Shown piece by piece: positions 1 through 64,000 of a stretch of 64,000 bases of DNA. A model generated the notes under the pieces. The model saw only the letters and a list, made by a program, of their open reading frames with translations, ran no database searches and was not told the DNA's origin. The stretch is from Lonicera japonica (Eukaryota; Streptophyta; Magnoliopsida; Dipsacales; Caprifoliaceae). The position numbers were made by a program, and so were the translations under genes. The stretch spans positions 1 to 64,000 of the forward strand of contig JAKCWG010000326.1 in NCBI GenBank assembly GCA_021464415.1, in the 5' to 3' direction. Numbering within the stretch: position 1 is the stretch's first letter; each line of letters starts with the position of its first letter.

Positions 1-618
1 TAAAGGGAGAGAAAAGGAAGAAGAAAACAATCTGTCCAAGGTTTTTGGGCCCTTCAGAAGGATTGGGCCTCTTTAATTTAATTTCATGGGCCCTTCCTAT
101 TTGTAATTGGCCCACAATAATTCGTTAAGGTTGCTGGGCATGGGCTTGCAAGAAGATGGTCTTGATTAGCATCGAGAGGAGGTTTGATCTCATGGACTTT
201 GGCCCATAATTAAATATAATGAATTTTTGTCTATTTAAGTCATCAAATTTTGCGTCGCAATTTCAGACTCAGAGATAGTTGAATTTGAAAAAGTGCTGAA
301 CTGCAAAATTGTTGCTCTCAAAATTCTCTTCAAATTAGGCTCAAGAATCGCATAATTTGGAATTCCGAGTAAAACATTATGTGTCTAGAAATATTGATCA
401 ATTTTAGGTATCTTCACAAGTTTTAATTTCTCTATTTTTCTAAATCTTCTCCAATTCTTTTCTAAAACCTGACAAACATTAAAAATAGAAATATTAATAA
501 TATTTTATGCTCTCTAAACTATATATTAATATAATAAATTATACTAATTTATTGGTACATCACTTGATCCTTAATCCTTTTATGTTATGAAAAAAAGGTC
601 GTCCATCAAGGTGCACTT
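1..618. other. non-coding, no gene seen
   Basis: AT-rich sequence without a convincing reading frame or splice structure. It ends at the target site of the solo LTR that begins at 624. Confidence 0.6.
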
Positions 619-701
619 GTAACTGTGAGAATCCGGACCCATACGCGACCCGTGGAAGAAACGGGTCCTCGTTCTCGGTTTTATTTGAAAAATGTGTTTT
701 G

Positions 702-730
702 TAGAGTCGCCAGTTTGTTTTACGAGAAAA
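702..730 (-). promoter_or_regulatory. conserved U5 hairpin with PBS-like motif (solo LTR copy)
   Basis: TAGAGTCGCCA (702-712) is followed by GTTTGTTTT-ACGAG-AAAACAAAC, a perfect 9-bp stem with a 5-nt loop. On the transcribed (minus) strand the hairpin directly precedes TGGCGACTCT, which is the start of the tRNA primer-binding site used by the related large elements. Confidence 0.5.
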
Positions 731-1460
731 CAAACAAAAGATCGTACGAAGAATAATTCGAAAACGAATCATCTTTCATACGTTTGAAACCAGAGTTTAA
801 AAATGTACTTTGCTAGGGTTCGGGAACTACGTTACGAATTGGGAAGGTGTTAGGCACCCAATTCGCCCTTTCGGTCTCTTAATGGATCATGTATTTAATT
901 CCTATTTTAGATATCTTGCAAGTAGTTTGAATGGTTTTCAGAATAGTCCTTTATGGATAAATTCAGTTTAAAACAGTATTTTGAAATCAGACTCGAGCTT
1001 TGCGAGCGCCTACGTATTCATTCGTAGAATGAAATCAGAGTCTCGTAGTTCCTTTCTTTGGAAACTATTTTTGTATTTTTGTTTTGTTTTGAAAACGTGT
1101 CAAAACGGATTTTAGTTTTCTTGTAAAGTTTAGAAAGGATTTATTTTTGAAAGCAGTGAACTTCTTTGCAAGTTACCTAATTTTCTGTATTAAAAGTGAA
1201 ATTAAATGCAGTATTGAAATCAGTAGAGTGGTAGAAAGACGTACCTGATATGCTTGAAGAAGAAATAAGAACCTTGCCTTGATTGCTCCTTTCTCTCTCT
1301 AGAACTTTTTCTCTCTAGATTTTCTCTCTCTAGAACTTTCTCTCTCTAGAACTCTCTCTCAGAATTTCTCTAAAATGATTCTCTGATAATTTTGACAGAG
1401 TTTCTACTTACTAAAAAACACTATTGAGTGTTGATGATCCCAAATGAGGCCCCAAGGGTC

Positions 1461-1470
1461 CTATTTATAG
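1461..1470 (-). promoter_or_regulatory. TATA box of solo LTR
   Basis: CTATAAATAG on the minus strand. It lies about 45 bp downstream (minus sense) of the palindrome-rich repeat block at 1515-1755. Confidence 0.6.
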
Positions 1471-1514
1471 CAAAAATCCGCCAAAAACGCTCCAAAGAAG
1501 ACCAACCACAGGGG

Positions 1515-1755
1515 GTAGCCGTAGGGGGTGCGGCTAGGGCGTGCGACTAGGTGCCAGCCGTACGGTTGGGAGCCAACCGTGCGGCTAGGGGGCGTGCGGC
1601 TAGGTGCCAACCGTACGGTTGGGAGCCAACCGTGCGGTTAGGGTATGCGGCTAGGAGGCAACTGTGTGGCTAGGGCGTGTGGCTCGGGCTTGCGGCTCGA
1701 AGCCAACCGTGCGGTTGGGAGCCAACCGTGCGGTTGGGGGGCGTGCGGCTCGAAG
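1515..1755. repeat. palindrome-rich tandem repeat in solo-LTR U3
   Basis: Degenerate tandem copies of a GCCAACCGTRCGGTTGGGA-type unit. One copy is a perfect 16-bp palindrome, CCAACCGTACGGTTGG (1607-1622). Near-perfect copies start at 1573, 1626, 1703 and 1722, and a shorter CCGTACGG core is at 1558. The block sits just upstream of the LTR TATA box, the same position held by the TGTCGCGCGACA clusters in the big elements. Confidence 0.75.
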
Positions 1756-1900
1756 TGGCAACAAGGTTATGGTTGATTCCTAACGCGCTCGAAAATCAGG
1801 GCTTTCCTAACAGTCTCCTGTATGCATGACGACTCAAGACTTGATGCAGAATGCTTGCTAGGTTCATACGAGAGTCGTGGATTGGGGTGTTCACAGTAAC

Positions 1901-3353
1901 GGGACAAACTTAAGCGACCATCAATGACACAAACATTGCGGGGTTTGTGAGGAGGCAAGACATGATCGACGCACTTGAAGCCGAAATAAGAAAACTTGAA
2001 ATCTTTTTTTTTATTTGTATTATAAAATTATAAAGATGATATGTAATTTACCTATTTATGATAAATTATCACGCAATTTTAGTTTTGTATCTTATGATGT
2101 AAAGTAATCACTTAGTTTTTAGATGATTCAATGTTAAATCATGACTTTTAATCTTATAATAAGTAGTAAATTGTAAGTTTAACTTATTAAGGGTGTGCTC
2201 TAATTAAATAATTAATGTGTCCCTAATCCCCTACCAGCAACCTTATATTAATCTATATACATATATATATATATATGTATATAGATTAGCCCAAAAATAT
2301 TGGGTCCCTGGTACGTCAGGGGTCCTAAGCGACGGCTTGGCCCCTTTATGCCCATTGCCAGCCCTGATAGAAGCTCAAGATTCATTAAACAAAATGAAAA
2401 AAAAATCCTAAGGGTGTTGTGACGAACTTAAAAACCGAACGGTTGAATCGATCCATAAAGACGAATCGATTTGTAAAAAATCAAACAAAAAAAAACTGAA
2501 ACCAAATGTGTTTGGTTCGGGTTTGCAGTGTGACATTGTAAAACTAAACCGAACTAAACCGAATTATAGAATATGTTACTCGAAAAAAATATTAATTCCT
2601 TATTTAAAATTTTATGTTATTAAAATTTACAAAATCTAGTGAGAAATCGACTCTTTGGGCTATCATAAATATTGAAGCTATATTATAATTGTAAAAGTTA
2701 ATATTTTTTTGATACAAAATAAGTGTTATCTTACAATTTATTTAGTTTTAAAACAGATATATGAAAACCAAAATAAACTGAACCTAAAAATTTGGTTCAG
2801 GTTTGAGTTGGGAGATTTAGAAACTGAAATCGAATCGAACCGAAATCCAACTTTCAAATTTAATTTGAGATTTGATCTCCTAATTTATATTGCGACCAAA
2901 ATCAAAAACATCCCATGAAAAGCTCTATCATTAAAAAAGAAGTTAAATTTGTAGCCCATCTTAAAAGTAAGTCAACAAAGTTAAATTTGTTCACACCGTC
3001 AACATCAATCTTTTTGACTTTTGCTTGATTGCTTGATTTTGTTGTCGTCTTTCCTAGATTTTCTTCCGTGGGCTGTTCAGATAATATCCAATTGAATAAT
3101 TAAAATTCAATAATTAAAATAGTTTTTCACTATTTATTGGTGAATTACTAAAGTTAATAATAATGGGTTTCAAACTATGAGAGAACACCTACCGAAAAGA
3201 ATGGTTGGGAGAAAACTCGAGTTCAAAGCTGACTAGTAGAGGTTAAAATCTAGAAGCGAAAATTAGTGTTGTATATGCTGTATCTAATGTGATGTACAGG
3301 GACCTTGTGAGAAACCAAAAAGGAAAGAAACTAGGTGAGACAGTGTATTGTCT
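1901..3353. other. non-coding AT-rich DNA with AACCGAA-rich stretches
   Basis: No gene seen. Stretches rich in AACCGAA / TTCGGTT words occur at about 2419-2600 and 2770-2850 and recur at 5355-5480, 6220-6360 and 6765-6930. They look like copies of one dispersed repeat. From about 2918 the sequence is the first copy of a block repeated near 6957 and 7775. Confidence 0.5.
2249..2288. repeat. perfect 40-bp AT palindrome
   Basis: TAATCTATATACATATATAT is followed directly by its exact reverse complement. The ends are not pure AT repeats (they include TCTATATAC), so this is a true inverted repeat with no loop rather than only an AT microsatellite. Confidence 0.8.
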
Positions 3354-3358
3354 AGTTC

Positions 3359-4182
3359 TGTTGGAGTTTTGTGTATTTAAAGAAAAAAAATAAAACCAAG
3401 ACAAGGTGATTTAATGTGATGTGATGGTTGATGTGATATTATCCCAAGTCCCATATAGGAGAGATATAAAACCTTTCATGGGTTTATATATGGAAGAATT
3501 TGCTTAAGGGCTTGAGCCCTTTGGGCATTAGACTTTTGTGCTATTGGGTGAGGACTTGGATGAATGTGGTTCACCACACGCGCGCCGATCGACCCGGCCC
3601 GACCCGGTCTCGGGCTTTGGGCTTGTGTAGTGTATTATCTTTTTATACAAAATACTTTTAAATAATTTTATTTATTAAAAATAAAAATAAATTTATAAAG
3701 AATAAGAAAATGCTCCATCATTTTCCTCCGTGATTTTAGCCAACATGTTCCCACGATTTCATCCCACGCTCCCGTGTTTTCTTGCGGATTTTTCGGAAAG
3801 GTGTCTTTTGGTCTCATCACTTTTTCCTTTAAACGGATCAAAATAGCTTTCGAAAAATATATAGAGAGAACAAAACAACAACGGATCTATCTTAAAAAAT
3901 ATTTTCCGGCAGAAAAATTTTCAGCCTCCGGCAGTAAAAAGATTTCCGATCCCGAGCAATTAAAAGAGTGTTATTGTCGAGAGATCGAAAACGTGCAAAT
4001 CGATCGTACAGAGAGTTTCTGGGCTGTTTCATCCTGGGGATGGCGTGGCATTTTCAGAACTGCTAGCACAATTCCGGGCAGAGCCGCGAAACATCTTAAA
4101 GAGAGCGACTTAGTCCGCGACTCAACCTGGTGTACTCTCTACCTTATCTATTTTAGATTCAGCAGTACATTATTTTCCAACA
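3359..4182. mobile_element. solo LTR with copia-type ends
   Basis: The block starts TGTTGGAG and ends TTTTCCAACA, the inverted ends typical of Ty1/copia LTRs. It is flanked by a perfect 5-bp duplication AGTTC (3354-3358, 4183-4187). It interrupts a host block that is continuous in the paralogous copy near 8040-8180. A TATAAAA-like site is near 3464. The open frame at 3774-4190 lies almost wholly inside the LTR and is not taken as a gene. Confidence 0.85.
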
Positions 4183-4842
4183 AGTTCTGACAAGCTTGAG
4201 GGGATACAATGTGTATTGCCTCAAGTAAATTTATTTTTCAAAATCCCCTTCCACCACGTAGTGTGTAAGCCCCGGACGATACACTATGTATTTTCTGTGG
4301 GCTTGCTTTTGGACGGACGATTCCAAGTGTATCGTATATGTTATTATTTACATTTTAGCAGAGCAATTTTGTCCGTATTGATAGACTATCTTTATCTTTC
4401 TACACTATTCTTCTACTCCGGGTTCTTCTGCTACCCGTATTGGATAGAACGTGCGGAGCCAAATCCTCTTCATATAAAACCTGCTTGATTTAGATTGGAA
4501 AAATCATACAATTTTATGAAAACATGTGCTATGGCTCAAATCCATAATCAGTCCGATTTCTGATAGGTACCATTAACAATGGAATCCGATTTTTCCCATT
4601 CTTTTCATATCCGTAATAGTGTGGGCTGCGGATGCGTTTACACTACACTTCCCATTTGATGTATTCATAATAAAATAGGCAACTTGAAGAGTGTTTTTAT
4701 TTGAAACTGGCCCATACCTGCTATAAGTGGAGACACAAGTTTTCTCAAAGTTTTTCCCATTCCAATTATAAAATTAGCAAGTTGCTCAAAGTTTTTTCGA
4801 GATTCCTTTTCCTATCGGTCTCGTTGTGCGGGCTGATTGATC

Positions 4843-4850
4843 TATATAAA
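4843..4850 (+). promoter_or_regulatory. TATA box of truncated LRR kinase copy
   Basis: TATATAAA about 100 bp before the ATG at 4947. The paralogous position before the longer gene reads TATAATAA (8630-8637). Confidence 0.5.
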
Positions 4851-4946
4851 AACAGTGTGCTGAATTCCTGAAAACAATGCCATTATCCTATCTCAAACTA
4901 ACATTTACCCACCAACTTCATCAAATCACTCCCAAATCTTTCTCAC

Positions 4947-5135
4947 ATGGCGAGAAATTCTTTCATTTTATTGTTGATAAGTTCTTTGACATTTTTCTTA
5001 TCTATTGATGATAAATTTGTACTTCTAGCACTCAAAACTAATATCATAGACGATTCATGCATTTTAGCAAACAACTGGTCTGCAACTTCCAATGTGTCTC
5101 AATCAGCAGCTGGATTGGCATCTTCTGTGATTTAA
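4947..5135 (+). pseudogene. truncated first exon of an LRR receptor kinase
   Basis: The reading frame gives a signal peptide (MARNSFILLLISSLTF) and the start of the LRR N-terminal cap (DDKFVLLALKTNIIDDS ... NNWSATSN). It closely matches residues 1-50 of the longer gene starting at 8733. An indel near 5097 shifts the frame, so the expected CSWIGVSC cap is lost and translation ends at 5135. No LRRs or kinase follow; the sequence passes into AT-rich DNA that is itself repeated at about 6540. This is the remnant of a tandemly duplicated gene, with its own copy of the promoter region. Confidence 0.85.
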
Positions 5136-5139
5136 ATAA

Positions 5140-6950
5140 AATGATGAATAATCTTACAATCATGTATGTGATAAAAAATATATATATCTTAGCATAATTA
5201 AGTTAATTCAATGGTAAGGGTATGCATTAATGACTTTTTTTAGATGAGCACAACATATAATTAAGAAAGAACATATTCTTATATAAATCTTTAATTGTAC
5301 GATATACTTAACGTGTGTTCTTAGAGTATATATTGACAATTTTTATTTTCTTATATATAATTTGGTTTGGTTCTGTTCGGTTTGTCTTGATTCGATTTTG
5401 GACTAACTAGCCCTAAACCGGACCAAACTATTCGGTTTTGGTTCGATTTTCTCATTTTTAGTTTCGGTTTTTTTCGGTTCAAGGTTTTATGGAAATGATG
5501 AAAACAGAAGGAAAAGGCGTTTTATTGATTGTTTGGACTAAATACCCCTCAAATTGGTCAAGTAAGTGGCTCATGACCAATTTTCGTTAGTGACTAACAA
5601 ACATTTTTGACGAAGTGACCAAAATAAAACTACTTATATAATTGAATGAATCAGATGAAATCAAGTATAATTGATTGACCATTTTAAAAGTTTCACAATA
5701 TTTTAATGGAGAAATATGATATTTATGTATATTTTTTTTAAGTTTAAGCACTTCTTAAAAAAATGAAAAATTGTTTTTGTTATAAGATTTGAACACCAGT
5801 TAATTACAAATAATTTATAGTCATTCTTAACCACCAAACTAACTTTCAATATTATTAATCATTTATCTTTAAATTATATATTACACTTACACACACATAA
5901 GTCCACCTTGAGGAGGGGTCAAAAGATTTTATGTTACACAAACCCGAAATCGACCTAACCGACGCAAAATTTGCTTATTGAAACCCCTCACCCCTCCCGG
6001 TTAAAAAAAATAAAAATTCCAAACTTGACACATTAACATTAAGTTAGAAACCCATTGAATTGAGATTCATTAAACAAAATGAATTATGCTATGTAGTAGA
6101 AGCTCAAGATTCATTAAACAAAACAAAAAAACAAAATAAAAAACGAATGTAGGTTGAAAAAATTAAATTTGTAACTCTTGTAGAAGAACTTGTACAAAAT
6201 CTAGTACATTGAAATAGGAGTGTCTTCGGTTTCAGTTGGAGTAGAAACTAAGGTACCCCAGATTCAAATCAAATGTAAAAATTCGATTTTAGTTTTCAAA
6301 TCTTCTTAACCCAAACTCGAATTAAACTTTTTATATAGTTTGGTTTTATCCGGTTTTGACATATGTGTTATTTTTAATCAAGTTAACATAACAATGGAAT
6401 ACTAATAGTAACGTAAGATTGGTTCATATTCAAATTAAACTCATGGTTTTCTAGAAATAAGGACCAAACACATATAAAAGATGTTCTCTATTTAGTTACT
6501 ATTTTATTTATGCATTTATGTGAATAAAGCATGTTAAATAAAATGATGAATAATCTTACCATCATGTATGTGATATTTTTTTTAGTATCATGCTATTAAT
6601 TCAATAAGAATGGCACACATTAATGACTTTTTTTTTTCTTTGCTAAAAGGACCAAAACATGCAATTAATAAATAATATATTCTTATATAAATCCCTATTT
6701 GTATCAGAGTATACCTAACTTTTAAAGTATATATTAACATTTTTCAATTTATTATACATAATTCAGTTCGGTTTGGTTTGGTTCAATTTTGGACTAGTTA
6801 GCCCCGAACCCCAACCAAACTATTCGGCTTCGATTTTGATTTTTTTTCGATTCGTGGTTTTATGAATCTTTTTTTCAGTTCATGATTTTACGGATCAATA
6901 TAGATCGATTTAGTTTGCTCAATTGATCTTTGGATTGACCTTACCATTCC
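5140..6950. other. non-coding duplicated DNA
   Basis: No gene. The block at about 5137-5480 (beginning AAATGATGAATAATCTTACAATC) is repeated at about 6539-6900 with indels, and both copies carry the AACCGAA-rich repeat. This fits a tandem duplication of the truncated gene and its downstream flank. Confidence 0.55.
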
Positions 6951-6956
6951 TACATT

Positions 6957-7775
6957 AAAAAGCTCTTTCATTAAAAAAAAAAGTTTAAATTTGTAGCCTA
7001 TCCTAAAAAAAGTCAAAAAAGTTCAATTTGTAGTTAACAACCATCTTTTGACTTTTGCATGTTTTTATTTTCGTCTTTCTTAGATTTTCTTTCTTTAGTT
7101 GTTTAGATGATCACCGATTGAATAATTAAAATTAAATAATTAAAATAGTCTTCCATTATCTATTAGTGAATTATTAAAGTTAACAATAATAGGTTTCAAA
7201 TTATGAGAGATGGTCAAGTGATTTGTCTACTATTGAACATTTATTAGAATGATTGGTTTGGAGGTATATTGAGTTCGGACTTGACTAGTAATAAGTTAAT
7301 ATCCATGAGCGATAAATTATATATCGCCTCAAGTACATTTTTTTTCTCTTTCAAAAACCCCTTCCATGACACACTACATGATACATTATGTATTTTCTGA
7401 GAGCTTGCTCTTGGACAGATGATTTCCAGTGTATCGTATAGGATATTATTTACACTTTTACGGTGCAATTTTATGGGTATAGATGGACATGGGCTATCTT
7501 CATCCTATCAATATTAATACCTATAAGGTAATCCTATCTGACTATTTAATTCAGTGAGTCAAACATAACCTTAGTCTATATGCTGCGGATGCGTTTTACG
7601 CTACACTTCCCTTTGATATATTCATAATAAAATAGGCAACTTGATGAGTGTTTTTATTTGAAACTGGTCCATACTTGTTAGAAGTGGAGACACAAGTTTT
7701 CTCAAAGTTTATCCCAATCCGATTATAAAGTTAGCAAGTTGCTCAAAGTTTTTTTTTTTTTTAATTCCTTTACTA
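6957..7775. repeat. second tandem copy of receptor-kinase upstream block
   Basis: Matches about 2918-3260 plus 4199-4790, and also about 7775-8560. Shared landmarks are GATTGAATAATTAAAATT, the GCCTCAAGTACATT stretch, and ATTCATAATAAAATAGGCAACTTGA near 4660, 7620 and 8430. This copy has no coding exon after it: the next upstream block begins directly. Confidence 0.7.
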
Positions 7776-8188
7776 AAAAAAAGTTCAATTTGTAGCCCAT
7801 CACTGTTAACAACCATCTTTTGCATGTTTTTATTTTCGTCTTTCTTAGATTTTCTTCTGTTAGTTGCTTAGATGATCACCGATTGAATAACTACAATTAA
7901 ATAATTAAAATAGTCTTCCATTATCTATTGGTGAATTATTAAAGTTAACAATAATGAGTTTCAAACTATGAGAGATGGTCAATTGATTTGTCTACTATTG
8001 AACATTTATTAGAACAATTGGTTTGGGACTTGACTAGTAATAAGTTAAGCTTCACGAGCGAAAATTAATTTTACATCTAACGTTGTGTAAAACCGATATA
8101 AGAAATAAATTGGGCGAGACAATAGAAAGTGTATCATCTAACTTTGACAAATTTCGGGTGATAAATTGTCTATTGCCTCAAGTACATT

Positions 8189-8214
8189 CCCCCCCCCCCC
8201 CCCCCCCCCCCCCC
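8189..8214. repeat. poly-C tract (26 C)
   Basis: An uninterrupted run of 26 cytosines after GCCTCAAGTACATT. The two paralogous copies have T-rich sequence at this site (about 4228 and 7340), so the C run is specific to this copy or an assembly artefact. Confidence 0.8.
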
Positions 8215-8629
8215 TTCAAAATCCCCTTACATGACACACTATACAATACGCTATGTATTTTATGAGAGCTTGCTCTTGGACAAACGATTTCTAGTGTATC
8301 GTATATTGTGTTATTTACACTTTTAACGTGCAATTTTGTAGGTATTGATAGGCAAAAAAAAATCTATCAATACCCATAAAATAATTCTATCCGACTCATA
8401 CGTGACACACACTACACTTCCCGTTTGATATATTCATAATAAAATAGGCAACTAGCTTGAAGAGTGTTTTTATTATTTGAATCTAGCCATACCTGTTGGA
8501 AGTGGAGACGCAAAGTTTTTTCAAAGTTTGTCTCAATCCGATTATAAAATTAGCAAGTTGCTCAAAGATATTTTTTTTTTTTTCAAATTCCTTTTCCTTT
8601 CGGTCTCGTTGTGCGGGCTGTACAGTCTG

Positions 8630-8637
8630 TATAATAA
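8630..8637 (+). promoter_or_regulatory. putative TATA box of LRR kinase gene
   Basis: TATAATAA about 95 bp before the ATG at 8733. The duplicated copy has the better match TATATAAA at 4843. Confidence 0.4.
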
Positions 8638-9399
8638 CGGTGTGCTGAATTCTTGAATACAATGCCATTATCCTATGTCAAAGCTAATATTTCCCCACCA
8701 ACTTTATCCAATCTCTCCCAATTCTTTTTTACATGGCGATAAATTCTTTCATTTTATTCTTGCTGATAAGTTCTTTGACATTTTGCTTATCCATTGATGA
8801 TAAATTTGCACTTCTGGCACTCAAAACCAATATCATAGACCATTCAGGCATTTTGTTAAACAACTGGTCTGCAACTTCTAATGCCTCAATCTGCAGCTGG
8901 ATTGGTGTCTCATGTGATTTAAACAACCAAACTGTTATTGCCTTGAATCTTTCCGGCATGGGCCTTGCCGGAACTTTCCCTCCGGTCATCGGAAACCTCT
9001 CGTTCCTCACTTCACTTGACATCAATTACAATAACTTCAATAGCTCTGTGCCTAAAGAGTTATCTCATTTGCATGATCTTCAACACTTGCTTTTGTTCAA
9101 TAATAGATTCATGGGTAACATTGCAAATCATATTTTTATTTTCAGTAGAGCTATATTGCCAAAGTAATTTTTTAAGAAACTGTGCTGTATACTTTTAAAG
9201 TTGTATATTGCTCTGACAATAAGCGTAATTGCTTGGCCAACAGTGTCACCATATTTTTATTATTATTAGTTTATTAGGTAGGCTCCGTTTGGCAAAAGCA
9301 ATTGATTTTTGTGATCAGCAATATTTTTTTTTTTAAACTTGTTATCAAAAGAATGGATTTGGCTCTCTTCTATTACTCTTATATTCAATTTCATTTAAC

Positions 9400-9675
9400 A
9401 GAGCCTAGTTTGAGATTTAAACGGTTGAACTTTTTCACGAAACTTGGTGCAAATGATCTTTATAATGAGCGGGTCATTTCCACAAAATTTAAACCGGAAG
9501 TGAGATGATGTTTTAAAAATTTTAAAGGTCGAAAATGAACATATGTATTAAAATTTTATTACACCTACTTCCGGTTTGAATTTCTTGATGAAATTTTGTA
9601 GAGATGATCTACTCATTACAAAGATCATGTCTACCAAGTTTCGTGAAAAATTTCATCCAATGGGATCACACATTT
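9400..9675. repeat. fold-back (inverted repeat) element in intron 1
   Basis: The left arm (TTCACGAAACTTGG ... AAATTTAAACCGGAAGT, about 9430-9500) is matched in inverse orientation by the right arm (ACTTCCGGTTTGAATTTC ... CCAAGTTTCGTGAAAAA, about 9567-9650) with scattered mismatches and a short indel. This looks like a MITE or an old hairpin-forming insertion. No target duplication was resolved. Confidence 0.6.
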
Positions 9676-10365
9676 AATGTGTTGTGTGCTTTTATTTTTA
9701 CCTTATCGGTGTCACAATTGTTTATATAAAAAATTTGTACAATTTTTCAATATGTTTAACATTACTTTTTTTATAGATAAATATAGAACCTGGACTTTAA
9801 AAATGCAAATATAAACAAAATATTATCTTCCAACAGGTATGATCCCAGCTTCTTTAGGCAACCTTACAAAGCTTGAGTCATTGAATTTAAGGTTCAATCA
9901 ACTTACTGGTTTTGTACCTGATGTCATTTTCAACATTTCTTCATTGAGAGTGATTGATCTCTCATCTAATGACTTATATGGTAGTCTTCCGGTGGATGTT
10001 TGTAGTCGTTATGTTCCTAAGCTCGAACGGATTTATCTACCCTTTAATCGGTTTGAGGGGAGAATTCCATCGAATTTGTACAAATGCAAGGAGCTTCAGT
10101 ATCTGTCATTGGCATTCAATGAATTTACTGGCAGCATACCTATAGAAATTGGCAACTTGACTAGGCTCAAGTACTTATAGCTTGGCTACAACAACTTGGA
10201 AGGTATGGTTTCATTATATCTTGGCTATAACACTTGCTTTTATATCATTGTGAAGATGAGAGGGGTGACTATTTCTATGTTCTAATGAATTGAAATGTTG
10301 AAAAATCTGTTGGTTAGATTACTCACAACATTTTTTTTCTCCTAACGTATATGACACTTATTCTA

Positions 10366-10682
10366 CTCCTTACACTTCAAATTAAGAGTTCCGTTGAGAG
10401 ATTTGGTACAATTACAAGGATGATGTCTTAAAAATGAAATACGCATTGTTAACTTGAGATGGAAGGACTATTATATTCCTATGTTATACCCCTTGCATCC
10501 CTAATTAAAGGTCCATGTTTGACTTTCACATTTATCATGAGTGCACGAATTTCATTATGGTTTAGAACAAAACTTATTTTCGATCATAAATTTTGGTACA
10601 TTGATTATGTTATGGAAAGTAGACTTTTAGTTGGGAACATCCCAAAAAGGGATAGTGGATTCTTAATTTGGGGCAAAGGGAG
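10366..10682. mobile_element. Stowaway-like MITE in intron 2
   Basis: Ends CTCCTTACACTTCAAATTAAG and CTTAATTTGGGGCAAAGGGAG are imperfect inverted repeats of the CTCCCT...CCCAAATTAAG type. TA dinucleotides flank both ends, as in Tc1/mariner-derived Stowaway MITEs. It is 317 bp with no coding capacity. Confidence 0.65.
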
Positions 10683-13600
10683 TATTTTATTGGAATAGTG
10701 GCTTTTTTACAGAGTTATAAAAAAAATACCAAACAATAGAACTCTTAATTAATGTTAGTAAAATTAGAAAATCTAGTCTCGTTGAACCTTTTTTCCCCTG
10801 AGAAAATTAGAGCTAGTCCCCGAGTTCGGACTTTTTTGAATGCAGTCCACCTTTGTAAAATTTAAAGATTGCGGTCCCTGAAGGCAGATACTGTTGGTGT
10901 TACTCGAGAATGATACTTTTAGTGTGAAGCAGATACCGTTGGTGTAACCTAAAATGGATACCATTAGTGTAAAGCAAATACCGAAATATACTGTGACGGA
11001 CACCATGATACATAGGGAATATCTGTCTCAAGAAACCACAAATCCTTTAAAGCTTTGATTTTAGGGGCTGATTCTAAACGTTCCTTTTTTTTTCCATATA
11101 CAACATTTTAGTCAAGAATTATCCTTCCCATTTATATCCTTGAGGGATAAGGTAACTTATAAAAAAAGCACTTTATTTGACCCTTTTCCTTCCTTCTCAG
11201 CACGCAGTCAATTAAATTTTGTTGTGATGTGAATCTATAAGGGAATTTTTGTTTTCGAATGTGAACTCAGTTATGTAACATAGTGTAGTTTGTACTATGT
11301 ACAATAAGATATCCTAACTTTATAATTTTCCAAAGTTAATTTTTTATGAGGAACGTTGTACTTAGCAACCCCTCTTTTTTCTTTTTAAGATCAATCAAAC
11401 TAAAGATGATTTTTGATAAATTGATTTGGTTTTCAATCACAACAAATTTCTTGAGAGTTGGATAAACTAGATTCTTAGGTTATAAGCAATGTTTTAGAAT
11501 GCACGAGGCAAGAAGTTGACAAAGCGCTCCGTGGCCCATCAGAAATATCCTAAGTCCAAGGTTTACACCTGTCCCGAAGAGTAACATGAAGTTCTTTTTT
11601 AATAATGATTTTTGCCTAATGAGGCTCAAGTCTCTCTTAATCAAGATTTATCAGTGATTTCTATCAAGAGAGATGGAAATGATATCTCTGGATCTTATAA
11701 AGCTTGCCATTTCCCTCTGCCAATTTAAACTAAACAGTGAGCTATTGAGCTATTTATAGATCCTTTTCAATTCTAGTTGTTTACGGTAAAATAGAGAAAA
11801 TCCTTCTTAGATTAATTTACTAAAAGCAATCCCATCATATTTTTCTTTACTTATCGAGAACTTCTTTTAACAACTTTGTAGGTGAAATTCCAGCGGAGAT
11901 AGGTAATCTCAAACTATTGGAGCGGTTAATCATACGGAATAGCTCTCTTGAAGGGTCAATTTGTAATTCTATCTTTAACATGTCCTCTTTGGAAATAATC
12001 AATCTCCGAGAAAATAACCTGACCAGAAGCCTCCCAATGGATATTCATTATAATCTCCCTTTTCTTCAAGAGCTCTATCTTGATAAAAATCAGCTTACGG
12101 GTCAGATTCCATCGAGCTTATGGGAATGCAAAGGATTGCAACTCCTCTCATTGGCTGATAATAAACTCACAGGGAGCATATCTAAGAATATTGGGAACCT
12201 TACGTCGCTCAAAAATCTACATCTTTCAGATAACAATCTCACAGGTACCTCCCAAAATCTAACTTAAAGTTATTTGACTAACTTATATATTAGGCCACAT
12301 TTTGCCAGTCCATCGATATATGAATATATATAAAATTATTTGATTCATGAATCATCCTACTATTGGTGTTTTGTTGAGAAGGTGAACATGTATAAAATGT
12401 TACAAATTTAAGGCCAAGTCTTAAGAAATGAAAGTACATATTCATACATCTTAAATTACATACACTAGAGAAATAAAATTGATGAGGTGAAAGCACTTTC
12501 TACTAATTTATATTGAAATCAAACAGCTCATCAATTAAAGTGAATTAACTTATAAAGTTGATTTTTCATGTAACCAAACAATCCTTCAGTGAATGTGAAT
12601 AGTGCTGTAAGCTTGAAAATCTCCCTAATATTTTAAATTGTCTCATGCCTGTTCACATGGCTTTAATTATTATGATACAAGTTAACAAGATACGAGTGTG
12701 TCGTCCTCTTGTAATACAATATATCACCGAACTACAAGAAAGAAGGAAAATTAATAGCTTTGTTTACAAACCGAAAAACCATTCTTTCACTATAATAGTA
12801 AGGCTCTGCAATTAGGAGAGGCAGAAAAGATCTAATGAGCAAGGTATATATGATGACCCCTTGCCAAATTTTCAAATTTGGAAATTTTAGAACTTAAGAT
12901 TATAGATATTCTAAATTTCATTCTCTTTTTGTGCATTTCAAATGGTGTGGTCCTCACAAAAAAAGGGTGGGGGTGGGGGGAAGGTATAGGGGATAGATGA
13001 CTCTCAAGGTTGTTCCATTGAAACATTCTGACTAGTAAAATAGTTTTTATTTTGAAGAAAACAATGATCACATATGATTCTCAAAACCATATTTTATCTG
13101 CAATTCTATTTGTAGTAGATGTTGCTAACCAAAGTATGCCATCCTATATTCATGTTGTGACAGGAACATTACCAAGTGAGATTGGTAACCTGGATTTGCA
13201 AATACTCTTTCTTGATGGAAACAGCCTATCAGGTCGTATACCTTTCGAAATCTTCAATATCTCAACTATTATTGACATTGCTTTGTCAATGAATCGGTTC
13301 TCAGGCCCTCTCCCATCGAGTATGGGACTTTGGATTCCCAATCTCCAAAGGCTTTTATCTAGGCAGAAATGGACTCAGCGGATCATTCCCGAATTCCATC
13401 TCCAATGCATCTAAGCTTACGATGATAGAGATGTCTAGCAACTCATTCACTGGCTTCATACCCAACACGCTTGGTAATTTAAGAGATTTGGAGTGGCTCA
13501 TGATTGGAGAAAATAATTTGACCGGAGAAGTTTTCACTCCAGAATTGAGATTCTTCAATTCTTTGACTAATTGTAAGAATTTGAAAATGTTGTCTATTTC

Positions 13601-15534
13601 ACTAAATCAATTCAATGGAATCCTCCCGGCTTCAATTGCGAACCTCTCGACTTCTCTTCGTATGTTCGAAGCATTTGGATGTAAAATTAGGGGCGAAATT
13701 CCCATCGGAATAGGCAACTTGAGCAGCTTAACAAACATAGTTTTGGATAGCAACGAGTTGACAGGATTCATCCCATCAACAATTGGAAGATTGGAAAATC
13801 TCGAACGTTTGTATCTTGAACACAACGATTTGCAAGGATCCATACCAAATGATCTTTGTCGGTTAGAAAGGATGGGAGATTTATACTTGAGTCATAATAA
13901 AGTTAATGGACCTATACCCTCATGTTTAGGTGAACTTAGAACAATGAGAAGGCTATTCTTAGATTCTAATAATTTGACTTTGACAATACCGTCAACCTTG
14001 TGGAGTCTTGAAGATCTTTTGTATCTAAATTTGTCCACAAATTTTCTTAGTGGCAATATACCATCAGATATTGGAAATTTGAAGTTGATAACACTAATGG
14101 ACTTTTCATTGAATCAGTTTTCAGGTGTTATCCCAAGCACCATCGCGAACGGCCAAATGCTAACTTTTCTCTCCTTGGCGCATAATAAGCTACAAGGACC
14201 AATTCCTCAATCATTGGGTAACTTGGTAAGCTTGGAATTATTGGATCTATCCATTAACAATTTGTCTGGACCAATACCCATGTCCCTTGAAAGGCTTAGG
14301 TATCTTCAATACTTTAATGCATCTTTCAATAGACTACAAGGAGAAATTCCCACAGGTGGACATTTTGCTAACTTCACATCATTGTCTTTTATGCAAAATT
14401 ATGGGTTATGTGGGCTACCTCGATTACAAGTCCAGCCATGTAACAATAGAACCTTCCACAGATCGCGGTTTAGAATTTTGTCTCTATTGAAATATATTTT
14501 ACCCCCTATAATAGCAATGATCCTTGCAGTTGCTTTAATATTTGTGTTAATGAGACACCGAAAAAGGGGTGCAGAATTACGAACCCAAATGAGTTCATTG
14601 CCTCATGCTTGGAGAAGGTTTTCGTACGCTGAGCTTTTGCAAGCTACAAATGGATTTAGCGAAAGCAATCTACTTGGTGTGGGGGGTGTTGGCTCAGTAT
14701 ACAAAGGGATATTGTCTGATGAGGTGAATATTGCATTAAAGGTTTTCAATTTGCAATTAGACGAAGCATTTAAGAGTTTTGATGTTGAATGTGGAGTGTT
14801 GCGTAATATTCGACATCGTAATCTTACTAAAATTGTTAGCAGTTGCAGTAACCCGGACTTCATTGCCTTGGTACTAGAGTACATGCCTAATGGGAGCCTT
14901 GAGAAGTGGTTGTACTCTCATAACTATTGTTTGACTATTCTAGAGCGGTTAAACATAATGATAGATGTTGCATCTGCCTTAGAGTACCTGCATCATGGCC
15001 AGACTACGCCTATTCTTCATTGCGATTTGAAGCCCAGCAATGTTCTACTCGATAAAGATATGATTGCACATGTTTGTGATTTTGGCATCGCCAAACTCTT
15101 AGGTGAAGATGAGTTTATGGCACAAACTAAGACCTTGGCAACAATTGGGTATATGGCACCAGGTAATCTTCCATCTTTATTATTTCAATTGTTGCTTTAG
15201 TTGTTTCATTCTTACAAAACGAAATGAATTTTTTTTATATAAAAAAATTGTCATTCCTCCATGTTCTTGCTCAATGCTTATTTATTTATTTATTTGCCCT
15301 TTTCCATGGAAAATGCCCAGGTTTCCTTAATTTTCATCTTCAATGTTTTTTGATTGCAATAATTTCCCAAACATTTTATTTTCACAGTTTGTTTTAGCCA
15401 AATTTATCCTATTAGTCGGCTTTTGGGGAATGACTTTTTCTATAAATTTGTTTCTACCTTTTGTGTCATGGTTCTCTTAGAATTCTATGTCTATTCGGTG
15501 ATAGTGTGTTAATGAGAAAGTCTTAAATAAAACA

Positions 15535-15740
15535 TCTTCAATGGTGCCATATCTATCTTACATTTTGTCCTAGTTGACACCTTATTTTCAAAAATAAAAT
15601 TAATTTTGTTGGCAAGGTGGCGTGGGATCCACTTAATGGTTTCCATGTAGTATAGAAAAGACAAAAATGGTGATAAAAAATTTCCATGTGCATTACTTGC
15701 CATGTCACATGGAATAGCATATTGAAACTCCCATTGGAGA
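15535..15740. repeat. possible MITE in intron 4
   Basis: The ends TCTTCAATGG and CCATTGGAGA are near-inverted. No clear target duplication was seen, so the class is uncertain. Confidence 0.3.
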
Positions 15741-16607
15741 GAGTGTTTACTATTTTGCATTTTTATTATATAAATTTGTATTGATAAAAAATACCATTAG
15801 AGATGACTTAGTTTTTCGTTTGGGGCTTTTTGACTATGCCTCATATTCTTAACACTTACCCTTGTTTATATAATCATTAGACGTTGCCTTTGCATGTGGG
15901 GAATGTCAAAGAATTACGTAAAAATAGGGGTAGTGTCAAATTTTTTAAATGTAATCTTTTGACTTAACCCATCATTCTTATGTAATTCTTTCACACTTCG
16001 CCGCATGCAAGGGCCAAAGTCTAATGTTTATGAAAATTTTGGTGTAAGTCTAATTTCACATATCTGTCAAAAAAATAGAGTCTAACTTCTCATATAAAAT
16101 GGGAGGCAAAGTTAAAAAACCCTCTCGTTTCCCATGTAAATTAACTCCAAAAAATCCATTTTTTTTCCGTGTAAACCAATTAAAAGCACCCTTGAAGTTG
16201 AAAATCATTTGATTTATTTTTTACCGTGAATGCTTTTATCATGCATAGAATATGGAAGAGAAGGAATAGTTTCCACGAAAGGAGATGTTTATAGCTATGG
16301 TATTCTGTTAATGGAAACATTCACAAGGAAGAAGCCAACAGATGAAATGTTTTCTGATATATTGACTATGAGGAGTTGGGTTTATGAAGCATCACTCGGT
16401 CTAATAGTTCAAGTTGTAGACGCCCACTTGATTCGAAGAGGAGATGAAGACTTCTTGGCCGTGAAGGAATGTGCCTCATCCATCTTACATTTGGCCTTGG
16501 ATTGTTCGACAAATATTCCTACACAGAGGATCAGCATGGAAGATGTTGTCGTTAGACTCAACAAGATCAAAATTATTTTTCTAAGGAACACTCGAAAAGT
16601 CTCATGA

Positions 16608-18018
16608 TAGAGGTAGCAAAATAACAACTATTAAATTACTGACTTTCTATTTTTGATTTATAATGTTGGCAATCTAAAATTTAGCCAGTGAATTCTCGTT
16701 GGTTCAAATATTGGGTTTATATACTTTTTCCTCGCTTTATTTCTTGTTATATGGTCATGTTAACGTGTCCTTAGAACGTTCTTAAAATGTGTCCTTCAAG
16801 CATTCTCATTTTTACTTTTGGTACTTTTTTTCATTGGTTCCGATATTTTTGTAAAAGAACATTGAATATTATAGCTAAACTTTTACTCTAGTTATTCCCA
16901 ACTTTGACACTTTTAGAGTTCACACAAAATACTTTGTTCGTCCAAAACTAAGAGTGTGTGTTTGACTTTACACACATTTTATGGCAACACTTAATTTCAA
17001 CATAATCAATGCTAAATAATAAAACTTCTTTACTATCATGAGATTTAGTACATTGAATATGTCCCCAAATGGGAAACTGGACTCTTAATATGGAAGGGAG
17101 CAGTGTGCTCTTAATTTGGGATGGATGGAGTAGTACGTATTTTTTCAGAAAAATAATTCTCCAGTTGGTTTGCCTAGTTGACTTGAACTATTTCTCGGAC
17201 TAATGCGTTATTTTAGGCATAGGTTTGAAGTTTGAACATTTATGAACAATGAATAAATCATGATGATGTCCAGAACAGATAGCAGTTGTACATATCCACT
17301 TGATGATATAGGAGCAGATGATTCGAGTTATATTTTTATGAATGGACAAGATGTTACAGGTCCTTTCTAAACTAAGTCTTCATTCTTACCAGCTTCATCA
17401 CCTAGTTATTCTTATCAGCTGCATCGATGAGTTGTACATTCTCAAAATGCACGACTTAGTAATGCACCTTTTGTGATAATCAGTTGATGAAACCAAAAAG
17501 AATATTATTTTTCCTGTTTAGAATTGTTATGTTGTTAATGATGGTGTGCGACCTTTAATGCAGAAAGAGGAAAACTATATAGAGAAATAAAGTGAAAGCA
17601 CTAGGGGTAGAGGAATTCAATTGGATCATATTTGGATGTTGATAGCTTTCCACACTTTCTATGAAATATTTGTTCATCTTTAGCAAACTTTAAGTTTATT
17701 TTCCGTAATCTTTCTATACACAATTAATCTCCTACTGTTGATTTTGTTTTCTTTCCAAGGACTTGATATTTTAAGGTGATTTTTGACTTGGGTACCTATC
17801 TGATGGTCGAAATTAGAATTGGGCACTGTTTATTTTAGTTGTTATTGTTACCTTGTAATTATCATAAATTAAAGTTTGTTACCTTATTTTCATCACTCAT
17901 TGTTACAGTTAGTGAGAAAAACACAAATCATTAGTGACAAAAAGGTACCCAAGTCGAAAGCACCCGGGATAGTTCTCTTGAGAGACGGCTAAAATATCAC
18001 TTCAACACCAGTGTAAAA
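16608..18018. other. non-coding, contains one MITE
   Basis: 3' flank of the receptor kinase. Apart from the MITE at 16932-17130 no gene or RNA was recognised. Confidence 0.5.
16932..17130. mobile_element. Stowaway-like MITE
   Basis: Ends CTTTGTTCGTCCAAAACTAAG and CTTAATTTGGGATGGATGGAG are imperfect inverted repeats flanked by TA. It is related to the MITE at 10366. A third, more degenerate copy seems to lie at about 18078-18290. Confidence 0.5.
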
Positions 18019-18852
18019 ATGTCCGGAAGGAAAAAGGTTAGGCCCATATTACCTGGAATTTTGGTTGCCTTGGTAAGTAATACTCCCTCACTCTCAAATT
18101 CAGATTCCAATTTTTTACTTTCTCACTATTTTAGAAAACAATATTTTTGACATAATCAATGGACAAAATAGAACTTGTTTACTACTTTAACATTTGGCGC
18201 ATTGATTATATGCAAAAAGGGAAGTTGGGCTCTCAATTTCGGACGTCCCAAAAAGTGATAGTGAACTTAATTAGGATTAGGAGATTAGTACGTTAATTTA
18301 ACCAATTTGCAGTACAAAAGGGGTAGATTAGGCAATCACTCATGCAAATCCTGTGTGAACTTTTTATGACAATTTCGTTTTGTTTATCTGAAGTATGGAA
18401 AACTGATGTCCATTTGGAACCAATAATATGGGCATCTCTTGTCCGTTTTAGTTGAGCCCGACTTCTCTTGTCCATTTTAAGGCCTAACCATTACGATACA
18501 GAAATTAGACTATTGTGGATGCTCTAGTGGACATATACATATAATATTTTTTATTTTATAGTGTTATACAAAAATATACACACATGTTTATATACTCGTT
18601 GTAGTATAAAGAAAAGGAAAAGGAAAAGGAAAAAAAGAAAATGAAAAATCGTGTTATTTGCACATTGTCAGGCTATACATGTTAGTTTTATAAAGCCTGG
18701 GTAGCGGCTAAAAGCATATATATTTCATGTATTTATAGGTACTTAATGTTCAAGACAGAGAAATAATAACAGCAGAGGAGTTTTGGGTGCCATTGGGAGC
18801 AATACTTGCAACAGAAACCATGCATATGAAGCTGCAAAGACGAATGGAATGA
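18019..18852 (+). CDS. possible two-exon 55-residue ORF, unknown
   Basis: ATG at 18019 opens 18 codons (MSGRKKVRPILPGILVAL) ending at a good donor (TTG|GTAAGT, 18073). An acceptor TTTATAG at 18738 leads into 37 open codons (VLNVQDREIITAEEFWVPLG ...), with stop TGA at 18850-18852. Phase is kept across the intron, which contains a degenerate MITE. I recognise no family. It could be the end of a decayed gene rather than a real small protein. Confidence 0.2.
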
Positions 18853-19067
18853 AGATTGAGTGGCCAAGTGCAAATTTATCGTGCAAACCGGAGGCTTATT
18901 CAGAGAAATTGCCCGAATGGGAGGTTGAAATGTGATATGAGGTTGGTGACTTGTGTTTTAAAGTTTAGAGATGTTCTTCAAATGAACTGAGACCTGTGCG
19001 AACCATTCATTCGAAGTTTAGCATTTGAACCTACTTATTACTCAAACAGAGAGTTTCAAACTTTTAA

Positions 19068-19333
19068 TGCTGTATTTGATAGGAAGAAAAAGTTGGAAGC
19101 AATGCCCTTATGTAGGAGGAAAAGTGGAAGCTAGAAAAGTGTAGGAAATAAAAGCGGAGGGAAGGGTGAAATTTCCTTTGTTTGATAACAAGGAAAAATT
19201 TATCCCTCTTATTTTCCATACCTCCTACCAAACAGAAAGGAGAGAAAACATGTTTTCTTCTTTTGGGATTGGAAAGTTCACTCTTCCTACTTTCCTTTCT
19301 TTCAATTTTTCGTTCTTTTCTACCAAACAAGGC
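19068..19333. mobile_element. possible MITE, TAA-flanked
   Basis: The ends TGCTGTATTTGATAG and CTACCAAACAAGGC are imperfect inverted repeats, with TAA on both sides (19065-19067, 19334-19336). This fits a PIF/Harbinger-type MITE. The arms are diverged. Confidence 0.4.
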
Positions 19334-19339
19334 TAAACA

Positions 19340-21348
19340 ATTAACATAAAAGAATAATCACACACTTGATAATATTAGAAGTAAATTTCCGTAATAACCA
19401 TTCCAACCTTAATCAATTAGTTTTAAGTATACTTACTGTAACAATTCCAACCTTAACTGGGATAAAAAGAGTTCAAAATTATAGATGTTTAACAAGTGTG
19501 CAACCCGTATGATGTGCGGATGTTTTAAAACATTCACATTATCTAAAAAAAATAGTTGAAGCTATAATTTCCATAATCTAGTTCATAAGATACACATTTT
19601 AAAAATAAATATAATTACATGAGAAATGCTATATAACAAAAGCAAAATTGGCTTTTGTAAACGGAAATAATGCATGCGCGATAATTCGTCTTGATCATCT
19701 AGAGATATGCAATAACTGTAAAGATACAAATAATTATATATTTTTTATTACATCACTAAATTTCTTAAAATTTGCATCATTAAAATATTTAAAAAAAATT
19801 AGCCACACAAATAAATTAAGGAGCAATATGATTTATGCCTTCACCATTAATATAATTAACAAATTGTATTTTGAATGTTGTTATAATACCATTCACTAGC
19901 AGTTGAAACAAAAATAAGAACTATGCAAATAAAATTGGTGCAGGAAAATTCTCAAATTGGTAATTGTAAAAACTATATAAGGATAAAATTAAACACGATA
20001 ACCATAAGAGAGAATCGTTCACAAATGTTTTCATTAGAAATTAAACGTTCACAAAACTAACCACCTATATATTAAATAACATTAAAAATTAAAATACATA
20101 AATCCAAAATATATTTTAAAATGCAGTTTTATGATAACCACATTTCTATTTGGTTTATTGAACAACATAGTTGGAAAATAGAAACTACAATAATCATAAG
20201 CAAAAAATATTGACATTGTAAAAGATATAAATAAAAACTTATCTAAGTTTTGGTATCTTGAAAGATGATGTCGAAGATAAAACCTGCAATACCAATGAAT
20301 AAGGTGAATTATAACGTAAAATATTAAAACAAGATTTTATGATGAACTTAGGATTCCAACCTTTTGTTTTCAAATTTTGAAGTAAAGAAAACATCTCTTA
20401 TATACCTTCTTAATTCCACTTCAAAGTAAAATCCGTTACCTTAACTAAATGTACATTAATGATTAATTAAGTTTTATGTGTTCTTAACCTTTTAGTTTCA
20501 TTACTTAAAAAAAATAAATTAGTTTTCTTTTAAACATGCAAGTCATCAGGTATATATTTGAATTTAATAGACTTTATGTCTTTTTACGTATTTGAAACAG
20601 CACGTGGAGTATTGCAATAAGTTGAGAGCTAATAAACAACCTAACACACAATACCAAAATGAAAGAGAGCATTTTACTATTACCCACATAAAAAGGTTGA
20701 TGTTGATTGAGGAAAAGCAAAAGCCAACACAGGTAGTAAATTATATTCCTTTTTTTTTTTTGGGCTATAAACTATATTTTTTAGTTAAAAAAAGTACATT
20801 AAAATTAATTAAGCCGCTGTAAGAGTGTCGGACTGCAATTTATTTTAGATTGATCCTTTTTTAAAAAAAGGAAAAGTTAATATTTCTAACTCAAGAGAAA
20901 AACAAAAAATCAACAAAAATGCTGTTAAGCCCCACCCAATTTACCCAACCTGGCCAAGCCTTCTCCAAAGAACTATGCTTATGATTTATGAATATAGTTT
21001 CAATTTCAATTTTTCATCCTAATTTTATGGACACATCCATATACATATATATTGGATATGGGGTTTTCCCTGTTTCATAGATTTTATGATATTTAATTTG
21101 TGAAATTATGATGGTTTTAATTTTGGGCACAATCCTTCACCTATATAAAATCCTTGAGAAGCAGATTGATGATCCTAGCTTGCATTATCCTCCTCTTCTA
21201 AAGTTTTCTTATTTCTATTTTATATATATTTTCATAAGTTTGGGCAGCATGATTGAATTCGTTCATTCGTCTTTCTGTCGATGTACGTATACATAGAAGA
21301 GACAGCATGCGCTAATAGCTAATGGGTTTTATCTTGGAGACCATATCG
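19340..21348. other. non-coding AT-rich DNA
   Basis: No supported gene. The sequence has long AT runs and only short chance reading frames. It ends at the left boundary of the retrotransposon nest. Confidence 0.5.
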
Positions 21349-21507
21349 ACCATTGTGAGAATCCGCAAATGCGACCCCCGGGTCTCATCCCCGTTCGTTG
21401 GGCATCTGAAGCGTCGGAAGGGATTCCGTCGCTCCATTTGCTTGGAGTTGTTTGATGATTCATATCGGGTGTCCCTACGTTTATTCTAGATGCAAAAGGG
21501 GTTCGTT

Positions 21508-21545
21508 CAGAGTCGCCAGTACGTTTTACGAGAAAACGGACAAAA
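21508..21545 (-). promoter_or_regulatory. conserved U5 hairpin with PBS-like motif (LTR 1)
   Basis: CAGAGTCGCCA (21508-21518) is followed by GTACGTTTT-ACGAG-AAAACGGAC. Read on the transcribed strand, a stem-loop is followed at once by TGGCGACTCTG, the first 11 nt of the real primer-binding site at 38105-38122. The same arrangement is at 38279-38289, 60171-60181 and 702-712. Confidence 0.5.
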
Positions 21546-22610
21546 AGGGTTGTGTAAGGGGAAAGGCTACAGATAAGCCTTTCTTTACACATTTGTCTGC
21601 AAAACCAGGATTCTATAGGGTTCGGGAACTATATTACGGTTTGGGAAGGTGTTAAGCACCCATTCCGCCCTTTCGGTCTCTAGTGGTCTTTATATGTTTA
21701 TTCTATGTTGAAAAACTTTGATGCTTTTACTGACAGTCTACTACTTTTCAAATGAAAACCCTAATTTCTGGGGGAAGACGGGAAAGGGATGAAAACCTTT
21801 GTGTTCCGAGATCCGATTTTTTATTATTGAAAGATGTAAATACAAATGACAAAAACCTTCTATTTTTGAAAAAGTATTCCGTATTATTTCCTCAGATAAT
21901 GACGGTTTTCTCGTGTTGTGATTACTTTTGTAAAAGTTCGGATCTATGTCGGGACTGATTTTAATATGGAACTAGAACTCTTTGGGGAGAGTTATCAATC
22001 ACGTCGCAGTCTATAGAGAAGACATGATATGTTTGATTCTAATTCCTAGATAAGTCGTATCAGTCTGGGTTTTGAAAACAGAATTTTATCCGGACGATAA
22101 CATACTTACTCTTCTGGTTTTGCAAATGGTTTTATCAGGGTTTTTTGTTTTGAAGACGGTAGACTATTTATAACTTGGCAATAAGTTTATTCAAATAAAA
22201 CGTGGACAAAATAACAGAAATAAAACAAGTACACAGATAGACCTATTTTTCGAGCGCGTTATAAACCTAGCACAACCATGTTGCCACTTCGCTAAAAGTT
22301 TACAATAAAACTAATATGCAAATATCTTATTTAATTACTAGAAGAAACTTTATTTACCTTCCCGACGAGAATAATAATAAGAAAGAGAATATAATATGGC
22401 AGAGAGATCTCCGGCGATAACAATCTTCTCCTTCTTCAGATATTTCCGAGAATTCGATTCCAGAGACGGGACACGTCAAGTGTCGGGAATAGATTCGATA
22501 ATTCTTCAGAGATAAGATGATAATATAAAATGCTTGAAAATAAAATCAGACTAAAGCTCCAGATTTTCCAGATTCAAGTTGCTGCCCCTGAACCCTTGGG
22601 GGTGTTGGCC

Positions 22611-22892
22611 TATTTATACTGCTCGGGGAAGATTGTCGCGCGACATTTCCCCCAAAAAGGCAAGCGTGGCACGACATATCTGTTTGTCGCGCGACATTCC
22701 TGTATGTCGTGCGATAAACGGCTGAAGTGATGGGTCCTGACACTGTGATGTATCAGAAAGTGGTTGGTCGGGTGCAGAGAGGGATTGTCGCGCGACATAG
22801 TGGGATTGTCGCGCGACATACCAGGGATTGTCGCGCGACAATGTGATATGTCGTGCGACAATCCTTCATAAAAATAGGTTTGTCGCGCAACA
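22611..22892 (-). promoter_or_regulatory. LTR 1 core promoter: TATA box and palindrome cluster
   Basis: TATAAATA on the minus strand at 22611-22618. Upstream (minus sense) are nine copies of a 12-bp palindrome. Exact TGTCGCGCGACA copies start at 22634, 22685, 22786, 22807 and 22829; degenerate copies start at 22665, 22705, 22849 and 22881. Most degenerate sites show C-to-T or G-to-A change at a CpG. The nearest copy is about 15 bp from the TATA box. Confidence 0.8.
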
Positions 22893-23107
22893 AACCCCCC
22901 TGGGGTAGTTTCGGGTGCTTGGGTGGGTCCCGGACTCCAAAAACAGTAGTTTTCGTAGGTCGTTAGGGTTGTTGCGGGGGTCACGGATCGGGGTGTCTAC
23001 AGACCCTCTCGACTCAAGCTCCTTGCTTTGCAAGGAATTGAGGCGACTGAAAGAGACCATGATCCATGGCTCCCGCATGAACTCTAAAGAAGTGTTTATG
23101 CAAAAAG

Positions 23108-23660
23108 TGCTTGTGAGTGCCTCCGGGGAGGGCTTCGTGTTTGGTTTTGCCTCCGGAGAGGGCTTTTGTTACCTCATTGCCTCTCTCAAGGGCTTTGACT
23201 TGCTCCACTTGCCTCAGATGGGAGGACTACCATTGATCTTTTTTGCGCCTCAGGTGGGAGGACTACTATTGCGCCTCAGATGGGAGGACTACCGTTGTGC
23301 TTCTCTGGGAGGGCTTCGCCTCAGGTGGGAGGACTACCGTTGTGCCTCTCTGGGAGGGCTTCGCCTCAGGTGGGAGGACTACCGTTTGTGCCTCTCTGGG
23401 AGGGCTTCGCCTCAGGTGGGAGGACTACCGTTTGTGCCTCTCTGGGAGGGCTTCGTCTCAGGTGGGAGGACTACCGTTTATGCCTCTCTGGGAGGGCTTC
23501 GCCTCAGGTGGGAAGACTACCGTTTGTGCCTTTCTGAGAGGGCTTCTAGATCTGTAAGAAGAAGGAAAAATGCCTCTGGGAGGACTTTCATGAGTAACTT
23601 TTGCCTCTGGAGAGGGCTTGTGATTCTGCCTCTGAAGAGGGCTTATGTTTGTGATTTTGT
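23108..23660. repeat. 45/46-bp minisatellite in the 3' region of element A
   Basis: About seven units of 45-46 bp (GCCTCAGGTGGGAGGACTACC ... CTCTCTGGGAGGGCTT) lie at 23216-23540, with shorter related units on each side. The unit length is near a multiple of three, so long open frames run through it, but these are repeat artefacts. Tandem repeats next to the 3' LTR are common in Tat elements and can seed satellites. Confidence 0.85.
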
Positions 23661-24489
23661 AAAATTTAATTTGTGTCTCTTTAGACTGCTAGAGTGAGAG
23701 AGAGAAGTTTTCGTGAGGGTGAAAAGAGCTCCTCGAGGTCCAATCTTATCCGAATGTCCGCTTTCCTGTATCTTTCTTGAATTTTGTTCTCATGTTTTCC
23801 TCGAGTGATGATACTTTCTCAGAAGGCAGTCTTCGATTTTCTTTGCTTTCCGCAGCGTGATGATTCGAGGATTTCCCAAACCATCTCTTCTGTATCGTGC
23901 TGAAAAGAAAATTTGTCTGAAAGTCCAATCTCTGATCTCTGTTCTTTTCTCAGTTTCTCTTTTTGGTGGGCCCAACATCGTTTTCTGTTTTTTGATGCCC
24001 TTATTTCTCCCTCTTTTGGGAAAGACTTTTCCTGGCCCTCTTTGTTTTTGACCAGGAGTCTTTTCATCCCTTTGTCATGATCAAGAGCCTTACTCACCCT
24101 AAAACGAAGCCCTAAGCCGTTTTTGGCCTAGCTATCACTTTTGGTGTGGCTCTCCCTGTCACTCTACATTTCTGTTTCCCTCGCTTGCTTTGGGCGCTCA
24201 TGCGGGTTTCTCCTCTTTTCTACTTTTTCAATTTTTTCTATTCCCGTCTTATCTCGCTATTTTGCCTTTTCTTATTTGATGGTCTCGGTCCTTCTGTGAG
24301 ATCAGAGACTACTTTTAATCGTGACATTCTGTTCTCGCATTTTTTGGAGAGATGATTTAGAAGTTTGCTCGTCGAATTCTTTACCATGGGTGTGCGGTTT
24401 TAGCAATTTTTTCGAAAACTGCTCCTCGGAAGTCCTCCTGCAGGAGATAAAATGAGGAAAAAGGTCAAAAATCAGGGGAGGGGGTGGTT

Positions 24490-24572
24490 TGTCGCGCGAC
24501 ACTTCGGTGAATGGCTCTTTGTCGCGCGACAATGTGGCCATTTGTCGCGCGACAAACTGACCTACTATATAA
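24490..24572 (+). promoter_or_regulatory. promoter of antisense PMD gene: three palindromes and TATA box
   Basis: Exact TGTCGCGCGACA copies start at 24490, 24520 and 24543, and TATATAA is at 24566-24572, 11 bp after the last palindrome. The PMD start codon is at 24711, about 140 bp downstream. The layout copies the LTR promoter but on the opposite strand. In element B this region is missing because element A lies there. Confidence 0.75.
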
Positions 24573-24710
24573 GCCTCCTGCTGAGCTCATTACACCTCAT
24601 TCTCTCCCTTCTCTTTCTCTCTCTAGCTCTCTTTCTCTCTTCTTTCTAGCGCGGAAGCTCTGCTGTGTTTCCGACTTTTCCGACCTCTTTCATACATTCT
24701 ACCTATACCG

Positions 24711-27700
24711 ATGGACCCTGCTCATCCCGACAGACTGGAGGGTGACCAGGAGGAGGTCACCTTTACTGACGCTCAGGGCGTTCTCCGCTGCAGCCTTCAT
24801 CATGACGACTGGGCGGACTTGGATTGGTACAATGAGGATGGGATAGACCGCGGTCGGGCGGTGGTCTATTGAGATGCTATCCGAGCTGCTCCAGTCCCGG
24901 ATGTCCCGTGGCTCTTGATGGAGCCTGTCTCTCACGAGATTCGCCGTCGATCTCTGGTATGTCTTCTTTTTATGTATTTATCTGTTCTGTTTCTTGTCGT
25001 TTCCTGTATTTCATTTTCAATAATGTTAGTATGCATGTCTGCCTTGGAATAACGCCCGATTTAGCGAACACATACTTTTACCTGTGATACCTCTTAGTTT
25101 TTAGGAAAAATACATAATCTACCCCTATAACCCTATAACTCTCATAATTACACCAAAATACCCTCAGGTTTTGGAAAATTACATATTTTACCCCTATAGC
25201 CCTATAACTCTCGTAATTACACCAAAGTACCCTCAGGTTTTAGGAAAATTACATAATTTACCCTTATAACCCCATACCTCTCATAATTACACCAAAGTAT
25301 CCTCAGGTTTTGGAAAAATTACATAATTTACCCCTATAGCCCTATAACTCTCATAACTACACCAAAGTACCCTCAGGTTTTGGAAAATTACATAATTTTA
25401 CCCTTATAGCCCTATAGCTCTCATAATTACACCAAAGTACCCTCAGGTTTTGGAAAATTACATAATTTACCCTTATAGCCCTATAGCTCTCATAATTACA
25501 CCAAAGTACCCTCAAGTTTGGAAAATTACATAATTTACCCTTATAGCCCTATAACTCTCATAATTACACCAAAGTACCCTCAGGTTTTGGAAAATTACAT
25601 AATTTACCCTTAGAGCCCTATAACTCTCATAATTACACCAAAGTACCCTCAGATTTGGAAAATTACATAATTTACCCTTATAGCCCTATAACTCTCATAA
25701 TTACACCAAAGTACCCTCAAGTTTTGGAAAATTACATAATCTACCCCTACAGCCCTATATCTCTCATAGTTACACCAAAGTACCCTTAGGTTTGGAAAAT
25801 TACATAATTTACCCTTATAGCCTTATAACTCTCATAATTACACCAAAGTACCCTCAGGTTTTGGAAAATTACATAATCTACCCCTACAGCCCTATATCTC
25901 TCATAATTACACCAAAGTACCCTCAGGTTTTGGAAAATTACATATTTTACCCTTTATAACCCTATACTCGTTCTCTTGTCTGTAGTGGGTTGGCCGGGGT
26001 TGGGGTTCTCCCAACACTATATCTTCGGAGTGGCGACGGGCACCGGCCCCTGTCCAGGAGTTGATTCTTGCGACTCCTTTTGGCTCCCTCTTCGACGCCC
26101 TCCCAGAGCGGGTTTCTAGGGCGGCAGTTTTGGTGTCGGCACTAGCTTGCCATTGGTGGGATACTACTCATACCTTCCATTGGAGCTGGGGTGAGATGAC
26201 GATGACACCCCTCGATCTTTTTGCTCTGACCGGGATTCCTTCAGGGAGTCCCCATTCAGATCGATGTCCCTTTGCGTCTGACGGCAGAGGGTATTGTTAG
26301 TGCGTTTGGATGGTTCCCGGAGCGACGGAGTTCCGGTGATACGATTCCTCGGGGTATATTGGTTACGCGGCTAGCCACAGAGAGAGCTCGGCTAGTTGCT
26401 TCAGGGGTTCCTATGACCCGTCAGGAGGCGCGCCAGTATGCCCGCGTCCTTCTTCTACTGACACTCCATGATTTATTCGAGGCTCGTGGTGGGGACACAG
26501 CTCATCTTTGGTGGTTACAATCTTCGAAACTTCAGCCTCATGTTTGACTATGACTGGGGAGGCTTCATTCTTGCAGTCCTCTATGATGCCATGGACCAGG
26601 TCTCTCGCCATTTAGCCCTGAACCTCAAGGGCTTTTCTCTGCTGTGGGAGGTACATACTTTAGTCTTTTTGTCTTTGCTTCAGTTCTTTACATATTACAT
26701 GTTGATCATTGCTGATTTCTTTTATCTTTCCTTTTCAGAGCTGGTTTGTTGCTTATACCCGCCTGGGTCGCGCCCAGGTGGATCTCCTCGTTGAGAACGA
26801 GGACCAGTTCCCTTTTCTCCGCCGATTCATTGCGGGGAACTACAGGGCTCCCTATGTATATCGGACTCGGGAGACCGAAGCTGCTGCTGTCCACGATCTA
26901 CGGGAGGAGCAGGTAAAATATTTTTAGTTTTCTTGCTCTTCAATAGTTAGATAGAATATATAAATTACTGAGAATAAAAAACTTGTTCTCTTTTCAGGTC
27001 GAGTGGGCCCCTTGGGGTGATCTGGGTTCCCATTATGGGTATGGCCGTGCTCTGACCGCCTTGAGGACCAGGCGGCTTATCCGGGATGAGTACGGCCTTC
27101 TCTTCTACTTGGGAGAGAGGGTCATTCGTCAGCACACGCCGTCCCAGTGGCCTCGTGTTCCATTATTCCCTCCTGTTCTGATGAGGTGGACGGGCGAGAT
27201 CGATCCGGTGACGGTGCAGGCCTTGGTCGATAGACTCGGCTTCCAGACGTTCGTCGAGGAGGGAGACTACGCTGTTTTTGCTGCCCGTTACCTGATGAGG
27301 GAGCCGAAGGGGACTCGGGGACGGGTCTTCTATGAGAGGTACCGGGCATTGGGAGGTGATCCCCATTACATACGGGGACAGACCTATTTAGCTAGGGCGA
27401 TTCCGGGTCACTTGCCACCTGTCCCCGATCAGAAGGACAACATTCCGAATTCTGAGGACGAGGATCCTGAGGGAGAGAGGGATGTTCCTGCTGCGGCCGA
27501 GGGCGGTGGTCGGCCAGAGGGCGAGGGAGGTGATGCGACAGTGGTTCCGGAGCCGTCACCTCAGGCGACACCTGTGAGGGAGCAGCGTGCTGAGGGTTTC
27601 AAGTTTCCCACCGGTCCTTCTGTGTCTCCGGGGGTCCTTTTTACCGTTGCTGAGGCTGCTGAGGGGAGAACGGGATTGTCTGAGAGGTCCTGGGAGCCTG

Positions 27701-28561
27701 CGGACCTTGGGGCAGATTACGAGCAGTTCGGGCGGACTCCCTCAGCTGCGGTGGCTACTCCTTCTAGTGGGGTACCTCCTTTGAGGGCGACGGCCATAGT
27801 GGATCCTCCGGGGGTCCGTACCTACGCCACGTTGACTCCTCTCCCGGCGACTGTCATGGGTCCTCCTGCCCGATCTCCAGGTTTCGGGGGTTCTTCATCC
27901 CGGCCTCCCTTGTTCCCGATCCGTGAGGAGGGCGGATCCACTTCTGCTGGTGTTCCGACGCGGTCGTCTATTCCGTGGGTAGATCTACCCCCACTCCCCA
28001 GGGACATCTCTTACGTTGGCGCTGGATTACGTCGATATCCCGTCCCGGAGTACCGTCTTCCTGAGGATACTTTTGACTATCTGGGTGGTCGCCCTGATGA
28101 CGAGGTACTTTCTTCAACTTCTCTTGGTACCTTTACATCTATATCTATCTATTTTGACTGTGTTGATTCTTTTATCTTATGTCTTTTTACAGCGGGTGAG
28201 TGTTCGGGTGGCAGATCTACGGGCTTGGCACGCCCAGTACCTCTACAGCTGGAACCTGCTCCAGTATGTCGGTCGAGACCCTCCAGCCTACATGCGTGAT
28301 TATCAGAGGGCTATCGACATCTCTTTACGGCCGGACGACCCCCTGACTTCCTCTCATGCCCGGACGGATTCTCGGAGGAGCAGTAGTCGGACTTCCAGGC
28401 GTTCCCGATCGTCGTTGATCTGTCCTACGGCACCGGTCCAGTCTACGGGGCCTTCTTAGGCGGCAGTTCCTCCTGTTCCTGGCGTCCCAGTTGTTGATCT
28501 TACTCCCGAGGAGGGCTCGGGCGATAGTGGGAGCGTGTCAAAACGTGCCCGAGTAGATTAG
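24711..28561 (+). pseudogene. plant mobile domain (PMD) protein, antisense gene of element A
   Basis: Five exons fit: 24711-24956, 25986-26650, 26739-26912, 26998-28104 and 28193-28561, with GT-AG introns in phase 0 that are conserved in element B. Exon 2 carries the typical PMD core (WWDTTHTFHWSWGEMTMTPL, then LFALTGIP). Exon 4 ends the domain and adds a low-complexity acidic and proline-rich tail. Exon 5 ends in a basic KRARVD, possibly a nuclear signal. PMD proteins (MAIN/MAIL1 in Arabidopsis) are nuclear, act in silencing and gene expression, and are widespread in transposons. Lesions: TGA at 24870 (element B has CGA), a frame change near 26245, a 2-bp loss near 26510, and TAG at 28457 (element B has CAG). 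Antisense extra ORFs are known in Tat elements; their function is not. Confidence 0.8.
25090..25975. repeat. 69-bp minisatellite inside PMD intron 1
   Basis: About 13 tandem units of 69-70 bp (TACCCTCAGGTTTTGGAAAA ... CTCATAATTACACCAAAG). It fills nearly all of the 1029-bp intron 24957-25985. Element B has the same array with about 11 units, so it predates the split of A and B. Confidence 0.9.
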
Positions 28562-28885
28562 TTTTCCCTTTCTGCACTTAGTGTTAGTTTTGGACAGATA
28601 TGTATTTATTTTAGACATGTTTAGACAGATATTTAAAAACTGTTCCTTTATTGGATTTATAAAATATCTTTATCTGTGTTTGATTATACTTTTATTCTCT
28701 GTGTGTGAAAGGTATATATATATATATAAGAGTCAGTGATTTAGAAGCCATACCTTGTAGTGTAGTGATACTTTTCCTGTAAAAAAAGAGCAAAGTGAGA
28801 ACAAGAAAGCATCTAAAAATGATTCTTTTGGCAAAAATGACTGCTATGTGTAAAAAAACCAAATTAGGGTGACCCCAAAGGGGTT
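28562..28885. other. spacer between the two antisense genes
   Basis: No coding signal. Contains a short TATATATATATAAG run at 28714-28731. Homologous to 48402-48701 in element B. Confidence 0.5.
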
Positions 28886-28963
28886 TGTCGCGCGACAATC
28901 CCTCATGGATATGGGTTTGTCACGCGACAAACAGGTACATGTCCCTCTTTTTTGCTATAAATA
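28886..28963 (+). promoter_or_regulatory. promoter of antisense DUF7745-like gene (element A)
   Basis: An exact palindrome TGTCGCGCGACA is at 28886-28897, a one-base variant TGTCACGCGACA at 28918-28929, and CTATAAATA at 28955-28963, about 40 bp before the ATG at 29003. Same order and spacing style as the LTR and PMD promoters. Confidence 0.7.
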
Positions 28964-29002
28964 CACCCATCTTCCTTCCTTCATCCCCACACTCTCCAAA
29001 AA

Positions 29003-30259
29003 ATGTCTTTTTATCGCACAAAATCTGATTTTTCTTATGTCAATGTTCGAGATGCTTTGATATCTTCCGAAAATGGTCTGAACTTTGGTGCCTTTAGTCC
29101 TTTAGCGGGCTGGTGCCATCGTCCCGTCGATTTTTCCTTTCTGTTAGGTGCCTTGTATTTCTGGAGTCCTGCGGACCATCTTTTCCGTTTTGGACTAGAT
29201 GAGCTCTGCTCGACCTATGAGGAGTTCTCCTGGCTGTTACGTTCTGACGTTCGTCTCCCGATGGCAGTTCCCATAGAAGAAATCGGTCCCCGCGACATGC
29301 TAATTACTCTGTTAGCCATTCCCCAGGCGGCCTGTGATGGTTTCATTGCCGACGGACTTCTTGACCTCCATAAAATGGTGAGGTTCTTTCATCGTTATGA
29401 AGATAGGGCCTCTTACGGCGTGGGGCGTACTGCAGCGGCCCTGATTTGTCTGGTTTCTGATATGCTGCTGGTGACGGGTTCTTCCCGTGTTGATCCGACT
29501 ATCCTGAGTCTGATTTACCAGGCTAGAAATGGGGAGTCGATAGTGCCGATCATTCTTGCAGAGACCCTGAATGGTCTTGATGATGTTCAACGGGGGGCCT
29601 CGCCTTTCTTCCGGGGGAGTCCGCGTCTGCTATACATGTGGCTGCTAGAGCGCTTTCGATCGGTGGGTTTCAACGGAGTTCGGCTCGACAATCCGACTCA
29701 TTTTTTCCATCTGCCTCTCTTTGGTGCTTTGACCATGTCTTCCTCTGATTGGACGGTGTGGTTTTCGGAGAACTTTCGGGCTATCCGGTGGAACATTCCT
29801 TGGTGGAAGCTGAGGGCGATGGTACTTAGCACTGGGGGTCAGAACTACGTTCGGCTCCGCGGGCTCTGGTTTACTTCCTTTTATCTCCCTGGGCGTCTTC
29901 TTCGGCAGTTTAACATTCCTCAGGAGGTTCCCCTTGGTCTGAACAACTTCTCTTCTGAGTCTAAATTTGTGACCCCGCATGTTTCTTTATCGGTAGAGAG
30001 GATGTGGCGTGCTCGACTGACTCGTCAGTTCAACTATGCCCGTTTTGGTATTACCCGGCCCCTCCGGGCTGATATCATCCGCTCTTGCTGGCAATCTCTG
30101 GAAGGAGAACTGATCGACGACCCCTTTTAAATGGAGTGGATCCGATTCATGGATACGGAGGCTACTGATGATAATATTGTCTTTGCATATCAGATCTTGG
30201 ACGAAGCTCGGATCGACTTGGCTATTGAGGACCCAGTGTGGCCAACCCCTAGGGATTAG
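29003..30259 (+). pseudogene. DUF7745-like transposon protein, antisense gene of element A
   Basis: An open frame of 375 codons runs from ATG 29003 to TAA 30128. It then continues in the same frame for 42 more codons to TAG 30257, so TAA is probably a nonsense change and the full protein would be about 418 residues. Family-like features are FWSPADHLFRFGLDELCSTYEEF (about residues 53-75), a hydrophobic helical middle, and PIILAETLNGL near residue 190. From memory these match the DUF7745 family, which is abundant in plant retrotransposon-derived predictions; a profile search was not run. It is a single exon, convergent with integrase, which ends at 30483. Role unknown; I infer it is not structural, because it has its own promoter. 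Confidence 0.7.
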
Positions 30260-30482
30260 TTTCTTTCGTATTTGTTATGTCTCCTTTGTAACCTTCGGTG
30301 TTCTGAACCACCTTTTAATAATATACGAGGGACTGCTTGTGGGAAATAAATTTATTTACAAAGTTTAAACCGGGCCTGAAGTCACTTCTCAGGTTGCCTA
30401 CGTTCCCCTTTTTGATTTTTACAAAGAACAAAAATTTTTGAGTTGGGGCTCAGGTTTACGTAGTTCTTGTTATATGCCACAC

Positions 30483-33400
30483 CTATTGATAATACTTCTT
30501 CAGTCGATCCATGTTGACTAGTGAATGTAGTAACTGCCCATCCAAATCAGTGAGTATAGCGGCACCTCCTGTATCGATTTCTTTGACGATGTACGGCCCT
30601 GTCCACTTCTGCCCGAACTTACCCCTCGGATCTCTAGCTGGTTGTTGAATTTCTTTCAATACAATATCGTTCTCATTGATACCCCGAGTCCTCACTTTCT
30701 GGTTAAATGCTTGAGCGATTCTCTTCTGATACCCCTGATGGTGGTATGCGGCTTTCAATCTCTTTTCATCTAGTAGGGCTAGCTCGTTATAACGTGCCTG
30801 AACCCACTACAGTTCATTGACTTGATTTTCTAGTATTACCCTGAGGGAGGGGACTTCTAACTCAATAGGGAGGACTGCTTCCACCCCGTATGTAAGAGAG
30901 AACGGGGTTGCCCCGGTGGAGACCCTCTCGGTGGTGCGATATCCCCACAATGCATAAGGTAATTTCTCTGGCCAGTCTCGACAGGTGTCGGTCATCTTGC
31001 TTAGGATATTCTTCAGATTTTTGTTGGCGGCTTCAACTGCCCCATTGGTTTGTGGCCTGTATGGCGAAGACCTGTGTCTGGTAATACCGTATCCATGATG
31101 GTATTAGCTTCTCCTTCGAAGTGGGTGCCGTTATCTGAGATGATCTCGTGTGGGACCCCATATCGGCAAACAATATTCCTTTTGATGAATCGGGCTACTT
31201 TTTTGGCATCCAGGGTCTGGTAAGACTCGACTTCTACCCATTTGGTGAAGTAGTCGATGGCCACTAGTATGAATTTATGGCCGTTACTAGCTTTGGGCGA
31301 GATCTTCCCAATGACGTCGATTCCCCAAGTTGCGAAAAGCCAGGGAGCAGTCATGGTGTACAACTCTTTTGGAGGAAGCTTCTGGGATTTAGTATAAATT
31401 TGGCACTTGTGACAACGGCGTACGTGATTAGCGCAGTCGGTTTGCAGAGTAGACCAGAAATAACCTTGTCTGATGATTTTGCGGGCAAGTGTATGTCCGC
31501 TCATATGAGGTCCGCAATCGCCCCCATGTATCTGATCCATTACTCTGACTGATTCTTCTTCGGTGAGGCATTGAAGATGAGTCCCGTCGTAGTTTCTTTT
31601 ATACAATCTTCCGGCACAAAGTATGAACCCTGATGCTAATCTTCTGAGCGTGACCCGTGTTTTCTTGTCTGTTTTCTCAGGATACTGATGGTTCTTCAGC
31701 AAGTTCCAGATATCGTAAAACCAAGTGGTTGAATCCCCTTCCCCTTCATTCTCTACCACCAAGGCCGTGCAGTGTGCTGGTTCTGATTTCTTTTGCACCG
31801 TAAGAGTTATTTCTTCCATTTCTTCCGGGATATCGATCATAGATGCCAGGTTTGCCAGTGCGTCAGCAAAACTGTTCTGAGACCTGGGGAGATAGTAAAA
31901 CTCCGTATGCTTGAATTTTTTCGCGATATCCTCCAGTCGGGCGAGATAAGGGACTAATTTCTCATCTCTGATCTTCCATTCTTTCAGAACCTGGTGAACC
32001 ACTAGTGCTGAATCTCCGTATACCTGTATCTTCTTTATGCCCCTTTGAAGAGCTATATCTAACCCGAGTATGCAGGCTTCATATTCAGCCATGTTGTTGG
32101 TGCAGAAGAAGTCCAGCCGATATGATACCGGAGAGTGAGTTTGGTCTGGAGAGACTAACAGGATACCTATCCCGTTTCCATTCGGATTGGCGGCCCCGTC
32201 AAAGTACAACTTCCAGTCTTCATCGATCTCGACATTCATGATGGTTTCGTCTGGGAACTCAGCTTTTTCTAGCACGTCTCCCAATATTGGATTGTGGGCC
32301 AGGTAATCAGCTATGATCTTGCCTTTGACTGCCTTCTGGGTCATATAGGTGATGTCAAATTCGGAGAGTAGAAATAGCCATTTTGCCATTCGGTTCGAGA
32401 GAGCCGGTTTCTCGAAGAGGTATTTCAACGGATCAATCTGTGATGCCAGGATGACTGAGAAAACTAGCATGTAGTGCCGTAGTTTCTGTGTTACCCAGAT
32501 GAGAGCGGTGCATGATTTATCCAATGGTGTGTAGTTCATTTCAAACAGGGACAGTTTCTTGCTGAGGAAATAGATGGCCTGCTCTTTCCGGGTATCAGTC
32601 AGGTGTTGGGCTAGCATTGCTCCCGCGGCTGAATCAGTGACGGTTAGGTATAAAATTAAAGGTAGTCCGGTTTGTGGTGGGGCTAATACTGGGGGATTGG
32701 AGAGATATTCTTTGATTCTATCAAAAGCTTCCTGGCACTGACCGTCCCACTCTCCCGGTGAAGATTTTCTCAGGAGTTTGAAGATGGGCTCGCAAGTTTG
32801 AGTGAGCTGAGAGATGAACCTACTGATGTACTGCAGATTACCCAAAAATCTCCGGACTTCTTTCTCAGTACGAGGTTTAGGCATTTCTTGGATAGCTTGA
32901 ACCTTGGCAGGGTCTACCTCGATTCCTCTCTTACTGACAACATAACCTAGGAGTTTTCCCTTGGTCACCCCGAACACACATTTCTGCGGATTGAGTCTCA
33001 TCTGGTACTGGCGGAGCCAGTCGAAGAAGGTTCGCAGGGCTGGTATGTGACCTTCCCTCTCCTTTGATTTGATTATCATGTCGTCCACATACACCTCTAC
33101 TTCTTTGTGGATCATATCGTGGAAAATAGCGGTGGCTGCTCTCTGATAGGTTGCCCCGGAGTTCTTCAGCCCAAATGGCATAACGGTGTAGCAGTATGTT
33201 CCCCATGGTGTGATGAATGCCGTTTTCTCCTGGTGATCCGGGTGCATTTTGATCTGGTTATACTCGGCAAAACCATTTACAAATGACTTTAGGGCATGGT
33301 TGGCAGTGTTATCGATTATCAAATCGATGTTGGACAATGGGAAATCGTCTTTCGGACAAGCCTTGTTAAGATCCCGGTAATCCACACATATGCGGACCTT

Positions 33401-34627
33401 CTCATTTGCCTTTGGAACGGGCACAATGTTGGCTAACCATGAAGGGTAATCGATCACCCGCAAAAACCCTACACTCAGTTGTTTCATCACTTCTTCCTTT
33501 ACTTTCAGGGACCATTCTGGCGTAAGTTTCCTTAACTTTTGCTTGACAGGTCTGAACTTCGGCTTGGTATGTATCTCGTGCGTGACTATCTGACTGTTCA
33601 ATCCTGGCATATCAGCATAAGACCAGGCGAAGACATCCACGTACTCTTTCAGAGTTTGTGTGAATTCCTCTTTTTCTGCTTCACTCAGACTTGTCCCAAT
33701 GCGGACCTCCTTTCTTTCCTCTTCTGTCCCGAGGTTGATTTCGAGAGTGTCTCCTTCCTCGCTCTGTATACGCTGTTCCTCCCGTTCAGGGTGTTCGTTC
33801 AGTCTTTCTAACTCCTTATAAGCTATTACAGAATTACAAATAACAGGATAACGCAAAACAGAGTTTTCTTCATTGATAATAGTATTTACAGGTACAAGTT
33901 TAAAAAGTAAATCTAGGAGTGGCTCTTTCCTAGCCTTACTCTCACTCTCACCTCTCACCCTTACAATTTCACTCTTTTTCCCTTTTCTTTGGTAGTCTGG
34001 ATCAGCGTATATCAGGTGTACGGGGTCATCCCTTGGCTCGTCATCCCCTAGAGCCATGATGTCGAAGAGATCTCCGATCATTTCTTCTTCCTCATCTGTC
34101 TTGTCTTCATTTTCTTCTTTCAACCCGATTGTTAATTTGGTGGAGAAACTGTGTTCGATGCTTTCTTTGACATATAGGTCCTCTTCATAGAAGATTTCCC
34201 ATCCTGGTAGGTTCTCTCCGTCGCTGTTTCTCCAAGGTTCCTGAAAACTGCAAAAGGGGAAGTCCTCTCCTTCTTTGACGAAAAACCCGTTCAAGGAGCT
34301 GAAACTCGGATACTGATGCCCTCGGCCCCTTTTTTGCTGATCGTCTTCTTTAGTGTGTTGGTACCCCAAACCTTCCCTTTCGTACCTCGTTACTGGTTCC
34401 AAGGCTTGAAGTAGTCCTGATTGTCCCATCCCTAGGCCGGCTCCAGGTAAGTATTTCATCATTCTTAGCATATTTGTAATCTTGGTGTTGAGACCGGGGA
34501 TATTGTCAGGGGGAAGATATTCGATTATCTGAGTGCTGAGAGTTTGTACTTGAGGCTCATAAGAAAAGCCTCCTAACTGTACGCTCTGGCTCCCGATTCC
34601 CAAAACAGGTAACTCCACATCCGCCAA
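30483..34627 (-). pseudogene. pol: pol of element A: G-patch, RT, RNase H, archaeal RNase H, integrase
   Basis: The main frame (1204 codons, 34627-31013) has a G-patch-like region (about 50-95), RT (about 360-560) with YVDD at 513-516, and a gypsy RNase H (about 655-760). A second, archaeal-type RNase H follows (about 803-930; D810, E848, D872, D922), then an integrase zinc finger (H1041, H1045, C1072, C1075) and the first two integrase acids (D1104, D1165). The two RNase H domains place it in the Tat lineage. Lesions: RT motif A has Asn at 451 where Asp is expected (element B keeps Asp); a short deletion near 31090 shifts frame inside integrase; TAG at 30807-30809 is a further stop. Integrase continues in other frames to its natural end at 30483. 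Not functional as it stands. Confidence 0.9.
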
Positions 34628-34642
34628 GGTCCTTTCAGGATC

Positions 34643-35455
34643 TCATTGGATGGTAATTATGTTCCCTTCAAACGGTATCTTGATCTTTTGGTACAAGGAG
34701 GAGGGGAGTGCTCCTATGTCGTGTAGCCACGCTCTTCCCAGCAGGAGGTTAAAACTGGAGGGAATGTCTATGATTTGGAAATCGGCCGAAAAACTTCCGG
34801 GACCGACCATGAGATCTAGCTTCAGAGAACCCAGAATGGCCCTTCTGGTATTGTCGTAGGCGCTGACAGTCACGGCGGATGGAGAAAGCTCTGAATCCAA
34901 GATACTCAGGCATCTAGCGGTCTTCAAGGGGCAGACGTTTATGGTTGACCCATTGTCGATAAGGACTTGTGGTAGGATTTTTCCTCGGGTTCGGACGGTG
35001 ATATGGAGAGCCAGGCTGTGTTTCCTCCCCAATGGAGACAGATCCTCATCTGAAAATGACAGACTTCTTTGGACTGTAAGTGACCCGATCATGTTTGGCA
35101 GTTGTTCGGGTGTGGAGTCCGGTGATATCACGGCCTCGTCCAGAAGTTTGATGAAAGCGGTCATGTGGGGTTTGGAGGCAACCAAAAGGCCCCAAATGGT
35201 GATGTGTGCCTGGGTCTTCTTCAATTGCTCAAGCACTCTATCTTCTCCTATTTCCTTAGGTGGCGGTGTTTTCTCAGCATCCGTCGGTGGTGGTTGGTAT
35301 ACCCTTCCTGAACGGGTGATCTGTTGGATCCAAAGGGATGCCGGGTCTGATTCCTCTGAAGTTTCTGACGATTCCGACTCTGTCGACCAACTGAAAGTCC
35401 CGGGGGAGGTTTCTGCCATACAGATTGTCTCCCTGGGGGGGTTTGGGATTTCCAT
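34643..35455 (-). CDS. aspartic protease region of element A pol
   Basis: A 270-codon frame starting at Met 35455. It has a retropepsin-like fold segment with the catalytic motif LIDNGST (Asp about 167) and the later SFNLLLGRAWLH, both typical of Tat proteases. It ends at TGA 34643-34645, where element B reads straight through, so the stop is probably a nonsense mutation separating protease from RT. The start overlaps the gag frame by about 207 bp in another frame. An in-frame TAA sits nine codons upstream of Met 35455 in both elements, so Met 35455 is the likely start, or a frameshift is used. Confidence 0.75.
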   Translation of the reverse strand: MEIPNPPRETICMAETSPGTFSWSTESESSETSEESDPASLWIQQITRSGRVYQPPPTDAEKTPPPKEIGEDRVLEQLKKTQAHITIWGLLVASKPHMTAFIKLLDEAVISPDSTPEQLPNMIGSLTVQRSLSFSDEDLSPLGRKHSLALHITVRTRGKILPQVLIDNGSTINVCPLKTARCLSILDSELSPSAVTVSAYDNTRRAILGSLKLDLMVGPGSFSADFQIIDIPSSFNLLLGRAWLHDIGALPSSLYQKIKIPFEGNIITIQ

Positions 35456-37374
35456 GACTGTTTCTTCTTATTCTGGGTCCATCCTATCCCAGATTTTCCG
35501 GGATTGGTTTTGATTGTAAGTGGCTGTGAGATCCCCTGATTTGCCTTTCCTAAACCCTGCCCGGGTAGGAAGTTCATTTTGGCCATCCATTGGTCAATTA
35601 TGGGATTGGGGCCTGGGGCAACTTGAGCCTTTGCTGGCAGTACATCGGGTGCCCTATAAGCTGGGTCATCTCGAATGAGCCCCACGGGATCGAAGCCTTC
35701 TTCATCAGTGGTTAAGGCATTAATTCCTGCAGGTGGAGCATGGTTAGGAAGTGGATTGTTGGTAACATTGGGCCCGCCGGGTGCGGGGATGGTTCCGGCT
35801 TCAATGAGGTCTTGAATACGATGGCGAAGGGCTAAACAACGCTCCGTGTCATGGCCTGCAACTTGATGATACGCACAATTCTCATTCATTCTCCAGGTAT
35901 TTGGAATAGGATTTAGTGGGGGGCGCGGGTTGAGTGGAGTGATTAGTCCGGCCTTTCGGAGCAGTTCCAGACTTTTTACCAGTGTAGTGGGGAGGGTGCA
36001 GAAGTTTCTCCTTTTCTTGTCCTCGGTGTTCGAAGGGCCTCCTTGTGCGGGCCAACTCATCGGAGGTGGCTGTTGTGGTTGTTGAAAGGGGTTCTGTTGA
36101 TAGGGGTATGAGCTTATTTGATTCACGGCTGTAGTGGCTGTCTTTCTCCCGGTGTATGCGGCTTTCTTGGTATCGGTTTCAACTTTCTTGGCCAATTCTT
36201 CCTCTACTTGTGACCCCATACTCAACAGGGCCCTGAAGTGTGGGAATACATGCTTTCCCATGCAACTCAGTACGGCTGGAGTGAAGTTCTTCTGAATGAT
36301 TTTCAGCTGTTCTTCTTCATCGGGTCGTTTGGACATTTGGGAGGCCATCTCCCTCCAGCGGGTGACAAAGTCGCTGAAGCTTTCTTTCTCGCCCTGTTTG
36401 GCCATTTCCAGGTGTTTACAGGTAATTTCCAAATCCTCGTTGGACCCGTATTTGGTCATAAATTCCTTGACGATATCTCCCCAAGTCTGCGTGTGATGCC
36501 TTTCTAGACCAAAAAACCATCTCAGGGCGGCCCCCGTGAGAGTCATGTGAAAGGCCTGTGCTAATTCCGGCTCTCCACAACCGGACACTTGCATGGATCT
36601 GATGTAGGACTGTAGGTGGGTTTTAGGGGGCGTGGTTCCAGTGAACTTGGTGATGGAAGGGAGTTTGAATCCCTGGGGTAATCTTGCTTCTGGGTAGAGG
36701 GAGAAGGCATTCATATCTGTGATCTCGTCTGCTCCTTTTATTAGGGACACCCCCTTTTGCAGGACCCTCATTTGCTCTTTCAGCTTCTTCATTTCTTCAC
36801 TCTCTCTTGACACCTCGTCGGGCTGTTCCCGTGCTATTACCGATTCTGCATATACTGCCCGAAGTCGGTTGATGTCTGGGTATTCATTAGGGAGGGCTGC
36901 TGGGGCCGGTGGTGGAAGGGGTCTTGCGGGAACTTGTGGCCATGGTTGGTAGTGGGGGTCAAAGCCGGGTTGTACTTGGGGTTGCGGCCAGACTATGGGT
37001 GGCTCTTGCTGTTGGTAAGTGGGGCCTGAATCCGGGGCCCATTGGTTCTGATTGTTGGGGTCGGTTTGAACGGGACCAGCTACGATCGGGCCTGTTTGAG
37101 GTGGATTGGTTCCTTGAACTGGGGGAAGTACTTGTGAAGACTGTCCTTGGTTCGGATCTCGATTCGGTGGTAGTCGATCAAACCCCGGTGGTGCAGTTCG
37201 TTCGGTTGATAATTCTTTTATTCGGATCCAGGTACCCTGTTGCTCGTTCGTGAGGTTTGCCAGATCCCTGCTGACGGTCATGAGTAAACGGTGCATTTCG
37301 GCTAGGGTTGGCTGAGCTGATGATGCCTCGGCTAGGCTCTGATCTGTCTCTCGATTCTCGCGTTCATCGGCCAT
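35248..37374 (-). CDS. gag: gag of element A
   Basis: An intact 708-codon frame from ATG 37374. It has an N-terminal helical segment (about 10-60), a Pro/Gln-rich linker (60-165), and a retrotransposon Gag core (about 250-370; ALRWFFGLERHHTQTWGD, SFSDFVTRWREMASQM). A zinc-knuckle-like CAYHQVAGHDTERC is at 500-513 and a G-patch-like stretch (NFLPGQGLGK ... SGIGW) at 600-632. The capsid forms the virus-like particle in the cytoplasm. In element B the frame ends with TGA just after the G-patch, so the last 75 or so codons here may be read-through past a lost stop. Confidence 0.85.
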   Translation of the reverse strand: MADERENRETDQSLAEASSAQPTLAEMHRLLMTVSRDLANLTNEQQGTWIRIKELSTERTAPPGFDRLPPNRDPNQGQSSQVLPPVQGTNPPQTGPIVAGPVQTDPNNQNQWAPDSGPTYQQQEPPIVWPQPQVQPGFDPHYQPWPQVPARPLPPPAPAALPNEYPDINRLRAVYAESVIAREQPDEVSRESEEMKKLKEQMRVLQKGVSLIKGADEITDMNAFSLYPEARLPQGFKLPSITKFTGTTPPKTHLQSYIRSMQVSGCGEPELAQAFHMTLTGAALRWFFGLERHHTQTWGDIVKEFMTKYGSNEDLEITCKHLEMAKQGEKESFSDFVTRWREMASQMSKRPDEEEQLKIIQKNFTPAVLSCMGKHVFPHFRALLSMGSQVEEELAKKVETDTKKAAYTGRKTATTAVNQISSYPYQQNPFQQPQQPPPMSWPAQGGPSNTEDKKRRNFCTLPTTLVKSLELLRKAGLITPLNPRPPLNPIPNTWRMNENCAYHQVAGHDTERCLALRHRIQDLIEAGTIPAPGGPNVTNNPLPNHAPPAGINALTTDEEGFDPVGLIRDDPAYRAPDVLPAKAQVAPGPNPIIDQWMAKMNFLPGQGLGKANQGISQPLTIKTNPGKSGIGWTQNKKKQSWKSQTPPGRQSVWQKPPPGLSVGRQSRNRQKLQRNQTRHPFGSNRSPVQEGYTNHHRRMLRKHRHLRK

Positions 37375-38104
37375 TTCAGGTGTGCTTGGTCTTACTAGTC
37401 TTCCGGTGTGATCACGGCTGGCCCAACCTTCCAGTCTGTTGTTGCTTCACGACTGTAGACGAAACCACACGGCGAAGATGAAGGAAGACTGTGATGCGAC
37501 TCGATTTTTGCCAAAAGAACCACTAAAAATTGCCGAGAAGAGCCTCGGAATTTAAAAAAGGTGTCGAAAAGTAAGCCGTAAAGTGGTACATCCCCTACGG
37601 CTGTTTGACAAGTGTTTTAACTTGACTCGATCTTATATGCAGCGCAGGTGTACGAACGGTTAAAGCTTCAGGCTCCCTCCTATTTGGCAAGACCTTGCGA
37701 TATACCCCAGGGGCGGGTACGTGCAAGAATCTTTTGATATACTTCCCGGGTACGTGAGTGTTCTCGTCACTCGATATACCTCGGGGGCGTACTTGGCCAA
37801 GGAGAGTGGAAGTAAATGCTTTCGGTTTATGTTGGCCCAAGCAAGCCAACTCCCTACTCACTTATAATACTTCCGAGGGTTTGGGGTAAATTCACACTCG
37901 TAGAACCAATGCATGATTTGTGATAGTGCGTGCGAAAAAGGTTGGGTTTACAAATATCATTATCTTGATTACGTATTTTTGAAAATTTCCCTTTTTCAAA
38001 GAAAATATTTTTTCTCAATCAATTAACATAAGTAGGGAAAGCAGAAAAAGCAAGTATTCAACAGATAAACAAAAGTCCACATATAAGAGTCTAGTTCTCT
38101 AGTG
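37375..38104 (-). other. 5' leader of element A
   Basis: Non-coding leader between PBS and gag. It is homologous to 59258-59996 in element B and is expected to hold packaging signals. Short frames here are not conserved. Confidence 0.6.
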
Positions 38105-38122
38105 TCCCCAGCAGAGTCGCCA
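38105..38122 (-). promoter_or_regulatory. primer-binding site of element A
   Basis: Minus-strand TGGCGACTCTGCTGGGGA lies one base inside the LTR. It resembles the TGGCGACTC...TGGGGA sites of Ogre/Tat elements, usually assigned to tRNA-Arg; the tRNA was not checked. The identical site is at 59997-60014. Confidence 0.75.
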
Positions 38123-38123
38123 C

Positions 38124-39685
38124 TGTGAGAATTCGCAAATGCGACTCCCGGGTCTCGTCCCCGTTCGTTGGGCGTCTGAAGCGTCGGAAGGGATTCCGTC
38201 GCTCCATTTGCTTGGAGTTGTTTGATGATTCATATCGGGTGTCCTTACGTCTATTCTAGATGCAAAAAGGGGTTCGTTCAGAGTCGCCAATACGTTTTAC
38301 GAGAAAACGGACAAAAAGGGTTGTGTAAGGGGAAAGGCTACAGATAAGCCTTTCTTTACACATTTGTCTGCAAAACCAGGATTCTATAGGGTTCGGGAAC
38401 TATATTACGGTTTGGGAAGGTGTTAAGCACCCATTCCGCCCTTTCGGTCTCTAGTGGTCTTTATATGTTTATTCTATGTTGAAAAACTTGGATGCTTTTA
38501 CTGACAGTCTACTACTTTTCAAATGAAAACCCTAATTTCTGGGGGAAGACGGGAAAGGGATGAAAACCTTTGTGTTCCCAGATTCGATCTTTTATTTATT
38601 GAAAGATGTAAATACAAATGACAAAACCTTTTATTTTGAAAGAGTATCCCGTATTATTTCCTCAGATAATGACGGTTTTCTCGGGTTGTGATTACTTTTG
38701 TAAAAGTTCGGATCTATGTCGGGACTGATTTAATATGGAACTAGAACTCTTTGGGGAGAGTTATCAATCACGTCGCAGTTTATAGAGAAGACATGATATG
38801 TTTGATTCTAATTCCTAGATAAGTCGTATCAGTCTGGGTTTTGAAAACAGAATTTTATCCGGACGATAACATACTTACTCTTCTGGTTTTGTAAATGGTT
38901 TTATCAGGGTCCTTTGTTTTGAAGACGGTAGACTATTTATAACTTGGCAATAAGTTTATTCAAATAAAACGTGGACAAAACAACAGGAATAAAACAAGTA
39001 CACAGATAGACCTGTTTAATTACTAGAAGAAACTTTATTTACCTTCCCGACGAGAATAATAATAAGAAAGAGAATATAATACGACAGAGAGATCTCCGGC
39101 GATAACAATCTTCTCCTTCTTCAGATATTTCCGAGAATTCGATTCCAGAGACGGGACACGTCGAGTGTCGGGAATAGATTCGATAATTCTTCAGAGATTA
39201 GATGATAATATAAAAATGCTTGAATAAAATTAGACTAAAGCCCCAGATTTTCCAGATTCAAGTTGCTGCCCTTGAACCCTTGGGGGTGTTGGCCTATTTA
39301 TACTGCTCGGGGAAGATTGTCGCGCGATATTTCCCCAAAAAAGGCAAGTGTCGCGCGACACATCTGTTTGTCGCGCGACATTCCTGTATGTCGTGTGACA
39401 AACGGCTGAAGTGATGGGTCCTGACACTGTGATGTGTGAGAAAGTGGTTGGTCGGGTGCAGAGAGGGATTGTCGCGCGACATAGTGGGATTGTCGCGCGA
39501 CATTCCAATGATTGTCGCGCGACAATGTGATATGTCGTGCGACAATCCTTCATAAAAAAAGGTTTGTCGCGCAACAAACCCCCCTGGGATAGTTTCGGGT
39601 GCTCGGGTGGGGCCCGGACTCCAAAAACAGTAGTTCTTGCAGGTCATTAGAGTTCTTGCGGGGGTCACGGATCGGGGTGTCTACA
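38124..39685 (-). repeat. LTR 2 (5' LTR of element A)
   Basis: 1562 bp with the same termini as LTR 1. The PBS is on its left. Its right edge joins the PMD exon 1 of element B in the middle of a codon series (CAG CCA GAT AGA CTG GAG), which shows that element A integrated into that exon. Confidence 0.92.
39295..39576 (-). promoter_or_regulatory. LTR 2 core promoter: TATA box and palindrome cluster
   Basis: TATAAATA (minus) at 39295-39302. Exact TGTCGCGCGACA copies start at 39349, 39369, 39470, 39491 and 39513; degenerate copies start at 39318, 39389, 39533 and 39565. This promoter would drive element A gag-pol. The palindromes also lie 110-370 bp upstream of the promoterless PMD remnant of element B. 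Confidence 0.8.
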
Positions 39686-40074
39686 CAGCCAGATAGACTG
39701 GAGGGTGACCAAGAGGAAGTTACTTTTACCGATGCCCAGGGCGTTCTCCAGTGCAGCCCTCACCATGATGACTGGGCAGACCTCGACTGGTATGGTGATG
39801 ACGGGGTGGACCGCGGTCGGGCGGTGGTCTATCGAGATGTTACCCGAGCTGCTCCGGTCCCTGATGTTCCTTGGCTCTTGATGGAGCCTGTTTCTCATGA
39901 GATCCGTCGACGGTCTCTGGTATATTTTCCTGAAATTCTTTCCTTTCGTGTATTTATCTGTTCTATTATTTCTGTCGTTTCCTGCATGTATTAGAGCAAT
40001 TCTTATGTTAGTATGCATGTCTGCCTAAAAATAGCGTCCGATTTAGTGAACACCTACTTTTACTTGCGATACTC

Positions 40075-40845
40075 TTTTTGGAAAATTACATAATTTACCC
40101 TTATAACCCTTATAACTCTCATAATTACACTAAAGTACCCTAGGTTTTGGAAAATTACATAATTTACTCCTATATCCCTATAACTCTCATAATTACACCA
40201 AAGTACCCTCAGGTTTTGAAAATTATATAATTTTACCCCTATAACCCTATAACTCTCATAATTACACCAAAGTACCCTCAGGTTTGAAAAATTACATAAT
40301 TTACCGCTATAACCCTATAATTCTCATAATTACACCAAAGTACCCTCAGATTTTGGAAATTACATAATTTTACCCTTATAACCCTATAACTCTCATAATT
40401 ACACCAAAGTACCCTCAGGTTTTGGAAAATTATATAATTTTACCCCCATAATCCTATAACTCTCATAATTACACCAAAGTACCCTCAGGTTTGAAAAATT
40501 ACATAATTTACCCTTATACTCCTATAACTATCATAATTACACCAAAGTACCCTTAGGTTTGGGAATTTACATAATTTACCCCTATAACCCTATAACTCTC
40601 ATAATTACACCAAAGTACCCTCAGGTTTTGAAAATTACATAATTATACCCTTATAATCCTATAACTCTCATAATTACACCAAAATACCCTCAAGTTTTGG
40701 AAAATTACATAATTTTACCCCTATAACCCTATAACTCTCATAATTACACCAAAGTACCATCAGGTTTTAGAAAATTACATAATTTTACCCTTATAACCCT
40801 TTAACTCTCATAATTACACCAAAGTACCCTCAGGTTACTTATATT
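40075..40845. repeat. 69-bp minisatellite inside PMD intron 1 (element B)
   Basis: About 11 units of the same TACCCTCAGGTTTTGGAAAA-type repeat as 25090-25975. It lies in the intron 39920-40866. Confidence 0.88.
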
Positions 40846-41135
40846 TATATTTTGTTTTATCTGCAGTGGGTCGGCCGAGGTTAGGTTCTCCCAACTCTAT
40901 TTTCTTAGAATGGTGACAGGCATTGGCCCCTGTCTAGGAGTTGCTCCTTGCGACTCCATTTGGCTCACTTTTCGACGCCCTCCTGGAGCAGGTGTCTAGG
41001 GCGACTGTGTTGGTGTCGACTCTGACGTCTCACTGGTGGGACACCACTCACACCTTCCATTGGAGCTGGGGAAAGATGACGATGACCCCTTTATACCTGT
41101 TTGCTCTGACTGAGATTCCTTCAGGGGGTCCCTAT

Positions 41136-41726
41136 TGATGTGATCCAGCCTAGCCAAGAAATTAGCCCTATGTTCTTGCATGTTCTCACGACCGGCTGGC
41201 TGAAGAATTTAATTATTTATTTTATATTTCTTAAAGCCCAAGGATTATAGATAATTATTTCCTAGGGTTATTATTATTTTAGAATTATTTTGGGCTTATT
41301 TTAGAGTGTTTATAATTAATTTCCTTATTATATCAGGATTATTCTAGAAGTTATTTTCCTTTTCTAAGTAGGAAATATTTTTTTTTTGAATTAGGATTAA
41401 GGCTTTGTTTACTCCTATTTAAAGGAGGCACATTATTGTTTTATTGAATGATCTAAGACTTTATTCATAATAATATTGAGTGATTTTAATCCTCTTTGGT
41501 TCTTCACGAACTACTTGAACTTATCGGTTTGTCCGTGGCATTCATCTGACTTATCAATCGGTATTCCGCACCCGGTTGTGGCGTCTTCGATTTCCATCCT
41601 AATCTGATTGTAGAAACGATCCAGGTTATTAATTTGCTACGGTTTTCGTGTGTGTCTGTGTCAAGGTTCGCACAACCAATTCGTTGTGTTTGCGGGTTTT
41701 GAGCGATATCACCGTAGGTCGTATCA
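41136..41726 (+). repeat. 5' LTR of NA1
   Basis: TGATGTGATCCAGCC...GTAGGTCGTATCA. Its second half is nearly the same as the LTR of NA2 (48943-49489), while the first half (U3) is unrelated. Confidence 0.93.
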
Positions 41727-41728
41727 GT

Positions 41729-41740
41729 TGGTATCAGAGC
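41729..41740 (+). promoter_or_regulatory. primer-binding site of NA1
   Basis: TGGTATCAGAGC, complementary to the 3' end of plant initiator tRNA-Met, two bases after the LTR. Confidence 0.85.
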
Positions 41741-41897
41741 AGGTTCTACTATCAAGTTTTATCTATCTTTAATTTTTAGTTCTTTCAATTTCGTAGTAGA
41801 TTCTTGAAACCCTAGATTTTCATTATTGCTAATCTTATTCCAAATTGTGTTAGGGTTTATAGATTCTGAAAAAAAAAAAAAAAAAATTTTATTCGGA

Positions 41898-42026
41898 TGA
41901 ACAGTAACCGTGAACAGTGCGCATGAACAGTAATCGTGAACAGTGTGCGTGAACAGTAATCGGTGAACAGTTTCATGAACAGTACTCGATGAACAGTAAT
42001 CGCATGAACAGTACCACGTGAACAGT
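41898..42026. repeat. array of ten TGAACAGT motifs in the NA1 leader
   Basis: TGAACAGT occurs ten times in about 130 bp, 10-16 bp apart, with variable spacers (AACCG, GCGCA, AATCG and so on). The motif is conserved while spacers vary, which suggests a binding site array rather than a simple tandem repeat. Confidence 0.85.
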
Positions 42027-42591
42027 ATTTTCTGAAAAAAAAAATTGTTTTTTTTTGAAGATTTTCTTTGTTGGAAGAACCCTAGTATCAAATTTTGATT
42101 ATTGGTAGGGTTTCTATTCTATTTGTTGATTGATAATTCTAGCATCCTAGTATTCGATTTGAAATTCATTCTTGCTAGAGTTATGATCTTTAGTTGAGCA
42201 TATTGTTAAAACCCTAGAAATTGTTGATTCATCATTAGAGTTTGATTGTTATTGATTGTTAGATTTGTTAATCCATCAAGTAGATAATCAAACCAATATA
42301 TCTTAAAGTTGTTCTTAGTCATTCTTGTTCGTTCTTGAGTGTGACCCTTGGTTAATATTCCAATTCATAATTGATTGATTGATTCTTGATTGGTTTTGTT
42401 GGAGAATACTGCGGAAAGATTGGAATTTGTTCAACTTGTTTTAGGGTTCCAAAGAGAAAAATTGTGAGGTTTTATTATTACGTGAGTGACAAACACGAGA
42501 GGAAAAAAAAATTGTGTGATACTTGAGCGAAACACGTAAGAGAGAGTGTGGAGAGGATCTTTATTGCACTAATCTTTGTTTTGCAGCAAGT

Positions 42592-43467
42592 ATGTCTTGT
42601 CTATGTTTTGAACATGGAGAAAGGTGGCTTCAAGAGGAGATTAAACGCGATAGTGCACTGTTAATGCAATTAGAGATTGAACGGCGCATGCGGTTGAATA
42701 AAGCTTCTAAAGAGAAATTTAAAAGTCAGCCTCGTAAAATTAAATTTGAAGATGAATGGGATTCTGGTGTTACTAGTGGAAGACATGGTGGCGAGGTTAG
42801 AAAAAGTCGGGTTCAAGACAACAATATGGGTAGCATCAAGAAGAAGACTCCTTTGAATGATCCCGAAGAATGGCATAAATTGGGGAAGATGATGGAGGCT
42901 TATCTTGAATTCCATATGAGGGGCAGTGAAGAACCAAGTCCGAATGCATCCTCTTACGAATCAAATCATTGTAAAGAGGAGGAAAAGCCAACCATATCTA
43001 CGCCATTATCAGAGAATAAGTCGAAAACCAATGAGATCGAGGAAATTGAAGTGACGGCTGAAGAAGGCGAGTTGTGGGTTGAAGGTGTAGTTCCAAGTTT
43101 GCAAGAAGTAGAAGATGAAGAAATTATGGTGCAAGTTGAAGAGAATTACATCGATGAAAGCCAATTGATTTTAATTGAGGGGCGAGTCAATGAGCAAGAG
43201 ATTTCAATTAACGTTGCTGATTTGGATAATATTTCTACCGAGGAAGAAGGTGATGTTCGAGCTGAGTTGAAAATTGACAATGTTGAGCATATTGATTTCA
43301 TTGGAGTGGATCGCTTTGATGTCCATCCAAACTTTATGTTATTCGATTTCTTCAACAAGTTGCGGAGGATCGCATTGCAATATGGCTTGAAATTCGAGAA
43401 GTTTTGCTTTGTAAGGAGAATCAAGAGTCGAAGTTGTTCAAGACTGGCTGAATCGAGAAATGGGTAG
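42592..43467 (+). CDS. unknown protein of NA1, acidic, with EHIDFIGVD motif
   Basis: The frame is open from 42523, with the first ATG at 42592 (about 291 residues). TTTTGCAG just before it could be a splice acceptor for a leader intron. The protein is highly charged, with a basic N-terminal part and a Glu-rich middle. A block near the C-terminus, EHIDFIGVDRFDVHPNFML..FFNKLRRI, is shared with the NA2 protein (EHIDFIGVDKFDIHPNYEL..FFNKLRKI). After it the frame shifts relative to NA2; in another frame SRTNLLEEEGND follows, like the polyprotein C-termini of plant LTR elements. No known domain recognised; a Gag-like or RNA-binding role is only a guess. Confidence 0.65.
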   Translation: MSCLCFEHGERWLQEEIKRDSALLMQLEIERRMRLNKASKEKFKSQPRKIKFEDEWDSGVTSGRHGGEVRKSRVQDNNMGSIKKKTPLNDPEEWHKLGKMMEAYLEFHMRGSEEPSPNASSYESNHCKEEEKPTISTPLSENKSKTNEIEEIEVTAEEGELWVEGVVPSLQEVEDEEIMVQVEENYIDESQLILIEGRVNEQEISINVADLDNISTEEEGDVRAELKIDNVEHIDFIGVDRFDVHPNFMLFDFFNKLRRIALQYGLKFEKFCFVRRIKSRSCSRLAESRNG

Positions 43468-43506
43468 GCCAGATTCGAGGACGAATCTTCTTGAAGAAGA
43501 GGGGAA

Positions 43507-44097
43507 TGATGTGATCCAGCCTAGCCAAGAAATTAGCCCTATGTTCTTGCATGTTCTCACGACCGGCTGGCTGAAGAATTTAATTATTTATTTTATATTT
43601 CTTAAAGCCCAAGGATTATAGATAATTATTTCCTAGGGTTATTATTATTTTAGAATTATTTTGGGCTTATTTTAGAGTGTTTATAATTAATTTCCTTATT
43701 ATATCAGGATTATTCTAGAAGTTATTTTCCTTTTCTAAGTAGGAAATATTTTCCTTTTTGAATTAGGATTAAGGCTTTGTTTACTCCTATTTAAAGGAGG
43801 CACATTATTGTTTTATTGAATGATCTAAGACTTTATTCATAATAATATTGAGTGATTTTAATCCTCTTTGGTTCTTCACGAACTACTTGAACTTATCGGT
43901 TTGTCCGTGGCGTTCATCTGACTTATCAATCGGTATTCCGCACCGGTTGTGGCGTCTTCGATTTCCATCCTAATCTGATTGTAGAAACGATCCAGGTTAT
44001 TAATTTGCTACGGTTTTCGTGTGTGTCTGTGTCAAGGTTCGCACAACCAATTCGTTGTGTTTGCGGGTTTCGAGCGATATCACCGTAGGTCGTATCA
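43507..44097 (+). repeat. 3' LTR of NA1
   Basis: 591 bp, nearly identical to the 5' LTR; differences include the T run near 41377/43750, one G/A, one indel and one C/T. Confidence 0.93.
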
Positions 44098-44905
44098 CCT
44101 ATCCAGACCTGGGTGGTTTTTTGAGAGCCGAAGTTCGGGCGATACGATCCCCCGGGCGGTTTTGGTTACGCGCTTAGCTACAGAGAGAGCCCGGCTAGTT
44201 GCTTCTAGAGCGCCGATGATCCGTCAGGAGGCGCGTCAGTACGCTCGCGTCCTTCTCTTACTGACCCTCCATGATTTGTTCGAGGCCCGTGGGGGGGACA
44301 CGGCCCATCTCTGGTGGCTGCCCTATCTTCGGGATTTCAGCATCATGTTTGACTACGACTGGGGGGCTTTATTCTGGCTGTCTTATATGATGCTATGGAC
44401 CAGGTTTCTCGCCACTTAGCCCTGAACCTTAAGGGCTTCTCATTGCTGTGGGAGGTATACACTTTTGTCCCCTTATCTTTGCTTCAGTCCTTTACATATT
44501 ATCTGCTGATTATTGCTGAGGTTCTTTTGTCTTCTTTCTCTTTTTTCAGAGTTGGTTTGTGGCTTACACTCGTTTGGGTCGTGCCCAGGTGGATCTCCTC
44601 GTTGAGAACGAGGATCAGTTTCCCCTTCTCCGTCGAATCATTGCGGGGAACTATAGGGCTCCCTATGTATACCGGGCTCGGGAGACCGGAGCTACTACCG
44701 TCCATGACCTGTTGGAGGAGCAGGTAAATATCTTAGTATTTGTTTCTTTCCAAATAAATAAATAATAAAAAAAATAGAAATAACTGAATGAAGTTTATTC
44801 TCTTTTCAGATTGAATGGACCCCTTGGGGCGATCTGGGTCTTCATTTTGGATACGGCCGTGCTCTGACCGCCTCGAGGACCAGGCGGCTTATCAGGGAAG
44901 AGTAC

Positions 44906-46942
44906 TGTCACACCCAAACAATAAAAATAATACTAGAAAATATTTATAACTCACACACATAAGGATGTCTAGTCAAATACATAAAATAAGACTAGTACAA
45001 TAAACAAAAATGACGTAGTGTCTTTTTCTATAAACCGTCCCACCCATCCTAGACCTGGCAGTGAACATCCTTTCTTGATACCTGTAACGAGAAACATATA
45101 TAAAGGTATGAGCTATAGGCTCAGTGAATGCATCACTTTCCTCATCAGTAATCTGTAAAAGTATATATATATATACACACATATCATATATAATCACATT
45201 CAATTCTCATCATCTAGCCATCATATAAAGCATCAAATGTACCACACACATAACCGCTCTATAGCCTCAATTATTAGGCATCAAGCATCGATTCCATATA
45301 AACATCCTCTAGCCCTATATATACTGGGCATCAGATGTATCACATACATAACCGCTCTATAGCCTTAATTATTAGGCATCAAGCATTCATTCCATATACA
45401 CATCCTCTAGCCCTATAAATATTGGGCATCAGATGTATCATAAACATAACCGCTCTATAGCCTTAATTATTAGGCATCAAGCATCCATTCCATATACACA
45501 TCCTCTAGCCCTATAAATACTGGGCATCAGATGTATCATAAACATAACCGATCTATAGCCTTAATTATTAGACATCAAGCATCCATTCCATACTCTTCTT
45601 TCAATCAAGTCACAACTCAACTCCACTTTACCAAGCATCATAATATCAACATACATATTTTATACCACCCTTCACATTTATACCTTCAAATGTATATAAA
45701 TTTCAAGTGAGTACACTCACCTCAAGTCCACACCAACGTAGTTTCAAGTTCTATTTTCTCGGTGCTTTAGAAGTATCTGTTCCTTCACCTACCAATCTAA
45801 CATAATTAGTAGTCCAATTCTACATCAAAATAATCATTTACAAGTGTGAAAAATATACTAACAATTACACAAATGTATACCCTTTTATACTTGTTAATTT
45901 ACAACACATTACAACCTTTCAGAATTAGGTGCAGTCCGAATCTCTTGCACAGATTAGGTACTTTCCGTTGTCTGATCATTCTCAAATTTTTATAGTAGTT
46001 ACACAATATGTCTATAAACAATATTCTAGAATTTGCGCATCATCCAACGGCTAAAACATCGGATATTCATCAAACAACTCAGTACAAACATGTTGTCCAG
46101 AATATAACGTATGACAATAGTCCAACTTCACGGATTAAACTGTACCAATTGGCTGAGATCCAGGTGCTCTACCATATATTTCTGGAAAGATCTGTGTGTC
46201 TACTTTTTAATGCAATTTACGGTGTATAAATCGGAATTTTCTACAAGGAGTTATAGCAATTCTCCCACAGGGACACCAATCTGCCAAAATTACGAATTTA
46301 TAGATTTTTAGCATGATTTCTACTTATATCATCTATTATCGTCTCTTCATGATCAAAAAAAATTAATTATATTATCACAACACACAAGAATACTAAGAAA
46401 CAAATTCAAAACCATCTTTCAATCATAATTTTTCAATTTGAATTGCTACAAACACAATAAAAAGATGATTAAAAACATAAATAGCATAGTTTAAACTTAC
46501 CAAAATTTAATCCTCCAATTTTCCTTATTTTTCTCTTCTTCTTCCTCTTTTCCTCTTCCTCTCTCTGTTTTTCTCTATTTTTTCTCGTGTTTCTCTTGAT
46601 TTCCCATAATATCAATGACCCCAATCAAACATATATAAGTTCATTTAAATACTACCCCCTCAACTTCTAGTTCACAGAACTAAATCCACTTATATAATTC
46701 ATTTTCAAATAAGTCCCTCATGAATTATTATTCTAACATAAGTTCATATAATATAAACAAACTTAACTCACATTCTTCCTACAAAATCAAACAACGTGGC
46801 AAAATGAAAAATTCCACTATTCACCACACATTAGGAATAAATTGATATTATCAAATGCACAAACATGATTGTAAATACCAATAAATATTTAAACATGTTT
46901 AAATGACACTAAAATATTTGTTTTAAGATTCGGAATGTCACA
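44906..46942. mobile_element. solo LTR of another retrotransposon family
   Basis: 2037 bp, starting TGTCACACCC and ending GGAATGTCACA, with a perfect target duplication AGTAC (44901-44905, 46943-46947). No PBS, coding region or second LTR. It interrupts PMD exon 4 of element B. TGTCACACCC/GTGTGACA-type ends are common in plant Ty3/gypsy LTRs. The orientation was not settled. Confidence 0.85.
45230..45600. repeat. 98-bp tandem repeat inside the solo LTR
   Basis: About four units of 97-98 bp (GCATCAGATGTATCAYA ... CCATATACACATCCTCTAGC). Confidence 0.8.
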
Positions 46943-48701
46943 AGTACGGCCTTCATTTTTATTTGGGCGAGAGGGTCATTCGCCAGCAGTGGCCTTGAGT
47001 TCCTTCATTCCTGCCAGTTCTGCTGAGGCGGACGGGCGAGATCGACCCAGTGACGGTGCATGCGTTGGTCGACGGGCTCGGTTTTCAGACGTTCACCGAG
47101 GAGGGAGATTATGTTGCCTTCGCTGTCTGTTACTTGATGAGGGAGCAGAAGGGGACTCAAGGGCGGGTCTTCTATGAGAGGTACTAGGCGTTGGGAGGCG
47201 ATCCCAACTACATACGAGGACAGACTTATTTGTCCAGGACGGTCCCCGATCATCTATCACCTGTCCCCGATCAGAGGGACAATATTCTAGATTTTGACGA
47301 TGAGGACCCCGAGGGGGAGAGGGGTATTCCTGCTGGTGGAGATGATAGACTTGCGGGAGGCGAGGGAGGTGGAGCAGCGGCGATTCCAGAGTAGCCGCCT
47401 CAGACGACGCCTAAAGAGGAGCAGCATGCTGAGGGTTTCGAGTTTCCTAGCGGTCCGTCGGTATCCCCGGGGGTAGTTTTTGATGTTGCTGAGGCTGTTG
47501 AGAGAGGGGGAGCAGCTTTTTCTGAGCAGTCTAGGGAGCCTGAGGACTTCGGGGCCGATTATGAGTAGTTTGGGCGAACCCCTCCTGCTGCTGCCACCAC
47601 TCCTTCTAGCGGGGTCCCGCATCTGAGAGCGACTGCCATTGCTAATCCTCTGGGTGTCCATACCTATGCCACGCTGACCCTTCTTGCATCGGCTGCTATG
47701 GGCCCTCTGGCCCGCTCTCCTGGTCTTGGTGATTCTTCTTCCCGGCCCCCTGTTCCTGATCTGTGAGGAGGGTGGGTCTACTTATGCGGCAGTACCGGCG
47801 GGTCCATCCGTTCCTTTGGTGGATATCCCATCCCTTCCTCGGGATATTACCTACGTTGGTACCGATCTTCGCCGCTATACCGTGCCTGAGTATCCTTTAC
47901 CCGGAGATACTTTTGATTATCTGGGCGATCGCGTGGGTGACGAGGTATGCCCCTTCTTTTCTGTCTTCTGCTGTTCTTTTATATTTGTTTATTTTAAAAA
48001 TGTGCTAATTCCCTCTCTTATGTCTTTTGCAGCGGGTGAGTGTTCGTGCAGCAGATCTGAGAGCTCTACATGCCCAGTACCTCTACAACTGGAACCTCCT
48101 CCAGTTCGTTGGTCGGGACCCCACGGCGTACATGCGCGATTACCAGAGGGCGATCGACATGTCTCCACGGGTGGATGACCCTCTATCCTCCTCTCGCGCT
48201 TGGACAGAGTCTCGGAGGAGCAGTAGCCGAACCTCCCGGCATTCACGGTCTTTAGTGATCCGCCCTACAGCTCCGGTTCAGTCGATGGGGCCCTCTCAGG
48301 CAGCAGTTCCTTCTCATTCGGATATCCCTGCAGTCAATCCTACTCCGGAGGAGGGTTCTGGTGATAGTGGGAGTGTGTCGAAGCGCGCTAGGATAGATTA
48401 GTTTTCCTGTATTTTGTTAGTTTTAGACATGTAGTTTTATTTTTTAGACATGTAGACATAGATTTAGTTTTGAAAACTGTTCTTTTATTGGATTTATGAA
48501 AAATCTTTATTTGTGTCTGATGATATACATTTATTCCCTATATGTGATAAAAAAAATATATTTATATGAATCAGTAATTTAGGAGCCATACCTTGTACTG
48601 CAAAAGAACATAGTGAGCACCAATGCATTCAAAAGTGATTCTTTTGGCAAAAATAACTCTTATGTGTAAGAAAGAAAAAATAGGGTTGCACCAAAGAGGA
48701 T

Positions 48702-48779
48702 TGTCGCGCGACAATCCCTCTTGGATATAGGTTTTTCGCGCGACAAACAGGTACAAGACCCTCTTTTTTGCTACAAATA
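48702..48779 (+). promoter_or_regulatory. promoter of antisense DUF7745-like gene (element B)
   Basis: An exact TGTCGCGCGACA is at 48702-48713 and a variant TTTCGCGCGACA at 48734-48745. The TATA site has decayed to CTACAAATA (48771-48779). The layout matches 28886-28963. Confidence 0.6.
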
Positions 48780-48942
48780 CACCCATCCTCCTTCCTTCAT
48801 CCCCACACCTTTCCCAAAATGTCTTCTTATCACACAAATTTGATTTTTCTTATGTTGAAGTTCGAGATACTCTGATATCTTCTGAGAATGGCCTGAACTT
48901 TGGTGCATTCAGTCCTTTAGCAAGCTGGTGTCATCGTCCTGT

Positions 48943-49489
48943 TGACGCGGACAAGGCTACATGGGCTCAAATCAACTTGAGGAGGCCCATTAGAATAAAT
49001 TAGAAGCTTTATTTTTAAGTAGTTTTAATTATAAGAATTATTTCCTTATTTAATTAGGAATGTTTTCATTATTTAATTAGGAATATTTTCCTTAGTCAAT
49101 TAGGATTTAGATTAGTAGTTTCCTTATTGTGTTTAGATTAGTATTTTCCTTATTCTATTTGGATTAGTATTTTCTACACCCTATTTAAAGGGGGGTTCAT
49201 TGTTTTATTTTATGATCTAAGACTTTATTCATAATAATATTGAGTGATTTTAATCCTCTTTGGTTCTTCACGAACTACTTGAACTTATCGGTTTGTCCGT
49301 GGCGTTCATCCGACTTATCAATCGGTATTCCGCACCCGATTGTGGCGTCTTCGTTTCAACCAGAATCTGATTGTAGAAACGGTCCGAGTTCTTAATTTGC
49401 TACGGTTTTCGTGTGTATCTGTGTCAAGGTTCGCACAACCAATTCGTTGTGTTTGCGGGTTTCGTGCGATATCACCGTAGGTCGTATCA
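48943..49489 (+). repeat. 5' LTR of NA2
   Basis: TGACGCGGACAAGG...GTAGGTCGTATCA. Shares about 300 bp (from GATCTAAGACTTTATTC on) with NA1 LTRs. Confidence 0.92.
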
Positions 49490-49828
49490 GTTGGTATCAG
49501 AGGGTAGCTTCTACATTCAGGTTTTTCTATCTTTTTATTTCTTGTTCTTGTTAAAGAGTCAATTTGGTTCCAAAAAAAAAAAAAGTTCCAATTTTTAATT
49601 TTTTTCAAAAAAAAAATAAAAAAATTCCCGCTGGTTGTCGAAAATTGTGTTTTTTCGCTATCGAAACAGCCTCGGATCGCCCTGATTTTCCGCGCAATTA
49701 TTTTAATTTTTTGTTCCGAACAACATATTCGAAAATCAGCCTGGTCCAACGGTGCAATCAAAAGTTAGAGCAGTTTTACGATAACACCTGCAAAAAAAAA
49801 AAAAAAGTGTGATTTGCAATTTAAAGTT

Positions 49829-50704
49829 ATGGATGATTCAAAATTGATTACCGAGGCTTTCATTGTTGAGGTGAGAAAGGTCTTTAGAGAGGAATTTGAT
49901 CCACTTCATAAGCGGTTGGCAAAAGTTTGTAAAAATCTAGATCAAGTTGAGAAGAGACAAGTCAAGCTATCACATAATGATCCTAATGGGAGAAGGAGAA
50001 TTCAACCTAGAAAAAATAAGGTTGAAGATGATTGGGATCCGGGAATTGAATTCAACATGATGGGCAGCTTAGAGTCATGTCCGAATGCAACCTTTTGCGA
50101 ATCAAATCAATGTAAAGAGGAGGAGAAGGAAGCCATATCCAAGCCATTATCAAATAATGAACTAGAATCTAATTTTAAGCCATCAATGGAGGATGAAGAG
50201 AGTGATCTACAATGCGAATTGTTGGATGCAAGCATAGTTCCAAGTGTGCAAGTGAAAGAAGATGAAGTACAGCGAGAAGATATCGTTCAAGTACAAAACA
50301 TCATGCATGATATTGATCAAATTGAAAGCTTGGATTTGAAGATTGTTCAAATTGAGCATATCGATTTCATTGGCGTTGATAAGTTTGACATTCATCCGAA
50401 TTACGAGCTAGTTAACTTCTTCAACAAATTGAGAAAAATTGAATTATTGCATGGCAAGAAGTTTGATGAGTTTCGAGAGGTAATGAATTTCAAGCATCGT
50501 AAATATTCGAAGTACTTGTTCTATTGGCATGGAAGATATCAAGCTTCGAAGAGGCATTCAAGGATTAATTTTGTCGAAAAGTGGGTGATTTGTGTACAAC
50601 CTAACACGGATTTGAGGGCAAATCCTTTTCAAGAGGAGGGGAATGACGCGGACAAGGCTACATGGGCTCAAATCAACTTGAGGAGGCCCATTAGAATAAA
50701 TTAG
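49829..50704 (+). CDS. unknown protein of NA2, with EHIDFIGVD motif
   Basis: ATG at 49829 (MDDSKLITEAF) gives about 291 residues. The N-terminus is helical and charged (VRKVFREEFDPLHKRLAKV); the middle is acidic. The block EHIDFIGVDKFDIHPN then FFNKLRKIELLHG matches NA1. The end (DLRANPFQEEGND) resembles the C-termini of plant Ty3/gypsy and copia polyproteins, and the frame runs into the 3' LTR at 50644. The N-terminal halves of NA1 and NA2 share only short segments (ESNxCKEEEK, PNAxxxES), so the motif is under the strongest constraint. Function unknown. Confidence 0.65.
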   Translation: MDDSKLITEAFIVEVRKVFREEFDPLHKRLAKVCKNLDQVEKRQVKLSHNDPNGRRRIQPRKNKVEDDWDPGIEFNMMGSLESCPNATFCESNQCKEEEKEAISKPLSNNELESNFKPSMEDEESDLQCELLDASIVPSVQVKEDEVQREDIVQVQNIMHDIDQIESLDLKIVQIEHIDFIGVDKFDIHPNYELVNFFNKLRKIELLHGKKFDEFREVMNFKHRKYSKYLFYWHGRYQASKRHSRINFVEKWVICVQPNTDLRANPFQEEGNDADKATWAQINLRRPIRIN

Positions 50705-51190
50705 AAGCTTTATTTTTAAGTAGTTTTAATTATAAGAATTATTTCCTTATTTAATTAGGAATGTTTTCATTATTTAATTAGGAATATTTTCCTTAGTCAA
50801 TTAGGATTTAGATTAGTAGTTTCCTTATTGTGTTTAGATTAGTATTTTCCTTATTCTATTTGGATTAGTATTTTCTACACCCTATTTAAAGGGGGGTTCA
50901 TTGTTTTATTTTATGATCTAAGACTTTATTCATAATAATATTGAGTGATTTTAATCCTCTTTGGTTCTTCACGAACTACTTGAACTTATCGGTTTGTCCG
51001 TGGCGTTCATCCGACTTATCAATCGGTATTCCGCACCCGATTGTGGCGTCTTCGTTTCAACCAGAATCTGATTGTAGAAACGGTCCGAGTTCTTAATTTG
51101 CTACGATTTTCATGTGTATCTGTGTCGAGGTTTGCACAACCAATTCGTTGTGTTTGCGGGTTTCGTGCGATATCACGGTAGGTCGTATCA
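50644..51190 (+). repeat. 3' LTR of NA2
   Basis: 547 bp, nearly identical to 48943-49489; the few differences are mostly C/T or G/A. Confidence 0.92.
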
Positions 51191-52365
51191 CCTGTAGATT
51201 TTTCCTTTTTGTTAGGCGCTTTGTATTTTTGAAGCCCTGCGGATCATCTTTTCCGTTTCGGGCTAGATGAGCTCTGCCCGATTTATGAGGAGTTTTTCTG
51301 GCTGTTGCGTTCTGACGTTCGTCTCCCGATGGCTGTTCCCAAAGAAGAAATCGGTCCTCGAGATATGCTGATCGCTCTGTTAGCCATTCCCCAAGCGGCT
51401 TGTGATGGTTTTATTATCGACGGGTTTCTTGACCTCCATAAAATGGTGAGATTCTTTCATCGTTATGAAGGGAGAGCCTTTTATAGCGTGGGGCGTACTG
51501 CAGCAGCCTTGATCTATCTTGTTTCTGATATGCTACTGGTAACGGGCTCTTCCCGTGTCGATCCGACTATTATGAGTTTGATTTATCATGCTAGGAATGG
51601 GGAGTCTATAGTGCCCATCATTCTTGCAGAGACTCTGAACGGCCTAGATGATCTTCAAAGGGGAGCTTCACCCTTCTTCAGGGGAAGTTCGCGTTTACTA
51701 TACATGTGGCTATTGGAGCGTTTTCGATCGGTGGGTTTCAACGGGGTTCGGCTTGATAACCTGACACACTTCTTTCGTCGTCCCCCTCTTTGGTGCTTTG
51801 ACCATGTCTTCCTCTGATTGGACGGTGTGGTTTTTGGAGAATTTTTGGGCTATTCGGTGGAACATTCCTTGGTGGAAACTGAGGCCGATGGTGCTTAGTA
51901 CCGGGGGGGCAGAATTACGTTTGGCTCCGTGGGCTCTGGTTCACCTCCTTTTATCTCTAAGGACGTCTTCTTCGGTAGTTCAACGTTCCTCAATACATTC
52001 CCCTTGGCCTGAAAAACTTCTCTTTCGAGTCTAAGTTTGTGACCCGGCATATTTCTTTATCAGTGGAGAGAATATGGCGTGCTCGATTAACTCGTCACTT
52101 CTCAGGTTGGCCACTGAGGACCCTGCTTGGCCAACCCCTAGGGATTAGGTTTTTCTGTATGCCATATCTCTTTTGTAATTTCTGGTGTTCTGAACCACCT
52201 TAATAATATATGAAGGACTTTTTATGGGAAGTAAATTTCTTTACAGTGTTTAAACCGGGCCTGAAGTCACTTCTCAGGTTGCCTACGTTCCCCTTTTGAT
52301 TTTTCAAAAACACAAGTTTGAGTTGGGGCTCAGGTTTACGTAGTTCTTATCTATACATATTATAT

Positions 52366-55300
52366 CTATTGGTAATACTTCTTCAATCGATCCATGTTGA
52401 CTGGTGAATGCAGTTATTGTCCGTCTAAGTCAGCGAGTATGGCGGCACCCCCTGTATAAAACTCTTTGACGATGTATGGCCATGTCCACTTCTGCCCGAA
52501 CTTCCCTCTTGGGTCTCTTGCCGGTTCTCGAATTTCTTTCAATATGATGTCGTTTTCATTGATACCCCAAGTTTTTACTTTCTGGTCAAATGCTCGAGCG
52601 ATTCTCTTCTGATACCCTTGGTGGTGGTATGCGGCTTTCAATCTCTTCTCATCTAACAATGCCAGCTCGTTATAACGTGCCTGGACCCACTCCAGCTCAT
52701 TTACTTGCTTCTCTAGCATTATTCTGAGGGAGGGGACCTCTAATTTAACAGGGAGGACTGGTTCCATCCCATATGTAAAGGAAAATAGGGTTGCCCCGGT
52801 AGAGACCCTCTCAGTGGTGCGGTATCCCCACAATGCATATGGTAATTTTTTGAGCTAGTCTCGACAGGTGTCGGTCATCTTGCTTAGGATATTCTTCAGA
52901 TTTTTATTGGCAGCCTCAACTGCCCCATTGGTTTGTGGTCTGTATGGCGAGGATCTGTGTCGGGTAATACCATATTCCTCCATGACTGTATTAGCCTCTC
53001 ATTCGAAGTGGGTGCCGTTGTCCGAGATGATCACATATGGGACCCCATACCGGCATATGATATTTCGTCTGATGAATCGGGCAACCTTCATGGCGTCAAG
53101 GGTTTGGAAAGACTCGGCCTCTACCCATTTGGTGAAGTAGTCGATGGCCATTAGTATAAATTCATGGCCGTTGCTGGCTTTGGGCGAAATCTTCCCAATG
53201 ATGTCGATTCCCCAGGTTGCGAAAGGCCAGGGAGCAGTCATGTTGTACAACTCTTTTGGAGGAAGTTTCTAAGACTTGGCGTAGATTTGGCACTTGTGAC
53301 AACGGCGTACGTGGTTAACGTAGTCGTTCTGCAGGGTAGACCAATAATAACCTTGTCTGATGATTTTACGGTCAAGTGTATGACCGCTCATATGAGGTCC
53401 ACAATCGCCCCCATGTATCTGATCCATCATTTTGACAGATTCTTCTTCAGTGAGACATTGAAGATGGGTCCCGTCGTAATTTCTCTTATACAGCCTTCCA
53501 GCACAAAGTATGAACCCTGATGCTAATCTTTTGAGTGTGACCCGCGTCCTTTTGTCTGTTTGTTCGGGATACCGATGATTCTTCAATAGGTTCCAGATGT
53601 CATAAAACCAAGTGGTTGAGTCCCCATTCTTTTCATTCTCTACCTCCAGGGCCATGCAGTGTGCTGGTCCCGATCTTCTTTGTACGGTAAAAGTTATTTC
53701 TTCCATCCCCTCCGGGATATCGATCATAGATGCCAGGGTTGCTAGTGCGTCAGCAAAACTGTTTTGTGACCTGGGGACATAGTAAAACTCCGAATGCTCA
53801 AATATTCCAGCGAAATCCTCTAGTCGGGCGAGGTATGGTACTAACTTCTCATCTCTGATCTTCTATTCTTTTAGCACTTGGTGGACTACTAATGCCAAAT
53901 CTCCGTACACTTGTATTCTCCTTATACCCCTTTGGAGTGCGATCTCTAATCCAATTATACAGGCTTCATACTCAGCCATATTGTTGGTACAGAAAAAGTC
54001 TAGACGATATGATACCGGAGAGTGAGCTTGGTCTAGAGAGACTAACAAGATGCCTATTCCATTCCCATTTCGGTTGGCGGCCCCGTCAAAGTATAATTTC
54101 CAGTCTTTATCGATCTCAACATTCATGATAGTTTCATCTGGGAACTCGGCTTCTTCTAACATGTCCCGTAATATTGGATTGTGGGCCAGGTAATCAGCTA
54201 TGATCTTGCCTTTGACTACCTTCTGGATCATGTAGGTGATGTCGAATTCAGAGAGTAGGAATAACCATTTTACCATACAGTTTGAGAGAGCTGGTTTCTC
54301 GAAGAGGTATTTCAGCGGGTCTATTCGTGATGCCAGGATGACTGGAAAAACTAGCATGTAGTGCCGTAGTTTCTGTGTTACCCAAACAAGAGCGGTGCAT
54401 GATTTCTCCAATGGCGTGTAGTTTATCTTGAATGGGGACAATTTTTTCCTGATGTAGTAGATGGCCTGTTCTTTTCGGGTATCAATCACATGTTGGGCTA
54501 GCATGGCTCCTGCAGTCGAATCGATGACTGTTAGATATAGGATTAGTGGTAGTCTGGTCTGTGGTGGGGCTAATACTGGGGGATTAGAGAGGTAGTCTTT
54601 GATTCTATCAAAAGCCTCCTGGCACTGATCGTCCTATTCTCCTGGTGAAGACTTCCTTAGGAGTTTGAAGATGGGTTCGCAAGTCTGAGTAAGTTGAGAG
54701 ATGAACCTGCTGTTGTACTATAAATTACCCAAAAATCCCCGGACTTCTTTCTCGGTACGAGGCTCGGGCATATCTCGGATAGCTCGAACCTTGGCAGGGT
54801 CTACTTCGATCCCCTTTTTACTGACGACATAGCCCAGGAGTTTTCTTTTGGTTACTCCGAACACACATTTCTGCAGATTGAGCCTCATCTGGTACTGGCG
54901 GAGGTGGTCAAAAAAGGCTCGTAAGGCTGGTACATGGCCTTCCCTCTCCTTTGAGTTAATTATCATGTCGTTCACATATACTTCTACTTTTTTGTGGATC
55001 ATGTCGTGAAAAAATAGTTGTAGCTGCCCTCTGATATGTTGCCCCGACATTCTTTAGCCCGAATGGCATAACGGTGTAGTAATATGTTCCCCATGGTGTG
55101 ATAAATTTTGTTTTCTCTTGGTGATCTGGGTGCATCTTGATCTGATTATACCCGGCGAAACCATCTACAAATGACTTCAAGGCATGGTTGGCGGTATTAT
55201 CTACTATCAAATCAATGTTGGCTAATGCAAAATCGTCTTTTGGGCAAGCTTTTTTAAGATCTCGGTAATCTACACACATGCGGACCTTCCCATTTGTCTT

Positions 55301-58300
55301 TGGAATGGGCACAATGTTGGCTAACCATGAAGGGTACTCGATCACCCGCAAGAACCCTACATTTAGTTATTTCATCACTTCTTCTTTTACTTTCAGGGAC
55401 CATTCTGGCGTAAGCTTTCTTAATTTCTACTTGACGGGTCTAAACTCCGGCTTCGTGTGTATCTCGTGTATGACTATCTGGCTGTTCAAACCTGGCATAT
55501 TAGCATAGGACCAGGCAAAAATATCCACATACTTATTCAGAGTTTGTGAATTCCTCTCTTTCTGTCTCACTTAGACTTGCCCTAATATGGACCTCTTTCT
55601 TTTCCTCTTCTGTCCTTAGGTTAATCACAAGAGTATATCCTTCCTCGTTTGTTATGCGCTGTTCCTTCCATTCAGGGTGTTCATTTAATCTTTATATTTA
55701 CATATAAGCAATTACAGAGTTAGAACTAATAGGATACCGTAAAATAGAATCTTCTTCATTAATAATAGTGCTTACAGGTACAAGTTTGAAAAGTAAATCT
55801 AGGAGAGACTCCTCTTTAGCCCTACCATTGCTCTTATCTCTTACCCTTACAATTTCACTATTTTCCCCCTTTTCCTGATAATCTGGATCGGCGTGTATTA
55901 AGTGTACAGGGTCGTCTCTTGACTCATTATCCTCTAGAGCCATGACGTCGAAAAGATCTCCGATCATTTCTTCCTCTTCACCTTCCTCGCCTTCATTTTC
56001 TTCTCTCCGCCCGATTGTTAACTTGGTAGAGAAGCTGTGTATAACATTTTCCTTGAGATAAAGGTCCTCTTCATAGAAGATTTCCCATCCTGAAAGTTTA
56101 TCTTCGTCCCTGTTTCTCCAAGGCTCCTGAAAGCTGCAAAAGGGGAAGTCCTCTCATTCTTTGACAAAAAATCCATTAAGAGAGCTAAAACTCGGATACT
56201 GATGCCCTTGACCCCTTTTCTCTTGGTTGTCTTTTTTGGTGTGTTGGTACCCCAACCCTTCTCTTTCGCGCCTCGTTACTGGTTCTAAGGCCTGAAGTAA
56301 TCCTGGCTGCCCCATTCCCAGACTGGTTCCAGGTAAGTATTTCATCATTCTCAGCATTTTTGTGATCTTGGTGCTGAGACCGGGGATATTATTAGGGAGA
56401 AGGTACTTGATTCTTTGGGTGGTGAGAGCTTGCACTTGAGGCTCGTAAGAAAAGCCTCCCAGCTGTATGCTTTGACTCCCGATGCCCAAGACATGTAATT
56501 CTAGATCCACCAAGGTCCTCTCAGGATCTCCTTGGATGGTGATTATTTTCCCTTCAAATGGTATATTGATCTTCTGGTCTAAGGAGGAGGGGAGTGCAAC
56601 TATGTCGTGTAGCCATGCTCTTCCCAACATGAGGTTAAAACTGGAGGGGATATCTATGATTTAAAAGTCGGCTAGGAAGTTTTCGGGACCGACCATGAGA
56701 TCGAGCTTTAGAGAGCCCAGAACGGCCCTCCTAGTGTCGTCATAGACCCTGACGGTTACAGCTGATGGAGAAAGCTTTGAATCTAAGATACCCAGACATC
56801 TGGCGGTCTTTAAAGGGCATACATTTATGGTTGACCCATTGTTAATGAGGACTTGTGGCAGAATTTTTCCTTGGGTCCGGACAGTAATATGAAGAGCCAG
56901 ACTGTGTTTCTTTCCCAGTGGAGATAAGTCTTCATCTAAAAATGACAGACTTCTTTGGACTGTAAGTGACCCAATCATGTTTGGCAGTTGTTCTGGCATA
57001 GAATCTGGTGATATGACGGCCTCATCTAGGAGTTTGATAAAGGCGGTCCTGTGAGGTTTGGAGGCAACCAGAAGACCCCAAATGGTGATGTGTGCCTGGG
57101 TTTCCTTCAACTGTTCCAGTACTCGATCCTCTCCTATTTCCTTAGAAGGAGGTATTTTCTCGGCATTCATTGGTGGTGGCTGATATACGCTTCCTGAACG
57201 GGCAATTTTCTGTATCCAAAGGGATGATGGGTCTGATCCATCTGAGGCTTCCGATGATTATGGTTCCGCCGACCAACTGAAAGTTTTGGGGGAGGTCTCT
57301 GTCACATAGATTGTCTCCTTGGGAAGGCCTCGGGGCTTCCATGGTTGTTTCTTCTTATTCTGGGTCCATCATATCCCAGATTTTTCGGGATTGATTTTGA
57401 TTGTAAGTGGTTGTGAGATCTCCCGATTGGTCTCTCCTAAACCCTGTCCGGGTAGGAAGTTCATCTTAGCCATCCATTGGTCAATTATAGGATTGAGTCC
57501 TGGTGCAACTTGAATCCTTTCTGGCGGCACAACGGGTGACTTGTATGCTGGGTCATCTCGAATGAGTCCCACGGGATCAAAGCCTTCTTCATTAGTGGTC
57601 AAGGCGTTAATTCCCGTAGGTGGAACATGGTTGGAAAGGGGATTGTTAGTAACATTGGGCCCGTCGGGTGCGGGGATGGTACTAACTTCGATTAAATCTT
57701 GTATACGATAGCGGAGAGCCAAACAGCGTTCCGTGTCATGGCCCGCGGCCTGATGGTATGCATAATTCTCATTCATTCTCTAGGTGCTGGGAATAGGGTT
57801 TGGTGGGAGGCATGGGTTGAGTGGAGTGATTAGTCCGGCCTTTCGGAGTAGTTCCAGGCTTTTGACCAGGATAGTAGGAAGGGTGCAAAAATTCCTCTTT
57901 TTCTTAACCTCGGTACTCGAAGAGTTTTCTTGTGCGGGCCAACTCATCGGAGGTGCTTGTTGTGGCTGTTGAAATGGGTTTTGTTGATATTGGTATGAGC
58001 TTAGTTGGTTCACGGTTGAAGTGGCCATCTTTTTCCCGGTGTACGAGGCTTTCTTGGTGTCGATCTCTGCTTTGTTGGCCAACTCTTCTTCTACTTGTGA
58101 CCCCATGCTTAACAGGGCTCTAAAGTGTGGGAATACATGCTTTCCCATGCAACTCAATACAGCTGAAGTGAAATTCTTCTGTATAATCTCCAACTGCTCT
58201 TCTTCATCGGGCCGTTTGGACATTTGGGAGGCCATCTCTCTCCAGCGTGTGACGAAATCGATGAAACTTTCCTTCTCGCATTGCTTGGCCATTTCTAGGT

Positions 58301-59257
58301 GTTTGCGGGTAATTTCCAAATCTTCGTTGGACCCGTATTTATTCATGAACTCCTTGACAATATCTCCCAAAGTCTTTGTGTGGTGTTTCTCTAGATCAAA
58401 AAACCATCTAAGGGCGGCTCCCGTGAGCATCATGTGAAAGGCCTGAGCTAATTTCGGCTCTCCACAACCGGACACTTGCATGGATCTGATGTAGGATTGA
58501 AGATGGGTTTTATGGGGGTGGTTCCTGTGAATTTGGTGATGGAAGGGAGCTTGAATCACTGGGGCAATCTTGCTTCTGGGTAGAGGGAGAAAGCATTCAT
58601 ATCTGTAATCTCATTTGCTCCTTTTATTAGAGAAATCTCCCATTTGCAGAACCTTCATCTGCTCTTTCAGCTTCTTCATTTCTTCTCTCCCTCTTGACAC
58701 CTCGTCAGACTATTCTCGAGCTATAACCGATTCTGCATACACTGCCCGAAGTCAGTTGATGTTTGGGTACTCATTAGGAGGGGCTACTGGGGCCGGGTGT
58801 GGAATAGGCCTTGCGGGAACTTGTGGCCATGGTTGGTACTGAGGCTCAAAACCTTGTTGGGGTTGGGGCCAGACGATGGGTGGCTCTTGTTGTTGATAAG
58901 TGGGGCCTAAATCCGGGGCCTACTGATTCTGATTGTTGGGATTAATCTGAACAGGACTGGCTATGATGGGGCCCGTTTGGGGTGGATTGGTTCCTCGGAC
59001 TGGGGAAAGTACTTGTGATGACTGCCCTTGATTCTGATCTCGATTTGGTGGTAGCCGTTCAAACCCCGGTGGTGCAGTTCATTCGGCTAACAACTCTTTT
59101 ACTCAGATTCGGGTACTCTATTGCTCGGTTGTGAGGCTTGCTAGATTCTTGCTGACGGTCATAAGTAGACGATGCATCTCAGATAAGGTTGGCTGTACTG
59201 CTGATGCCTCGGCTAGGCTCTGATCCATTTCTTGATTCTCGCGCGTCCGTCGGTCAT
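52366..59257 (-). pseudogene. gag-pol: gag-pol of element B, degenerate
   Basis: A full-length homologue of element A gag-pol, broken by many stops and indels. Recognisable parts are gag (about 57370-59257), protease (56661-57170, motif LINNGST instead of LIDNGST), G-patch (about 56350), RT (54718-55351), archaeal RNase H (53863-54504) and integrase (52366-53727). RT motif A keeps Asp (FVDGFAGYNQ) but the YVDD box reads YVND. The gag start region has a two-base gain that shifts frame. Three key catalytic Asp positions or frames are therefore lost, and the element is dead. It shows protease reading into RT without the stop found in element A. Confidence 0.88.
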
Positions 59258-60014
59258 CACGAATGTGCTTGGTCTCACTAATCTCCCGGTATGATCTCGA
59301 CCGGCCCAACCTTCCAGACTGTCGTTGTTTACGGTTGTAGACAAAACCATGTGGCGAATATGAAGAAAGATTATGATGCGACTCGATTTTTGTCAAAAGA
59401 ACCCCTAAAAATTGCTGAGAAATGACTCGGGTTTTAAAAAGGTGTTGTAAAGTAAGCCGTAAGGTGGTATATCCCCTACGGCTGTTTAACAAGTGTTTTA
59501 GCTGACTCAACCTTACATGCAGCGTAGGTGTACGAACGGTTAAGGCTTCAGGCTTCAGGCTCCCTCCTTTTTGGCAAGACCTTGCGATATACTCCAAGGG
59601 CGGGTACGTGCAAAAATCTTTTGATATACTTTCCGGGTACATGAGTGTTCTCGTCACTCGATATACCTCAGGGGCGTACTTGGCCAAGGAGAGTGGAAGT
59701 AAATACTTTCGGTTTATGTTGGCCCAAGCAAGCCAACTCCCTACTCACTTATAATACTTCCGGGGGTTTGGGATAAATTCACACTCGTAAAACCAATGCA
59801 TGATTTGTGAAAGTGTGTGCAAAGTTTGAAAGGTTGGGTTTACAAAATATCATTATCTTTATTACGTATTTTTGAAAACTTCTATTTTTTAGAAAAAAGT
59901 TTCTTCTCAATCAATTAACATAAGTAGGGAAAGCAGTAAAAGACAATATTCAACAAATAAACAAAAGTCCACATATAAGAGTCTAGTTTTCTATCATCCC
60001 CAGCAGAGTCGCCA
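59258..60014 (-). other. 5' leader and primer-binding site of element B
   Basis: Homologous to 37375-38122. The PBS TGGCGACTCTGCTGGGGA (minus) is at 59997-60014, next to LTR 3. Confidence 0.7.
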
Positions 60015-60015
60015 C

Positions 60016-61557
60016 TGTGAGAATCCGTAAATGCGGCCCTCGGATCTCATTCCCGTCCTTGGGCGTCTGAAATGTCGGAAAAGGATTCCGTCGTTCCATT
60101 TGCTTCTATCGGTTTGATAGTTCATATCGGGTGTCCCTCTATCCTATTTCTAGATGCAAGGGGGTTCGTTCAGAGTCGCCAGTACGTTTTACGAGAAAAC
60201 GGACAAAACAGTTGTGTAAGAGAAAATGCTATAGATAAGCTTTTCTTTACACGTTTGTCTACGAAACCAGGATTCTATAGGTTTCGAAAATTATATTACG
60301 GATTGGGAAAGTGTTAAGCACCCTTTCCGCCCTTTCGGTCTCTAGTGGTCTTATATGTTTATTTTATGTTGAAAAACTTGGATGCTTTTACTGACAGTCT
60401 ACTACTTTCCAAATAAAAACCCTAATTTTCGGAAAAAATGGGAAAAGGTATGAAAAACCTTTGTGTTTCGAGACCCAATATTTTGTTTTGAAAAGATGTA
60501 AATACAAGTGACAAAAGTTGTTTTATTTCATAGAGAGTTTCCCGTTTTATTTCTCAGATAATGACGGTTTTTTCTCGGGTTTTGACTTCTTTTGGAAAAG
60601 TTTGAATCTTGTATCGGGACTAATTTAATATGAAATTAGAACTCTTGAGGGGAGTTCTACTAAATATATCACAGTCTATGGAAGAGATATGATATACCGG
60701 GTTTTTAATTCCTAAGTAAGTTTTACCGGTTCGAGTTTTGAAAATAGAATTTTGTCCGAACGATAATACACTTACTCTTCTGGTTTTGCAAATGGTTTTA
60801 TTAGGGCCCTTTGTTTTGAAAATAATAGACTATTTATAACTTGGCAATAAGTTTATTCAAATAAAATGTGGACAGAACAACGGAAGTAAAACAAGTACAC
60901 AGATATCTAATTTTAAATACTAGAAGGAACTTTCTTTACCTTCCCAACGAGAATAATAATAAGAAAGAAAATATAATGCGGCAGAGAGATCTCCGGCGAT
61001 AATAATCTTTTCCTTCTTTAGATATTTTCGAGAATTCGATTCCAGAAGCGGGCCGGGATACGCCGAGTGTCGAGAATAGATTCGATAATTCTTCAGAAAT
61101 AAGATGATAATGAAAAATGCTTGACGAAAGACTAGAAAATCAAATATAAGCCAATAATTTTTCAATCCTAAGTTGCTGTCCTTGAACCCTTGGGGGGTGT
61201 TGGCCTATTTATAGTGGTGGAGAGTGATTGTCGCGCGACACTTCCCCAAAAAGGACATGTGTCGCGCGACAATGTGTACCATGTCGCGCGACAAACGGCT
61301 GAAGTTATGTTTCTGACAGACTGATGTGTCAGAGAGTGGATGGTCTGGTGTCAGGGGGGATTGTCGCGCGACACAATGAAGTATGTCTCGCGACATACTC
61401 TTTTGTCGTGCGACATTTCACTTTAAAAATAGGTTTGTTTGGCCAACAAATCCTTTCGGGGCAGTTTCGGGTGCTCGAGTGGGTCCCGGACTCCAAAAAC
61501 AGTATTTCTCGAAGGTCGTTAGGGTTCTTGCGGGGATTACAGATCGGGGTGTCTACA
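60016..61557 (-). repeat. LTR 3 (5' LTR of element B)
   Basis: 1542 bp with the same termini, but clearly more diverged from LTR 1 and LTR 2 than they are from each other. The outer flank is ACAAC, which does not match ACCAT left of LTR 1. Confidence 0.9.
61206..61415 (-). promoter_or_regulatory. LTR 3 core promoter: TATA box and palindrome cluster
   Basis: TATAAATA (minus) at 61206-61213. Exact palindromes TGTCGCGCGACA start at 61229, 61260, 61282 and 61362; variants start at 61384 (TGTCTCGCGACA) and 61404 (TGTCGTGCGACA). Copy number and spacing differ from LTR 1 and 2, but the core sequence is kept. Confidence 0.78.
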
Positions 61558-62034
61558 ACAACTTTTTTAATTGTGTCTATCGGATTGGGTTGTATAGGAG
61601 GGTCGTGTCTGTGTTAACTAAAAACAATGCAAACTCATGTCGGATCATTTCAACAAAAACACAACTCAAAACGTGAATCGCCACCCCTAATCTTTTACAA
61701 GAAATGCATTCGGCAGGAAAAACATAAAAAAGGACGAGAGTGTACGAAGCTGCCTTTGTTTGCCCCTTTATTTGTAGATGTAACTTAAAAAATGGGTTGT
61801 GTAGGCTGCCCAACATATCCACTAGGCTCGCCCTATTGTCAGTTCCTAATTAATATGGGTGCCTCCGCTCGATTTTAAAGAAAAAAAAAGAAAAAACTTG
61901 ATAGCATTAATTCAAAGTTATACAGCATACAACTTGATTGGTATAGATTATTATTATTTATATTCTAAATATATTTAGTAACAACAATCTGTTGGTTGGT
62001 TTACTCTATTCTTCAACAATTATTTTAACTTCTT

Positions 62035-62068
<34 letters not shown>

Positions 62069-62514
62069 CAACAACAAAATTAAGATGTATTTTTAACTTC
62101 GTGCATATATGTTCTTTCATAATCTGCTATTAATTATGGTGTTTAATCATGAAGAAATGGCGTTCAATGTCACTGTTTTCGACTCTGACAAATTATCAAA
62201 ACTTCACCGCTTACTATATATAATTGATTTTGCAAGGGTATAAATGAATTAATTTTGATAATGTATTCTCCTTCAAAAAAATAAAATAAAATCTAATCCC
62301 GAGCTATTACTTTATGGCATACTTGACAAAATTTCTAAAGAAGTCAATTATCCTTACTGCTTTTATTCTACCCCTATGATATTTAGTACAGATCGAGGTT
62401 AATATATTAAAGGCGACAATTGTCTCTAACTAGTTCCATTCACCTTTTATTTACGATAGAAGTTGTAGGGTGCGTATGTCATGAAACACCCATAGTTCAA
62501 CACAATTCCTTCTG
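61558..62514. other. non-coding host DNA
   Basis: No gene seen. Contains a (TAA)n/(CAA)n microsatellite at about 62035-62077. Confidence 0.5.
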
Positions 62515-63188
62515 GCCTAGAAACAACGCTCACATTCCGTCGTATCATTAACGTACTCCAAGCACTGAGCAGCACTGTAAATTGCCTCACCGGTGTTCTG
62601 ATAGAGATTCATCCCGAAATAAAACCCTCCATTCTTTGGTGCTTCGATGCTCATCTTTCTCAAAAATTCTCCGGCCATATCTTGGAAACCCGAAGAGTTA
62701 GTCTGATTTCCCCCATAGTAGCTGCCAAGGCTTTCATCCTCGACGGATGAGGTCTCCCCTAAAAAGTTGTGATCATCATACCAGAGCAAACAATGGCCGC
62801 AGAAAGCCGGGCCCCCTCTCCCGCCCTTGCTTTTTTGCAAACACTAGCCATTGATATCATCGTACACTAACGACATATAGATGATGCTGTCCAAAAAGTC
62901 CAAACCCTTCAAACATTCGCCATATGCATACACTATGGTCGAATTAGAATGTTTTTTGTCAGCATCTTCGACATCAAATCCAAAGCCTTGGTGTTGAGCG
63001 CATACACTAGCAACGGAGAGAGCCGAGTTATAATTCTTGGTGAAAGAATCGAGATCAGTTGCCGTAGTGACGTTGGTGCATGATAGGATTGGTTTCATAT
63101 TGGTATCTCCTTCGGTGAAAGAAAATTTGGTAGTAGATAGAAGAATGAAGAAGAAGAAAAAGTAGATAAATGGTACGTGGAGAGCCAT
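62515..63188 (-). pseudogene. DUF26 (Gnk2-type) cysteine-rich secretory protein, disabled
   Basis: The frame starts at ATG 63188 with a signal peptide (FIYFFFFFILLSTTKFSFT). A DUF26-like domain follows (ILSCTN...NYNSALSVASVCAQHQGFGF...YGECLKG), then, after an in-frame TAG at 62844-62846, GGRGGPAFCGHCLLWYDDHNFLGE, which fits the C-terminal part of the domain. A second domain starts (AGEFLRKMSIEAPKNGGFYFG...QCLEYVNDTTECERCF) and ends at TAG 62517, with further codons in frame beyond. Such proteins are secreted or plasmodesmal and include antifungal and receptor-like members. Two stops in an otherwise continuous frame indicate a pseudogene, unless the first stop is a sequence error. Confidence 0.7.
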
Positions 63189-63275
63189 GTTAATAAGCGA
63201 CCTTGCAAGGTGGAGTTAAGATAATATATCAGAGATATCTGCTGTTGTACTGAAAAAGTTCTCTTGGTTGAGGGG

Positions 63276-63290
63276 CTATATATATACATT
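63276..63290 (-). promoter_or_regulatory. putative TATA box of DUF26 gene
   Basis: TATATATA on the minus strand, about 90 bp upstream of ATG 63188. Confidence 0.45.
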
Positions 63291-63299
63291 AATTTGCAA

Positions 63300-64000
63300 A
63301 CATTTTTGAATTTTTTTGTTTCCCAAAATAAATTTTTGAACTTTTTTTTGTATCCCAAACTAAATTTTCGAATGATAATTACTTCTTATTCTATTCCTCT
63401 CTCCTCACAGTATATCCCCTTTTTTTTTTATGTCCCACCTTTAGATTTCTCTCTTCACATATATATTTTTGTTTATTCTCCCTCCTCTATTTAATTTTTA
63501 GTGAATACAACATTTAGCACTCTAAATAAGTATTGTCACACTCTAATATGATTTTTAATGAGATAATGAGTTATAAGGTCTCGCTCTGTAATGTTTTATA
63601 ACACTAAAGACGAACTCATGTTTAATAAAGAGAAGTAGTATTAATTTCATAATTTGGTTTTGCAATAAGGACACTTTTTATAACATTAATTTATTTTAAG
63701 GAAAATGATAAATGTTGATGGACAAAAATATCCCTAATATAAACATCTCTTAGCCTCTCTCCTCCCCCACCTAAACTTCCAATACCTCATATCTCTCTGT
63801 CTCTAGATTCCATTCAACTATCAAATATTCCCCTATGTCTCATCAACGATCTCACCTCTTCCACCACCCCCACCACCATCTAACTCTCCGATTGTATCGC
63901 CGAGAGGAGCGCCGTTCTCATCTTCTTCTCTTTTTTTTTGTTGCAAGTGAAATCGTAAAACAGAGATAACTTTTGATCAAACTGTTCGATTGGGATGATT
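63300..64000. other. non-coding, no gene seen
   Basis: Pyrimidine-rich and AT-rich DNA. The last 300 bp (CTCTCTCC, CACCACC runs) could be the 5' leader of a gene beyond the window, but no coding start is visible. Confidence 0.4.

Follow-up and report, generated by a model that had tools for sequence, protein, structure and literature searches.

Plant retrotransposons have long been known to carry antisense genes, whose function is unproven (PMC7264820). The locus described here adds a question of its own: why does one 12-bp palindrome, TGTCGCGCGACA, stand upstream of both the LTR promoters and the antisense-gene promoters of a retrotransposon family in Lonicera japonica, and what, if anything, reads it? 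We followed the palindrome through the window (the whole 64-kb stretch of DNA that was analysed), the genome assembly and a second family of elements.

Results

The palindrome and the promoters of the elements

LTR1, LTR2 and LTR3 belong to one tandem array in which neighbouring elements share LTRs, as seen by self-BLAST (Table 1). Gag-pol carries RVT_1, RT_RNaseH, RVT_3 and integrase domains, and on this domain content the elements are assigned to the Tat type of Ty3/gypsy, of which a dual RNase H is a mark (PMC9289625). In element 2, LTR2 adjoins a truncated gene A, the stretch with the gene A promoter has been lost, and genes A and B are both interrupted by insertions.

Table 1. Features of the window discussed in the text (TATA boxes with strand).
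Feature	Position	Strand	Evidence
Sister-family LTR; TATA 1469(-)	1260..1896	-	right end about 1896; 1260 is not a mapped end
LTR1, 3' LTR of element 1 and 5' LTR of a truncated element to its left; TATA 22618(-)	22304..23001	-	self-BLAST, alignment; boundaries approximate
Palindrome cluster in LTR1 U3, eight at two or fewer mismatches	22634..22892	.	motif scan
Gene A (PMD) promoter, three exact palindromes, the last 11 bp before TATA 24566(+)	24490..24554	.	motif scan, TATA
Antisense gene A, multi-exon, plant mobile domain	24711..28560	+	profile match, dN/dS; gene end approximate
69-bp minisatellite in an intron of gene A	25100-25966		
Gene B promoter, two palindromes 32 bp apart, the last 26 bp before TATA 28956(+)	28886..28929	.	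motif scan, TATA
Antisense gene B, single exon, PMD/DUF7745-like, 375 aa	29003..30130	+	profile searches, dN/dS
Element 1 gag-pol: gag, RT, two RNase H domains, integrase, G-patch	31013..37446	-	domain search
LTR2, 5' LTR of element 1 and 3' LTR of element 2; TATA 39302(-)	38988..39685	-	self-BLAST, alignment
Nine palindromes in LTR2 U3	39318..39576	.	motif scan
Element 2 gene B promoter, two palindromes 32 bp apart; TATA-like TACAAATA at 48772(+)	48702..48745	.	motif scan
LTR3, 5' LTR of element 2; TATA 61213(-); six palindromes at 61229-61415	60887..61557	-	self-BLAST, alignment, motif scan

Nineteen exact copies of TGTCGCGCGACA lie in the window, the number originally reported, where shuffled sequences gave an expectation of 0; with up to two mismatches there are 30 (shuffle mean 0.55, largest 3). 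These fall into six clusters, at the three LTRs and three antisense promoters, and a scan of the whole 64 kb found no site at this threshold outside them, in agreement with the original prediction. That prediction had counted about 31 sites, nine of them in LTR1; both figures are reached with a further site in LTR1 at 22665, which has three mismatches, while the counts for LTR2 (nine), LTR3 (six), the PMD gene promoter (three) and the DUF7745-like gene promoters (two each) recur unchanged at two or fewer. By coordinates, all sites lie 11-274 bp upstream of a TATA box, within the predicted 10-300 bp, and the promoter-proximal palindromes end 11-29 bp upstream; the TATA box of gene B in element 2 is degenerate. 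The clusters do sit at LTRs and antisense promoters, but to say that the palindrome marks every promoter overstates the case slightly, as the region with the gene A promoter is missing from element 2. No other palindrome of at least 10 bp recurs in the window apart from AT-only ones, and besides TGTCGCGCGACA the LTR, gene A and gene B promoters share almost no 8-10-mers.

Across the 886-Mb assembly there are 29,561 exact copies, against one of the reversed control. Of the 29,561 copies, 53 in the initial 4.6 Mb of a single contig were sampled for location, and all 53 fall in LTRs or gene A or B promoters of the same retrotransposon family. Palindromes stand upstream of gene B at 38/38 sampled loci (the window's own counted in) and hold their register to the TATA box across them. 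The original interpretation, a shared regulator that couples both transcription units, is thus supported in part, by the confinement to the family and by the retention of antisense-gene sites in other copies, both seen on samples.

The palindromes are more conserved than their flanking sequence; for the gene B promoters taken alone the excess is not significant (p 0.18). Their GCGC centre is nearly invariant. Most variants had been described as C/T or G/A changes at CpGs, and CpG transitions indeed make up 9 of the 13 substitutions among the 30 sites, counted from the column table. CpGs of the palindrome are retained better than those of neighbouring sequence; over whole LTRs, with LTR2 set against LTR3, CpG retention does not differ (14/19 vs 17/24).

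The antisense proteins

Both antisense genes, A and B, are under purifying selection by dN/dS, and the gene A copy in the window carries an in-frame stop in exon 1. A fragment of gene A (25986-26297) matches the plant mobile domain, PF10536, at E 7.4e-9 and 35.7 bits, above the Pfam cut-off of 34.9. Gene B and its relative P0001 score 18.3 and 24.7 bits against the same profile, both below that cut-off, and P0001 reaches 12.3 bits against DUF7745 (PF24924), below the cut-off of 26; among 11 relatives of gene B, seven match DUF7745 at E<=10, the best at 1.9e-8. The commonest open-frame length among the listed copies of gene B is 449 aa, against 375 aa in the window.

A structural model of the gene B protein (mean pLDDT 52.6; about 60-87 over residues 47-260) matches the crystal structure of VANC21 bound to DNA. 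Foldseek alone gave no significant match for the gene B model, VANC21 was absent from the matches of a poorer model (pLDDT 37), and no PDB chain matched the protein by sequence. VANC proteins are characterized by the domains DUF1985/DUF287 (PMC5735166); a sequence profile search at E<=10, in which HMMER filters drop most matches above E 0.1, found neither in 11 members of the gene B family, a difference from VANC. The model, of moderate confidence, suggests for gene B a fold like that of the DNA-binding domain of VANC21.

A second family with its own palindrome

A sister family offers a comparison within the same genome. Its LTR in the window contains six copies of CCAACCGYRCGGTTGG (three or fewer mismatches) at 1554-1737 and no TGTCGCGCGACA at two or fewer mismatches; sister-family loci hold one such near-match of TGTCGCGCGACA in 6,225 bases. 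The spacings of the sister palindromes (13, 19, 20, 26, 34 and 47) fit helical phasing poorly. Sister-family proteins score 33.6-49.1 bits against PF24924, above the cut-off of 26. A link between this LTR and a DUF7745 gene was seen in a single element, in which no gag-pol was seen and the gene is presumed to be antisense. Two families with diverged proteins, then, have different palindromes in a similar layout; the co-divergence, which rests on these two families, suggests that each may make its own DNA-reading protein for self-control.

Discussion

A putative operator and its competitors

We propose that VANC-type regulators, encoded by the elements and specific to each family, bind the palindromes and control the sense and antisense units jointly, a reading to which we give a probability of about 0.58. 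In this hypothesis the palindrome serves as operator in a regulatory circuit that the element itself encodes; the reader of the palindrome would be a product of the antisense genes of the same element, most probably of gene B, with gene A as a possible partner. The reader would bind as a symmetric complex and would control gag-pol and its own genes together, solely in copies of its own family; feedback on its own genes along with control of gag-pol would follow because sites lie in the LTR U3 as well as in the two antisense promoters. If VANC proteins are a guide, the reader would probably activate transcription, remove silencing, or do both, and the three CpGs of each site could let methylation state be read through binding. 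Binding, cooperativity, the sign of regulation and anti-silencing are the parts of this circuit that we infer.

The LTR and antisense promoters could instead carry sites for one hijacked dimeric host transcription factor; clusters of host-factor sites in U3 are a known theme for plant retrotransposons. Auxin response factors (ARFs) were considered because each palindrome holds two TGTC cores: TGTCNN is the ARF core, ARFs bind as dimers, and TGTCGC reporters have expression domains of their own (PMC10690724). However, TGTC-4-GACA is an inverted repeat of type IR0, whereas the ARF repeats described there are IR5-IR9, best IR7/8, so an ARF target of IR7/8 type was rejected; ARFs are also said there to prefer TGTCGG, and the GCGC centre is nearly fixed here. 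The restriction of all sampled sites to one family makes a host factor unlikely, as does the sister family, whose different palindrome in similar layout is not accounted for by a single host factor.

Somewhat less likely still is an autoregulatory repressor, an antisense protein that limits its own and gag-pol transcription as copy-number control. A complex bound at the promoter-proximal sites could block the basal machinery, and the host PMD proteins MAIN/MAIL1 are required for silencing as well as for gene activation (PMC7156037); against this, the six to nine U3 sites reach some 274 bp upstream, which is more enhancer-like, and VANC21, a possible relative by fold, acts against silencing. 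We regard it as very improbable that no protein is involved and that the palindromes spread by tandem duplication and LTR/internal recombination, or serve RNA dimerisation or packaging. U3 does contain 20-22 bp tandem units, whose duplication accounts for part of the site spacing, and all sites should also lie within the genomic RNA, but the three promoter types have almost nothing else in common, the sites hold register to TATA and are conserved above their flanks, and the second family shows a similar layout built on a different sequence.

Relation to known systems

The family-specific regulator that we favour most resembles VANC of the Arabidopsis VANDAL (MULE) DNA transposons, which is likewise element-encoded and family-specific and targets short motifs that cluster, often as tandem repeats, in non-coding parts of the element itself (PMC5735166). 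Related VANC proteins read different motifs, YAGTATTAY for VANC21 and AGTTGTCC/AGTTGTAC for VANC6 (PMC5735166). This analogy, part of the original prediction, has gained weight from the modelled match of gene B to VANC21 and from the sister family with its own palindrome. The VANC21 9-mer is, however, non-palindromic (PMC5735166), in contrast to a perfect, CpG-rich 12-bp palindrome concentrated at promoters, and the proteins here are encoded antisense to gag-pol in an LTR retrotransposon. Spm/En TnpA and MuDR MURA, element proteins tied to demethylation or activation of their own element (PMC10398659), also belong to DNA transposons.

Retand/Tat elements share with ours conserved antisense genes between pol and the 3' LTR (TRP28; gene23 of Grande); DNA binding has been predicted for them, and Grande has its own antisense promoter (PMC11963269, PMC7264820). 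Those open reading frames carry TRP28, unlike the PMD/DUF7745 genes here, and the accessible portions of both papers report no cis-motif common to LTR and antisense genes. PMD proteins encoded by transposable elements have already been proposed as counter-silencing factors (PMC8616336). Host MAIN/MAIL1, of the same domain family as gene A, are linked to silencing of transposable elements and to a promoter motif. One instance of the DOWN motif, CATGCAGTTT in MORC1 (PMC9899485), was compared with the palindrome by eye and does not resemble it.

Implications

More tentatively, MULE VANC and the PMD/DUF7745 proteins that plant Ty3/gypsy elements encode may form one superfamily of sequence-specific regulators of transposable elements. 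Each retrotransposon family would have a private palindrome diverging with the reader that its antisense genes encode; anti-silencing would then be specific to the family, sense as well as antisense promoters would receive positive feedback, and host MAIN/MAIL1 would be domesticated readers of this kind. Such an origin would account for the action of PMD proteins on chromatin, whose mode is described as an open question (PMC8616336). A private palindrome, a possible link to the VANC21 fold and a sister palindrome turn this into a direct biochemical question of protein against site. If the proposal is true, sequence-specific self-activation extends from DNA transposons to LTR retrotransposons, which are very abundant in plants, and a host silencing pathway would gain a candidate biochemical activity.

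Elements and antisense genes

Self-comparison of the window showed a tandem array with common LTRs, in the order LTR3-element 2-LTR2-element 1-LTR1-remnant. Its minus-strand gag-pol contains RT, two RNase H domains and integrase, a predicted domain make-up that fits the Tat type as described in PMC9289625. Opposite gag-pol, on the plus strand, lie two antisense genes: gene A is multi-exon and carries a plant mobile domain (PMD; 35.7 bits in one exon piece), and gene B is a single exon. At E<=10, DUF7745 matches occurred in seven of 11 gene B family members (best 1.9e-8) and PMD matches in six of 11 (best 4.9e-6); judged by these profile matches, gene B is a PMD/DUF7745 relative. The nearest named proteins to gene B (95%) and to the C-terminal part of gene A (88%) are both from Lonicera macranthoides.

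Purifying selection acts on both antisense genes. Between elements 1 and 2, dN/dS was 0.16 for gene B, and three segments of gene A gave 0.09, 0.14 and 0.26, values similar to those of pol (0.12) and gag (0.19); control shifted frames of gene B and the gene A C-terminal part gave 0.87-1.52 (Nei-Gojobori, simple alignments, gapped or stop codons excluded). A dS of ~0.5-0.8 makes the pair old relatives. In element 2 the gene A promoter stretch has been lost, and both antisense genes carry insertions. These two insertions are related (parts of their ends are ~90% alike), direct terminal repeats of the same insertion measure ~550-590 bp and are 99% identical, and a 311-315 aa ORF in each was without a match in a Pfam search.

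Features of the window and their coordinates
Feature	Position	Strand	Remarks
Sister-family LTR	1260-1896	minus	six CCAACCGYRCGGTTGG sites, <=3 mismatches, at 1554-1737 (expected 0.29)
TATA of sister LTR	1469	minus	downstream of the six CCAACCGYRCGGTTGG copies
Leucine-rich-repeat receptor kinase frames	8688-15200		apparently interrupted; identified by eye
LTR-sharing tandem array	21350-61557		5' internal sequence on left of LTR1
LTR TATA boxes	22618, 39302, 61213	minus	
46-bp tandem repeat	23272-23546		just inside LTR1
Gene A TATA	24566	plus	
68-69-bp minisatellite, gene A intron	25100-25966; 40076-40836		11-13 units, both elements
Gene B TATA boxes	28956, 48772	plus	48772 degenerate
Nested insertions in element 2 genes A and B	41136-44097, 48943-51190		

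A palindrome common to LTRs and antisense promoters

The LTR, gene A and gene B promoters have almost no common sequence besides the palindrome TGTCGCGCGACA. Leaving AT-only sequences aside, no other palindrome of >=10 bp recurs in the window. TGTCGCGCGACA has 19 exact copies (shuffle mean 0) and 30 with <=2 mismatches (shuffle mean 0.55), and these form six clusters: eight, nine and six in the LTR U3 regions, three in the gene A promoter and two in each of two gene B promoters, each cluster with a TATA box downstream. The preferred extended site is GGWT-TGTCGCGCGACA-AWCC, and CpG transitions make up 9 of the 13 substitutions across the 30 sites (counted from the per-column table).

Across the assembly (886,079,548 bp, 967 contigs), exact TGTCGCGCGACA was counted 29,561 times and its reversed control once. 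In 13 stretches of one contig, C1, all 52 exact copies belonged to this family, family 1, with 41 in its LTRs, 9 in gene A promoters and 2 in gene B promoters; a further listed site, in a gene B promoter (L002), brings the total to 53/53, a small, non-random sample (first listed C1 sites) with which a few per cent of sites lying elsewhere would be compatible. Gene B has at least 109 genomic matches at >=96% identity, mostly without inner stops, among the best candidates scored. All 30 fetched copies, the window's own included, have at least one exact site, and 8/8 further gene B loci from the P0014 search, its four best matches included, have two or three sites with <=2 mismatches. In 38/38 gene B loci a TATA-like box follows 26-29 bp after the end of the final site. 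The gene A promoters at L017, L022, L023 and L025 have their site ends 11, 34 and 64-65 bp upstream of the TATA; L023 has one additional TATATAAGCC string without an upstream site.

The sites are better conserved than their surroundings. LTRs at L018-L020 share only 71-72% identity with those of the window, yet keep 5-6 sites with <=1 mismatch. Across 15 LTR copies, three from the window, mean pairwise identity is 0.930 in palindrome columns versus 0.814 in other U3 columns, a comparison whose definition is partly circular. Between elements 1 and 2, four of eight orthologous palindrome pairs (our own pairing, from U3 and gene B promoter alignments) are letter-identical, against 20/168 and 30/295 of the non-palindrome 12-mer windows in these U3 and gene B promoter sequences. 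U3 identity is 77/85 at palindrome versus 196/261 at other positions (p 0.001); gene B promoters alone give no significant difference (22/24 versus 428/521, p 0.18). CpG retention is 19/25 inside palindromes, against 8/19 for the remaining CpGs of these U3 and gene B promoters (p 0.02) and 198/407 for gag-pol (p 0.006). Over the entire LTR, LTR2 versus LTR3, it is about equal (14/19 versus 17/24).

The 63 short spacings of the C1 sample, which are not independent, fall at 20-23 and 30-34 bp, with a single one of 42 bp. They lie close to whole helical turns (R 0.82, P ~5e-4 versus uniform 14-35), a value drawn from 10 spacings in one LTR, one gene A and one gene B promoter. Since U3 holds 20-22 bp tandem units, part of the regularity is due to duplication; the A and B promoters contribute spacings of 23, 30-31 and 32 bp. 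A third palindrome, spaced by exactly 32 bp, is present in seven gene B promoters (L038, L048, L049, L053, L054, L058, L066) and represents gain or loss of one unit.

A sister family with its own palindrome

A genome search with DUF7745 found a second family of many copies (at least 118 scored), with a 436-aa frame above the Pfam cut-off. Near-matches to TGTCGCGCGACA (<=3 mismatches) are absent from all four fetched sister-gene promoters. All four instead hold an array of another palindrome, CCAACCGYRCGGTTGG, spaced mostly 19-20 bp (down to two sites in L069), and the final site stops 15 bp short of TATAAATAG. All 5 sister loci contain the exact core CCGYRCGGTTGG, compared with 0/66 family-1 loci; TGTCGCGCGACA near-matches number 254 in those 66 loci (overlapping stretches counted repeatedly) and one in total in 6,225 bases of sister loci.

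The window's sister LTR probably belongs with the DUF7745 gene, a link made through a single element, L071. This locus lies ~6.7 kb upstream of the DUF7745 gene at C1:314012, matches parts of window 1514-1896 at 72-75% identity, and carries six CCAACCGYRCGGTTGG sites (<=4 mismatches) in a fetched stretch that ends before the TATA position. It also has a tandem repeat (repeated peptides in translation), positioned similarly to LTR1's 46-bp repeat. The contrast between the two families suggests that the layout stays constant while palindrome and protein shift together. VANC21 and VANC6 offer a parallel in which protein and target motif differ together, according to PMC5735166.

A possible regulatory circuit

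Among known motifs, an ARF site is unlikely given the IR0 spacing and near-invariant GCGC centre, and the MAIN/MAIL1 DOWN motif differs from the palindrome. The circuit would work like the VANC system, but we do not file it there because its host element is a retrotransposon and the DUF1985/DUF287 signature was not found in 11 gene B family members. A counter-silencing strategy was earlier proposed for TE-encoded PMD proteins (PMC8616336, in excerpt), as was a regulatory role for Retand antisense proteins (PMC11963269, likewise). Literature searches returned only an unrelated mention of the 12-mer TGTCGCGCGACA and no mention of DUF7745, and the accessible sections of PMC8616336, PMC6419827, PMC5735166, PMC8756742 and PMC9289625 draw no PMD-VANC structural link. 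The novel parts are the cis-element, the way it diverges along with the protein, and the possible fold link.

Modelling supports, with caution, a VANC-like fold for the gene B protein. We hypothesize that this protein, perhaps together with the gene A protein, forms a symmetric complex on the palindrome. Given the extended arrays of sites and the connection with VANC, we favour activation, but the promoter-proximal sites 11-29 bp from the TATA would be compatible with a repressor as well. As an activator, the bound antisense protein would drive or de-repress the LTR and may feed back on its own A and B promoters.
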